Assembly (NCBI GenBank): GCA_026874595.1 | Contig: CM049312.1 | Location: 63,704,929 to 63,768,928, forward strand | Direction: 5' to 3' | DNA length: 64,000 nucleotides | From: Sipunculus nudus | Lineage: Eukaryota; Annelida; Sipuncula; Golfingiida; Sipunculidae | Shown: piece by piece, positions 1-64,000 of the stretch | Position numbering within the stretch: position 1 is the stretch's first letter | Layout of the letters: every line of letters starts with the position of its first letter | Translations under genes and position numbers: made by a program | Notes under the pieces: generated by a model | What the model saw: only the letters and a program-made list of their open reading frames with translations | Database searches by the model: none | What the model was told of the DNA's origin: nothing

Positions 1-529
1 CAACGAATTTTATTGACAGTAAGGCCCAGGAAATTGACCGTGTCAGTGAACGGAATTGGTTCCTCAGCCAAATTCATTTTTGGAGCCTAGCTGGCTTTGA
101 TATTCATTAGTACCATACTATTCCGGTCAAGAAACTTCACTAACAGTGAGCCGTTCGACGACGTACAACTTCCTCCATAAGAAGTGATCGCAGTGTTGTC
201 TGATGTGGTCGAAGATCTGAGCTCGGAGCCGTGTTTATGACGGGTTTTAATATACTATTTCACCTATCCCCACAATCGACAAGTTCTACAAATAGTTAGA
301 GCTTCCACTTCCATCCTTTCCAGCCAATTTGTCTGTCGGTAGAATATGCTCTCTTTAACCTAGAGAGCTACGCCACAAGCCAACTTCCCTGTTGGCCTCC
401 CCTGTGCAACAGTTCAAAGCCAGTGAAGGTCATATTTTTTGTTAATTTAGTCCTCCAACCATACAAGCCGTTCACGTTCCCACGGCATAGGTGGAGCTTA
501 AACATGCATAGGTTACGCCGAATGAAAAC
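1..529. other. Non-coding, no gene recognised
   Basis: No open frame of useful length and no recognised repeat were seen. The stretch precedes the LINE-derived segment that is duplicated at 34.1-36.0 kb; clear similarity to that second copy starts only at about position 530. Confidence 0.5.
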
Positions 530-559
530 TTGGAGGACCGTCCCCCTGTTTTGCTCTCT

Positions 560-1366
560 CGTTTATCTGTTTCGAGCCCGCCTCGGTTTGACGGTAGGTT
601 CTGGCGGGCAACTTTGAAGGTTATACATCCTTGTGACTCGCCCTACGGTTGCCAATGCCGTTTGTGCACGTCGGCTTTCGCTTGTCTGTTGCCCTCCAAC
701 AGTCTTTGTTTAGTGGCCTTCCTGGCCGCAATGCCTGCACTTGTTGACTTTGTCACATGTCCTAGCCTTATGCAATGCTTGGGCTGTGTGGCTTTTCAAT
801 AGGCCTCGCAGCGTATGAGCTCGCTCTCATACTTAAACCCGTTTTCGAGCGTTTTTGTGGCGCACTCGGATTTTTGAAAGTGCACCAGCATTTTCTCACC
901 GGTTTCCTTTCGTGCTTGAGGCGTACGACCTCCTAAGTCTTTTGACCCTGTTCTGTGAGCTCCAACATTATCACGTCCATGGAGATATGTGGACTCACGC
1001 CCTTAGCCACCACTGATATGGACAGGTTCTTAGATGTCTTGGTCAGCTTGCTGACCCTCTCAAGCTCTACTACACCTTCTGCCCGGTCTTGACCAGCGGT
1101 CTACAATCGAGCCTCACCGACACCGTTTCAACTTGGAGTGTCACAACCAACCCTCCCTCATCATAATTGATTTTACAGGGCGCGGTGCTCGTGCACTCCG
1201 TCACCCACCTGTTCAACCGCCTACTGTTTTGCCTAACGGCTACTAGCAGGCAGCGTACCCAATATTTCAGGGCTCCAGCTTCTGGATACCTAACCGTTCG
1301 GGCGAGCCTTCCCGTGACCCCCGAACCTGTCACCACCTCAATCGGTTGGTGTCCTGTTTGCCCCAT
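560..1366 (-). mobile_element. LINE ORF1-like (zinc-knuckle) remnant, decayed
   Basis: Read on the minus strand near 600-760, the translation contains 'TSAGIAARKATKQRLLEGNR'. It aligns with the better-preserved 'SASAGIAARGTTMLKIIEGQ' of the copy at 34165-34560, which also keeps a Cys/His knuckle-like stretch. Stops and frame changes interrupt it. The likely identity is the nucleic-acid-binding ORF1 of a non-LTR retrotransposon. The family assignment is inferred from the knuckle and the neighbouring reverse-transcriptase debris, not from a database match. Confidence 0.4.
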
Positions 1367-2959
1367 GTACGTGCAGGTGAGCTGGGAATCATATTAATCC
1401 TCTCTCTTTGATTAACTCGGGCAACCCGATCTCAGTTTTAGGAATCCCCGACCATTCAGGCAATTCCTCGCGTTCTGATCTTTAGCCTTCGCTTGATTGG
1501 TTCCCGACCGTTCGGGCGAGCCTCCGGTCTCCTCTCTGCTACTTTTTCCCGTCGCAACCGTATCCGACTGGCTTCCCGATCGCTCCATGTCCGAACAGCA
1601 AGCTGTGTGATAGGTTGGTGCTCTGAGCCATATGAATCCCCGGGGAAACCAATGTATTGAGACCCCGGCCATTAGGGCGTCTTTCCTTAGACTGGTCCTG
1701 ACTACCCCGGGGTTCTCACTACGCAGTTGAGTCGTCGAACAGCTCAAAGCAAGCCTCGCCGGTCGCCGGCGTAAACTCTGTCTTGTCTCTCAGCCCTCTC
1801 GGGCGAGGTTTACCGACTCACTCAACCTCTCTCGCCCTCGGCGGTCTCATGAATCCCTCCAGTGCCTCGGCGCGCCTCCACCCGCCTGGGCAGCCGGGCT
1901 TAATTCGGGTTCCAATGGAGCCGGCCCCCGACCGCGCTCCCGCTAGTCGCCTATACGAGTTCACATTCCTTTCGAAACCTCCCGATGGTACTTGTGACTA
2001 AGCCGACGATCATATCCAAGGAATCAGGCCCGTGTCTCGCCTCCTGTGGTAGACCCCCAGTAATTTGGGCCCGCCCCTTTGCCATTCTCTCTCAGCCTAT
2101 GCTAGCTCTAACAGCCTAGAAAGTGCCTCCACCATCTTGTTAGCGTTCCCTTGCTTACTTTGCCTTATTTTACCCCCGTGCGACCTATACGTTTTGGTTT
2201 ATCCGATACTTTTGATTACTCCCTTGCGGTCTGTAATGATCGGTCTCACTTATGGTCCATGTTTTAATTAATTTTCTTCCCGTTCGGGCTATAAAATTAC
2301 TTCACCAGTATTATCTGACTATAATTCCTTCAAAGGCAATTATATGTCATCTGTTCTTTGTCTTCGAGACTCTCTTCGGATGCTATGCAGTCCAGTCCAG
2401 GCGTGGATATTTTAGCCGGGTAAAGATCGTTGCAAATGTGATCGTGAGTTCTGTGCCGACAGCGGGCTCTAAAGCCGACAGCGGGCACAGTTTTTGGTGT
2501 CATACTAGCCTAGACCCTGAGCGAGATTCAGCAATTTTTTATTCACAGTTTAATCTTACCGACCCCAATGAATCGTCTGAGAAAATAAAGATATACTTCA
2601 CCTCACCTAAGCTAAACTTGGACTTGGGTCTAAACCCTAACTAACTTGAACCTGTAAAGAGAAGTGAAAAATAGTCCTGAAAAGGACACCGGTCCACCGC
2701 AGTGTGTTAACCTGTCTGTGGAAACCGGTGCTAATTTGTTGGAGTCCGCTGACTTGGCGTCTCGGCGTCTGACTCTTGACTAATTAGTTGGTCGAGACTG
2801 CTTTCTGACACATCCGTACTATACGGTTGTAAGGAGAGAAAAGATAATGATCTCCGTCTGTATGTCTTCAGACAGGAGATCAGACAGTGAAGCTTTTGTT
2901 AGATCATATAGTGCTTGATGTGTAAGTAGAGTAACTTGCTAATTTATTCTATGTGGTGC

Positions 2960-3131
2960 GGGGTGCCAGTATAGCTCCTGCAGCACAGGTGCAATGTGTA
3001 CTAGACTTTTCCTACCAGTTACAAGTCGATCTGGTGTGCGGTGCATTCGCTGAAGGCGTTCAAGTAGATTATATCGGAGACCGCACAGATGGCTGTTGCA
3101 GCAGTCTAAGCGAGATTTAATAAAAGCATGG
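2960..3131 (-). mobile_element. CR1/Jockey-like reverse transcriptase C-terminal fragment
   Basis: The minus-strand translation reads HAFIKSRLDCCNSHLCGL, then a RLVTGRKSLVHIAPVLQEL stretch. This is the characteristic end of non-LTR reverse transcriptases of the CR1/Jockey group (pattern: hxxSRLDYCNSLLxGLP, then RLVTxxxxxxHIxPxLxxLHWLP). It corresponds to 35740-35910 in the second R segment. Only this short piece is readable and no intact ORF remains. Confidence 0.65.
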
Positions 3132-3150
3132 ACAGGGAAATTTGTAAAGT

Positions 3151-4200
3151 CCTCAGTGAGGTACTTCCTAATTGGGTGAATTCCTACCCCAATGAAATTG
3201 GGACCTTGAATAACGTTTTGTCATTAATCCTCCTGGGTTGAACTCTCCATTTCATAAAGCGAGAAACATGTTTTTCTCTTCTACTGACAACGCGCGTGGG
3301 TGAGATTGCCCGACATGCTCAAATCCCTCACTGAAAGCAAGCGTTATTCATATAAACAATAGTCTGAGGTTGAGTGACCACGATGCATGCTTTCCGGTCA
3401 TTTTCGAAGGCAATTGCTCGGTCTAAGCTCAGTGCAAGTCAGTAAAAGCGGGAAAAATCACGCAAAATTATGTGTACATTAAAAGGTATTTATTCTCATA
3501 TCGCCTATTTCACTGCGGGGATAATAACCTTTAAAATGATGTATGGCACAGTGTTGTACATAACGCGGTTTTAGAGAACATTGCGAACAAACGTGAACCG
3601 AAATCCTTTTATAAGTATTAGATGTTTCTATAGTTGGGACAATTAAAAGTGTTTGTGGATCCGATGCCGTGATATTTAATAAATAATTCATACTTAGAAT
3701 TATTCTAAGAATGAATCCCATGTATGTCTTTTGCATCTTGTATACGTTTGTTGTCAGTAAATGTTAGTTGTGGGACTCATTTTTAAAATTCATGATGTAT
3801 ATCTTTACCAGTAAAAAGTACCCCGCTAGTCCTGAAAAACTTAATTATATATCGCCAATTCAGCTTTTTCTAAATATAAAGCAACGCCCGTGTGTGAAGA
3901 CTCTTTTCTTTCCGTTCAGAGCCCATGGATGCCCAATTTTGGGCCCGCACCTGCCGATTCAGGGTGACGTTCTTCTGGATCGAGTACATCTGAAGTTGCT
4001 GACATAATTTAAACTTATTATTATTGTTTTAATTGGGAAACAATTAGGAAACATACAGGTACTTCACACGTGTGTATTCCTTGATATATCAGCGGAGATG
4101 TTTGGGGTCGGTGAAAGGATCAGATGTAAATTTGAACTTAGTTAATTCAGAATGCAATAGATGATGCCGATTTTTTTTACTTAGCAGGTAAACGGGCAGT
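3151..4200. other. Upstream flank of A1, duplicated in other units
   Basis: No gene. From about 3450 the sequence matches the region upstream of other A copies, for example 17850-18440 and 47450-48065; shared stretches surround 'ccccgctagtcc' and 'cttcacatgagtgtatatac'. It is part of the duplicated unit. Confidence 0.5.
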
Positions 4201-4225
4201 TAATGTAAATTGCAGCGTGACATAA
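4201..4225 (+). promoter_or_regulatory. Conserved block upstream of A-type exon 1 (A1)
   Basis: The core 'gcagcgtgacataa' preceded by 'taatgtaaatt' recurs 125-150 bp before the start codon of every A copy that still has exon 1: A1 here, A2 at 18440-18463, A3 at 28315-28339, and A5 at 48065-48090 with two changes. Conservation in both live and dead copies may only reflect recent duplication. Promoter or 5' UTR are both possible. Confidence 0.35.
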
Positions 4226-4371
4226 CACAATAAATAACTTTAACACGCTTTGGAATGTATTAAATCTTTACACGATTTGGTACACGTATTTAGAACAAAG
4301 TTAACTTTCATGTGAAAGTTTTAATACCTAAAATTTAGTCTTGTAGGTTCTCATGGTAAAAAGTATTGATA

Positions 4372-6986
4372 ATGGGAACGGATCTGGATCTGGATGCTGC
4401 AGTGAAGACCAATTTTACTTCAATACAGGATCACGGGAATGAAGTTCATGGTCGCGGTAAGACGTTGCATCGTGTACCCTGGTGGCGAAGGAAGCTTGCG
4501 GCGTTGTATCTTGTTAGGATCATGCAGGTAAGCTTATACAACATGGAAGACACTCAAGTGTTACGTTTTGATGGTAATCAGTGAATGAGTCAGAAATACA
4601 GATATATATCTTTATATATATCAATATATATCTTTATGTTTTATTTACAACAAAAGTATACTTGCTGGGATTAAATCTGATTTTACAATGCTTCGCTATA
4701 GTAGCCCTCGTCTTGTTTTACATTTTTGTGGTAACCAATCTAATAAGGATATTTTGTTTTCTTATTGGTTGCCTTTAATAATACAATGAAGTACATAAAA
4801 AATACTTTTGAGGAAGATAAATATCAAAGTTATTGCTTATATTTTATATTAGACTTCATTAAATTGTTACACTATAACATCTTGCTCCTACAATTTTGAC
4901 AGTAGTGACTGTGCATTTCTCTTTGAAGTGGGCAATGAAATAGCCCATGTATTTAGTACCATTGAAAGCTAAAATAAGACCAAAATATAGCACTTTGTAT
5001 TACAATTCACTATGAAACTGAAATCCATCAGCATCTTCTACATGCAAAACTAAACAGACTCAATACTAGCAGAAGAAAAAAAGAGAAAGACAAAAAAACA
5101 GAGGTACAAGCCTGCATGAGTTAAAATAAATAGACTTTAAAATTATCATTTATAAGAATAACTGCCGTGTAAAACAAAACGGTACTCATAAAAAGGCCTC
5201 ATAGATTTTTCAAAGTAATTTTTGGGGAATTGCGCAAATTGTATCACGTGTAACAGTGTTTGATATTTGTTTAAAGGGCGTTATGAGTTCCGTCACTGGG
5301 CCAACACTACTCGACATGATAGAATATCTCGGGACGGAAATGACGTCATTGTCTTTGGTGATTTCACTGGGAGTGGCAGGAATAAGCGTCGGGAATATTT
5401 TGTGTGGTCTGTTCTCCAGACGAATTCAACCAGAGCTGTACCTTGCTCTGAACATGTGTAGTTGGCGGTTTCATGGCTGTGAGTCCTTGGGGGAGGAGCC
5501 TATTATATTACGGCGTGTTTTACATGCTGCAGTTTATCGCTATTGGGTTCTTTGGACCGAGTAAGTATATCCCAATCAACATGCTTCGACTCTGCTATAA
5601 ACCCAATCTCAGAGAACGTTCGAAGAATGAATCCACACCAAAGTCAGATTTAAATTTGCGTCCCTTAAGGACTGATATAACGTTTCCAATATTTTCCCAT
5701 TTCCAAGTTTTATTATTTCATGTTTCAACTTACAGTGCACGATCGGTTTCAAAAGGTAATGGACAACTGATGCCTTCACATCAAAAGGCAATATTATGGT
5801 CCTCATAGCTTTATATGAGATATTTTCTTTGTGGTTATTATAAGAGCAGACTTAGAATATACCAAGTTGACTAACCAACAAACGTCTTCAATGAGTAATA
5901 ATAATAATAATAATAATAATGAGAATAATAATAAAAATTATAATTATTATTATAAGAAATCTTTAATTATAATTTATTATACAGCTGCCTGTGCATATCC
6001 CCTGCACCTTCCCCGGAACGACAAGCGGAAGAACCCTGCGGAACAGGCGGTTCATGCGGCCTGGTCGGTTGGTGCGTTCATAGGTCCCCTCATAGCAGGG
6101 GGTTTCCTATCGCCTAAGATCGTACACGATGGTTCAAACATAACAGAAGTTTACAACAATGCGTCAATCAAAACCACGGTATCATATGAAATAACTCCAG
6201 GCAGCAACTTATCTGGCTTTGACACAAATACCACTAAAAGGCAAATGGTACCGTTTGCTTTCCTGACCTGTGTTGGCCTGGCTATACTTTCAACCGTACC
6301 TATTTGGATCGTTTTTGTGGTTGGACCTAGAACTGAAAGTCAAAAGGAAGAAAAAAGACAATATGGCGAGAAACTGTTGATCAACCTAAAAGCTTTAAGG
6401 TAGTCTTTGTGTGCATATGGTATGGACTGTATTTGTGCACTGAATTCATACCGGCGGTTTATATTGCAGCTTTTGTTGTAAAGCACTTGGAATGGGACAA
6501 AGTTAAGGGTGCTTTGGTAACGTCTACCATGTATGGAGCACATGGTCTTGGCAGAATAGTAAATGTGTTAGTGTCTGCCGTACTTACTCCAACAAAGATG
6601 GTGACCAGCAGCATGGGTCTTACTCTTTTAGCTTATATCATTCTTGTGTTCCTACATACTGTTCACCCGGCTTTTGTATGGCTCAGTATGGCTCTAGCAG
6701 GTTCGATGATGTCCGGATTTTACGCTTCAGGCATAGTATTTTTATCAGGGCACATACATGTCAGAGACCCGGAAGTATCTTTTATTACGTTTGGAACAGC
6801 TGCTAACTTTTTTACCGCTTATATGATTAAGACTTACAGTCTCCTGTGGGTCCTTTATAACATGCTCGGGGCGGTGGTTGCGGCAGTTATGGTTTTTTTT
6901 TGTTGTGGGTAGTCTTGCGCAGGTACAGACCTAAACTTTACTATGTAGATGTAAATATCGAACCCGAGTCTAATCCAATCAATTAA
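4372..6986 (+). pseudogene. A1: MFSD4/NaGLT1-like transporter pseudogene (three exons)
   Basis: Exons are 4372-4527, 5277-5560 and 5985-6986 with GT-AG introns of 749 and 424 bp. Exon 1 is intact (starts MGTDLDLDAAVK, ends VRIMQ before gtaagc). Exon 2 begins GVMSSVTGPTLLDM, the family signature in TM1. Compared with intact A3, exon 2 lacks 2 bp after NMC (about 5459), exon 3 lacks 1 bp in the TM6-TM7 loop (about 6383), 15 nt are lost in frame in TM11 (near 6800), and a third frameshift lies in a T run near 6893 just before the C-terminus. The pieces otherwise align to A3 end to end, so this is a young pseudogene of a 12-TM sugar-type transporter. The loop holding NIT, NAS, NLS and NTT N-glycosylation sequons is still readable. 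Confidence 0.85.
5896..5930 (+). repeat. (TAA)n microsatellite in A1 intron 2
   Basis: About eight perfect TAA units followed by imperfect ones, lying 55-90 bp before the exon 3 acceptor. Shorter AT-rich arrays sit at the same place in A3 and A4, so the array is an old feature of intron 2. Confidence 0.85.
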
Positions 6987-7750
6987 TGGTTCTACATCAT
7001 TATGCGTTGGAGAATAAATTGGAACTGACATGTGAGATGGTCAAGAAAAATTTGAACGTGAATACATTGTTAAGTTAATTGTGCATGTTGACATGAAATA
7101 TATTTGAAAAGACTTATGTACTCCCAGAAAGCTTATATGTAAACTCTATTTGTATGTGCCAATATTGTTTGTCAATATTCCATTGTCTTTAATTCGTATT
7201 TCAATGGGACCAAGGGGAAGTAAAATGCATGTCAATAACTAGTTTGGTTATTTAACTGAAACATAAAAACAAGTTTTTCTTCTCTTCATATCTTGTGTAA
7301 CTTGAAAACACTACATGTATTAATGATTTTAACTGGAAACATTTATCAGTATAGATCAATATTTCATAAAGAGATGGAAATCCAGGTGTAAGAAAGCAAG
7401 AAATGCACTCATTAAAACAAGGAGAGTTGGGATTTGCAACATATATGAGCTAAAGGTTATAATGGGGAAATTTTTTAGTTATGTTATATCAGCTTTACTT
7501 TATGAGGTTGAAACATCCATGCAGATTGCGATTAAACGCATTTATACACAACTGCGTAAGAGTTATATGGCCTCACTAAATATCAAACGAAAAATATATA
7601 TGATGAAAAACTAGGACAAGACAAACAAGAGTAAAGATATAAGCAATTTCAACGGGCATGGATATTACATATATTGTTCATCGCCCTGACTTCGACAGAT
7701 AACATTTGAAAGGCGAGAGGGAAAATAATGGCAATCTGGGGAAGAATGCC

Positions 7751-7809
<59 letters not shown>

Positions 7810-8297
7810 AACTATGAATGCTTTCTTGAAGGATGGCTGTGTGGAATAAAACAGGAAGCAGAGGTGCGTCGAGATGCGGCCAAGGAATTATCCAAGGGGG
7901 ATAAGTGTAGGTTAAACCTATAAAATGTCCCCTACGCGAGATGGGATTGAGTCCAAGTAATTGAAAACATATTTTAGTTCTTCACTATAATCCGCACTTT
8001 CATTGTAAGACAAACAAAGAAGAAGATACGAAATCATTGATTTATATATTTTAAATCATTTTTAAGTGTAACTCATATAAAAGCAACGGCCGTTGTCCTG
8101 TGATTACTCGGGAAGAAAGATGCATCATGTTTGCTGTAAACTAAAGATTAAAATGCTTGGTTATGACAAATATATATCTCTACGAAATTGCAATGTCAGA
8201 ATTCAAAGAAGGACACTTCAAATATAGAATGTAATTAAGCCCTGTGGGAAGCAAGCATTATTGGTTTCACTGGATTTTCTATGTGTGTGTCTCCAAT
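6987..8297. other. 3' flank of A1, duplicated in other units
   Basis: No gene. It matches the 3' flanks of A3 (30916-32145), A4 (38878-40520) and A5 (57926-59100), including the (GA)n tract. A1 has lost the AATAAA seen after A3: here the matching site reads 'gtaaaatgcatg'. Confidence 0.6.
7755..7807 (+). repeat. (GA)n microsatellite
   Basis: About 26 near-perfect AG units. Homologous tracts occur at the same distance behind A4 (40209-40263) and A5 (58707-58745). Behind A3 only a degraded purine stretch is left near 31640-31672. Confidence 0.95.
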
Positions 8298-8925
8298 ATA
8301 TAAAAATGATAATAATATATAGTATTTATATAGCGCCAATTCTCCGATGGTCGGACTCGCAGCACAATTCAAACAGAGATACACATACCGACATACAATT
8401 TCATGGAAATCTACTCCCTGTGCCTGACCTAGAAAATGCATATTAATTACCAAAAAGCCGAAAGAGATACGTTTTTAAATTAGTTTTAAATGATACAGTA
8501 GTTGGAAATTTTCTAAGTGTAATGGGAAATGAATTCCAAACTTTTGGGGCAATAAAACGGAAGGAACGTTCACCGATTTTACATTGCAGTTTGGTACTTC
8601 AAGAAGATTTCCGCCAGCCCAGCGCAACGTACGCAAAAGCCGATAAGTTATTCTTTTTTTTAGTCAAATATGATGGAAGTGAGTCATCAAAACGGCGGTA
8701 TACAAAATCAGCAATTTTGTATTGTATGCGGTACTTGACGGGAAGCCAATGTAGCTGTTTGAGCAGCGAGGTGACGTGGCCGGTTTTACGCTTCTTAAGA
8801 ATGAGACGCGCAGCATTATTCTGGACCATCTGTAGCCGCGAGACTTGCTCTGCAGGTAACCCAGTAAGAACTGAATTGAAGTAATCCAGACGAGATATTA
8901 CTGTGGCGCAATTGAGCCGACAGCA
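8298..8925 (-). mobile_element. CR1-like LINE, 5'-truncated 3' end
   Basis: The minus-strand translation gives ISRLDYFNSVLTGLPAEQV, then QNNAARLILKKRK, KQLHWLPVKYRIQYKIA and a KIGERSFRFIAPKVWNSFP stretch. This is the C-terminal end of a CR1/Jockey-type reverse transcriptase, readable almost without a break. The 3' UTR ends in 'ggcgctatataaatact' plus an AT-rich tail at the low-coordinate side. The flanks are continuous with each other in the A3 3' flank at about 32145, which lacks the element, so this is an insertion specific to unit 1 or lost elsewhere. Confidence 0.8.
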
Positions 8926-9874
8926 CGCATTAATTGAGAGGAAACGGCATCACAGGTGTTATTGAAATTTGACATTTGTCTCAGGAAAGTAAAATACCCC
9001 AATTGACTAATAGCACATTCCCCAATAGCACATTTGTTCTCACTTGGACGTAGCATGTGGCGGTATCGCTAACGTTGGAGTGCGAGTCCTCACGTGACAG
9101 AGGAAAATAAACCGTGAAATATGCCAGTAAATCAACATGCATCATGGTGGTTATTGATTGTGCTTATAGTCGAGTGCAGCAGTATCACAATGTCCAACGG
9201 TGTTGTTCTAAGATATTTTTTTAATATAGAAAACCCAGACATAATACAGATTAATTAACATTCCCGGACGACACCTTTCACCAATCTGTTCCTAGCAGAG
9301 TTTGCTCCCTATTATCGGCCTTTTAAAAAGTATTTATATTTATTAGAAAACGTTGATTTACTGAAGTTGAATCTGAAAGTTAGGAATCATAAATTGTTTT
9401 TAATAATTAATACAGGTGAGACTTTTTCGTTTTGCTGCAACACAGCATGATATTCCTACCCTCCTTACACCGAAAGAAACATGCAATTGTTTGCAGACAA
9501 TTTAATGCCTTATTGATTATTAAAGTACCTGATGGCTGCATTTTTATATTTTACTATTTCCGTTTATAATCCATTTAACTAGTTTCCTAATATTACATTC
9601 CATTTTAACCCATTTCAGGTTTCTTCTCTTGAACATAGAGCAAAACAAAACCCAGCAAAAATAATACCAAATCCTTAACAATACATTATTTTCCCGCTAA
9701 CACAGTCACTGCGGGTTCAATTGTACATGTTAGGTTTGTTTGCTTTTTAAACAGAAATATTACGTTAACAAAATCCCATCCGGGATGGCGACAGTGTTAG
9801 TATTTTAACGAATAATATACCATATTGTGTTTATTATGTGACTTATTTAAAATCAGAGGCATATATACGTTTTC
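8926..9874. other. A-to-B intergenic flank
   Basis: No gene. Parts match 20050-20617 and 59020-60620, for example the passage around 'tttgctgcaacac' and 'gcagacaatttaatgcc'. It is part of the duplicated unit. Confidence 0.5.
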
Positions 9875-10278
9875 TTTTCCTACAAAGCATTCATCGGTCT
9901 AGCCTCATTATATATATGTGATCTTCTTGTTCATTATATGCCATTAAGATCCCTGCGTTCTTCGAAGAAAAGGCTTGTTGGCAACATTTAAGGCTAGCAT
10001 TGTTACATACGGGACGAAATGTTTCAGGATAGTTGCTCCGGCTCTGTGGAACGGTTTAACAGAAATCGTGAAACATGCCGATTATTTAGTACTTTTAGAT
10101 CGCGTGTAAAAACGCATTTATTTGTATCATACTATATTGAATCTCAATTCACGATTTTTTGTCATTCTTACTTTTCATACTTTTACGTTTACTATAGCTT
10201 ATATGCTTTTAATTGTATAGAGCTTTAGCAAAGGATTTTATCTTGGATTAAGCGGTATATAAATATTATCAATTATAA

Positions 10279-10328
<50 letters not shown>

Positions 10329-10350
10329 TTGATAATAATAATAATGATAA
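9875..10350 (+). mobile_element. CR1-like LINE 3' end with (TAA)n tail, unit 1 copy
   Basis: The plus-strand translation starts YKAFIGLASLYICDLLVHYM and continues with LRSSKKRLVGN, pieces of ALWNGLTEIVKHAD and a RSRVKTHLFVSYY-like end, in more than one frame. This is the C-terminus of a CR1-like reverse transcriptase. The 3' end 'ttaagcggtatataaatatt' runs into a (TAA)n tail. The same insertion, at the same flank, is found in unit 2 (20618-20940), while the matching place before B5 (about 60620) has no insertion. Confidence 0.75.
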
Positions 10351-10527
10351 TTTATTTTCAGAGTCAATCACCTTTGATAACATGGAAATATTGGGTATTC
10401 AAAGCAGATAGAAAAATACATTTTCGATAAAATGAATCAATCGTGGATTGTTATTCGCTGAGAAATATATCGTTTATAAAAAATTTACTCTAATAAGCAA
10501 AATTTATAAACAATGTAGGGATTATTC

Positions 10528-12104
10528 ATTGCTCTCTGCATTGGAGAGCCTACTGCCCTGATGCCATGAGCTGGTCGTTTAACAATATAAAGACTTTTCC
10601 TTGCCTTTAGAATTGGGTTGTTGAATTGCTTAAGTGAGATGCAAAAGCATTGTTTTAAGTATGACAACCATTCTTTCCATTGTGACAACCATTGTAATAT
10701 GGAACAAATATGAGACATACAGTTGATTTACTTGATATTAGGTGATGTTTTTCTTATCTTGTAATATGCTCGGTATATTTTTATATTTTCAAATTTTTAT
10801 TAAAATAGCTTTTATTATTTTTCTGTAATTAATTTTGTTTTAGGCGGGCGAAATACAGTTAAATTGATATAATTGTACTGCAATACTTCTGTTCATATTT
10901 TTTAAAAGTGAGTATTCGGATACATAATTAAAACCGTATTGGATTGTTTTGTTTGATATGAACGATAATGATGATCCTTGACATATAATGGAAACAAATA
11001 TGATTCATACGGCTGCATTCATTCATAAAAATCGGGCTGTAGCTGCTTTTCAAGGTAACATCTATACATCTGTGCTAATTAATTACTCAGATAATTATTT
11101 TAATCAATATATAAAATATAATGACTCTATGATAACATCTTATAACATTCTAAAAAAATGATTATTAACATTTTTCTTCTGCAAAAAAAAAAAAATAAAG
11201 TCATTTTCGTTTGACAATCTTATAACATTTCTGGGATTGCAGTGTTCATGGCGTATCCGATAGATGTGATGAGAAGAAAGAGAATGCAGTATTCCGCAGA
11301 GCAACAGTCCATTCATCATGATCCACCGGGGCGTTCACTGGGCCATTCATTACAGGTCTTTTCGTATCGTCCAAGGGCACATTACCGGGGGAATCAGGGG
11401 CTAAAATCAGACAATTACAGAAGGCATGTACCACGGCTAATAGTTACTTAAATATGAAAGCAAATGCATCGACCGATCTTCATTTAACATCACATTACTC
11501 GAATGTTACAACATCTGATGAGGAACCAATGGTGTCTTACGTGTATCTTACCACTCGATTCACCATGATGGCATCAGCAAAACCAGCGCTCACAATATTC
11601 TGAGTCGGCCAATAAAGCAAACCTCGGAAGCAAAACGTGTGAAGCAGGGAAAAAATCACGACGTCAGGAATGGCAGGAATGTTATTTTACTGACTTTGGT
11701 GTTGTTTTTATATATATGGGGTGAGCATCTTCCTCCTTTGTTTCATGCCAGCTTTCCTTGTAACACACCATAGCTGGAGTGGATATAATGGCTCTGTCAT
11801 CTCGTCCATTTCATTTGGGGACCTCAGTCTAGAGAGATTAATTGGTGTGCCGATATCGGCAAAAACTGAGCTCAGGGGAATGATCACCATTAGTCTGACC
11901 TTAACTTTTCTAGCATAACTGATGCTCCTCCTGCTTCATCCAAATGATCATATGGTCGTGTTGGTCAGTATTGCGCTTACCGGTGTAGGAATGTCCTGTT
12001 TCTCTGTTGCTGGTATATTACAGCGTAGCGCCTTTACCGGGTATGTGTTTGATATGTATTCTCCCCGATGGCTATTGTATATCATTCTTGGCGCAACCAG
12101 TTGA
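10528..12104 (+). pseudogene. B1: B-type MFSD4/NaGLT1-like transporter pseudogene
   Basis: Two exons remain. A scrap of exon 2 at about 10528-10645 aligns with the B5 passage encoding IGAATAIMPWAGPLTVYGFF and the end GIGLFEP. Exon 3 runs from 11243 (acceptor 'gggattgcag') to 12104. Exon 3 aligns along its length with B5 (VFMAYP, RDPAEQ, the glycosylated loop, TM7-TM12) but has several frameshifts, a stop near the end, and a deletion of roughly 75-80 bp covering the TM10-TM11 linker after 'gctggtatatta'. Exon 1 and most of exon 2 are gone; the space upstream holds a CR1 tail. After the last codons the sequence changes into the intron 2 sequence of a C-type gene. Confidence 0.8.
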
Positions 12105-13115
12105 AGTATATTAATTTATTTAACCTTGTATTTGATCAGGAAATTATGTCTTTTCCTCTGACATCAGAGAATCTAGGACCAGTGTACTGACTGTTAGAGC
12201 GTCCTTACATCCTTCAGCGAAGATCACGCTTTAAGGCTCCTTAAGGATGCAAATATTTTCGTCAATACTGACGCCTCATGGTCCACAAGTACGCTCTCCC
12301 TTGACATAAACGAGAGCAATCGTTAGCTTTTCAAGTATACGTTCTAATAACACCTAACTTAAGCGAGAAAATTCCCATTTTACTCAGCATTTTAGAAAAT
12401 TCCTCCGCATGTTTGTTGACTTTTTGACCGCATGGATACATGCATGGCTTGGACGGCTTACTGGACGCAGACAACTTATAGGCGATATAGGAAATGACTG
12501 ATTTCTTTAGAGGAGGAGTTTCAGTTTGGGTTGTGAGTTTACATGTATTCTTTTGTGTTAACCCATCGTTAGTAACCTAATGTAAAGAATATGGGCTGTT
12601 TACCACGATATAAATGCAACATATTGGGAGACTACTGCGATACATTCCTCGAAATAACATGTATCACGACTCAAGTTAGGCCTACCAGCTCAATTATAAG
12701 TGCCTACTAAGTCGGGTTGTCCCAATCCCACGCCGAGCGCTCTGTAGGTTTAATGGTGAACTGTGCCCAACTATCGTCTATCTCTGAAAAACGAGCGGTT
12801 GTTTAGGGTATAATCGGTGTTATGACCCAGCAATGGGGATGACACACACCCAGAATCCTGAGGAATGGCACTACGCGCCTGGTTGATGCCAGGATTATTA
12901 CGTTTAAGCCCATGTCCCGTATTCTGCGGATGTTGTAAACAAACAAGAAAATGCAGGCCGTTACCTCCACCAAATAAGTCTAAATAGATTGGTGACACAA
13001 ATAGATTGGTGAAGGTGTCACCAGAGAGGTATGAGGTTTCATTATTTTTTTGTGTTGTTGCAATTATAAGCAAGTATAGTATAACCAGATGATTGTTTCC
13101 TTAATCCGAAGTATA
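12105..13115. other. Remnant of C-type intron 2 joined to the B1 3' end
   Basis: From about 12145 this matches 43195-44040, which is intron 2 of the B4/C4 gene. No coding sequence is seen. The join lies within a shared 'cctctgacat', so the C1 exons 1 and 2 were probably removed by a deletion that fused B1 to C1 intron 2. About 150 bp at 12963-13113 has no counterpart in the other copy. Confidence 0.6.
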
Positions 13116-14355
13116 CTGTGGATGTCTTTATATCGGTGGGGCTGAATTTTTGCGGTTTTTATATTTTTAAAAGTTTCACGGGGTTCCTTTTTCGTGCTCT
13201 ATCATTGGTCTAGTAGTATATTTTATTATCAACAATTATTTTATTAACCGGTGATTTCACTATTATCTAGGTCTACTATTTCTCTGTCCGGATATCGCAT
13301 GTTCGAACATTCACAGACGGCTGAGCCGACGTCGCTGGAAGCATTGACCCCGCTGGCTGTAATATGTACAGGGCCGAGGCTCATAAAAAAACATCTCACA
13401 TGTTATTAAGGTGTGTCGAAAAACCAATCTGTAACTACAAGGTTGTATATTAAGTTTTGTCTTGATAAGGGTATCTTACTCCTGTTAATTAAAAGGTCGA
13501 GACGTAATCACCTGCCCAATCAACAAGGGACGCCTGTAGGGAGCCCCCTTGTTTCAGTATCAAAGGCAGGGATGTGCCGAGATTAAATTGAGTGCCGTTT
13601 ATGATGCTAATTACTTCCATATAGGTGGATGAAGGAACCATATTCAGTTTCTTACAGTTAGAATCTGAAGCAAAACATAATATTCCCCTGTTTAACGGGA
13701 CTTTGGCCCCAAATGAACTGTGACATTTCAAATATATTCAAAATTCACGTCATTACTAGCCAATCATACATGGTTTGGCGAGTCATGATTTCACAGTATT
13801 AGTCCTTTATACAGTTACAAGGTGGCGCAACCCTAGCGGTTACGTTCACTACTTTAGTGGCAAATTTTATTCATTAACATGACTAAATACGGTACAATGT
13901 AAAAGAGTACTTCTACTCAATATTCAATTTAAACGGCACTGGATGTCATCTAACTTGGCACACATATACGTAATTTTTAAATATTACTGCCAAGCCGGCA
14001 CTGACACTTTCCAGTCATGTGCCGGGGGAAGGAAAAACTGCCGGGTGCGTCTGCCCGGCGTTAGCACGCATTTTCAAAGGGTCACGGTTTTTGCATCTAA
14101 GCCAACCGATATTATTTTAAATGGGCCCTGTCATTCTCCCTGAATCATTTAACGTATATGCACCAGGCTCGATGAACATCACTACGTAGCTAAAGATAAA
14201 TCTCAACTGTCGCAAACTATCGGCAGCTTCTGAAATTAATGATCATGGTCTTGTATATATATGCATTCAAAACTGCGTGGTTTAAATTTCGCGGTCAGAG
14301 AGCGACCGCGAATATCGCGAATTTGAAACCACCGCAAATAAAAAGACAACCACAG
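13116..14355. mobile_element. Non-autonomous DNA transposon with terminal inverted repeats
   Basis: The left end reads CTGTGGATGTCTTTATATC. The reverse complement of the right end reads CTGTGGTTGTCTTTTTATT, and similarity continues into a 'GCGG'-rich subterminal part. Both ends are flanked by TA (13114-13115 and 14356-14357), as expected for a Tc1/mariner-type target duplication. The matching intron at about 44055 has no element. I recognise no transposase; the open frames inside are short. The superfamily is an inference from TA and TIR only. Confidence 0.7.
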
Positions 14356-15839
14356 TATTAATATGCCGTATCATATATCGATGTTCGCGTAGGTTTAGGG
14401 AACCAGGTGTTTTATTTGATGGCAGCTTCAGTTTCGTGGTGACTTTGTCAGAAATGTTTCTTGTCAGACTCATTACAGCTAGTCTAGATCTCAATGTTAA
14501 GGAGGCGTGCCCATTCATGCCTTCAGCGGTAGATGTTCATAATATTGTAAGGCGATAGGTCAGAGGCCTTGTAATGATGTATGACATAGGCATGGGAATA
14601 TATTCTTTGGGCACTAACGATATACCACAACCTACCAAGTCAGCAATCTACGTAGTGGCGTTTGGATGTGTGACGGTCTAGTGGATTGACGGGAGTTCGA
14701 TCCGCAGAGGGACAGTTTCTCGGTGTAATGAGATTCATGGTTCGTTCGAGGGCGGCCCAGGAATAGACAAGAGGACTGTACAATTGCTGATCTTTTCGTG
14801 GTACCAAACATTGGCTCGAGTCATGTTTGTTTTCTGATACTGGAAGTATCCAGCGTGCATGACAGTGGTGGCTATGTTACGGACATTGTCATCGTGATAT
14901 AAGAGTTGAGGCTCTTAGCCTATCATTCTGTGTTTGGTGACGTGATTTCCAAGGAGAGAGAGAGACTCTGGAAAGAAAAGTATTTGTCCGGCCGAGAAGA
15001 AAAGCCACTGTTTATTGTTAACGAGGACAGGAACACAGTCAAGTGACCAACGGACCAGGTTCAGTGATCCAGAGACCATCTATGTGTTGTGTTGAAATAA
15101 TAAGTTACTCGATAAGGATTTAACAGGACTCTATGTTGTGTTCATAAATAGTGTCACGACTGGGTGGAACATCGTCTCCAGAGAATTGTAAATATTTTAT
15201 ATTAATATATCTTCTTGTTCACGTTTCACATGCCTTTAGTGTCTTGAATGTATGATTGAGCTTCAGTCATTCCAATTCCCCGTTTAAATACCTGTTCAGT
15301 CCATTCCTTCAGGGGTGTGACACAAGGAAAGATTTTCTACAGGTAAGATATCTTTTAAGTTTAAGTGAAACGAACTAAATTTGATTGTTTAAGGAGAAAA
15401 GAGACTCAATTAGCTTCCTAAGAGAAACAGATGGGTAAAAAAAACAAAGATACTCACTTCAACACGTTAACGCGGAAAAGCAACATGTTTAAACCCCATG
15501 TTCCTCAATCTATGACCAAATTCTTAGTGTATTTTCACCACATTTTATTAAAAACCTGCTCATAAATGAATTACCTTCAGTTAACTTGTCTTTCCCATTT
15601 CGAATGTTCGATGTTTTAATATAAAGTATAGCATGTCATTTATCATAATTAAAATATTTCATTGCTTTCCAGTGTTTTTATATAGAGTGCATCACATTGG
15701 TTTTCTAGTATATTGCAACATGGTATATTTATTCCTGGTTATACAAGGGATAACTTTAAGTTGGACTGTCTATATAATTATCAACATAAATATTATAATC
15801 GATTGAGAGCAACATTCTTTAATAAATATAAAATGAAAA
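14356..15839. other. C-type intron 2 remnant, right part
   Basis: No gene. It matches 44056-45360 in the intron of B4/C4 (for example around 'taatatgccgtatc' and 'gtaggtttagg'). About 450 bp at 14960-15420 aligns poorly with the other copy. Confidence 0.55.
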
Positions 15840-16814
15840 TAGTAATGATAAATTTGCATCTCCTGCGGGAGGATAAGCGGAATAATCTTGCCGAACAGGC
15901 GACGCACGCGGCCTGGTCAATCGGTGCGTTCATAGGTCATAGAGGGTTTTCTTTTTTGTTTTTGCCACAAAGCCAGGGTGAAGGTTCAACCATGACAGAA
16001 ATCATCAAAAATACAACAATGCAGCAAACGCTTTATACGAAGATGACTTCAATGTACAACACTTTTGCCTTTAAAACTGGTACTACTAAAAAAAAAGCAA
16101 ATGGTACCATATGCATTCCTGGCTTGTGGATGCTTGGCATTCGTTTTAACCATTTCGGTTTGGGTAATTTTATTGGTCGGTCCTAAAATCAGAAGAAAGA
16201 GCAGAAAACAATATGGCAAGACAGTGACAAGCAACCACTGGTCTTGGTGTGTTTTTGGTTTGGACTGTATTTGCGCACAGAAATCCTACCGGCCCTCTAT
16301 ATATCAACTTTTGCCATGAAGAACTAGGGTTAGGACAAATACAGGGGTCCTGGTAACGTCTACTGTGTTTGTTGCACATAGTCTTGGCAGAATACTTAGC
16401 GTTTTAGTGTTTCATGTAATTATTCCAACAAAGATGGTTACAGGCAGCATTGGTTTTACTCCTTTGGTATATATTATTCTTGTATCATTACATACTGTGC
16501 ATCCGGCTTTCGTATGGTTCAGTATTGCTCTTGCAGGATCGGTCATGTCAGGGTTTTACGCGTCTCCGATAGTATGGGTAGCATGACACATGCATGTTAC
16601 AAATACTGAGAAATCATGTATGTCATTTGGTTCAGCGACTTTTTCACCGCTTATATGTTTGAAAAAATAAACATATCTCTGAGGGACTTTATATCATGCT
16701 CGGTGCAGAGATATGGTTAATTCTTTGTTGTGCATTGTCTTATGCTGGTTTAAACCTAAACCCTACAACCACGACTCTCTGAAAGAGTATAACTCGAGAC
16801 CAGTTAATAAATGA
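15840..16814 (+). pseudogene. C1: C-type transporter pseudogene, last exon only
   Basis: The exon starts inside the conserved HLLREDKRNNLAEQATHAAW stretch, whose homologue in C4 is preceded by an acceptor that is lost here. It then reads WSIGAFIG, a deletion in TM5, KKKQMVPYAFLACGCLAFVL (TM6), pieces of the TM7 region, and ILSVLVFHVIIPTKMV to AGSVMSGFYASPIVWVA (TM8-TM10). TM11 and TM12 are scrambled by a deletion near 16637. The stop codon is at 16812-16814. There are several frameshifts. It is closest to C4 (45382-46413). Exons 1 and 2 are absent. Confidence 0.8.
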
Positions 16815-17213
16815 ACCATTAATATCACAAGAGAGAGAAATTCACATTTCTTTCAGAGTGTGATATGTGATCAGTAGGATTGGAAAGTGAATGCGAACAG
16901 CCTACGGCGTGGTCTTATTTTCTTTTTTCTTTGTATTTACTTTTTCTTTGTAGATCGTTTATTTTGTAATGTAGTTTCACTTGGTTTATGATCAGGGATC
17001 TGAAAATGTCTTGCACTTAAATTGTCATATGCTTGTTTAAGTCGCTTTCATATTCGTATATTCAAGATTCACAAGTACCGGTGTCAGCGATGCATGATTA
17101 GCATCAGGGATGTCTGTCTAATCTTTTGTGTTAGCTTGACTGTTCACCTTTTCGCCAAGATTTAAAATTTGCGCTTTTTGATAATAAAGAATCATTTGAT
17201 AGAATATAGTGAT

Positions 17214-17245
<32 letters not shown>

Positions 17246-18439
17246 GATAATAATGATGTTTTTTAAATCTTTTCTTCAATATGTACTAAGAATTACCCAG
17301 CCAAGAATCCTAATTGATCTTCACATTCCTTCAGTTTGATGGCGCTGAATATTGATGTTGGTATAGGATGCCTCACAAAAGCCCTCCTTGAAGTTAGTAG
17401 TGTTGCTAAAAGGGTCATGTGCATCGTGAGACTGTAGTGGACAACCACGTGGGTTTATTTTCAACATATCTATTGATCTCTGATGGGACTAAATCATAGA
17501 CGCACACTTTTAAGTGGCTCTAGAAAATAAATAGATAACTTAGTGTATTTTTTTAGAAATGTCTAAGTTGGTGGCAAAACATGCCCTGCGTTAACAATCT
17601 TCGATGCCTTCTATAGATGATATTAGTTTATGGTCCAATGACTCCCATCTCACGGAATTTACGCACCGAATTTTCTAATTTTGTAAATGGTAATTTAAGA
17701 AGGGACAACCAACAAAAGTGACTGATATGGATAAGCTGTTGAACATTGTGCTGAAGATACTTTAGACAGAAAGGCACTTTTCTCGCCAAATTACCGGGTT
17801 ATCCTAATGAAAGGCTCATTGTTTATCAAGTACCAAGTAATGTAATATCCCTATAGTCGGGATAATTAAAGAGTATTTGTGCATTCGATGCCGAGAAAAA
17901 AAATTACTACTTCATTCTTAGAATTTTTCAAAGTGATAATCCCATGGACATATATTTTGCGTCATGAATACATCTGTTTTCAGTGAATGTAAGATTTTGG
18001 AACTTTTTTTAAATCATTATGTATATTTTAACAGTGAATAGAACCCCCTCCCCCGTTAGTCCAGGAAGACTTTATTATATATCACCATTGCATTTTTTTC
18101 TAAAAATAAAGCCACGACCTTGTGTGCAGATTCCATTCAGAGCCCGTCAATGCCTAATTTTGGACCGAGTTTCTATGAAGGCGCCCCTATAATTTGTTAC
18201 ACGTATTACTATGTGCGCAATTTTATTTTAATTTGCAACCAATTGGACATACAGGTAATTCACATGAGTGTATATACCTTGGTTTATCTACCAACATGTT
18301 GTATAGGTAAAAACATGTATATTTATGAGCAGAGATGTTTGGGGTCGGTGAAATGTTTATGTAAATTTTAACTTACCTACTTCAGATTAAAATAGATGAT
18401 TGTCGATGTTTTAACTCAGCAGGTCAAGAGGCTTAATGT
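16815..18439. other. C-to-A intergenic flank
   Basis: No gene. It matches 46414-48065 and in part 36360-37500, so the C-to-A junction is part of the repeating unit. A (TAA)n tract lies at about 17218-17246. Confidence 0.55.
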
Positions 18440-18463
18440 TAATGTAAATTGCAGCGTGACATA
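18440..18463 (+). promoter_or_regulatory. Conserved block upstream of A-type exon 1 (A2)
   Basis: Same 'gcagcgtgacataacacaat' block as before A1, lying 141 bp before the A2 start codon. Function unknown. Confidence 0.3.
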
Positions 18464-18603
18464 ACACAATAAATAACTATAACACGGTTGGAAAGGTATT
18501 TAAACTATACGCAATTGGGTACACGTATTTAGAACAAAGTTAACCTTCGTGTGGAACGACTGAATTTTAGTCTGGTAGAATTTCATGGTTAAAATTATTA
18601 ATA

Positions 18604-19928
18604 ATGGCTACTGATATTGATCTGGATGCTGCAGCGAGGACCAATTTTACTTCAATACAGCATGATTGGAATGAAGATTAGAGTGCCGGTAAGACGTTGC
18701 GTCCTGTAGCGTGGTGGCGAAGGAAGCTTGCGGCGTTGTATATTGTCAGGATTATGCAGGTAAACTCATAAAAAGGAAGACAAACAAACTATAACGTTTG
18801 GTTGGTAATCAGTGAATGAGTCACATTTATAGATATAATTATACAATATACAAAAATATAAAATATATCTATTTATGTTTTTATATACCAGAAAAGTATA
18901 CTTTCTGGGATTAGATCTGATTTTACAATGCTTCACTATAGCAGCCCTCGTCTTGTTTTGCTTTTTGGTGGAAACCATGTTATTGAGGATATTTTGATTT
19001 TATTAACTGCATTTTGTTATGTATCGCCTCAGATCGCACATGATGGTTCAAACATAACAGAAGTTTACAACAATGCGTCAATCAAAACCACGGTATCATA
19101 TGAAATAACTCCAGGCAGCAACTTATCTGGCTTTGACACAAATACCACTAAAAGGCAAATGGTACCGTTTGCTTTCCTGACCTGTGTTGGCCTGGCTATA
19201 CTTTCAACCGTACCGATTTGGATCGTTTTTGTTGTTAGACCTAGAACTGAAAGTCAAAAGGAAGAAAAAAGATAATATGGCGAGAAACTGTTGATCAACC
19301 TAAAAGCTTTAAGGTTTTAGTATTAGTCTTGGTGTGCATATGGTATGGGCTGTATTTGTGCACTGAATTCATACCGGCGGTTTATATTGCAGCTTTTGTT
19401 GTAAAGCACTTGGGTTGGGACAAAGTTAAGGGTCTTTTGATAATGTCTACCGTGTATGGAGCACATGGTCGTGGCAGAGTAGTAAATGTGTTAGTGTCTG
19501 CTGTACTTACTCCAACAAAGATGGTTATCGGCAGCATGGGTCGTACTCTTTTGGCTTATATCATACTTGTGTTCCCACATACTGTACACCCGTCTTTTGT
19601 ATGGCTCAGTATGGCTCTAGCAGGTTCGGTGATGTCCGGATTTTACGCTTCAGGCATAGTATTTTTATCACGGCACATACACTACAGAGACTCGGAAGTA
19701 TCTTTTATTACGTTTGGAACAGCTGTAGGGCTAATGCTTGCTAATTTTTTTACCGCTTATATGATTCAAACTTACAGTCTCCTGTGGGTTCTTTATAACA
19801 TGCTGGGGGCGGTGGTTGCTAAAGTTACGGTGGTTTTGTTGTTATGGGTAGTCTTGCTCCGGTACAAACCTAAATTTTACCATGAAGATGTGAATATCGA
19901 ACACAATTCTAATTCAATAAATAAATGA
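18604..19928 (+). pseudogene. A2: A-type transporter pseudogene, exon 2 deleted
   Basis: Exon 1 is 18604-18759 (156 nt, donor gtaaac) with a TAG at 18679-18681. Intron 1 sequence then runs to about 19016, where it is joined directly to the middle of exon 3 at 'tatcgcctcagatcg' (SPQIAHDGSNITEVYNN). Exon 2, intron 2 and the first ~115 nt of exon 3 are missing. TM6 is intact; a TAA follows the KEEKR of the cytoplasmic loop at about 19273. The same 1-bp loss as in A1 shifts the frame. From 19329 a 600-nt frame covers TM7-TM12 to the normal stop at 19926-19928. The body of exon 3 is very similar to A1 and A3. Confidence 0.85.
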
Positions 19929-20617
19929 TTCTACATAATTATGCAGCGGTGAGAAAATCTGTATTTCTGTATCTGGATCTGTATAAGCATGTGAAATGAT
20001 ATATATTCAATAAAAAATGAAAATAAAAGTAGATTGTTAAGTACATCGTGCATGTTGACATGAAATATATTCGTAGGAGATCAAAACCAGGTTTAGTTAA
20101 TTAACAATCCATGACATCACCTCTGAACACTCTCACAGTTGAATATAAAATTTAGGAATCATAATGTTTTAATGATTAATACAAGTGAGACTTTTTCAGC
20201 TTTGCTGCAACACGGCATGATATTCTTACCCTCCTTAACCCGACAGAAACATACAATTGTTTGCAGACAATTTAATGCCTTATTGATTATAAAAGGACCT
20301 GAAAGCTGCATATTTCTTTTTCACTAATTTCCTTATATATTCTATTAACCTAGTTTCCTCATATTACATTCCATTTTGACCCTTTTGCTATAAAACCATT
20401 TGAACATACCTCAGCAAATATAATACCTTATCATTAACAATAAAATTTAGTCCCGCCTACACGGTGACTAGGGTTGAAATATACGTGTAAGGTTGGTTTC
20501 CATACCGCATTATAGCATTAACAAAATCCCATCCGGGATGACGACAGTGTTTGTATTTTAGCTAAAATATTCCATATTATGTTTGTTATGTGATTAATTT
20601 AAAATAACAGGCATATA
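19929..20617. other. A-to-B flank, unit 2 (shortened)
   Basis: No gene. The first part matches the A 3' flank; from about 20080 it matches 9240-9870. About 2 kb seen in unit 1, including the (GA)n tract, is missing between them. Confidence 0.5.
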
Positions 20618-20879
20618 TACCTACAAAGCATTCAACGGTCTAGCCCCATTGTATAAACGTGGTCTTCTTGTTCAATATATTCCATCAAGGTCCGTGCGTT
20701 CTTCGAAAAAGGCTTGTTGGCAACACCCACTGCCAGGACTGTTAAAATCGGGGAGAAACGTTTCAGGAGAGCTGTTCCGGCTTGTCATACTATTGTACCT
20801 TTACTATAGCTTATATGCTTTTTTATTGTATAATGCTTAAGCTCATGATTTTATTCTGTATCATATCAACAACAACAAC

Positions 20880-20912
<33 letters not shown>

Positions 20913-20940
20913 TATAATAAAAATAATAATATTTTATTTT
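20618..20940 (+). mobile_element. CR1-like LINE 3' end, unit 2 copy
   Basis: It starts with the same 'cctacaaagcattca' join as the unit 1 copy and reads YKAFNGLAPLYKRGLLVQYI. It has an internal deletion of the ALWNGL to KTHLF part and ends in CAA/TAA repeats (20870-20915). Identical left and right joins show it is the duplicate of the insertion at 9875. Confidence 0.75.
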
Positions 20941-21119
20941 TAAAGTCAATCTCCTGGATAATCTGGAAATATTAGGCATTCAAAGCAGATCAAATTAACA
21001 AAAATGCATATTTGAAAAAAAAAAATGAATCCATCGTGGATTGTTATTCACGGAGAAAAATATCGTTTATAAAAAAAATACCCTAATAGGCAAACTGTAT
21101 AATCAATGAAGGGTTATTT

Positions 21120-22640
21120 CATGTTCTGTGGACTAGGGTGTCTACTGCCCTGATGGCATGGGCTGGTTGTTTAACAGTAAATAGACTTTTCTACATTCTC
21201 CTGGCCTATGGAAAAAGGTTGTTTGAATCGCGTGAGATGCGCAAATCTTGTTTTTGTATGACACCATACTTTTTAAGTCCTTATGAACCGATAATTGCAA
21301 TATTGAACAAATATGAGACCTGCAGTTGATTTAACTTGATATTAGATAGTGTTTTCCTGATCCTTAAAAATGCTTGGTGTATTTTCATGTCTTCATATTT
21401 TTATTAAAACACCTATTATTTCCATTTACTTATTTTGTTTTATAAAATATCTTGGCACGCGAAATACAGTAAATCTGAACTCATTTTATTGCAATACTTC
21501 TGTTCATAGTTTTTTTTTAAAGTGTGAGTTCGGATACATTATCAAAACAATATTTGATTCTTTTGTTTCTTATGAACGATGACCATGATCCTGACACATA
21601 ATGAAAACAAAAATGATTCATACAGCTGCATTCATTCAACAAAATCGGGCTTTAGCTGCTTTAAAAGTTACATTCATACATCTGTGCTAATTAATTACGC
21701 GAATAATTATTGTAATTAAAATATGAAAAATAATGGCTCTATGACACATCTTACAACATTCTAAAAAAAAAAAGATCATCAACATCCAAGTTCCTAACTA
21801 TTTAAAAAATAAAAAGAAATTTAGTCATTTCCGTTTGACAATCATTTCATTTCTGAGACTGCAGTGTTCATGGCGTATCCATTACAAGTAATGAGAAGAA
21901 ACGGAATGCAGGATCCCGCAGAGCAAGCAGCCGATGCATCATGGTCCATCGGGCCTTCTCTGGGCCATTCATTACAGGTCTTTTCTCTTTATTATTATTG
22001 TCGGGGGAAATCAGGGGCCTAAACAGACAATAACTGAAGGCATGTATACCTCGGCTAAAACTTACTTAAATATTAAAGCAAATACATCGACCGACCTTCA
22101 AGTAACATCACATTACTCGAATGTTACAACATCTGATGCAGAAATAATGGTGTCTTACACATATCTTACAAGTTGATTCGCCATGATGGCGTCAGCAATA
22201 CCAGCGCTAATTATATTCTTATTTAGCCCAGGAACCCCTATGAAAATTTCGGAAGTAAGACTTGTAAAGCAGGAACATAAATCACGACTTCATATAGCAG
22301 TCATGTTATTTTAATAATTTTGGTGAGGACATCTTCCTACTTCGTTCATGCCAGCTTTCTTTGTAACACACTTTGGTTGGATCAGATATAAAGGTGTTCT
22401 CATCTCGTCCACTTAATTTGGGGCCCACACTCTCGGCAGATTAACAAGTGTGCCGAAATCAGCAAAACTGAGAATTATCACCAAACGTCTGTCCTTGACC
22501 TTTCTATAATACCTGATGCCCTTTCTGTTCCACCAAATGGACCCTATGGTTGTGTGGGGCAGTATTGTGCTAGCCGGTTTTGGCATGTCCTGTTTCTATG
22601 GTGCTGGTATATAATGAATTTTAACATTTATTGATGTCAC
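21120..22640 (+). pseudogene. B2: B-type transporter pseudogene
   Basis: A scrap of exon 2 lies at about 21125-21235 (aligns with the IMPWAGPLTVYGFFYTLL passage of B5). Exon 3 starts at 21865 after 'gagactgcag' and can be followed through RDPAEQAADASWSIG, the glycosylated loop (ITEGMYTSAKTYLNIKANTS, then YSNVTTSD), TM6, TM7 and TM8-TM9. A stop follows YTYLTS and there are frameshifts. After 'attgatgtcac' about 140 bp coding for TM11-TM12 are deleted; the sequence resumes at 'tttgatcaggaaatt'. Exon 1 is absent. Confidence 0.8.
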
Positions 22641-23098
22641 AATTTTGATCAGGAAATTATGATTTTTTAAGTTGAAAAAAGAGATGTCTTTACAATGTTT
22701 TAGAACTCAATTTAAGTACATGTATATAACTCTGATATTTACGATTTATAAGGATTTGGGAACATAATAACTGTGGTCAGCTCGATGATGTAATATATAA
22801 TATCCAATTAAAGGTTTGTTTACCCAGATACTCAATCAAGTATTCCATGTCGATAAGTTTTCAATTGATGTCACAATTTTGATCAGGAAATTATGATTTT
22901 TTAAGTTGAAAAAAGAGATGTCTTTACAATGTTTTAGAACTCAATTTAAGTACATGTATATAACTCTGATATTTACGATTTATAAGGATTTGGGAACATA
23001 ATAACTGTGGTCAGCTCGATGATGTAATATAAAATATCCAATTAAAGGTTTGTTTACCCAGATACTCAATCAAGTATTCCATGTCGATAAGTTTTCAA
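22631..23098 (+). repeat. Tandem duplication, 2 x 234 bp, nearly identical
   Basis: Units 22631-22864 and 22865-23098 start with 'ttgatgtcacaattttgatc' and end with 'gataagttttcaa'. I see a single base difference ('atatataatat' against 'atataaaatat'). The unit starts inside the B2 deletion scar, so the scar is older than the duplication. Confidence 0.95.
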
Positions 23099-23715
23099 CA
23101 GGCTATGGTAGTCTTTTAACTAAGCCATTATTATTTAAACCTGTGAACTTTAAGGTCTTAGTTCTATGTTTCAACATCCCAAACATATGAATTAAATTAT
23201 TTTGACAGCAGCTTGTTTTTTAGTCATGGTCAGACGCATTTGATCTAATGTTTATCTTAACGATATAACGCTTCTGTTTACATCAATCCCAGACACATTA
23301 TTAAGCCATCAGCAACTACCTGGAATGATTGAAGCACGGTCTAACTTCTCATACACACAGGCACACATAAACATATATATAGGTACATTGTCAAGGAAAT
23401 TTTATGTTTCTGAATAATTTATAATGAAAATGTATGGCAATCTAGATATACTTGATTACCTTTGAACTTCTAAAGCAATATTATTTTTTTTTCACATATA
23501 AAATACGGTTCCTCTTATCAATGGCCAGGGTATACTCCTGTTTGCTTTTGGTTTCAGTTGTACATCATGAAGAATGTTAATAATCGACCACGACAGGCTT
23601 TGGTGAATTTTTTTATTGAAAACAAATGAAAAAGTAAAAATGTTATTCAAATGATTTTACTCTTGCATTTTATAAATTTTATGTGCGTGTCGTATATCAT
23701 TTGCAACTAATAAAG
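23099..23715. other. Non-coding, no gene recognised
   Basis: AT-rich sequence downstream of B2. No open frame with recognisable content. Confidence 0.5.
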
Positions 23716-23840
23716 CAAAAAAGAAAAAGGGATCCAGTGGAACAAAGAGTTCATCCCTTTGGGTCTACAGGGACATTTCTGTCACTATTCATGACTCGAT
23801 GCTGCTTATCGCCTCAAAGCCAAATTACAAGGGATTGCAA
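23716..23840 (+). pseudogene. C2: remnant of a C-type last exon (TM5 region)
   Basis: One frame reads RKRDPVEQRVHPFGSTG, then TFLSLF and CCLSPQSQ. It aligns with KRKSPAEQATHAAWSIGAF to FLSPQSQ in C4. The SPQSQ ending points to type C rather than A or B. Its place after B2 fits the A-B-C order. Downstream, to about 24180, I cannot follow the transporter with confidence. Confidence 0.55.
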
Positions 23841-25881
23841 TTAATTTCAGTAATTTTGGGGCTTTCGCTCTAGAAAGGATAGGACTATCAGTAGTCAGTG
23901 AGTAAGGTCTGCAAATATTGGTGCCTAGGATATGCTCAGGTGAAATTTAATTGTAACGTTTATCACTTATGCAATTATACTGGCTAGGGTTAGGATTATG
24001 TATTTCCGGGGGCTGCAGTTCTATGGAATGCTTTTTATATTCATGTTTCAACTTTGAACGTTGGATAATTGCACTGTCAGCCACAGGCATGTGTTCGGGG
24101 AATACATATTATAGGTGTTTTCCTGGTGTTTTCTGGGTGCTTTTATTTTAGGCATCACCGTTTCCCCCTTGTGTTGGATGATCGGATCGACAGTAAGAAT
24201 ACTGGATATAACATGCTAAATTAGATAAATAACTATAGGAACTTATATAAAGACCTGTTATATATTTTGGAAGCGTCTTATTTTGTAATTCAAACTTTTG
24301 TTTACTTTATTTTATTTTTTAGGACATACACATATTTTGAAACGTAAACACGTGCTTGTTTTAAATATTAAAGTGGCTTGAAGAAGGATTACGCAGAGTA
24401 ATTTGAGATTTTATCATGAATTTTGTGCATCCATCTCTACATTAGTTATATCGGTATTCACTGTTGGGGAAATAGAATTCCTTAAGATGTATTAATGTGT
24501 ACCTCCAATATTACCTAAACCCACGATGAAGACAACAGCGAACCTATCCACAGAGAGCAAACAGGGTTGTGAATTACACTGTGATGTTTTGTTGTTCTTA
24601 AAGCATGTTGTTACCCAGCCGGCTTCGGTATAGCTGAGTGGAAGTATATTTAATTGAATATAAAATACAATGCAATTATTGTTTCAGAGAGGGTGGCTCA
24701 TGCGATAACCTAACACTTTTGTAAAAAATATTTCAGCTCAATTCGTTAACTGCTAGCTTTTCATTAATAAAAAAATAACCCATCAACCAAATTTTCCATT
24801 TACGACTAATTGCGGATACATTCGTGTACAGTACTTTTGATGGAAATGTATCAATGCATTTGAATAACTGAGATTTAAGCCTAGACATAATATAGAAACG
24901 ACACATAACAGGGTCTCAGAGGTAGATGATCTTTATTGTAATTCATTATTATAATGCTTCACTTGTATGCGACGGCACGTGCTTTTACAAATACAAGTGT
25001 ACCTTTGGCGTTGCTTTTCTATTTATTAACCATTAGTCATGCTCACTCTAAGTGTATTTAAAATAAATGAACAAATAAAGACCGCATTTAAAGTTTATGA
25101 ACGATATTATTCTTTGTTTTGTACCGCAGTTGGGCTAACTTTATCATTTTGTCCACCATTTCTCAATATCAACTTAAGAAACCTTAGTTCTGTACTGCTG
25201 TTTAAGAGCTTAAACGGGGAAACTGACAATATAAAACCTTTTCCAGGATGAAAATGGCGTTTAATGATGATATATATCTCAATGTTGAAGATAGTATTTA
25301 AATGCGTTAAGTAACGTGTATTTCAATTGGAGTGTAAGAAAGCACCTTTTTTTCATTTTTATTTGTTCAAATGAAGTAATTTATATTTCTAAGTCGAACA
25401 TTAGTTGACCTACCTCCATAAATTAGGACGATGTATATTCTTCTGAGCTATTTATATACCAATACGTAGGTTATTTATAAGAATGACGAGGACATAGAGA
25501 ATGAATTCATCTTCGAGTGAATTTCTGTGATGGGGAGGAAGAACCTCTTACATCTGGAAGTTTCTATTCGTTAAACATGCATGTTCCTGTAGGACATGCA
25601 GCTGTGGTACATCTGAAATATAATGCAACATTTCATTGATGAATTAGTATGTAATTGATTATGGGCAAAGACAGTTTAAAGAGAAACACGTTTCGATTTT
25701 AATCTCGGTTCCATTCCAGTGTGACCCTGTTTTTCTGCAGTAGTGAACTTGGATCAATAACATTCGATGGTTAAAAAAGCCAAATTATTACTACTAACTG
25801 TGACACACACTTTTCATTTAAGCATTGACAGAATCATAACTACGTTTTCACCATGATGTTCTCCATTCTACTGTTTTCAGG
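23841..25881. other. Non-coding, possibly decayed transporter sequence
   Basis: No gene is supported. Short frames around 23870-24170 contain hydrophobic stretches and could be the rest of the C2 last exon, but I could not align them. Confidence 0.4.
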
Positions 25882-26155
25882 GCTATGCTTCCTCTGTCCC
25901 AGGTCCACCATAACTGGATATGACATAGTTTCTAGGAACAGGTACTGGTCATGGCAATATGAAGAGTCGGTAGATTTACTAGAGCCTTCGTCAGTGTAGG
26001 TTTTTTTTTCTCCCGTGTTTAACCTGATTTACAGCTAGGACTAACAGTTTCTTTTCTTTGGGCCTGCTGTCTTATTATAACTTGGGGAAGATTTCTGCCA
26101 TTCTATGGCCTCTGTATCAAACTCATTAACTTTGCGGTGGGATCATTTGAACCAT
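25882..26155 (+). pseudogene. D1: exon 2 remnant of a fourth transporter type
   Basis: After 'ctgttttcag' the sequence reads GYASSVPGPP, a stop, then LDM, which matches the exon 2 start GVxSSVTGPTLLDM. It ends with FYGLCIKLINFAVGSFEP, matching FYxLxFxxxGFFEP at the exon 2 end. The middle is shifted and contains a T-run insertion. Its nearest relative in the window is the minus-strand copy at 27141-27416, which shares YASSVP. No exon 3 follows. Confidence 0.6.
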
Positions 26156-27140
26156 GAAAGTAATAACTTTTTTAGGAAGGAGTATTTTTGAACAAGGAAA
26201 AGTATCTATATTAACAGCGTAACATTATTTTTTGTTATGTCTTAAGCTTCTGAATGACGGAATTTTATGAGTAAATTTCGGTATAAACCCTTCGTCGCTT
26301 TAACGATTCTGTACCATTCTATTTAGCCTTAAAAACTCGAATAGTGAACAGATTAACGAAGGTTCATGTTTATTTTTGGAGGGAATATTTAACCGTGTTT
26401 TTTTCCATAAAAGTGCAAATCTTAGTCTCAAAACTATTGGAAAACTATACTCATATAAATGTCAATATAAAGAAATCATTAGCAATGCAGATATGACCAC
26501 TAGTTCTAAATACAAATACATATAGTCAAGTGTAATTCTTTTTCAAATAACTGGTTATGGACTATAAAATAAATCAATGAGCATGCACCTAATTTCAAGT
26601 ATGTTATAAATCGGATCATAATTCCCCTGCTTATTTGAATAGCGTATCGCACAGACTGTAAGCCTAATCTAAATGATAGCGGAGGTTCGTCATTCACTTC
26701 CATCCTTGACATGCGTATTAAATTGAAATTCAAAGCGAATATTGGAACAGTTCCAAACAATCACTTATGATCAATACGCTGGAAATAGAATTTAGTAATG
26801 TGTTATGGTATGCCGGCAACCCTTACTACAAAATTATCATGTTAAGAAATCATCATATTTATAAAGATAAAAAAGGAGCATTTCTCTTTGAACATAAAAA
26901 ATGTATACATACAAACCATGATTTTTACTGATATTACCATTTTTCGAACGCCCATCTCTCTGAGCTTTACATAGATTGATTCACCTAAAACACTCAGAGA
27001 ATAACAGTGTTTATTAACTTTATGAGGTCTGTAACGATGTATGTAAATATTTGTGTAAAGAAGTTAATTTTATGACAATAATTCAAAAACAAACATTCTT
27101 TTAAAGAATCTGTTGAGTACAATTATACAAGAAAACTCAC
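26156..27140. other. Non-coding, no gene recognised
   Basis: AT-rich. A minus-strand frame of 84 codons at 26506-26760 has no recognisable feature and I do not call it a gene. No last exon for D1 or D2 could be found. Confidence 0.45.
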
Positions 27141-27416
27141 CTGGGTAGAAGAATCCAGCTATTAACATCAACAAGGTAATGAAGAAGTTCAGACTTCTCC
27201 CAAAAGGAATAACAGCCTTTGACCTACCGAGCAGGGCAATGTTAGCTGCTAGCTGCAGTTCAGCCTGGATTTCAGAGGAGAGTAGACCCGCGGTCTTAGC
27301 TCATGACGAGCTACCCAAATCCAGCATTGGACTGATAAACGAAATGATTTTTATGTCTGTGCCAAGATATTCAATCATATCTATAAATGTAGGGCGGGAA
27401 CTGAAGAAGCATACCT
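27141..27416 (-). pseudogene. D2: exon 2 of a D-type transporter, inverted
   Basis: On the minus strand the exon follows 'cgtttag' and ends before 'gtgag'. It reads RYASSVP, then after a 1-nt loss FIDMIEYLGTDIKIISFISP, a stop, AGLLSSEIQAELQLAANIAL, and KAVIPFGRSLNFFITLLML with GFFYP at the end. This matches exon 2 of A3 and B5 (LLDMIEYL, ...PELHLALN..., ...GFFEP) and covers TM2-TM4. It is 276 nt instead of 286. It is the only array member on the minus strand and points away from A3. Confidence 0.7.
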
Positions 27417-27689
27417 CTAAACGAAAGCAATACTATTCAGTTGATGTATTTAGAGCGCGGGTGTATGGGTATTAAAGTTTAAAACCAGACCTGTCGTAAA
27501 CGAGAAAAAGTAGTTCTGATAAAGGAATATAGAAAAAGCATAAGAGGGTAATTTTACATTTTGCCCTCTGCATTAGCAACTTAATTATCGGTTGTATTTT
27601 TTTTCTCAGCCCCCCCCCCTTCTATCCAGCACTCTCCGTGTATTCCTTTACTGGTGATTTAACGGCAAATGCAATGATACTTGAACGGA

Positions 27690-27890
27690 AATATAACTAT
27701 AATCTATTCTCAAAGTGGATTCAAAGCCTCTTATAAGCAAAACACACAAGGATCATCTAAGCTCTGCACAGCTTTAGGCGTTTCCATCGCCTCAATCTTA
27801 CAGGTTGTGTTTCCTCAATCTCTGGACAAATTTAGGAGAGTCGGCTTCAAAGAAACTCGGCATCCGGTTCTCATTCTTTTCTTTGGCCGG
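27690..27890 (-). pseudogene. Possible exon 1 of D2
   Basis: At the place expected for exon 1, the minus strand reads KEKNENRMPSFFEADSPKFV and, one frame over, LRRWKRLKLCRA then MIL. This resembles the acidic start and the WWKWKLMSLYISMFML end of B-type exon 1. The similarity is weak, frameshifted and could be chance. Confidence 0.25.
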
Positions 27891-28314
27891 GTCATACTTT
27901 AGTAAAACGCAAGGCAATTCATGTCCTATGGTTTTAAACTTCAGGCTATTTTATCACTGACCTAGATATTTGAATACAAAATATCCGTTCATATAATATG
28001 TGTTATGTTTAAACGTACATTCATGTATTTTGCATGATTCCAAAGGCAAATCAAAGTGTGGAGGGAAATTCATGCAGAGAAAAGTTGTTATCATGCAATA
28101 TTTAACGTTTAAAAATACCTCCAATAATCATGACTGTGCTTTATCATGATCAGTCATTAATTAATATAATTAACCAAACTCTAAATGAATAACATTTTAG
28201 TATTTCATTGTTTTTAGATATAATCAAACTGTGCATTGCAAGGGTACGATACCCAAGAATCCCAATGAACCTGTTCGAACAATCCCTGATGTACTGATGA
28301 GATCAACACGCAGT

Positions 28315-28339
28315 TAATGTAAATTGCAGCGTGACATAA
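28315..28339 (+). promoter_or_regulatory. Conserved block upstream of A3 exon 1
   Basis: 'taatgtaaattgcagcgtga' plus 'cataa' lies 137 bp before the start codon of the intact gene A3. It is shared with A1, A2 and A5. Candidate promoter-proximal or 5' UTR element; no TATA box position is certain. Confidence 0.35.
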
Positions 28340-28475
28340 AAAAAAATTAAATTACTTAAACATGCTTTGATGTATATCTAAAACTCTACACAGTAGGGTA
28401 CTTGTACTTATAACAAAGTTAACCTTCATGTGAAAGGTTTAGTCTTTTTGGTTTCCATGGTATATAATATTGATC

Positions 28476-30915
28476 ATGGGTACGAATATTGATCTGGATG
28501 TAGAAGTGAAGACACATTTTACTTCAACACAGCATAATGGGAATGAAGTGGTAGGTCGCGATAAGATGATGGATCTTGTACCGTGGTGGCGAAGGAAGCT
28601 TGCGGCGTTGTATATTGTCAGGATCATGCAGGTAAACTAAAAAAAAAGGAAGAAAATCGAAATATTACGTTTGGTAGTTAAGGAGTGAATGAGTCAGACT
28701 TAAAAATACAAATATACAATATACCAGAATACAATGTATTTCTTATAAGTTGACTTTTATAATACAATGAGGTGCATAACTAATGCTTATGATAAAGATA
28801 AATATCAAATGTATTGCTTATATATTATATAAGATTTCAAAACATTATTACACTATAACATGTTTGCTCTTACAATTTTGACAGTAGAGACTGTGCATTT
28901 CTCATTGAACCTGGAATAAGACACAAACGTAGCACTTTATATTATAATTCACAATTTAACTGAAATCCATCAGAATTCTTTATCGTCTTCTACATACAAA
29001 ACTAAACAGACACAATACTAGAAGAAAAAAAACACGAAAAAAAACCAGTGGGACCAGCAAGCATGAGTGTAGATATATTGTCTTTTAATTGATCATTTTA
29101 AGTGTAACTGCCGTGCAATCAAAACAAAACTCATAAGAAGACCTCTTCCAACTTTCAAAGTAATTTTAGGGGAATTGCGCAAATTGTATCACTTGTAACG
29201 TTGTTTTATATTTTTTAAGGGCGTTGTTTCTTCAGTCACTGGACCAACACTACTCGACATGATCGAATACCTTCGGACGGATATGACGTCATTGTCCATG
29301 GTAATTTCACTTGGAATGGCTGGGTACAGCGTCGGAAATATTTTGTGTGGTCTATTCTCCAGCCGCGTTCAACCAGAGCTGCACCTTGCACTGAACATGT
29401 GTGTAGTTGGCGGTTTTATGGCTGTGAGTCCCTGGGGGAGAAACCTACTATATTACGGCGTGTTTTACATCCTACACTTTATCGCTGTTGGGTTCTTTGA
29501 ACCTTGTAAGTATATCCGAATCAACATGTTTCGACTTTGCCATAAACCCTATCACAGAGAGCGCTGAAATAATGCATTCAAAACCGATGTCAGATTTGAA
29601 ATTGTGTCCCTTAAGGACTGAATTCCTGCTTCAAATTTTTTCCCCAATTTCCCCGTTTATTTCATTTTTCAAGTCAAGGTGCATGATCTTGTTTCAAATG
29701 TAAGCGGATGTCTGATGCTTTTACATAAAAGGCAGTATCATGGTCCTCATAGCTCACCCTGAGTAATGTCTTTGTGGTAATTATAAAAGCAAACTTAGTA
29801 TATATTATGCTGACTAACCACCAAACGTCGTCAATGAATAATATTAATAATTATAATTATAATAGATTATTCATTATATTACAGCTGCCTGTGCATATCC
29901 TCTGCACCTTCTCCGGAACAACAAGCGGAAGAATCCTGCGGAACAGGCGGTGCATGCGGCCTGGTCGGTTGGTGCTTTCATAGGTCCGCTCATAGCTGGG
30001 GGTTTCCTATCTCCTCAGATCCCACAAGATAGTACAAACATAACAGAAGTTTACAACAATTCGACAATCCAAACCACAATATCCTATGAAATAACTCCAG
30101 GCAGCAACTTCTCTGGCTTTGACACTAATACCACCAAAAGGCAAATGGTACCGTTTGCTTTTCTGACCTGTGGCGGTCTGGCTCTACTTTCTACCGTACC
30201 GATTTGGGTCATTTTTATGGTAGGTCCTAGAACGGAGAGTCAAAAGGAATTAAAAAAGATAATATTGCGTGAAACTGAAAAGCAATTTAAAACCTTTAAG
30301 GTTGTAGTATTAGTCTTGGTGTGCATCTGGTATGGACTGTATTTGTGCACTGAATACATACCGGCGGTTTATATTGCCGCTTTTGTTGTTAAGCACTTGG
30401 GTTGGGACAAATTCAAGGGTCCTTTGGTAACGTCGACCATGTATGGTGCACATGGTCTTGGCAGAATAGTAAATGTGTTAGTGTCTGCTGTACTTAGTCC
30501 AACAAAGATGGTGATCGGCAGCCTGGGTCTTACTCTTTTGGCTTATATTATTCTTGTGTTCCTACATACTGTACATCCGGCTTTTGTATGGCTCAGCATG
30601 GCTCTGGCAGGTTCGATGATGTCCGGATTTTACGCTTCAGGCATAGTATTCTTATCAGGGTACATACACGTCGGAGACTCGGAAGCATCTGTTATTACGT
30701 TTGGATCCGCTGTAGGGTTTATGTTTGCTAACTTTTTTACCGCTTACATGATTAAAACTTACAGTCTCCTGTGGGTCCCTTATAACATGCTGGGGGCGGC
30801 AGTTGCTAAAGTTATTGTGTTTTCTTTGTTGTGGGTAGTTTTGCGCCGGTACAGACCTAAACTTTACCATGAAGATGTGAATATCGAACCTGAATCAAAT
30901 CCAATTAATAATTGA
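28476..30915 (+). CDS. A3: intact MFSD4/NaGLT1-like MFS transporter, 490 aa
   Basis: Exons 28476-28631, 29220-29505 and 29885-30915 (stop included) are joined by GT-AG introns of 588 and 379 bp, phases 0 and 1. They give 1473 nt without an internal stop. The start is the ATG beginning MGTNIDLDVEVK, conserved in A1. Exon 1 encodes the cytosolic N-terminus and enters TM1; exon 2 has SSVTGPTLLDM (residues about 56-66), the MFSD4/NaGLT1 hallmark, and TM2-TM4; exon 3 has NPAEQAVHAAWSVGAF (TM5), a loop with NIT, NNST, NFS and NTT sequons, TM6, a basic cytosolic loop, and TM7-TM12. Twelve TM segments and about 490 residues are normal for the family. Known relatives move sugars or related solutes across the plasma membrane; the substrate here is unknown. 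It is the only A copy in the window without a disabling change. Confidence 0.88.
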
Positions 30916-32361
30916 TGATTCTCCATCATTTTCTAATGCGGAGAAAATTGGATCTGTTTAAGCATGTGACATGTGGTATGGTCAATACAAATTTGTTAAT
31001 TGTGCATTTCACATGAAATATTTTTGCAAAAGACTTTTGTAAATATATATGTAAACTTTATCCGTATGTGCCACTATTGTTTGTCAATATTCGGTTTTCT
31101 ATAATTCGAATTTCAATGTGACCAAGAAAAAATAAAATGCATGTAAATAACTGATTTGTCTTATTTAAATGAAACTGGAAATCAGGTTTATTCTTCTGTT
31201 CATAACTGGTACAAATTTGAAATACTACATGTATAAATGTGTTGGACTAGAAACATCAATAAATATAGAACTATATTTAGTAAAGATATGAGAATAATTG
31301 GGAGATCAAAATCAGGTTTTTTAAAGCAATAAATGCACTTATTAAACAAGGAGAGTTGTCAGTTGAAACAAACATGAGCTAAAGATTATAATGGTGATCT
31401 TTTCTTAGTTATTTTAGGCCGAATCATCCATGAAGAACGAAATTAAACTCATTGATGCACATTTGCAGAAATGTTATATGGCCTTACTGAATATCAAACA
31501 AAAATATGATGAAAACAAGACTGAAAAGTGAGAGAAGTAAATTTTCAACGGGTATGGATTTTACATTTATTGTTCATAGCCCTGACTTGGACATATAAAG
31601 GTTAAAAGACGAGAGGCTAACCGAAGACAATCTGAAGAAGAACAAGCGAGAGATGGAGAGAAAGTGAGAAGGACAGCAGAATGGATAAAAAAACCGGGAA
31701 GCAGAGGTGCGCGAAGATGCGGCAATAGGATGGTCTAAGGGGGAAGTGTGAAGGTTAAACCTATAAAATGTCCCTTACACAAGACCGGATTAAGTCCAAG
31801 TATATGGAAACATATTTGATTTTTTCGATTGAATCCACAAAGTCATTGCACGACAAACAGAGAAGAAGATACGGAATCATTGATTTAAATATTTCAAAAC
31901 ATTTTACAGTTAAACTTATATATAGGCAACGGTCTTTGTCCTGTGACCACTCAGGAAGCAGGATGCATCATGTTGGCCGTAAACTTAAGATTAAAATGCT
32001 TGGTTATGATACATATATATCTCTACGAAATGGTAATATCGAGAATTCAGAGACGGACACATCGAATATAGAATTTTAATAAGCCCTGTGCGAAGCAAGC
32101 GTTATTGGTTTTACTGAATTCTGTATGTGTGTCACCAATATATCAGAAGAACGGTATAACAGGTGTTTTTAAAATTTGACACTTGTCTCAATAATGTGAA
32201 ATTTTCCAAGTGACTAAATTTTCGTGTAAATCCTAGCGTAAAAACTCCGAAATGAGGGTTTTATGGGTTTTAATAGCAGGTTTGTTTTTACTTGAACGTA
32301 ACATGAGACGGTATCGCCAACTGTGTAATATTAATCTCTGCCAATGTACTACTGTTGACAG
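30916..32361. other. 3' flank of A3
   Basis: No gene; a plus-strand frame at 31768-32079 has no recognisable content. It matches the A1 3' flank but lacks the CR1 insertion (continuous at about 32145). Confidence 0.55.
31131..31136 (+). promoter_or_regulatory. Candidate polyadenylation signal of A3
   Basis: AATAAA 216 nt after the A3 stop. The same position after A5 (about 58171) keeps aataaa, while A1 has 'gtaaaa'. Plausible in distance; not proven. Confidence 0.4.
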
Positions 32362-32849
32362 GGGTCTGTCTTGTCCTTCAAAGGCCCCGGACTAGTAGAC
32401 ATAATGTAGTTCCTTAATACGGATTTGAAAATTATATCCATGGTAAAGTCCATTGTTGGATTTGTTGGTATAATATTAAATTTTGTTTTCAAGGCAAGTT
32501 TATCCTGAGCTACATTTATAGGCAAATGTTCTCTGAATTGATGGGTCTATTGCCCTGATGCCATGGGTTGGTCTTTTAACAGTATATGGACATCTCTACA
32601 CTCTCCTCGCCTTTGGAATTGGGTCGATTGAACCGCGAGAGAGATGCACGAAACTCTTTTATATCATGGAGTTCCGTCGTAGGAGTAATGTTTGGTAACG
32701 TTTTTATCGCTTATATATTTGAAAACTACAGCCCTGTCGCGGTACTTGATATCATGGTCGGCACTGTAGTTGCAGAGACCCTGGTTTATTCCTTGTTGTA
32801 TATAGTGTATGCTTGTAAGCCTAAGCCCTGCCACTCAGGACAAAAATAG
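32362..32849 (+). pseudogene. B3/C3: B-type exon 2 fused to the end of a C-type last exon
   Basis: The first part (32362 to about 32640) follows a 'gttgacag' acceptor and matches B5 exon 2 (GPGLVDIM then a TAG, ...LLTVYGHLYTLLAFGIGSIEP). It has stops at about 32407 and in the LHL region. Near 32655-32665 it changes into the C-type last exon: SWSSVVGVMFGNVFIAYIFE, NYSPVAVLDIM, VVAETLVYSLLYIVY and KPKPCH, matching C4 (VGQMFSIFFTAYMFENYSPL to KPKPYH). The stop is at 32847-32849. Everything between, from B exon 3 to C TM10, is missing. Confidence 0.8.
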
Positions 32850-33469
32850 AGTATCATTGATGACCAATTGATAAGTGAACCTTCCTTATTTTCCAAAGAA
32901 AGAAATTGGTGTCAGTCATGTGTGATTATCTAAACTTCAGGATCGACCGTTCAATCGTTTGTGTTAGGATACTTAATTGCCATCAAACTGCACGGACTGG
33001 GTCTAACAATAGGGCTGTGTATCCGTCACAAATTTCGTATTTCAATATTTTACGATAAAAGGTAGCGTATTGCGATACGAACTAAATTTCATTGTACTAA
33101 ATTATTATAAAAATATTATTTATATTATGATAATAAATTTTGTATCACGTTAAATATAATTTCGCTATAAATAGTTCATGCTGAGCAGTTTATTCCGAAC
33201 TAGAAATATTGTTGTTTTACTTACTAACGTACATAATAAAAGGCCTTGCATGTGCAAATAATTTTACATTTAGAGAATTCTGGACCGTGGTTTAGCACAG
33301 AGAGGGATAGATGGTGAGTACAACCACAGCCACATCGCAAGTCGTTCTTAAACGATTCAATTAACTTAATTTACACTTGATCTTCCTGCAGTTCTCATAA
33401 GATGTGAGGAGAGAATATTTGTGAATGATTTATTATTATGTTTATTATGGAGTCTAAATACAATAGCAG
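32850..33469. other. Non-coding, C-type 3' flank then unknown
   Basis: The first ~100 bp resemble the 3' flank of C1 and C4. The rest is AT-rich with no gene. Confidence 0.4.
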
Positions 33470-33870
33470 TATATAATTATTATTATTGCACGTTTATAAA
33501 GCACTCAACCAGCGAAATGCTCACATGCACTAATAAAATAAATTTGTGATAGTAAAAGTTTAGGCGATGACAGTTGATTTATGCAAGTCAAAGATTAAAA
33601 AAAAATTGAAATATAACTAAATGGTGATAAAATTACCAGTCAGGTAAGTTAAGAAACATGAATAGACTTTGGATCTTTATCACCGGTTATGTCTGAAATT
33701 TACAGGTCATCCTTAAAAAATGTATGTCTTCAGGCCATTTATAAACTGTTCAAGTGAATAGGCGTCTCGTAAATCATCCTTCGAGCTGTTTCTTATCACA
33801 GGTGCCACATGGGAGAATGATCTCCTTCTGACTGATCGTGTTTCCCGCTAAGGCAACAACTGTAGATTTT
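33470..33870 (-). mobile_element. CR1-like LINE 3' fragment
   Basis: The minus-strand translation reads RSVRRRSFSHVAPVIRNSSK, then DDLRDAYSLEQFINGLKTYI. This fits the end of CR1-type reverse transcriptases (RSFxxxAPxLWNSLP, ...SLxxFKxxLKTxLF). The 3' end has 'gctttataaacgtgcaataa' and TAA repeats on the minus strand, typical of these 3' UTRs. Confidence 0.6.
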
Positions 33871-34129
33871 ACGCCGTAGTTTTGCCTCTGTTGTACCCCT
33901 TTTACTGTTGCCGCCAGAACTGACACACTTGAGCTAGACATGTCCCGCCCTTTTGACATGCTGTCGCAAGCCACAGCCGGCCTTGTGGCAGGCTTCGGGG
34001 CCATGTTGCCGCTAGCCGTGACCTGCCCCCCATCGGGAGCGGGAGGCTTCTGAGTCCTTTTGCCCTCCGCGGCTGTACGCTCACGGGTATCACCGGTAGG
34101 TTAAGCTCGGCTGCCGAGTGGTAGCTGGT

Positions 34130-35960
34130 GGGCCCGTCCCCTATCTTTGTTTGGCTCTCTGGTTTTACCGTTTTGAGCCAGGTTGGCCGGTAAGTTTTGG
34201 CGGCACCTTTAAAGGTTGTACATACCTTGTACATCGCCCTGTGCTCGCCCCCGTAATTTGCGCAGGTCGACTTAAGCTTTTTGGCTGCCCTTCGATAATC
34301 TTTAGCATAGTGGTTCCCCTGGCCGCAATGCCTGCGCTAGCCGACTTTTCGCATTTCCTAGCCGTATGTCCAAATTCGTAGCATTTCAGGCTCTCCTCAG
34401 TGAAGATGTGAGGACTGATGTGTCTTGGTCTGCTTACGGTCCCTCTCCAATCGAACCCCACCGACAGCGTTTCACCTGGGAGTGTCACAACCACTGCTCC
34501 TTTTTCATACTTAGTTGTATAGGCGGAGGTACCCGTACACTCTGTCATTAGCCTGTTCAAAAGCCTCCTGTTTGGCTAACGCTACCGAACCCCGTATTTC
34601 AGGGCTCTAGCTCCTGGCTTCCCGACAGGCTTGCTGTCCGGTTTGCTCCATGTCGGGCAGCCGAGATGAGAATCATATTTTTTTTATAATTTTTTTTGGT
34701 GGTGGTAACCGCATCCAATTTTAATGCTTACTTAACTACGCATATGAACATATGCAGGATTCCATTTTCGGACTACGTGACAGTGCAGTATCACGTGCTA
34801 CCTCTTATTTTATATCATGGCTTTTACAAAGCCCGGTGGCCACTGCAACTGCGGGCCCTGGGTGCGTAATCGTCTCCATTGCTGGGTCATACCACCGAGG
34901 AACCACCGAAAGGCGCACTCGTTTTGTTAGTGAAACACGGCCGTCGGGTACAACCTTCGCCATCGCTTGATTGGCTCCCCGACTGTTCGGGCGAGCCTCC
35001 GGTTTCCCCCCTGTCACTGTTTTTCGTCGCCAACCTGTCCGATTTGCTTCCTGTCCGAGCTTAGTGACAGGTTGGTGGTCTGAGCCATATGAATCCCCGG
35101 GCGATGCAACATCTATTTACGGAGACCCCTGTCGTTCAGGCGTCTTTCCGTAGCCTGACCCTGGGTGCCCCGAGGTTCTCCCTACGCTTGTGAGTCGGCG
35201 AACAGCTTAAGCGAGCCTAACCGTTTGGGGTGATCGGTTCGGGGCTCGGGGTGGGCGGCGTGAACTAAAGCGTGTCTGGTCATCCACACCTCTCTAACCC
35301 TCTGCTGGCACTTACAGCATAGTTGGTGCCGCGACATGTAGTTAGCGTCCCATCGCTAACTTTGCCTAATTTACCCCCTTGCGACCAGTAAGGTTAGGTT
35401 TTCCGATAATGTGATTACTACCTTGCGGTCTGTAATGATTGGTCTCACGTAAGGTTCGTGTTTTTAGTTAATTTTATTCCAGTTCGGGCAATAATTTACC
35501 TCACCAGTATAATCTGACTATAATTCCTTTACAGGCAATTAGATGCCATTAGTCCTTTGTCTTGGGACTTCTTTTTATATGCTATCCTTGTCCAGTCACC
35601 CATCACTTGTGTGCACTGGACAAAATGCGGTCACGGTCACTGGTTTTGCACTGTGCGCACGCTGAAACTGCACCTATTCAGGCTTGAATTTAATCTCCCT
35701 GCGTACCTTGTCTTTTACAATAGTTTATTCAATGTGATACGGGTAGCCAGTTTAGCTCCTAGAACATAGGTGTTATGTGTGCTAGTCTTTTTGTACCCGT
35801 CACAAGTCGAGCTGCTGTGCTGTGCACTCGCTTAAGGCGTTCAAAAAGATTATATCGGAGACCGCAAAAATGGCTGTTGCAGTAGTCCAAGCGTGATTTA
35901 ATAAATGCATGGACTAATGTCGCACACATTGTGGATATAATAGTATGCACCTTTGCAAAC
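34130..35960. repeat. R segment, copy 2
   Basis: Second copy of the block at 530-3150, with several hundred bases fewer. It again lies upstream of an A copy (A4). Differences are many, so the duplication is old. Confidence 0.6.
34165..34560 (-). mobile_element. LINE ORF1 (gag-like) fragment with zinc knuckle
   Basis: An open minus-strand frame of 131 codons reads MNRLMTECTGTSAYTTKYEK, VVVTLPGETLSVGFDW, then a Cys/His stretch CYEFGHTARKCEK and SASAGIAARG. The pattern is that of the knuckle-bearing ORF1 of CR1/Jockey-type LINEs, with one of the usual knuckles degraded. The ends are not defined. No matching ORF2 is attached. Confidence 0.5.
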
Positions 35961-35980
35961 ATTTCGAATATGAGTTTCAA
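35700..35980 (-). mobile_element. CR1/Jockey-like reverse transcriptase C-terminal fragment
   Basis: The minus strand reads ATLVHAFIKSRLDYCNSHFC, LFERLKRVHSTAARLVTGTK, AHITPMF, and in another frame ELNWLPVSH. This is the RT thumb/C-terminal region of the CR1/Jockey group. It corresponds to 2960-3131 in R copy 1. Confidence 0.75.
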
Positions 35981-37784
35981 ATCTCATGGTGGAGCCAAAT
36001 GCGACTCCCAGCTCTTGTACCTGCTAGCTAGGTCTGATGGTAGAATTCCCTAGCTGCAGAGTGATTTAGTGAAGAAGACTAGGTATTCCGTTCAAGTGTG
36101 TGGGATAAGAATGGTTTCAAGCAAATTACACAAACATAGTTGTTTTGTGGCAAGCACTTTACGGAATCAGTAATATTTTTAAGCACGCGCATGTGAAATG
36201 TAAACAGAGGGTGTTTCCTTGAAATATAACACATTTTGATTTTTAAGTTAGACTTTTGAGACAAGTAGTCCCTGCCGTCCCACATTGAACAAACAGAGAT
36301 TCTTTTCGAGTAGAAACGACCTTTGGCGGGAGGATGGTTCGCTATTCGCCAGAATTTAAAATTTCCGATAATAATAATTATAGAAATACCAATAATAATA
36401 ATAATAATACAAATAATAATAAACTTAAAAACTTAATAATATTTTTTCTTTCAGACGTACTTATAATTTTCAATGTTCTATACCCAACCTTGAATCCTAA
36501 TTGATTTTCACATTCTTGTTTGATGACGCTGAATATTGATGCTGGTATAGGATGTCTCACACAAGCAAACAACATATATTAAGGTTGCTGAAGGGAGTAT
36601 TGATAGTTTGAGCTAAACTTGTCGTGTATCATGAGACGGTGGTGGTATTAACAACATGCCTATTGTTCTCTGATGGGACTTAATAATAGAAAAATATCTT
36701 CCAGGGCTTTAGTTGTTATATAGGTAAGTGAGTTTATTTAAAAAATATGGCTTTGTTGGTGACACATTATGTCCTGAGGTATCAAATCTTCGATGCCTTC
36801 TTTAGGTTATATCATTTTATGGTCAAATTACTCCCATCTCAAGGAATAAGCTCAAAAAATTAATGGTAATCTAACAGCAGGGACCACCAACAAAAGTGAT
36901 TGATGCAAATTAGCTATTGGATAATGTTCTGAATATAAAATAGAAGGTCCCTTTTTCGTCCAATTACAAACGTGCTGATTCTATTAAAAGCGGCGCCGGG
37001 TGACACTAATATAAGAGTCATGGTTTATAAAGTACCATATTATGCAATTAAAGTGAGTTTGTGGATTCAATGTCGTGATAATGTACAAATAGTCCAAACT
37101 TATAATTGTTCAAAATGTTTATTCCATGGATATGTCTTTTGCATCATGTATACGTTTATTATCAGTAAATGATAGTTTTGGAACTTTTTTTTTAAATTCA
37201 TGATGTATGCCTTTACCAGTAAATAATATTCCGCTAGTCATGGAAAACTTAATTATATATCACCTATTTAGCTTTTTCTAAAGACAAAGCCATGACCTTT
37301 TCTGTTTAGAGCCCCTCGACGTTCATTTTTGGCCAGCACCTGCCCAAACAACGTAACGTCACACTGGATCGTATGTCCCTGAAGGCGCCTCCACAATTTA
37401 TTTCCCTTATTATAACGTGGGCAATTTATTTTAATATGTAACCAATGGGATATACAGGTACTTCACATGAGTGTATATACCTTGAAATATCTACCAACAT
37501 GTCAACATACCAAAAACTTTTTTTTTCGAATTTCCCAGTTTGATAATTTCATGTTTCAACTTAAAGTGCATGATTTCGTTTCAAAATGTAAGGGATATCT
37601 GATGCTGTTACATGAAAAGGCGATATCATGGTCCTCATAGGTTAACATGAAATGATTGCCTTGTGGGTTTTATAAAAGCGGACTTAGAATATATCATGCT
37701 GACTAACCAACAAATCTCTTAAATGAATAATAATAATAATCATTATTATTTTATTATTATAATAAATCATTAATTATATTACAG
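35981..37784. other. A4 upstream flank joined to A-type intron 2
   Basis: 36360-37510 matches the sequence upstream of A2 and A5 and includes TAA repeats (36367-36425). At about 37520 it changes to A-type intron 2 ('tttcccagtttgataatttc'). Exon 1, intron 1 and exon 2 of A4 are therefore deleted. No gene otherwise. Confidence 0.65.
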
Positions 37785-38877
37785 CTGCCTGTGCATATCC
37801 CCTGCACCTTCTCCGGAACGACAAGCGGAAGAACCCTGCGGAACAGGCGGTGCACGCGGCCTGGTAGGTTGGTGCGTTCATAGATCCCCTCATAGCAGGG
37901 GGTTACCTATCGCCTCAGATCGTACACGATGGTTCAAACAAACAGAAGTTTACAACAATACGTCAATTCAAACCACAATATCCTATGAAATGACCCCAGG
38001 CAGCAACTTCTCTGGCTTTGGTAAAAAAACCACTAAAAGGCAAATGGTACCGTTTTTCTTTCCTGACCTGTGGCGGTCTGGCTACCCTTTTAACCGTATC
38101 GATTTGGACCGTATTTGTGGTAGGACCTAGAACTGCAAGTCAAAGGGAAGGAAAAAAGATAATGTGACGAGAAACTGTAAAACAACCTAAAAGCTTTAAG
38201 GTTTATATATGTCTTGGTGTGCATTTGGTATGGGTTGTATTTGTGCACTGAACACATACCGGCGGTTTATATTGTAGCTTTTGTTGTAAAGGACTTGCGT
38301 TCAGACAAACTTATTGATCCTTTGATATCGCCTACCATGTATGGTGCACATGGTCTTGGCAGAATACTAAATGTCTTAGTGTCTGCTGTACTTAGTCCAA
38401 CAAAGATGGTAATCGGCAGCATGGGTCTTATTCTTTTGCTTATATCATTCTTGTGTCCCTACATGCTGTACACCCAGCTTTTGTACGGCTCAGTTTGGCA
38501 CTAGCCAGTTCAGTGATGTCCGGATTTTACGCTTCAGGCATAGTATTTTTATAAAGGGCACACACACACACGTCGGAGACTCGGAAGCTTCTGTTATTAC
38601 GTTTGGATCATCCGTAGGGCTAATGTTTGCTAACTTTTTTACCGGTTATATAATTCAAACTGTCAGTCTCCTGTGGGCCATCTATAACATGCTGGGAGCG
38701 GCGGTTGCTGAAGTTATGGTGTTTTCTTTGCTGTGGTTAGTCTTGCGCCGGTACAAACCTAAACTTTACCATGATGATGTAAATATTAAACCAGATTCTA
38801 ATCCAATAAATAACTGTTTTTACATCATTTTGCAGTGGATAAAATATTGTGACGTGTTATGGTCAATAAAAAATTGA
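37785..38877 (+). pseudogene. A4: A-type transporter pseudogene, last exon only
   Basis: The exon 3 acceptor ('atattacag') is kept at 37785 and the exon aligns over its length to A3. TGG-TAG at 37865-37867 ends TM5 early. A 1-bp loss in 'caaacaaacag' (about 37940), further indels near 38055 and 38445, and stops in the TM6-TM7 loop also disable it. The normal stop TGA has become TGT, so the last frame (MFANFFTGYIIQTVSLLW to NNCFYII) runs 19 codons further to 38877. Confidence 0.85.
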
Positions 38878-38919
38878 AAACTAAAATATATTATTAAGTT
38901 CATTGCGCATGTCGATATT

Positions 38920-39604
38920 TACGCTCCCGAGGCAGCGGAAATCTTGCGCTTCTAAAGAAGCAACTGATTTTCACGCTGCCAGCTTTGACCGTTTATGATA
39001 TATTTAGACACCAGATGGCGGTTCGTTGTCCGCTGAAATAAACGTACGTATGATGTGACAAGCAGCCAATCAGATGCCAATAAACAAACACTCGACAGGC
39101 ATCCTTGCTCCGCCCATTGATGCGCTTCAAGCGCCGCTTGATGAGTTTCCGGTCGAATTTAAATTGCTCCCTCTGCATTCTCGCATCATCGACCGATTCG
39201 ATTATGGCAATATGACTGTGTTAGCGAAGCCATGTATCTGTTGTCTCCAGAGTTGAAACAAGCCAGCGAGGTGTGCACGCAGCCTTTGTTGTCACGTTTC
39301 GTTTGAATTACATCTCACTGGCCGAGCATCCTATGTGACCAAGGCCCTAAGCAAACCACTCTCTGAGCCTGTGGCCTGTTCAGACGGTTACGCGGGGCGA
39401 TGAGCTGTCCCTCAAAACGAAATAAACATGATTGGCTCCGTTTATTCCTCGCTTGGCTTTGTCTTCCAGCACAAGGTCTCATCTGATTGGACAAAAATAC
39501 AGTGCTCCCCTCTGGTGTAGCAATTCAGGATACGAGGTCATAACAAACAGCGCCTTACGATATAGGTAGTGGCCCTATAGGTAAAGCGCTGTGTAAAGAG
39601 CGTA
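38920..39604. mobile_element. 685-bp TIR element with 9-bp target duplication
   Basis: The element starts TACGCTC and ends GAGCGTA, perfect 7-bp inverted termini followed by weaker similarity (AGCG). It is flanked on both sides by gtcgatatt (38911-38919 and 39605-39613). The uninterrupted site is seen after A1 (about 7085-7105) and A5 (about 58035-58050). It is more GC-rich than its surroundings. The short frames inside have no recognisable content, so it is non-autonomous. A 9-bp duplication fits MULE- or Merlin-like elements, but the superfamily is uncertain. Confidence 0.8.
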
Positions 39605-40205
39605 GTCGATATTAAATATATTTACAAATGACTTTTGTACTCCCAAAGAGCTTTCATGTAATCTCTATTTGTATGTGCCACTGTTGTTTGTTAATATCCG
39701 AGGGTCTATAATTCGTGTGTCAATGTGACCAAGAGGAAATGATTTGACTTATAACTGAACCTTGAAATCATGTTTTTATTTTCTTCATAGCTGGTGTAGC
39801 TTTTAAACAATACATGTATAAATGTGTTTGACTAGAAACATCAATTAGTGTGGATTATTATTGAATAAAGAGATGGGAATGATGAGGGGATCAAAAACCA
39901 AGAAATGCACTCATTAAAGCAAGGAGTGAGTCGAAACATATATGAGTTTCAGATTATTATGGTGACCTTTCTTCTTTCATGTAAGGCCGAAACAACCATG
40001 GAGAACGTGATTAAAACTCATTTATGCACAACTACGGAAAAATATTATGGCCTCACTAAATATCAAACGCAATAAAATATTTGATGAAAAAAAGGGACAG
40101 GACTGACAAGTGAAAAGAAATAAGCATTATGAACGGGTATTAATGTAACACAATTTATTCTTAGCACTGAATTGGACGTATGAAGGTAGAAAGACGACAG
40201 GATAA

Positions 40206-40265
<60 letters not shown>

Positions 40266-40727
40266 CGGATCGCTTTCTTTAAGGAAGGCAGAGGGAAAAA
40301 CCGGAAGCATAGGTGCTTTGAGATTCTGCTAAAGGATGGTATGAGGGGGATAGGTGTAGGTTAAACCAATAAATATCCCCTAAACAAAGAGATGGGATTG
40401 TGTCCAAGTATATGGAAAGCATATTTTATTTCTTCTATTGAATCCACAATGTCAATTCATGACAAACACAGCAGAAGATACGAAATTATCAATTTAAATA
40501 TTTCGAAACATTTTAAAGCAGGCAATACTTACCAATGCTTGGGGTTTAGGACACACCGCAAGGACTAAAAGGCTCTAACTGGGGCGCAATGAGGTCGGGC
40601 GATAAGCGAGTAAGTAAATGCTTATCCGTTAAATCGGTTCTACATATCGTTTAGCGTAACGGGGTCGTCATCATGTAAGATTTACATGGACATTTGACAT
40701 TGGACAAAAAATTGTTTAAGCGTAAGC
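39605..40727. other. 3' flank of A4, continued
   Basis: No gene. It matches the A1 and A5 flanks up to about 40520; beyond that it is unmatched. Confidence 0.5.
40209..40263 (+). repeat. (GA)n microsatellite
   Basis: Perfect AG repeat of about 27 units, homologous in position to those after A1 and A5. Confidence 0.95.
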
Positions 40728-40807
40728 GTGATGGTCGTGTTAGCGTGATGGTCATGTTAGCGGGGTGGTCGTGTTAGCGGGGTGGTCGTGTTAGCGGGGT
40801 GGTCGTC
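40728..40807 (+). repeat. 17-bp minisatellite, about 4.7 units
   Basis: The unit 'ggggtggtcgtgttagc' occurs with variants 'gtgatggtcgtgttagc' and 'gtgatggtcatgttagc'. A related partial unit follows at 40861-40891. It lies in a G-rich stretch that is not seen in the other A-B flanks. Confidence 0.85.
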
Positions 40808-41603
40808 AGGCTGAATTGACATTAGTATTGCTGGGACAACAAAAGTGTCTTATGTTAGAGGGATGGTGTAGTTACCGGGGTAGTCGTCAGGCGGATTAGC
40901 ACTGTATGTGATAAAATATAAGGGAATTTTCATCATTTTCATTTTTAACAACTCGTAACTCTAGAAACTTTGATTGCAAAGGACGCTCTAAGGAGACCTC
41001 GTTTCTAATATTTTCTCCTATACAAACAAGGGTGAAGGGACCTGTTGGATAGTTCATGGTTTTCTGTAGACACATTCTAGTCATTTATGTCAATTTTTTT
41101 TATTAATATAGTGCACACGGATGTTAATGTGTTAGTATCAAATCATAGAAAATATTGCTAAAGAGGTGTAACCCGAGAGATTTATAAAGTGTCATATAGA
41201 ATACTATCTGCTTAAGACAAAGGGACAAAAGGTTAAGAGGACAATAATAATACACATTCTCTAGTGGTCATGTAAATACATGATATTCATATAGACACAT
41301 ACATGTGTACCGACGTTATCCTGAACAGTCTAAATATTCAATATACAATGCAGATTAAACAAAATGTCTGTTTGGCATTGATATAACTGTAATTGATATT
41401 TTAGTACTTTATCCAGATTTATACATTTCTCCAGCTACTGCACATATAAAGATGTAAAAAATGTATATATCTGAGTGGAGTATGTGTCTGTGTAATCGAA
41501 AATGATTATGGACTCGTGATTACCTATGCATTTGAATGAGAAGCAAACAGACCAAAAGTTTAATTTACAAACATTAGAACGTGTGAAAGAATAATTAAAT
41601 TAT
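40808..41603. other. Upstream flank of B4 exon 1
   Basis: No gene. From about 41330 it matches 60840-61240, upstream of B5 exon 1. Confidence 0.5.
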
Positions 41604-44600
41604 GTGGGTAAGCGAGTTGGAGTGCAAACTGGGATCACCAGTATTTTAAATTCAAGTGTCGAAAACATATTGTTCGAAATAGAAAACACTTTGCCAAGAC
41701 TCCTCGAAGACACTACCAAAGAGGAACGAGCTAAGAAAGAAATGCTACCGTTCTTGAAAGAGCTTCCTCTCGAGGAATATCACTGGATTAGCAAAAAGCC
41801 TCTTTCCTCGGGGAAATGGAAGTAAATGTACATGTCGATGTTAATGCTTGTTCGTATTTTATTTGATCGGCACCATTTGATTTCTATTATACTAATATTC
41901 TTTTAAGTCATTCAAGTGAACATTACTGCTTCTTGATATGTTTATTTATCATTTATTAATGATTATTTCATTATATAATCGATGATTATTCCTTTAATCA
42001 AGGAATAGTTTAGCATTAGATTTAATGTATCATCCTGCAATTATTTAGGGCAAAGTTGTTGTGGATTTATGAACATTTATGGCACATGTGACAAAATGCA
42101 TTTTTAAGATAAGAGATGTAAGATTACTGTGAATAAACGGTCGAGGATTTATTAAAATTAAAAAAAAGGGTGAACCCCTTAGGCCGATAGTTGAGAATTA
42201 AAAAAAATAAAAGCCAATAGATTTTTATTTGAGTATGACCAATAGTAAAGGATCCCTAAAATTAGTTGACATAAATATCACGAGGTCCAATGTCCAATCA
42301 CCCACTTACGAGAGTTTAATTAAATCAACATTCGGGCTTTGAACATATTTGGATACACAGTCTGTCACACGTGCAACGAGACAGGTATCATTCCAGTATC
42401 TGAACCACACATCTAGACAAGCAGATAGATATTTAGAATTATGTGATATCTTTTTTTCTCCGTACACTTCATTATTGAAAGAGAATAAGTCAAACTAACG
42501 TTTTTCATTTATTATTAGATTTCTTTCTTAGGGTTAAGATAAGAGACCATATGTAGCAGAATACCGGCGAAATGTCGAATTGTATCTATATACATGACCA
42601 TGATTACATGCGCAACAAAAAGACAGTAAGAGAATGATAAATCTGCTTCTTCCAGTTTTCTATACATGAGGTAGTACTCCCTTGCAAAAAGAACTTTCCC
42701 TTTTTCCTACAATAATATTTTAGAAGTGTTTGCAAAATAATGTATTCTTTCCGTTTTTATTTATTTCTATTGAGTAATGAATACACTTATTGGTCCCACC
42801 CTGCTGGACATGATAGAATATCAGTCTATGGATATAACGTCCTTGTCACTGGTGATTTCCCTCGGAGTAGTCGGATTCATTGTGGGAAATGTTGTATGAG
42901 CCCAGTTATCAAAGCGAATCAAACCAGAGCTGAATCTTGCCCTGAACATGTGTGTGTTTGGTGCTGCTGTTGCTTTGCGTCCTTGGGGGAGAAGCCAGGT
43001 GTATTTTGGCGTGTTTTACATGCTTGAAAATATCGTCTTTGGATTTTTTGAACCTTGTAAGTATATCCTGGAATTTCGTTTTAATGTCCTTAATTTAGCT
43101 ATATACAGAACAACAATGAAATGGTTACGTGGTCCTGAAGTAAATAAGAGGGTTGAGTTTGTGAGTTTAACTCTCAGACAAGCAGCCGAGGCGGTGACAT
43201 TTCTTCCCTCTGACATTAGAGAGTTTATTACCCGCGTACTGCCAGTCAGAGTGAAGTAACATCTTTCAGCGAAGAACGCGCTTTGAGGCACTTTAAGGAT
43301 GCAAATTGTTTCGTAATTTTTTTACGCCTCTTGGTCTACAATAACACTATTTCTTGGCACAAACAAGACCAATCGTTTGTATTTCAAGTATACTTTCTAA
43401 CAACACCCAACATGAGCAAGAACATTCCCGTTTTAACTCAGCATGTTGGTAAATTCCTCCGCAATTTTTTTTTGGATTTTTGACCGCAAGAATACAAGCA
43501 TTGCTCGCACGGCTTAAAGGACGCAGCCAATTTGTATGCGCAATAGGACATGACACGTTACTATGGAGGTAGAGTTTTTGTTTTCTTTTTGAGTTCACAT
43601 GTATTTTTTTTTGTGTAAATGCATCGTTCGTAACCTATTGTTAAGATTATTGGTTGTTTGCCACGATATAAATGCAACCAGATGGAAGACTACTGCGATA
43701 CATTCCCCGAAATAACATGTATCGCGACTAAAGTTAGGCTCACCAGCCCAATTATAAGTATCCAATACAACTCTACTGAGTCGGGTTGTCACGGCTAGGT
43801 CGGTACCTACCCACGTTGAGCGCTCTGTAAGTTTGATGGGCAGACTGTACACAACAGTCGTGTCTCTCTGAAAAAAAAAAACGAGCTGCCGTTCAGTGGA
43901 TAATCGGTGTTATATCCCAGCAATGGAGATAACACACACCAAGGACCCGTGGGAATGGCACGCCTCGCCTGGTTGATTCCAGGATTATTGCGTATACACC
44001 CCTGTTCCGTTTTCAGCAGATGTTTGAAAAAAAACCAGCTAAAATGAAGGCCGTAATATTAATATGCCGTATCTTGACCAATGTTTGCGTAGGTTTAGGA
44101 AGCCCAGGTGTTTGTTTTATGACAGCTTCAGTTTACTCGTGTCTCTGTGAGAAATGTTTCTTGTCGGACTCATCAAAGCTTGTTTAGACAATTTCCTGTA
44201 ATAGCTTGTTTGGTTTCAAAGACAACGAACGTATAAGCATGATTTTCACATTCTTGTGTTAAGCAGGCGTGCCAATTTAATATTCCTGCTTGAGCGGCAG
44301 TTCTCCATAATATTGTAAGGCGATAGGTCAGGGGCGTTGTCATGGTGAATGACATAGGCATTGGTTAATGTGCTCAGGGCACCATCGATATACCACAATC
44401 TACCAGGTCATCAATCCAGGTAGTGGCGTTTGGAGATTTGACGGACCAGTGAATTGATAGGGAGCCGATCAGCAGAGGGACAATTTCCCGGTGTAATGAG
44501 AGCCATGGTCTGAGGGCGGTCATGCGGCTCACCAATAGACCTGGGAATTATATTTACAGATGGACCTATTAAAAACTTATAATCATCAGCCGTGGTAAAG

Positions 44601-46413
44601 CCCAGGAACAGACCAGAAGTCTATATATTTGCTGATCTTTTCAAGGTACTGACAATGACTCGAATGGTATCATTTTCATGTTCGGATACTGGAATTATTT
44701 AGCGTAGTTGACAGCGGCGGCTATGTGCCTAAAGATATTGTCTTCCGGAAATGACAGTTGGGGCTATGAGTCTATCATTATGTTTTGATGAGGTGATTTC
44801 CTAGGAGATTTGGAACACCAGAGGGTTGTCCGGCGCAGGGAAAAGCCAGCGTTTATTAATGCTAAGTACAGGAACACATGGCAACATTTCTAGCCATGCA
44901 CGTGTGGCAAGTTGACCAGGTTCAGTGATCAAGAGAACAGTCTATGTGTTGTGATGAAATAATAAGTTACCTTTTAAATGTATATAAAACGCAGATAAGC
45001 ATCATGTTTAAACCCTATGTTCCTCAACCAAATGATCTCTGTGTATTTTCATCACATATTTTATTCAAAACGTGCTCATACATAATTTAACTTAAGAAAA
45101 CGTCTTATTCCTATTCTGAATGTTCGGTGTTTTAATATGAAGTGCATCATGTCATTTATCATAATTAAGAATATTTCACTGCTTTCCAGTGCCTTTATAT
45201 AGAGTGCATCACATTGGTATTCCTCTATATTAAAATATGGTATTTTTATTCCTGGTTATATAAGGGATAACTTTGAGTTCGACTGTCCATATAATTATCA
45301 ACATATATATATGAATCGATTAACAGCCACAATTATATTATGCTTATATAAAAAAATGATAAATTATTAATATTATTACAGTTGTCTGTGGGTATCCTTT
45401 GCATATCCTGCGGGATGATAAGCGGAAAAGTCCTGCCGAGCAGGCGACGCATGCGGCCTGGTCAATCGGTGCGTTCATAGATCCGCTCATAGCAGGAGGG
45501 TTTCTGTCGCCACAAAGCCAGAGTGAAGGTTCAAACATGTCAGAAATCATCAAAAGCACTACAAAGCAGCCGGCATTTTGTCCAAAGATGACTTTAATGT
45601 ACAACACCCCTGCCTTTGAAACATATACCACTAAAGGACAAATGGTGCCATATGCTTTCCTGACTTGTGGATGCTTGGCAATCGTTTTGACCATACCGGT
45701 TTGGGTAATTTTTTTCTGGTCGGACCTAGAGCTAAAAATCAGAAGAAAGAGCAGAAAACAGTATGGCGATACACTGACAAACAACCAAAAAGCTTTAAGG
45801 TCATAGTTATGGTTTTGGTGTGTCTTTGGTTTTGGCTATATTTGTGCACTGAAATCATACCGTCCGTGTATATATCAGCTTTTGTAGTAAAGTACTTGGG
45901 TTGGGACAAATACAAGGGTCCTTAGGTAACGTCTACTATGTATGGTGCATATAGTCTTGGCAGAATACTTAGTGTTTTAGTGTCTCATGTAATTAGTCCA
46001 ACAAAGATGGTAATTGGTAGCATGGGTCTTACTCTTTTGGCTTATATTATACTTGTATCATAACATGCTGTGCATCCAGCTTTCTTATGTTCAGTATGGC
46101 TCTTGCAGGATCGGCCATGTCAGGGTTTTACGCGTCAGCGATAGTATGGGTAGCAGGACACATACATGTCACAAATTCTGAGACGTCGTTTATGTCATTT
46201 GGTTTTTCCGTAGGGCAAATGTTCAGCATCTTTTTCACCGCTTATATGTTTGAAAACTACAGCCCTCTGTGGGTACTTTATATAATGCTCGGCGCTGTAG
46301 TTGCAGAGCCCTTGGTTTTTTCTTTGGTGTGCATAGTCGTACGCTGGTTCAAACCTAAACCCTACCACCTAGACACTCTAAAAGAGTATAACTCTAGACC
46401 AATTAATACATGA
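41604..46413 (+). pseudogene. B4/C4: chimeric transporter pseudogene (B exon 1, C exons 2-3)
   Basis: Exon 1 (about 41691-41849) matches B5: LLEDTTKEERAKKEMLPFLK, ELPLEEYHWISKKPLSSGKW. The B5 start codon is TTG here and a TAA follows GKWK. Exon 2 (about 42775-43056, donor gtaagt) is A-like: LIGPTLLDMIEYQSMDITSL, a TGA after VGNVV, then ALNMCVFGAAV and FGFFEP. Intron 2 is long (43057-45381). Exon 3 (45382-46413) reads FVCGYPLHILRDDKRKSPAE through TM12, with frameshifts near 45712 and 46089, a TAG at about 45924 and a TAA near 46062. Intron 1 matches B5 intron 1 up to roughly 42450 and then differs, which suggests a B4-C4 deletion fusion. It has six or so disabling changes. Confidence 0.8.
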
Positions 46414-48064
46414 ACCATTCATATCACCAGAGAGAGAAATTCACATTTCTTTAAGAGTATTATGTGTGGTCAGTATAATTCAAAAATGATCGCAAACAAC
46501 CTAAGCGCAGTGTTATTTTCTTTTAGAAAATTGTACATTTTTTTTGTAGATTACACTAACTTTATGATGTAGCTTCGTTTCGTTTATGATCAGAATTCTG
46601 AAAATGGTTAGCACTTAAATTGTCAAATGATTGTTAAATTGGCTTTCATATTCGTACATTCGAGATTAAAGAGTACCGGTGACATCGATGCCTGATTGGC
46701 TCAACATCAGGAGTGTATGTCAAAACGTTTGTGTTAGCATACCTGTTCACCTTTACGCCAAGAATTAACATTTGCGCTAAATATAATATAGAACAATAAT
46801 ATAGAATATAGTCATAACAATAATAATAAAAAAAAATAATAATAATATTTTTTATCTCTTTTATTCAAAATATACTTATAGTTACCCAGCCTGGAATCCT
46901 AATTGATCTTCACATCACTTCAGTTTGAAGGCGCTGAAAATTGATGCTGGTCTAATAAGCTCTTGATGTAAGTTGTGTTGATTCAAGCTACACGGGTCAT
47001 GTGCATCATGAGACAGTGTTGGACAACCACGTGGATTTATCTACAACATACCTATTGCTCGATGGAGGGACTACATCATTCAAGCACACCTTCAAGTGGC
47101 TGTAGAAGTTATATAGACAACTGACTTTATTTTTAAAAAAAAATGTCTTGTTGGCAAAACAATATGTGTCAAAATTTCTGCCTTCTATATGTAATATCAA
47201 ATTATGGTCAAATGACTCACATCTAATGGAATATACACAGATAATTTGCTAATTTTGTAAATTATACTTTTACAGCAGGGACCACCACAGGGACTGATAC
47301 GGATTAGCTGTTGATTATTGAACTGAAGTTACTTTAGATTAATAAAAAAACACGTTTTTCGCTCCATTACATACGTGGAGATTATTTATGATCGTGGCAC
47401 CCGGCGACACGAATGAAAGACTCACGGTTTATCAAGTACCATATTATTCGAAATAACCATAAAGTTTTGACGATTAAAGAGTGTTTGCGTATTCAATGCC
47501 GTGAAAAGTTACAAGTGTTTATCCCTGGATTTGTTTTGTTTTTGCATTATAATAACGTGTGTTGTCAATAAATGTTAGTTTTGGAACTTTTTTTTTAAAT
47601 TCATAATGTATATCCTTATCTGTAAATAGTACCCCGCTAGTCCAGTAAGATTTATTATATATCATCATTGCAGTTTTTTTTCTAAATATAAAGCCACGAC
47701 CGTGTGTGAAGACTCTTTACTTTCCGTTCAGAGCCCGTTGACGCCCAATATTTGGCAAGCACCTGCCGATTCAGGGTGACTTCTCACTGGACCGAGTATC
47801 CCTAAAGACACCGACGTAATTGGTTACACTCATTATTATTTATTTTAACTTTTAGCCAAGTGGGACATACAGGTACTTCACGTGAATGTTTATACCTTGA
47901 AATATCTACAAACATGTATTTTGTATGGATAGCAAATGTAAATTTTAATTCATGGGCAGAGCTGTTTGGGGGCGGTGAAATGATAATATCTAAATTTTAA
48001 CCAAGTTAATTCAGATTACAACAGATGAATGCCGATGCTTTTACTCAGTCAGTGAACAGGCAGT
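46414..48064. other. C-to-A intergenic flank, unit 4/5
   Basis: No gene. It matches 16815-18439 across most of its length ('agagagagaaattcacattt' at both starts). Confidence 0.6.
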
Positions 48065-48090
48065 TTATGTAAATTGCAGCGTTACATGAT
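48065..48090 (+). promoter_or_regulatory. Conserved block upstream of A5 exon 1 (degraded)
   Basis: 'ttatgtaaattgcagcgtta' plus 'catgat', 126 bp before the A5 start codon, with substitutions relative to A1-A3. The gene is dead. Confidence 0.25.
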
Positions 48091-48606
48091 ACAAATAGCT
48101 TTTACACACGCTTTGAAGTGTATTAACATTGTACACAATTGGGAAAAACTTCATGTGAAGGTTTTGAATAACTTAAGTTTACTCTTAAAGTTTTTCATGG
48201 TAAACAGTATTGATAATGGATAAGGATATTGATCTGGATGCTGCAGTGAAGACCGATTTTCCCTCACCATAGCAGGATCGGAATGAAGTGGAAGGTTGTG
48301 GTAAGATGATGGATCTTGTATTGTGGTGGCGAAGGGAGCTGTCAGTAATTAGCTTTTGAGATAAAGTTTGCTAACTTTTTTTTTTTTAATACAAACAAAC
48401 AAATACAATACATACAAAACAAACAGTGAAAGTTTCCAAAACAATTCGATATCCTTTCAATATATATGTATATAAAGATCCACTGTCTCACCAATATATA
48501 TTGTATTATCCAATTCCATATGGTGTTTTATATATTCCCAAAACAAAATATCTGATAATAATGCAGTAAATATGTATATAATACCTGTATTCTCAAAGTA
48601 AATCCT

Positions 48607-51600
48607 CTAATTATCTGTATACCTATAATTTATGAAATCTCTCCCATAACTAAACTCTCCCCATCTACTATGAAACTTAGTTACCAAGTTATTTTTTTGT
48701 GCCATCATAAATTCTATTCTGGCATATTTCCAGATTTCCTGGCATGCTTTATCAAAAGATAGACCTTCTTGACAATTTCTAGCTCTATTTATATATTGTT
48801 TCACCACAAACAAAATTAAATTCCCTACTACAGGTGCCATTGGAGCACCGTACATGACTGTAGAGATATTTATATCAATATTAATACCTTTTTGTTTACA
48901 CCACCTTTCAATATCTGACCATAGTGTTCTAACCTTATAGCAAGACCAAAACAAGTGTGTTAATTGTTCTTGCTCTCTTTTACAAAAAGTACATGAATCA
49001 GAATCTTTAATCTTCCATTTACATAACCAATAATTATTTACTAAACAATTATTAAGCAATTTATATTGAAACACTCTAGATTTTGTGTCCAAACATATTT
49101 TATAGGGAACCTTGTATACTTCCTTATAATCTACCTCTATGTCTGACATGCAACTTGCTATATTTGGAATATATGGCCCTTTTCTTAATATAGTACCAAC
49201 AAAGCACTGACATATTACTTTCGAAGATGCACCAGATATGAGTATCTGCTCCCCATTATAAAAAGCAAACGAAAATGGCTCTATAGAACTTAAATTTTGC
49301 GGTTTAAGATATTTAAACTTAGACACAAGGGCATACCATTTTAAAAAATGTATTCCTGAGATACCTTTTCCAATCCAAAATTCAAAAGACTTGATATTGC
49401 CCATGTAATCAAAAAAATCTAATCCTGTGTTAATTCCTACATCAGAAAACTGTTTCCAATAGGTTAAAGCATTGTCAATTTTTAATAATTTATTATTCCA
49501 AATAATTTGCTTTTCAACTGGAACATTTTCAAAATATTTCATTCGTAACATTATATAACTTTTTAAGACTTCTTTGTAAAAGCTTGGAATATTAAATAAT
49601 TTTATATCTTTTATTTCTATATTACTGTTAAGCAACAACTCTACATCTGGACAGAGTGTCTGTAAAAAATGTCTAAACAACACCTTCCATGGTCTTTCTT
49701 CTACCTTTATGTATCTTTTAAGCCATGCTATTCTTGATGTATAAATTATTGATTCTATATGTGGAGCATTTAGACCACCATTTTCCACTTCTTGTACTAA
49801 TTTTACTCTCTTAATTCTCTCTCTACCTCCATTCCACATAAAACTGAAGAAGAGTTCATCAACTCTTTTACAAAAGTCTACTGGTACTGATGCATTAGAA
49901 ATATAATAATAAAACTTAAAAAAAGAATGATTTTGCTACTTGAATTTTTCCTAAAAGTGTCAGTCCTCTCTGGTTCCACATTTTCAATATATTTTGCACT
50001 GAATTCAGCTTAGAGAAAAAATTTAAATCCTCGGATTCTTTTTTATCATATGAAATGTAAACTCCCAAAAATTTTATTGGATTATCAGGCCATCTTATTC
50101 CTAGTGGTTTCTGCTTATTATTTCTAAATTGACCTATCCACATACCTTCACATTTCTCATAATTAATTTTTAAACCACTAAAATTCCCAAATTGTTTAAT
50201 GATCTCAAGGAAATATTTAGCTGAACTTTTGTCTTTTACAATTCCTACCGTATCATCTGCATTCTGAAGTAACTTAAAATGATATCCTGAAACTTCTAAT
50301 CCTTTTATTTTTTCTGAACTCTTTATGTATTCTGCCATTATTTCAGCAGCTAAAACAAATAAATATGGGGACAAAGGGTCTCCTTGCCGAACCCCTCGTT
50401 TAACTTTAAAATATCCAGATGTAACTCCATTATTTATTGTACAGCTTTCAATATTATTATATAAAATGTGAATCCAATTGATAAATATGGATGGAAATTT
50501 ATATTTCTCCAAAACTGATATCATAAAGTTCCATTCCAAGGAATCGAAAGCTTTTTCAAAATCTATACTGATTATTATCCCAGGTAAATTTTTCATTCTT
50601 GTATATTCTAAAAGGTCTGATAAAATTCTTATATTTTCCCCTATATATCTTCCCTGAATATATCCAGTTTGATTTGCATTAATAATTTCTGGCATGATCT
50701 TTTTTAATCTTAAAGCTAAAGTTTTTGATAAAATTTTGTAATCTACGTTTAACAAAGATATAGGCCTCCAATTTTTTAATAATGTTCTATCCTTTTTCTT
50801 GTCAATTAATGTTATTATAGCCTGTTTTTGAGAAGACGACAGTTCCCCTTTTTGAAATGCTCTATTAAATGATGCTACCATAGTTGAGCCGAAAAGGGGC
50901 CAAAATTTTTGATAAAATTCTGCAGATATGCCATCATTACCTGGGCTTTTGTTTTTTGCAAATGTTTTTAGAGTTAAATAACATTCCTCTTCTGTAATTT
51001 CTTTACCTAAATATTCTGAATTTAATTTGGATAACATTGGCAACTTTATTTTATCCAAGTAATCATCCAACTCCTTCTGAGTGTTGTTTGCATGTGAACA
51101 ATATAACTTCCGATAAAATTCCTTTTGCATTTCTAAAATTTCTTTTCCTTTGGTTACCATTTCTCCTGTAGGTGACACTAATTTTCTTATACATTTTTGT
51201 CCATTATTATACCTCTCTAAGTTGAGGAAATATTTAGAATTTTTTTCTCCATGTTCGAACCATCTAATTTTAGATCTAAGCATACAACCTTGTGTTTTAT
51301 AATTATCAATATCTGCCAGCTGATTCGTAACTGAAGTTATTTCATCTTGTAAAGCTTGACTATGGCATACTTTGGATGTGTCTAATTTTTCTTGTAATAC
51401 CTGTAGTTTTTGTTTAAGACTCTCTTCTTTTGTTTTTCTTTCTTTAGCTCTTTTTTTACAATATGATATACTAAACTGTCTTATCTTATATTTAAACAAT
51501 TCCCATTTAACCCTGTCATCTTTAATATTACTGTACTCTCTATCCCATACTTTTTTTTCTTTGTTCAGATTTTCAACAAATTCTTCTTCTTGTAATATAT

Positions 51601-52307
51601 CTCCATTTAATTTCCAATAGCCTTTACCCTTTTTTTTCTTTATCTGATGGGTGTTCCAAATCCAAAATTACTGCGCAATGATCTGAATGAATGTATGGTT
51701 CAATATATGTATCTTTAACTGTATCTTGTAACGTTTGTGAATTCCACCAATAATCTAATCTAGAGCAAATATTACCATTCTTTTGTCTCCATGTATAACG
51801 TTTCTTTGACGGGTATTTGATTCTAAAAATATCAGTTAATGATAAATAATCTATTGTTTTTTTAAAGTTTTCTACTACTGTTTTCTTAATATCTTTTGTT
51901 CCTCCTTTTTTATCCAAAATCCCATCAAAAACTATATTAAAATCTCCTCCTACTAAGACATTGTCTGTATTTTCTATATGCTGGTGTATTAAGTTATAGA
52001 GTCTAATGTAAAATCTATTTTGTTCATTTGTCATATTTGGTGCATAAATGTTTATTTACTTATATTCTATTCCCTTTTTAATGAAAATAGCACATTCTCT
52101 GCTAGATGAGTTTGCATGACTATAAAAAGCTTTCCCATTCCATTCATTATTCCACTGATTTTCTATTTCTCTAGTTCCATGTGTTTCCTGTAAGAACAGT
52201 ATATCAGCCCCTTGCAATTTGGCCCATCTAAATACAGATCTTCTCTTTTTGGGGTTACCTAACCCCCTAACATTTAAGCTTATTAATCTGAATGACACAA
52301 ATAACAC
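48607..52307 (-). pseudogene. LINE ORF2: endonuclease-reverse transcriptase, broken
   Basis: Reading from 52307, the apurinic endonuclease shows LISLNVRGLG, FLQETH, GGDFNIV and SDHCAVI. After it, a spacer leads to the RT with KSPGNDGISAEFY, SIDFEKAFDSLEW, RGVRQGDPLSPYLF, QNADDTVGIV and GLKINYEKCE. The C-terminus has a zinc-binding CX2CX8HX4C (CTFCKREQEQLTHLFWSC). This order is that of L1/Tx1-clade ORF2, and about 1230 codons is the usual length. There are three breaks: TAA at 52056-52058, a frame change in an A run near 51632 and one in a T run near 49917. ORF2 copies and inserts the element's RNA by target-primed reverse transcription in functional relatives. Confidence 0.85.
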
Positions 52308-54179
52308 AAATATTACTCTTTAACCATAAATACTTTACTGGGAGATAAACAAGTGTTTTGAGTTTGTATATTAATAAATTTGTTTGCATGTGCAAATGGA
52401 AAAATAAACTAATTAAAAAAGTAATCTTGTTGGTTTTAGTATCTTTGTAACATTTTAATCTAATGTTTTTTCTTAAATAAGCCCAACAAGTTGTAGCCTT
52501 TAGTTTACTTCCTTGTACTAAGCTTAGTAAGCTAAAGGTTACATGGATCATCTTGATCCATCCTAAACCTGAGGAAAACCTTATTCTCTCAGGTCTATTC
52601 ATCGTCATGTCAGCAAAAGGACTTCTGACAGGCTTGCCCCTTTCTTATATTTATTTTTTAACAACTAACCCAAATTTAATCTATATCTTAGTCAATATTT
52701 TCTTTCTTCTAGTATTCTGATTTTGTTTTAAATTATTATTTTTTTTTATAACTAATCTCGAATTTACAAATTAATGTATCTAGCTTTTCCTGGTGTATAA
52801 ATATCTTAATTCTAATTCATATATAACCATTATTATTTGATTTCATTTGATTGACAGCTTTAGTATTACTTAGGTGACTGTTTTCACCTTAACAAATTAA
52901 TATATCCATATATTTCTATGATATTAATATGTATCAAAGTGCCTATTTCATTAAAAAAAATAACTTATTCAAAATAGGTAACTCTCTGTGTGTTACACTT
53001 GATATTTTAGGAAAAAATAAGACTCATATCACCTCAGATGTCTTCCTATGATGCCAACATACCCAAAAACCTTAATGAATAATAGTACAAACTAAAGTCT
53101 GAAAGATAAATAAATAAATAAATATATAAAATAAAAGTTAAGTCTAATAACTAAACATATATAATGCTTAATAATTATCAACATTGTTCTACCCCAGTGA
53201 ACAACTTGCATGTTTAGTATTATCATTTACCTATATATTTCCACAATACATTGCCCCAATTCATATCAATCTTCTCTTATACAATGTAAAAAAAAAAAAA
53301 AAAGTAAATTAATCTGATGACTGGTCTAATTTTCTAAGTATGTATCCATAAATCTATATAAAGAGTAAACACTCCTGCTTCCAATACATACAGTTATCAC
53401 TCAACAAGTATAATCATTATAATTCAATCAATGTAATATATGCCTGTTAATATTTGATCAATAAAATTCCTCACTGACCCCATTAATATCAATGTCTTTC
53501 TGTGATTAAACAAAGTTATACGAAATTAATAAAAAGAAAATCCCTGATTCAATGTTTAAAATATTAAATTAGGACCCTTTGATATCTGTCAGGCCAAAAC
53601 ATACAGAAATAGTCCTTCCTTTTAAGATGACTGGACAAAAACCAACATTGTTCTTTCCACAAATTCCTCAAAATGTCTATATTTCTGACAATTTTCCTGA
53701 ATGTATTTAAAAAATATGGACAATATCTTGGTACAATAAGAATCACAATCTTTCTGTGAAACAATTATACTGAAAGACCTTTACTTATCACAGTTGCTGA
53801 TTAGGGTTAAAGGTAAGGAAAATTACATGATATTCAATATCATATATTGCTAAAATTCTTCCAACAGAGTTGACCAACATACATATTTAATATTAGTAAA
53901 GTGACTAACCTCATATTTAAGAAACTGTTTGTATCTATAATATTTGTGCGTTATAACCCAGCTAATTTAAAAGAGGAAGGAAGATATTCTTATTAAATCT
54001 AAATACATGTATCCCTCAGTAGCTTTGAATATTTGCACAAAAGTATTCATTTAATTTAGGTAAGCTAACTTGGAGCTCTCACCGACAAATTACTAACACT
54101 GCTCTCTACAGAAAGTTCTCCTAAATTTCTATATTTATGACAATTTTTCTGAATGCATTTATATATATATAAAAATAAG

Positions 54180-54934
54180 TGAACCATGGGTCATGACATG
54201 TTGACAATAAGTCTTTGCCCAGGCAGCTAATCGAGATAATGTTAGTGGCATCATTCGTCATGATCATCAAATTTGATGACAATCCAGCCAGCCTTTCCCT
54301 TAGGAACCTGGCTATTTGTGTGGATCTTGCATTATTTTCAGGGTGCTAATACATACCCCAAAATTCTGATAATACAGGTTACAATGACCCATTTTCAGGT
54401 TTCTGGGGAGAACTTATGAGGAACTCTCAGGGTGTAAAGTAAGAAGATTCTAGGTTCAATAGTAATGATTTGTGCTCTACTTTGGTATCAATTTTCCAAT
54501 TATTTTGGGAGGGGGGAGGGTGCTTCTTAGCCCCATAGCTCAGAGAATACGGATAACAGAGACCAAATTCCAAGTTTCCAAGTAAATTATTCTGGACCTC
54601 TCTGAATTTAAAGTAAGAAGATTCTAGGTCCAATTGTCATGATTTGTGTCCTGCTTTGGTATCAAATTTCAGTTAAGCTGGGGTCGCTTTTAAGCCCCAT
54701 AGCTCAGAGAATATGGGTTACAGAGACCTGATTTCAGGTTTCCAAAGACATTTTTTACAAACCTCCCTGGATATCAAGTAAGATGATTTTAGAACAAACA
54801 GTTACATTTTGTGACTTGTTTACATACACTTTTTTTGCGCCCTGTTAACGGACAGATGGCCGGACGAAGAACAAAGAGTGATCGCTATAGCTCCAATGAC
54901 TAAACAGTCATCTGAGCAAAAAAAAAAAAAATAG
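54180..54934. mobile_element. Nested repeat insertion with about 175-bp internal repeats
   Basis: Inside the second 0.5-kb unit lies a less AT-rich block. It contains three diverged copies of a 175-bp unit (landmarks 'aagtaagaagattctaggt' at about 54437 and 54610, and 'ccccatagctcagagaata' at about 54531 and 54696). It ends with 'gtgatcgctatagctcc', 'tcatctgagc' and an A run of 14. The A tail suggests a SINE- or LINE-like tail; the family is not identified. Confidence 0.5.
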
Positions 54935-55702
54935 GTTACAACGTAATAAAACAAGTATAACCATCATTCTGTGATGAGAATATACTGAAAAACCTATAAA
55001 TATCACAATTGTTGATTAAGGTTCAGAACAAGGAAGAAATGCTTGTTATTCAGTATAATATACTCATAAAATACTCGTTAAACATACTTCCAACAATATT
55101 CACAAAACATACACAATAATATTGATAAGTGACTAACCTGATATTCAATAGTGTCAGTATATTTAGTATTTGTGTAATACGGCTATGCAAATTTAAGAAA
55201 AAATACTTTAATATCTCAGTATATACATCACATAATAGCTCTGGATATTTGCACAAAAACATCAGGCGAAATGTCAACATTATTCTCTACAGTATTTCTT
55301 ACAGTATTACTGATTTGTATCCCCTTCAGACAAAATAACTACATTATTCTCTATCTTAAGTATTTCAAAATGCTATACTTGCGTCATTTTTCTTGAATAT
55401 ATTTAAAAAATAAATAAATATATAAATACACAAAATTAAAAAAAAATAAATAAATAAAATAAAATAAATAAATATAAAAAAAAATTTTAAAAAAAATTTA
55501 AAAAAATTTGGAGGCTTTGCCATGGTACGATGAGTATTACTATCTTTCTATAATATGACAACATTGAAAATCCTTCCACTATCACAATTACTAATTAAAG
55601 TTAAGAATAAGGAAGAAAATGCTAGTTATTCATTATTACATTATACTTAAAAATACCAACCAAGTTGACAATCATTCCTTTTTAATATCAATAATGTGTC
55701 TT

Positions 55703-55723
55703 ATTATATACATATATATATAT

Positions 55724-55772
<49 letters not shown>

Positions 55773-55780
55773 CATATACA
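55703..55780 (+). repeat. (TA)n/(CATA)n microsatellite
   Basis: Alternating tatata and cataca stretches of about 78 bp in the LINE spacer. Confidence 0.9.
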
Positions 55781-56516
55781 GATTTTTAATATCAGTCTAC
55801 CTTGGGTAAATACCCAAATGTACCCTAATTTAACAGACTTTTACAGTACTCCCAAAATATGTATATGCTTTTGACAAATATCGACAAGTAATTACCTGTC
55901 CCTTATCTTTTCATTCTACTGCCTTGATGATTGTTAAACAATTCATAATTTAATTTTTTTTATATAATGAATTTTACCATTATCTATAGACTGTATCAAA
56001 CCCAATCTTTGCATATTTATACTTATGGCTTGAAAATGTGTTTATTTAAAATTATAGTCAAAAAAAAAAAAAATCGACATTATTTACCTAATGTTCAATG
56101 CAACGATAATTCCTAAACATTTAACAAGGCATACCCATATAGCATATCTGTATTTGAAATTCAATGTTGATTATAACATCGTTAAGTAAAGTAAATCTAT
56201 TGAAAAAAAAACCAAAAAAAAAAACCAGGCATTTTCTTCTAAAATATATATATGACAATTTCTGTATATAAAATAACTTACATCTGTTTCTGTAGTTCAT
56301 CTCATCTATTGAACAGAGTCTATAGTATCTAATTTTACTATCAAAAAAGTCTTTTAAACCTCCAACCCGGCGATCCGTCCTCTTGGTTCTCCTAATGTTT
56401 ATTTACTATCCTTGACCTTGCTCTTCGTGCATCTACGGCAATGGTCGCTCATCTCCGTTTCTCAGCCCTGACACAGTGATTTCTTAGTATTCCTGAAGGT
56501 GGCGCTGGTGCTCTAG

Positions 56517-56718
56517 CCAACCGTGGTTGAGCGACTCAAATCCTTTTGCACAAGCGAATGAGTTGATATTCGGGTTACGTAATCAGTGTTCACCTGGGTT
56601 TAGTTTTGTTAGCTGTCCAACCGTGATTGAGCGACTCAAATCTTTTTGCACAGGCGAATGAGTTGAATATTCGGGTTACGTAGTCAGTGTTCACCTGGGT
56701 TTGGTTTTGTTAGCTGTC
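56517..56718 (+). repeat. Tandem duplication of about 100 bp at the ORF1 3' end
   Basis: Units 56517-56616 and 56617-56718 both start 'ccaaccgtg' and end 'ttttgttagctgt', with a few differences. The unit next to ORF1 supplies its last codons (GQLTKPNPGEH and stop). Confidence 0.9.
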
Positions 56719-57640
56719 CGTTGACATACAATTCTCCCCGCCAGAAACGTACTTTGTTACCTCTTTCAAATTCCATTTTCATTTGTTCTTTCACCTGTTC
56801 CTTGCGTTTAAAGTCTTGTTTTGTGAGATCTTCCACAACTCTGACTGTCTGCATGTTTTTGTTTTTACTACCCCATGTAACTTTATTTCTGTCCGTTCTT
56901 GAAAAAAATCTCACGATAATATGTCTCGGTTTCTCACCTTTTTTCCCGGTTCTGTGGGCTGTTTCAATTCTACTTATTATGTCCGTACTATCAATTTCTG
57001 CCTCGCCTTCCGATTGTAATAAACTGTTTTCTCCGATTACTTTTGCTGCAATATCCAAACAGTTTTCCGACCTTGCACCTTCCGGCACCCCAATAATTCG
57101 AGCATTCCATTCTCTGCTTAATCTTTCTTGTTTGTTCATTTCATCGTTCAGACGTTGTTCTAATTCTTCAATTTTTTCTCTCTGTCCATGTTTTCAGTCT
57201 GTAACTTTTGAACTTGTTTCTCTAGCGATTTAATCCTCCTGTGGTCGTTTTCTTTGTGTGTCATAATAGTATCAATGTTGTCACTCACTGTTAAAGTTAA
57301 GGTTTCGAGCTCGTCCACTTTTTTCTTTATTGTCTCATTTTCTTTCTGCAGGTTTTTTAATATTTTGAAGAAAATCTTTGTGGATTTTTGTTAGCTTCTC
57401 TTCAATTTTTTCTTGTGAGTCTTTTACAAGTTTTTTCATATCTTTCATTGCATTTTCCACTAGTAATCTTGTACTCACTTGTTCTTCACTTGTTTGGGCC
57501 GCCATGTTTGTTTGTAGAATGTCCTCCGTGTCGTCTGTCACTTCTTTTCCGTCCTGACCTTGTTTTACTTCAATCAATTTTTCAATATTTCCGGTGACTG
57601 GCTGGTCTTTGGTACTCTTTGTCCTTCCTTTTGGAGGCAT
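56684..57640 (-). pseudogene. LINE ORF1: L1-type RNA-binding protein, two frameshifts
   Basis: It starts MPPKGRTKSTKDQP at 57640 and has a charged coiled-coil part (KDMKKLVKDSQEKIEEKLTK, later KSLEKQVQKLQTEN). It then has the RRM-like domain of L1 ORF1 proteins (ARIIGVPEGARSENCLDIAA, IETAHRTGKKGEKPRHIIVR) and the C-terminal domain (KQDFKRKEQVKEQMK, FWRGELYVNGQLTKP). Frame changes lie near 57365 and 57186, both next to A-rich runs. Functional relatives form trimers on the element RNA. The combined length of about 318 codons is normal. Confidence 0.8.
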
Positions 57641-57925
57641 TTTCTTAAAGTTCTATTTTTTTTGGCTGAGTTTTATGATTTTTGCTTCGGGCACTGCCTG
57701 GACCGTCCTCACTAGCTCTCCATGACACCGGAAGTCCCTTTAATACCGCATATATGCTTCAAAAGTACAGTCAGTCCTCTTGGAGGTCCTTTATAAGATG
57801 GTGGGGCGGCGGTTGCTGAGGTAATGGTGTTTTCTTTGTTGTGGGTAGTCTTGCGCCGGTACAGACATAAACCTTACAGTGAAGATGTAATTATCGAAAC
57901 TGATTCTATTCCAAAAAATAAATGA

Positions 57926-58703
57926 TTCTACATAATTTTGCCGTGGAGATAAAATAAGATGTGAAAAAGCATGTAGTGTCAAATGGTCAATTTAAATTTG
58001 AAAACTAAATATATATAGTTATGTTTATTGTGCATGTTGACATAAAATATATCAGCAAAAGACTTATGTACTCCCAAAATGCTTATATGGAAACTCTTTC
58101 GGTATGTGACGCTGTTGTTTGTTTATATCGGATTGTCTTTAGTTCGTGTTTTTATGTGACCAAGAGGAAAAATAAATGTATGAATATAAGTTTTTTTTAT
58201 TTTGTTATTTAACTGAAACACGAAAACACGTCTTTTCTTCTCTTTATAACTGGTGTACTTGCAAACACAACATGTAAAATGTGTAAAAGTAGAAAGATCA
58301 ACCGATCATCAACAAACAGATCAATAACGAATAAAGATGAAAGTAAGAAATGCACTCATTAAAGCAAGGAGAGATGTGAGTTGCAACTTAAATGAACTTA
58401 ATATTGTAATGAAGATCTTATATAGTAATGTTATATCAGCTTAACTATATGAGGCCGAAACATCCATGAAGAACGAGATTAAATTCATTTATTACAATTG
58501 CACATTAGAAGTCGGCATGTGATATGGCCTAGAGAAATATCAAACGAAAACAAATGTGATAAAAAAACTGGAACAAACTGAAAAATGAAAAGAAATAAGC
58601 ATTTTTAATGGGAATGGATGTTACATATATTGCTCATACCGCTGACATGAACATACGTAGGTAGAAAGACGAGAGGATAACCAAAGGCAATCTAGAAAAG
58701 AAC

Positions 58704-58750
<47 letters not shown>

Positions 58751-60839
58751 GGAGAGAGAATATCTCGTACAGTTTTCTTGAAGGACGAATGGAGGAAAAT
58801 AAGAAACGGAGGGTCGTGGAGAAGCGACCGACGAGGGAAGTTGGCATGTCGAAACTTGTTGGACTTATTCCCGTCTGTGTTTGCATCATGTTTAATGTAA
58901 CGTGAATATTAAAATGTTTGCTTACGACAAGTATATACCTCTACGAAATAGGAATATCCAGAATCTGGAGATGGACATTTAAAATATCGAATGTTAATGA
59001 ACCCTGTAAGCGTTATTATTTTACTTGATTCGGTATGTGTTGGTTACTGTAAAATTCCCTATGCGACTAAATTTCGTGTAAACCCAAGTGTAATAACCGC
59101 GAAATGAGAATTTTGTGATAGTCATGACCTGAAATCCAGTGGACAATGATACCACACCAAGTGCTGTTTCCCTGAAATGTGTTAGCAAATCAACATGCAG
59201 CATGTGGGGCATGGTATGTTCGTTTTGTATTAGTCTAGGGTTGTTTCGTCCCAAGATGCTTTATACCGATTTCCTCGGGTCCTCTCGATCCACAGCTTGA
59301 GTTCGGCCCTACTTTGAAAATCGTGTATGGTCCCAAAAAGGGTAATTCTTTCGAATCTTATAATGATTTTTTATCCGGTGTCAACATAAAATATTTAACT
59401 TTCATTGTCTTTGGATGTTTTCTTGAAACTTCTGAAAGGTTGTAACGCCAATGTAATCCTCAAATGCCCAACATATCCATAATTTATCAAAAAGCCATGT
59501 TTACATAGAGATGATGTCACCATGATTGTATATAGTGTCCCAGTCTTTTGCATTTGAATTTAGACTGTGATTTACACGGGACTTGCTTTGTGACTTCGCT
59601 CCGATATTATCACTGTTGGCCCAGCGAATGCGGTGGTTCATAGGGGATCGTGCAGGGTATAAGTCGATCAACGTCCGCTTCCAACACGTCCTTAAATATG
59701 TCATGTTTAAATCACGGCGGGCTTAAAAATGATCTTAAGGGGATAATGTTTCATTTGAATAACCAGGTAAGAACGCAGTAAAGTTGCTAGAAAGACCCAT
59801 TTAGTTACAAAGACAAAAACGGATGTATTATGACGTGTATATTTAGCATTTTTAAAAGTTTTTTTGGTACCTTATACAAATTCCCCATCACACGGCCACA
59901 GTATACAGGTCAGGGCCACGACTTTGGTGTTTTCACAGTTTTGGACCCCGCAACAAAGAGGAGGGCTGCAATAATGTTCAATGGTGTTGTTCTACGATAT
60001 TTTAAATATAGAAATCTTAGGAATAAAACAGGTCAATTAACATTATAGGACATCATTTCTCAACAAGATCGTCAGCGCAGGGTCTGCTCCATCATATCGG
60101 ACTTTTATTTTATATTTGTATTTATTTAAAAAACTGTGATTTACTACAGTTAAATCTGAAATGTAGGTATCAGAAATTGATTCACTTTTTAGTACAAGTA
60201 AGATTTGATACGTTTTTGCATTTCGGCATGATATCCCTACCCTTCTAACTGCGAAAGAAATATTCAATATTTTGCAGATAAATAATTTTATTTTGTCGAT
60301 TATAAAATGACCTGAAGGCTGTATATTTCTTTTTAATTAATTTCCTTTTATTATCCAGTTAATTAGAGTTCTTCATCATATTACCGTCCGTATTAACCAT
60401 TTGTTTTGATCATCTCTTCAACATACCCTAGTACAAATAAAACTTTCTGCTTAAAAATACACTATATTTATGGTAACTTCGGGATCCAATATGCGTGTTT
60501 GGTGAGTGGTCATACCGATATATTACACTACCAAAATCCAAACCCGGCCAGTGTCAGTATTTCATATTAATATTCCACATTATTTAATTTAATGTTTATG
60601 TTGAACAACAGGCACATATAAACACATATAGTTCAGAAAAAGACAGTCTCCTGAATGACCTGGAAATATTGGTCATTCAGAAGCAGATCAAATCAAAAAT
60701 GCTTATTGGATACAATGAATCCATCGTGGATTGGTATTCGCTGAGAAATATACCGTTTATAAAAGTTTTACTCTAATAAACAAGCCCTATACACAATGTC
60801 CAGGTCATTGAATCCCATAACTAAAACATTGGTATAGTC
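57926..60839. other. A5 3' flank and A-to-B flank
   Basis: No gene. 57926-59100 matches the flanks of A1 and A3; 59900-60800 matches 9200-9870 and 10350-10500. The CR1 insertion seen in units 1 and 2 is absent: at about 60620-60640 the sequence runs from 'aggcacatataaacac' straight to 'agacagtctcctgaatga'. Confidence 0.55.
58707..58745 (+). repeat. (GA)n microsatellite
   Basis: About 19 AG units, followed by an imperfect purine stretch. It corresponds to those after A1 and A4. Confidence 0.95.
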
Positions 60840-61243
60840 TTAATACAATGCAGATTCAATACAAAATGTTTTTTTTTGGTATTGATGTAACCGTTATTCA
60901 TATCGAAGTATTATATCCAGAGTGATAAAATTATCTAGCATAACAAGGTGTAAAATCTGAATAAACCAGAGTGGCATGTGTGTGGCTGTGTAATAGATGA
61001 TGAAATACAGACTCATGAATACCTATGCATTTGAATGAGAAGTGCACTGACAGTATGTAAAAGAAACGAGCGTGAGAACGTGTGAATGAATATTTAAATT
61101 ATGTGGAAAAGCGAGTTGGAGTGCAAACTGGCATCACCTGTATGTAAAATGCATGTATCACAAAACATGAAACCACTAATTTCTGTTTCAAAACTCCCGA
61201 AAAACCCTGTCTGGATAGGACATTATACCAAACAGAAAACACA

Positions 61244-64000
61244 ATGTCAAGACACCTAGAAGAAAGTACCAAAGAAGAACGGGTTGGTAACGAAATTCCA
61301 CCTTTCGTGGAAGAGCTTCCTCTTGATGAATGTCACTGGAATAGCAAAAGGCCTCTCTCCTGGTGGAAGTGGAAGCTAATGTCGCTCTATATTTCCATGT
61401 TTATGCTGGTATGTATTTTATTTTATACACACCATTTGATTAAATTTTTATTAGATTTATATTCTATATAAATATAATAGAAAAAAATTATATAATTTAT
61501 ATTATATTTATATACAGTTATCCAAGTGTATATAACTTTTTCTTAAAATGTTTGTTTATCATTTTATTAATGCTTATTGTAGCCCAAGAACGTGTTCTAT
61601 ATAAGCTATTATGTATCACCACGCAATCGTTTAAGATTTGTGTTACATTGATTGCGTATATGGCGAAGTGCATGAAAAATATCTAATTTCTGTAAGATTA
61701 TCTCGAACAAATGATGGAGAATTTATTCAAACAGAATAACAGAAAAAAACCCTTGCATCCGAAAGTTGAGGAATTTGAGAATTAGAGTATTAAGAGTATT
61801 AAGGGAACCATAAAGGTTAGCTCACCTCAGAAACCATGATAATATTTTAATATTCTCCATGTTCAAAGACCCACCTATGAAAATTTAATGAAACCGTTGA
61901 GCTTTGGAAATATATGTAGACACAGGCAGGCTGACGCACAAATTTTTCTGTATCACATATATGCACAAAATACACATCTAGATAGACAGACAGAAGGATG
62001 AATGTTTATAATCATATGAAAACAACAAACAATTGACGTGTATGTTGCATAACGTCAATCTCTGACTCGTGTAATTTATGTGGTTTGACAGGGGTTTGTC
62101 ATGTCCCTCCATGGCCCAGCCCTATTAGATATGACGGAGTACCTTAATACGGATGTAAAAACTATCTCCATGGTAACGTCCATAGGCGCTGCTGGAGGAT
62201 TTGTTGGTGTAATATTAAGTGGTTTGCTTTCAAGAAAGGTTTACCCTGAGCTTCATTTATTGGCAAATGTTCTCTGGATTGGAGCTGCTACCGCGATAAT
62301 GCCATGGGCAGGACCTTTGACAGTATACGGATTTTTCTACACTCTCTTGTCATTTGGAATTGGGTTGTTTGAACCGCGTAGGTGAAATGTACACGGCTTT
62401 CTTTTGTACAAGACCAAACTTAACAAGGTCCTTATAAATAAGTAATTTTAATATTGGACAAAGCTAGGAAGTTGAATTTACCTGATAACAAGCGATGTTT
62501 TTTTTGTCTTTAAAGTGTTAGGTATAAATTTATAATTTTTTTGTCAGAACTCTAAATATTCACAAACTTATTTGGTTTAAAGATATTCCCCCAGTAAAAA
62601 ATGCAGTAAAATTAATATAAATTTATTGTTATGTTTATTTTAATATTCAAACAAGTGTGTATTTCGACACATTATCACAACTGGGTTTGATAGTTTTTTT
62701 TTCAAATAAACGATAACTATGAAGCTTGACACATAATTAAAAAGTATTAAATATCATATAGTTGCCTTCATTCTTTACAATCAGGCTTCAGCATGATTTT
62801 AAGGTTATATCTATACACCTGTGCTAATTAATTTTGCACACAATTATTGTGATCAATATATGACCTTATGAAACCATCTTTCAATATTCTAAAAAAAACA
62901 ATAGTTACTTGTCCACACTTTCCAGCAACAAACAGAAGATAAAAGAAAAAGTCATTTCATTTTTCCAACCTTTTGTGACTACGTTCACTCCCTGATATTT
63001 TCTTTTCTGGGATTGCAGTGTTCATGGCGTATCCACTGCAAGTGATGAGAAGAAGCAAAATGCGGGACCCCGCAGAGCAAGCAGTCCACGCATCATGGTC
63101 TGCCGGGGCGTTCACTGGGCCATTCATTACAGGTCTTTTCTTATCGTCTAATGATACATTATCTGAAAAAATTGAGGGCAAAAATGAGACAATAACGGAA
63201 GGCATGTATACAAGGGCTAATACTTACTTATATATTAAAGCAAATACATCGACCGATCTTAATTTAACATTACATTACTCGAATACTACAACATCTAATG
63301 AGGAACTAATGGTGCCTTATGCATATCTAACCAGTGGATTCGCCATGATAGTGTCAGCAATACCACCGCTAATAATACTCTTAATCGGCCCCAGAACATC
63401 AAAGCAAATTGTGGAAGCAAGTCGTGTAAAGCAGGAACATAAATCACGAATTCATATAGCAGTCATGTTATTTTACTCACTTTGGTGTTGTTTGTATATA
63501 TGGTGTGAACACCTTCCTGCGTTGTTCATGCCAGCTTTCGTTGTAACACACCTTGGCTGGAGTAGATATGAAGGTGCTCTCATCTCGTCTACTTTATTTG
63601 GGGCCCACACTCTCGGCAGATTGATAAGTGTGCCGATATCAGCAAAACTGAGCTCAGGGAGAATGATCACCAGTAGTTTGACCTTGACCTTTCTAGCATA
63701 CCTGATGCTCCTCCTGCTCCATCCAATGGATCCTATGGTTGTGTGGGTCAGTATTGCGCTTGCTGGGGTTGGCATGTCCTGTTTCTATGGTGCTGGTATA
63801 TTATGGATTTCAACATTTATTGATGTCACTAATTTTGAAGCTTCCATATTCGCATTTGGAGCAGCGGTCGGGACTTCAACAGGTAGCGCCTTTACAGGGT
63901 ACATGTTTGAAATGTATTCTCCTTTGTGGCTTTTGCATATCATACTTGGTGCCACCATTTTAAGTATATTAATTTATATAACCTTGTATTTGATCAGGAA
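61244..64000 (+). CDS. B5: apparently intact B-type MFSD4/NaGLT1-like transporter (3' end outside window)
   Basis: Exons 61244-61408, 62092-62377 and 63019 to beyond 64000 have GT-AG introns of 683 and 641 bp in phases 0 and 1, like A3. The reading frame is open through all three to the window edge (about 477 codons). The start is the first ATG after an in-frame TAA (MSRHLEESTKEERVGNEIPP). Exon 1 ends with KLMSLYISMFML (TM1 entry). Exon 2 holds SLHGPALLDMTEYL, the family signature, and TM2-TM4. Exon 3 holds RDPAEQAVHASWSAGAFTGP (TM5), a loop with NET, NTS, NLT and NTT sequons, TM6, and TM7-TM12 (GWSRYEGALISS, GAHTLGRLISVP). It differs from A3 by many residues, so the two types are old. It is the only undamaged B copy here. 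Substrate unknown. Confidence 0.85.

Follow-up and report, generated by a model that had tools for sequence, protein, structure and literature searches.

A tandem array of A-B-C transporter blocks, most of them decayed, in a 64,000-nucleotide window

The stretch of DNA analyzed here (the window, 64,000 nucleotides) contains a tandem array of decayed transporter blocks, which our analysis confirmed as real. Three paralogous carrier genes, A, B and C, each with a three-exon structure, recur in the cyclic order A-B-C across five units, and every A, B and C copy lies on the plus strand. Only one A (A3) and one B (B5) remain readable, as the preliminary description of this DNA had claimed, and the remaining copies are broken. 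We consider it highly probable (about 0.88) that these genes, carriers of the major facilitator superfamily (MFS), spread by duplication of whole blocks that then decayed, in a eukaryotic and probably invertebrate genome.

Layout of the array

We mapped the copies by comparing the window with itself and by a six-frame profile scan for exons 1 to 3. Self-comparison placed 38,569 of the 64,000 window bases in repeat pairs. Sixty of the 61 pairs of at least 80 bp were in direct orientation, a tally that takes in repeats inside a LINE, a retroelement-like pair and two tandem duplications; the sole inverted pair (34852-34952 against 43949-43846) lies outside the carrier exons. Chance similarity was rejected, since each of 10 block-shuffled versions of the window yielded 0 pairs of at least 80 bp. 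The profile scan reported matches above a score of 4, and observed scores ran from 5.0 to 656, with a top score of 1.0 in five shuffles. The profiles were built from pieces of A1, A2, A3, B5 and C4, so these five match by construction; the matches to A4, A5, B1-B4, C1, C3 and two further paralogues, D and E, are not of that kind.

The window holds five A copies, five B copies, three C copies with coding sequence and a fourth, C0, present only as a flank. An earlier count had given five A, five B and four C. The genes, their order and their strand recur together with duplicated flanks: the A-B flank (A1, A3, A5) and the C-A flank return at the same relative places between units, and introns are duplicated too, so the outcome in which only exons are similar fails. 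Self-comparison and the profile scan bear out the order and strand first described, and self-comparison also the head-to-tail repetition of multi-gene blocks with their flanks. Unit 2 shows no C and carries remnants of D and E instead. The array had been said to start at 4372, which is too far right: the 3' flank of C0 (3628-4101, plus strand, no exons in the window) is 77.5-78.2% identical to the flanks of C1, C3 and C4 and is evidence of another unit to the left of A1.

Each unit has private, kilobase-scale deletions, some of which yield B/C chimeras. All A copies described here are on the plus strand. A1 (4372-8306) retains exons 1, 2 and 3 and its 3' flank and is dead, with frameshifts in exons 2 and 3. 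A2 (18438-20071) has exon 1 and the start of intron 1 fused into exon 3, the equivalent of A1 4776-6108 being absent. The A3 copy extends over 28292-32321 by self-comparison and profile scan, and its readable gene (28476-30915; exons 28476-28631, 29220-29505 and 29885-30915, including the stop) has a product of 490 aa. A4 (37523-40518) consists of intron 2, an exon 3 with frameshifts and stops, and the 3' flank; exons 1 and 2 are absent. A5 is interrupted by an L1/Tx1-like LINE (48346-57737, minus strand, edges approximate) with RVT_1 (7e-39), zf-RVT, endonuclease and weak Transposase_22 domains. Its upstream sequence and exon 1 lie at 48055-48345, the end of exon 3 and the 3' flank lie at 57738-59040, and where the LINE sits A5 has lost about 2.3 kb.

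The B copies, likewise on the plus strand, are eroded in different ways. B1 (9189-12142) keeps its 5' flank, the 3' part of exon 2, intron 2 and an exon 3 with stops and frameshifts, having neither exon 1 nor about 60% of exon 2. B2 (20135-23098) has the same exon 1-exon 2 deletion, and the end of its exon 3 sits within a 234-bp tandem duplication (22630-23098). B3 (32355-32648) is exon 2 only and directly abuts the exon-3 tail of C3. B4 (41334-42429) is a 5' part, with a broken exon 1 and intron 1, fused to C4 inside intron 1. B5 (59973-64000) runs up to the window edge; its exons (61244-61408, 62092-62377 and 63019 to beyond 64000) are readable as far as seen and encode 477 aa within the window. 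B5 is predicted to end a few codons beyond 64000, B2 pointing to a stop two codons past the last complete codon visible.

Among the C copies, again on the plus strand, C1 (12152-18299) has intron 2, a dead exon 3 (about 15840-16808) and the 3' flank, with exons 1 and 2 absent; its junction with B1 falls at, or adjoins, the B1 stop codon. C3 is reduced to an exon-3 tail (32655-32943), and after a retroelement-like stretch its 3' flank resumes (36342-37502, over its whole length 67-68% identical to the flanks of C1 and C4). C4 (42686-47917) comprises the end of intron 1, exon 2, intron 2, an exon 3 with stops and frameshifts, and the 3' flank.

In unit 2, D is represented by an exon-3 start (23680-23991) and an exon 2 (25912-26154) on the plus strand (23680-26154), with exon 1 weakly matched around 25234 (tblastn E 0.003). 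E is an exon-2 remnant on the minus strand (27142-27411; score 48.2, iE 3.4e-16). Both look like older paralogues. Separately, a GC-rich retroelement-like pair occupies 517-3133 and 34113-35914 and could reflect either one insertion or separate insertions. The pair was rejected as proof of a sister relationship between C0-A1 and C3-A4, because it lies 495 bp from the shared C flank in one case and 1131 bp in the other and aligns patchily.

Divergence and history of the units

In an exon-3 tree without C3, each gene class formed its own group across units (B at 100, C at 99, and the split of A from B+C at 100). With C3 included, support for the C group fell to 70, and a tree of the short tail placed C3 with B at 65. 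The expected three groups are hence recovered, with the short C3 copy as the weak point. Identities were 76.0-78.2% among the four C flanks and 74.3-77.3% among the four A 3' flanks, and trees of both are nearly star-like at 22-26% divergence. This shape suggests a burst of duplication. Upstream of A, A1 and A2 are 82.4-83.8% identical, with support of 96 for A1+A2 against A3+A5, and the 5' regions of B1 and B2 are 82.8% identical against 72% to B5. By these values units 1 and 2 are closer to each other and form a pair of later date. Trees of exon 3 alone mislead, because A1 and A2 are more alike in exon 3 than in their flanks.

Two other accounts of the array were weighed against this evidence. 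Uncollapsed haplotypes or misjoined contigs would make it an artefact of assembly, yet in the non-coding stretches that were compared the copies diverge by about 16-28%, and they carry private indels, stops and kilobase deletions, whereas haplotypes are expected to be far closer. Haplotype duplication was rejected on this divergence, and we regard an artefact of any such kind as extremely improbable. The genes might instead have duplicated one by one, A from A and B from B, the order then arising from the points of insertion. The histories of A, B and C do differ between some trees, as this account would have it, but the recurrence of the A-B and C-A flanks at matching places and a cyclic order kept over five units make it very improbable. 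We infer that block duplication proceeded by unequal crossing-over.

Constraint and shared lesions

Of the 38 changes unique to A3 relative to A1, 21 were third-position changes (p 0.0044, uncorrected for the 8 tests made), and the readable A3 shows constraint. For A1, dN/dS with A3 was 0.26, but the third-position share was 19/41 against A3 (p 0.057) and 15/40 against A4, and constraint on A1 is only weakly shown. There was no significant third-position excess in A2 (12/48), A4 (17/55), C1 (24/88), B1 (29/73), B2 (26/68) or C4 (16/41). For B1-B5 and B2-B5, dN/dS was 0.56 and 0.58, little below the 0.68 of B1-B2. Could some of the dead copies still act, for example as exon sources or as regulatory pseudogene transcripts? 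Open stretches kept in exon 3 (225 codons in A2, 154 codons in A4) would be in keeping with this, but A2 and A4, like C1, B1 and B2, are among the copies without a third-position excess, and we judge continued function very improbable.

One deletion of about 1.47 kb has the same junction in B1 and B2, which makes it probable that B was copied in a broken state. The two copies share 0 of their exon-3 indels (9 in B1, 7 in B2), which implies that copying followed soon after the deletion or that conversion spread the deletion itself; one exon-3 codon is a stop in both, through different bases. A1 and A2, for their part, share a 1-bp frameshift, and it falls inside a 400-bp tract, picked after seeing the identity profile, that holds 11/400 differences against 100/567 elsewhere (Fisher p 2e-14). 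Per 100 columns, identity is 96-99% in 6108-6507 and 89-94% in 6508-6907, falls to 83% and then 72% from 6908 to 7104, and is 78-84% upstream, in 4166-4776.

Both lesions may simply have been inherited at one block duplication, with no gene conversion, and they are indeed common to exactly the two units that are closest by their flanks. The uneven identity of A1 and A2 speaks against this, and since third positions of the tract also differ rarely (4/127), selection does not explain its identity; we find joint inheritance doubtful. Also tentative is the reading that exchange among neighboring dead copies carries inactivation with it, so that the death of blocks is partly contagious, B being copied broken along with its block and the A frameshift passing between units 1 and 2 by conversion. 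We hold equally tentatively, and jointly with that reading, that a deletion with both ends in first introns joined exon 1 of B to exons 2-3 of C in unit 4. The first intron is of phase 0 in A3 and B5, and the B4-C4 chimera could once have been in frame.

In the reading that we prefer, block duplication followed by decay, the ancestral block would have comprised the three paralogues A-B-C, perhaps with D and E as older members lying between B and C. The burst would have come from repeated unequal (non-allelic homologous) exchange among the blocks, and in a later exchange a block may have been copied after its B had broken. Non-reciprocal exchange may have homogenized A1 and A2 over 400 bp, the frameshift included, a step of which we are less sure than of the duplication and decay. 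Deletions and transposons would then, under relaxed selection, have eroded every copy except a single A and a single B. Several points go beyond the preliminary description: the burst with its later unit pair, a broken B that was probably copied, the A1/A2 tract that looks like conversion, the chimeras of B and C, and the minus-strand E.

Carrier family and comparison with known systems

A3 and B5 belong to the MFS: both exceed the curated cut-off (33.4) of Pfam MFS_1 (PF07690), A3 with 51.5 bits (E 9.2e-14) and B5 with 61.0 bits (E 1.2e-16). Five of the six window pieces tested matched MFS_1, two of them above the cut-off. The A3 and B5 protein models are 42% identical, and live products would be expected to act as membrane carriers of the MFS kind. 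Solved structures gave no match to an A3/B5 profile at E 0.01, a separate search of them gave one weak match only (avidin, E 0.089), and structure prediction for A3 exon 3 alone reached pLDDT 46 and pTM 0.31. The array genes may be of the NaGLT1/MFSD4 (SLC60) kind, a name that is not established here, since the general MFS_1 family alone matched and the structure search with the A3/B5 profile was empty.

It had also been said that such carriers expand by tandem duplication in many invertebrates. This is partly supported: SLC60 expansion is reported in arachnids (PMC7487162), in a paper where the word "tandem" does not occur. Literature searches for these carriers, under NaGLT1, under sodium-dependent glucose transporter 1 and under MFSD4, in combination with terms for tandem copies or expansion, returned nothing relevant. 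Among the matches listed for oysters, titles and the beginnings of abstracts named no arrays, and the five block-duplication terms sought were absent from a rodent Mup paper (PMC3477143).

The array compactly records how members of a carrier family arose and died, with an apparent burst, probable copying of a broken block, conversion-like exchange between dead copies, and loss, ending in this window with one readable A and one readable B. Given comparison with a sister species, it could help to date duplication relative to inactivation.

Block copies at the goat beta-globin locus were reportedly described by Townes in 1984, a study cited in PMC3879965. In goats and other Caprinae, according to the available part of a recent account, a four-gene set was triplicated, a block including a pseudogene stands in tandem copies, as here, and certain lineages have since lost blocks (PMC12929664). 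Several genes work in the two or three blocks of that locus; the present array differs in its roughly five units, 22-26% flank divergence, nearly complete death of copies, large deletions and chimeras. The arachnid SLC60 (MFSD4/NaGLT1) case is likewise a lineage-specific invertebrate expansion, and may concern the same carrier family, but its account, in the portion available, gives family sizes only and is silent on block arrays and pseudogenes (PMC7487162). The A1/A2 tract resembles interlocus gene conversion, in which, in the part of the source consulted, a short tract of high identity lies between neighboring paralogues with lower identity outside it (PMC3924818); unlike that system, the tract here joins two broken copies and holds their common frameshift. 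We conclude that the array is a well-preserved instance of the known birth and death of gene families, by a textbook mechanism.

An ordered array of three carrier paralogues

Comparing the window with itself, we found 61 repeat pairs of at least 80 bp, 60 in the same orientation, that cover 38,569 bases; the count takes in LINE-internal repeats, a retroelement-like pair and two tandem duplications. No such pair appeared in any of ten block shuffles of the window. Family exons were located by a six-frame scan with one profile for each of exons 1 to 3 (scores above 4 printed). Scores ran from 5.0 to 656, with a best of 1.0 in five shuffles; the window pieces of A1, A2, A3, B5 and C4 used to build the profiles match by construction. 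With A, B and C the paralogues and the number the unit, the order from left to right is a flank-only C remnant (C0); A1 B1 C1; A2 B2 and remnants of two further paralogues, D and E; A3 B3 C3; A4 B4 C4; A5 B5. Hence, the repeated A-B-C array proposed in the preliminary description is real. Introns and flanks, not exons alone, are common to different units, so the flanks were duplicated with the exons, as also claimed there.

In an exon-3 tree of nine sequences, with C3 left out, support was 100 for B, 99 for C and 100 for the split of A from B and C, so the copies do form the expected three groups. The weak point is C3: when it was added (ten sequences), support for C was 70, and in a short tail alignment of ten sequences C3 grouped with B at 65.

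Readable genes and constraint

GT/AG sites were tried in short stretches picked around the expected positions; of these, one combination each was open in A3 (490 aa) and in B5 (477 aa as far as the window edge). Intron 1 is phase 0 and exon 2 has 286 bases in each. The two are 42% identical, and both exceed the Pfam MFS_1 cut-off. Judged by sequence, the array genes are MFS carriers, which, by likeness, may belong to MFSD4/NaGLT1 (SLC60).

Pairwise dN/dS (NG86) was 0.26 for A1-A3, 0.40 for A3-A4, 0.57 for A1-A4, 0.45 for A2-A3, 0.70 for A2-A4, 0.68 for A1-A2 and B1-B2, 0.56 for B1-B5 and C1-C4, and 0.58 for B2-B5. Third positions held 21 of 38 changes unique to A3 against A1 (p 0.0044, uncorrected, eight tests). 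Changes unique to A1 fell there in 19 of 41 cases when A3 was the comparison (p 0.057) and in 15 of 40 when it was A4. By these ratios and counts A3 is probably under constraint, and A1 perhaps was until late. No third-position excess was significant in A2, A4, B1, B2, C1 or C4, which give no sign of constraint.

Decay, junctions and inserted elements

In A1 coordinates, the part equivalent to 4776-6108 is missing from A2, that to 4101-5692 from A4 and that to about 4496-6807 from A5. The place in A5 is now occupied by a minus-strand L1/Tx1-like LINE (48346-57737; ORF2 in two frames) that interrupts exon 1; no target-site duplication was seen by eye. At the end of its ORF1 is a 101-bp tandem duplication (56517-56719, 94% alike). 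Together with the gene structure, this LINE suggests animal DNA, most probably that of an invertebrate.

B1 passes into C1 intron 2 at or adjoining the B1 stop codon; the sequence that elsewhere lies beyond the B coding end can be seen in B2. The C3 exon-3 tail is joined directly to B3 exon 2. B4 and C4 meet within intron 1, B exon 1 being followed by C exons 2 and 3. Both parts of this chimera are now broken, but it may once have been in frame, because intron 1 is phase 0 in A3 and B5. A 234-bp tandem duplication carrying the B2 exon-3 end (22630-23098, 99.6% alike) is a very recent event.

Where unit 2 should have C lies D (23680-26154, plus strand), in which an exon 1/2 pair stands to the right of the start of exon 3; the window self-comparison listed no DNA-level match of D to A, B or C. 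E (27142-27411) is an exon-2 remnant on the minus strand, opposite to the array; its sole match at the DNA level, with A3 exon 2, is weak and inverted (59.9%). A GC-rich retroelement-like pair (517-3133 and 34113-35914) contains zinc-knuckle-like and RT-like fragments by eye, and the ORFs tried there had no Pfam match. Nor did the RT-like minus-strand reading, also by eye, of an insert in the A1 3' flank (8306-8928) that A3 lacks. A 17-bp minisatellite (4.4 copies) lies at 40732-40806.

Relative timing and origin of the units

One stretch, approximately B5 60799-62268, is missing from both B1 and B2, with the junction at one place in both; it comprises exon 1, intron 1 and some 60% of exon 2. 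Since the lost parts are present in B5, B4 (exon 1) and B3 (exon 2), the loss predates the B1-B2 split or spread between the two. None of the exon-3 indels (9 in B1, 7 in B2) is shared, so the deletion was still young at that point. A one-base frameshift common to A1 and A2 lies inside a 400-base tract, picked after the identity profile was seen, with 11/400 differences versus 100/567 upstream (p 2e-14). Third-position differences in the tract are low too (4/127), which rules out selection as the cause of the likeness. Gene conversion is the likeliest reading.

The 3' flanks of C (C0, C1, C3, C4) are 76-78% alike and those of A (A1, A3, A4, A5) 74-77%, with short inner branches (support 70 and 49). 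These similar identities and short branches suggest that the units so sampled arose close together in time. Upstream DNA of A1 and A2 is 82-84% alike (support 96 for A1 and A2 against A3 and A5), and 5' DNA of B1 is 82.8% alike to B2 versus 72% to B5, which makes units 1 and 2 a later pair.

From unit order, orientation and flank sharing, rather than from junctions, we infer that unequal exchange between blocks made the array, the mechanism put forward in the preliminary description. The closest precedent found is the goat beta-globin locus, in which a four-gene set is triplicated (PMC12929664).
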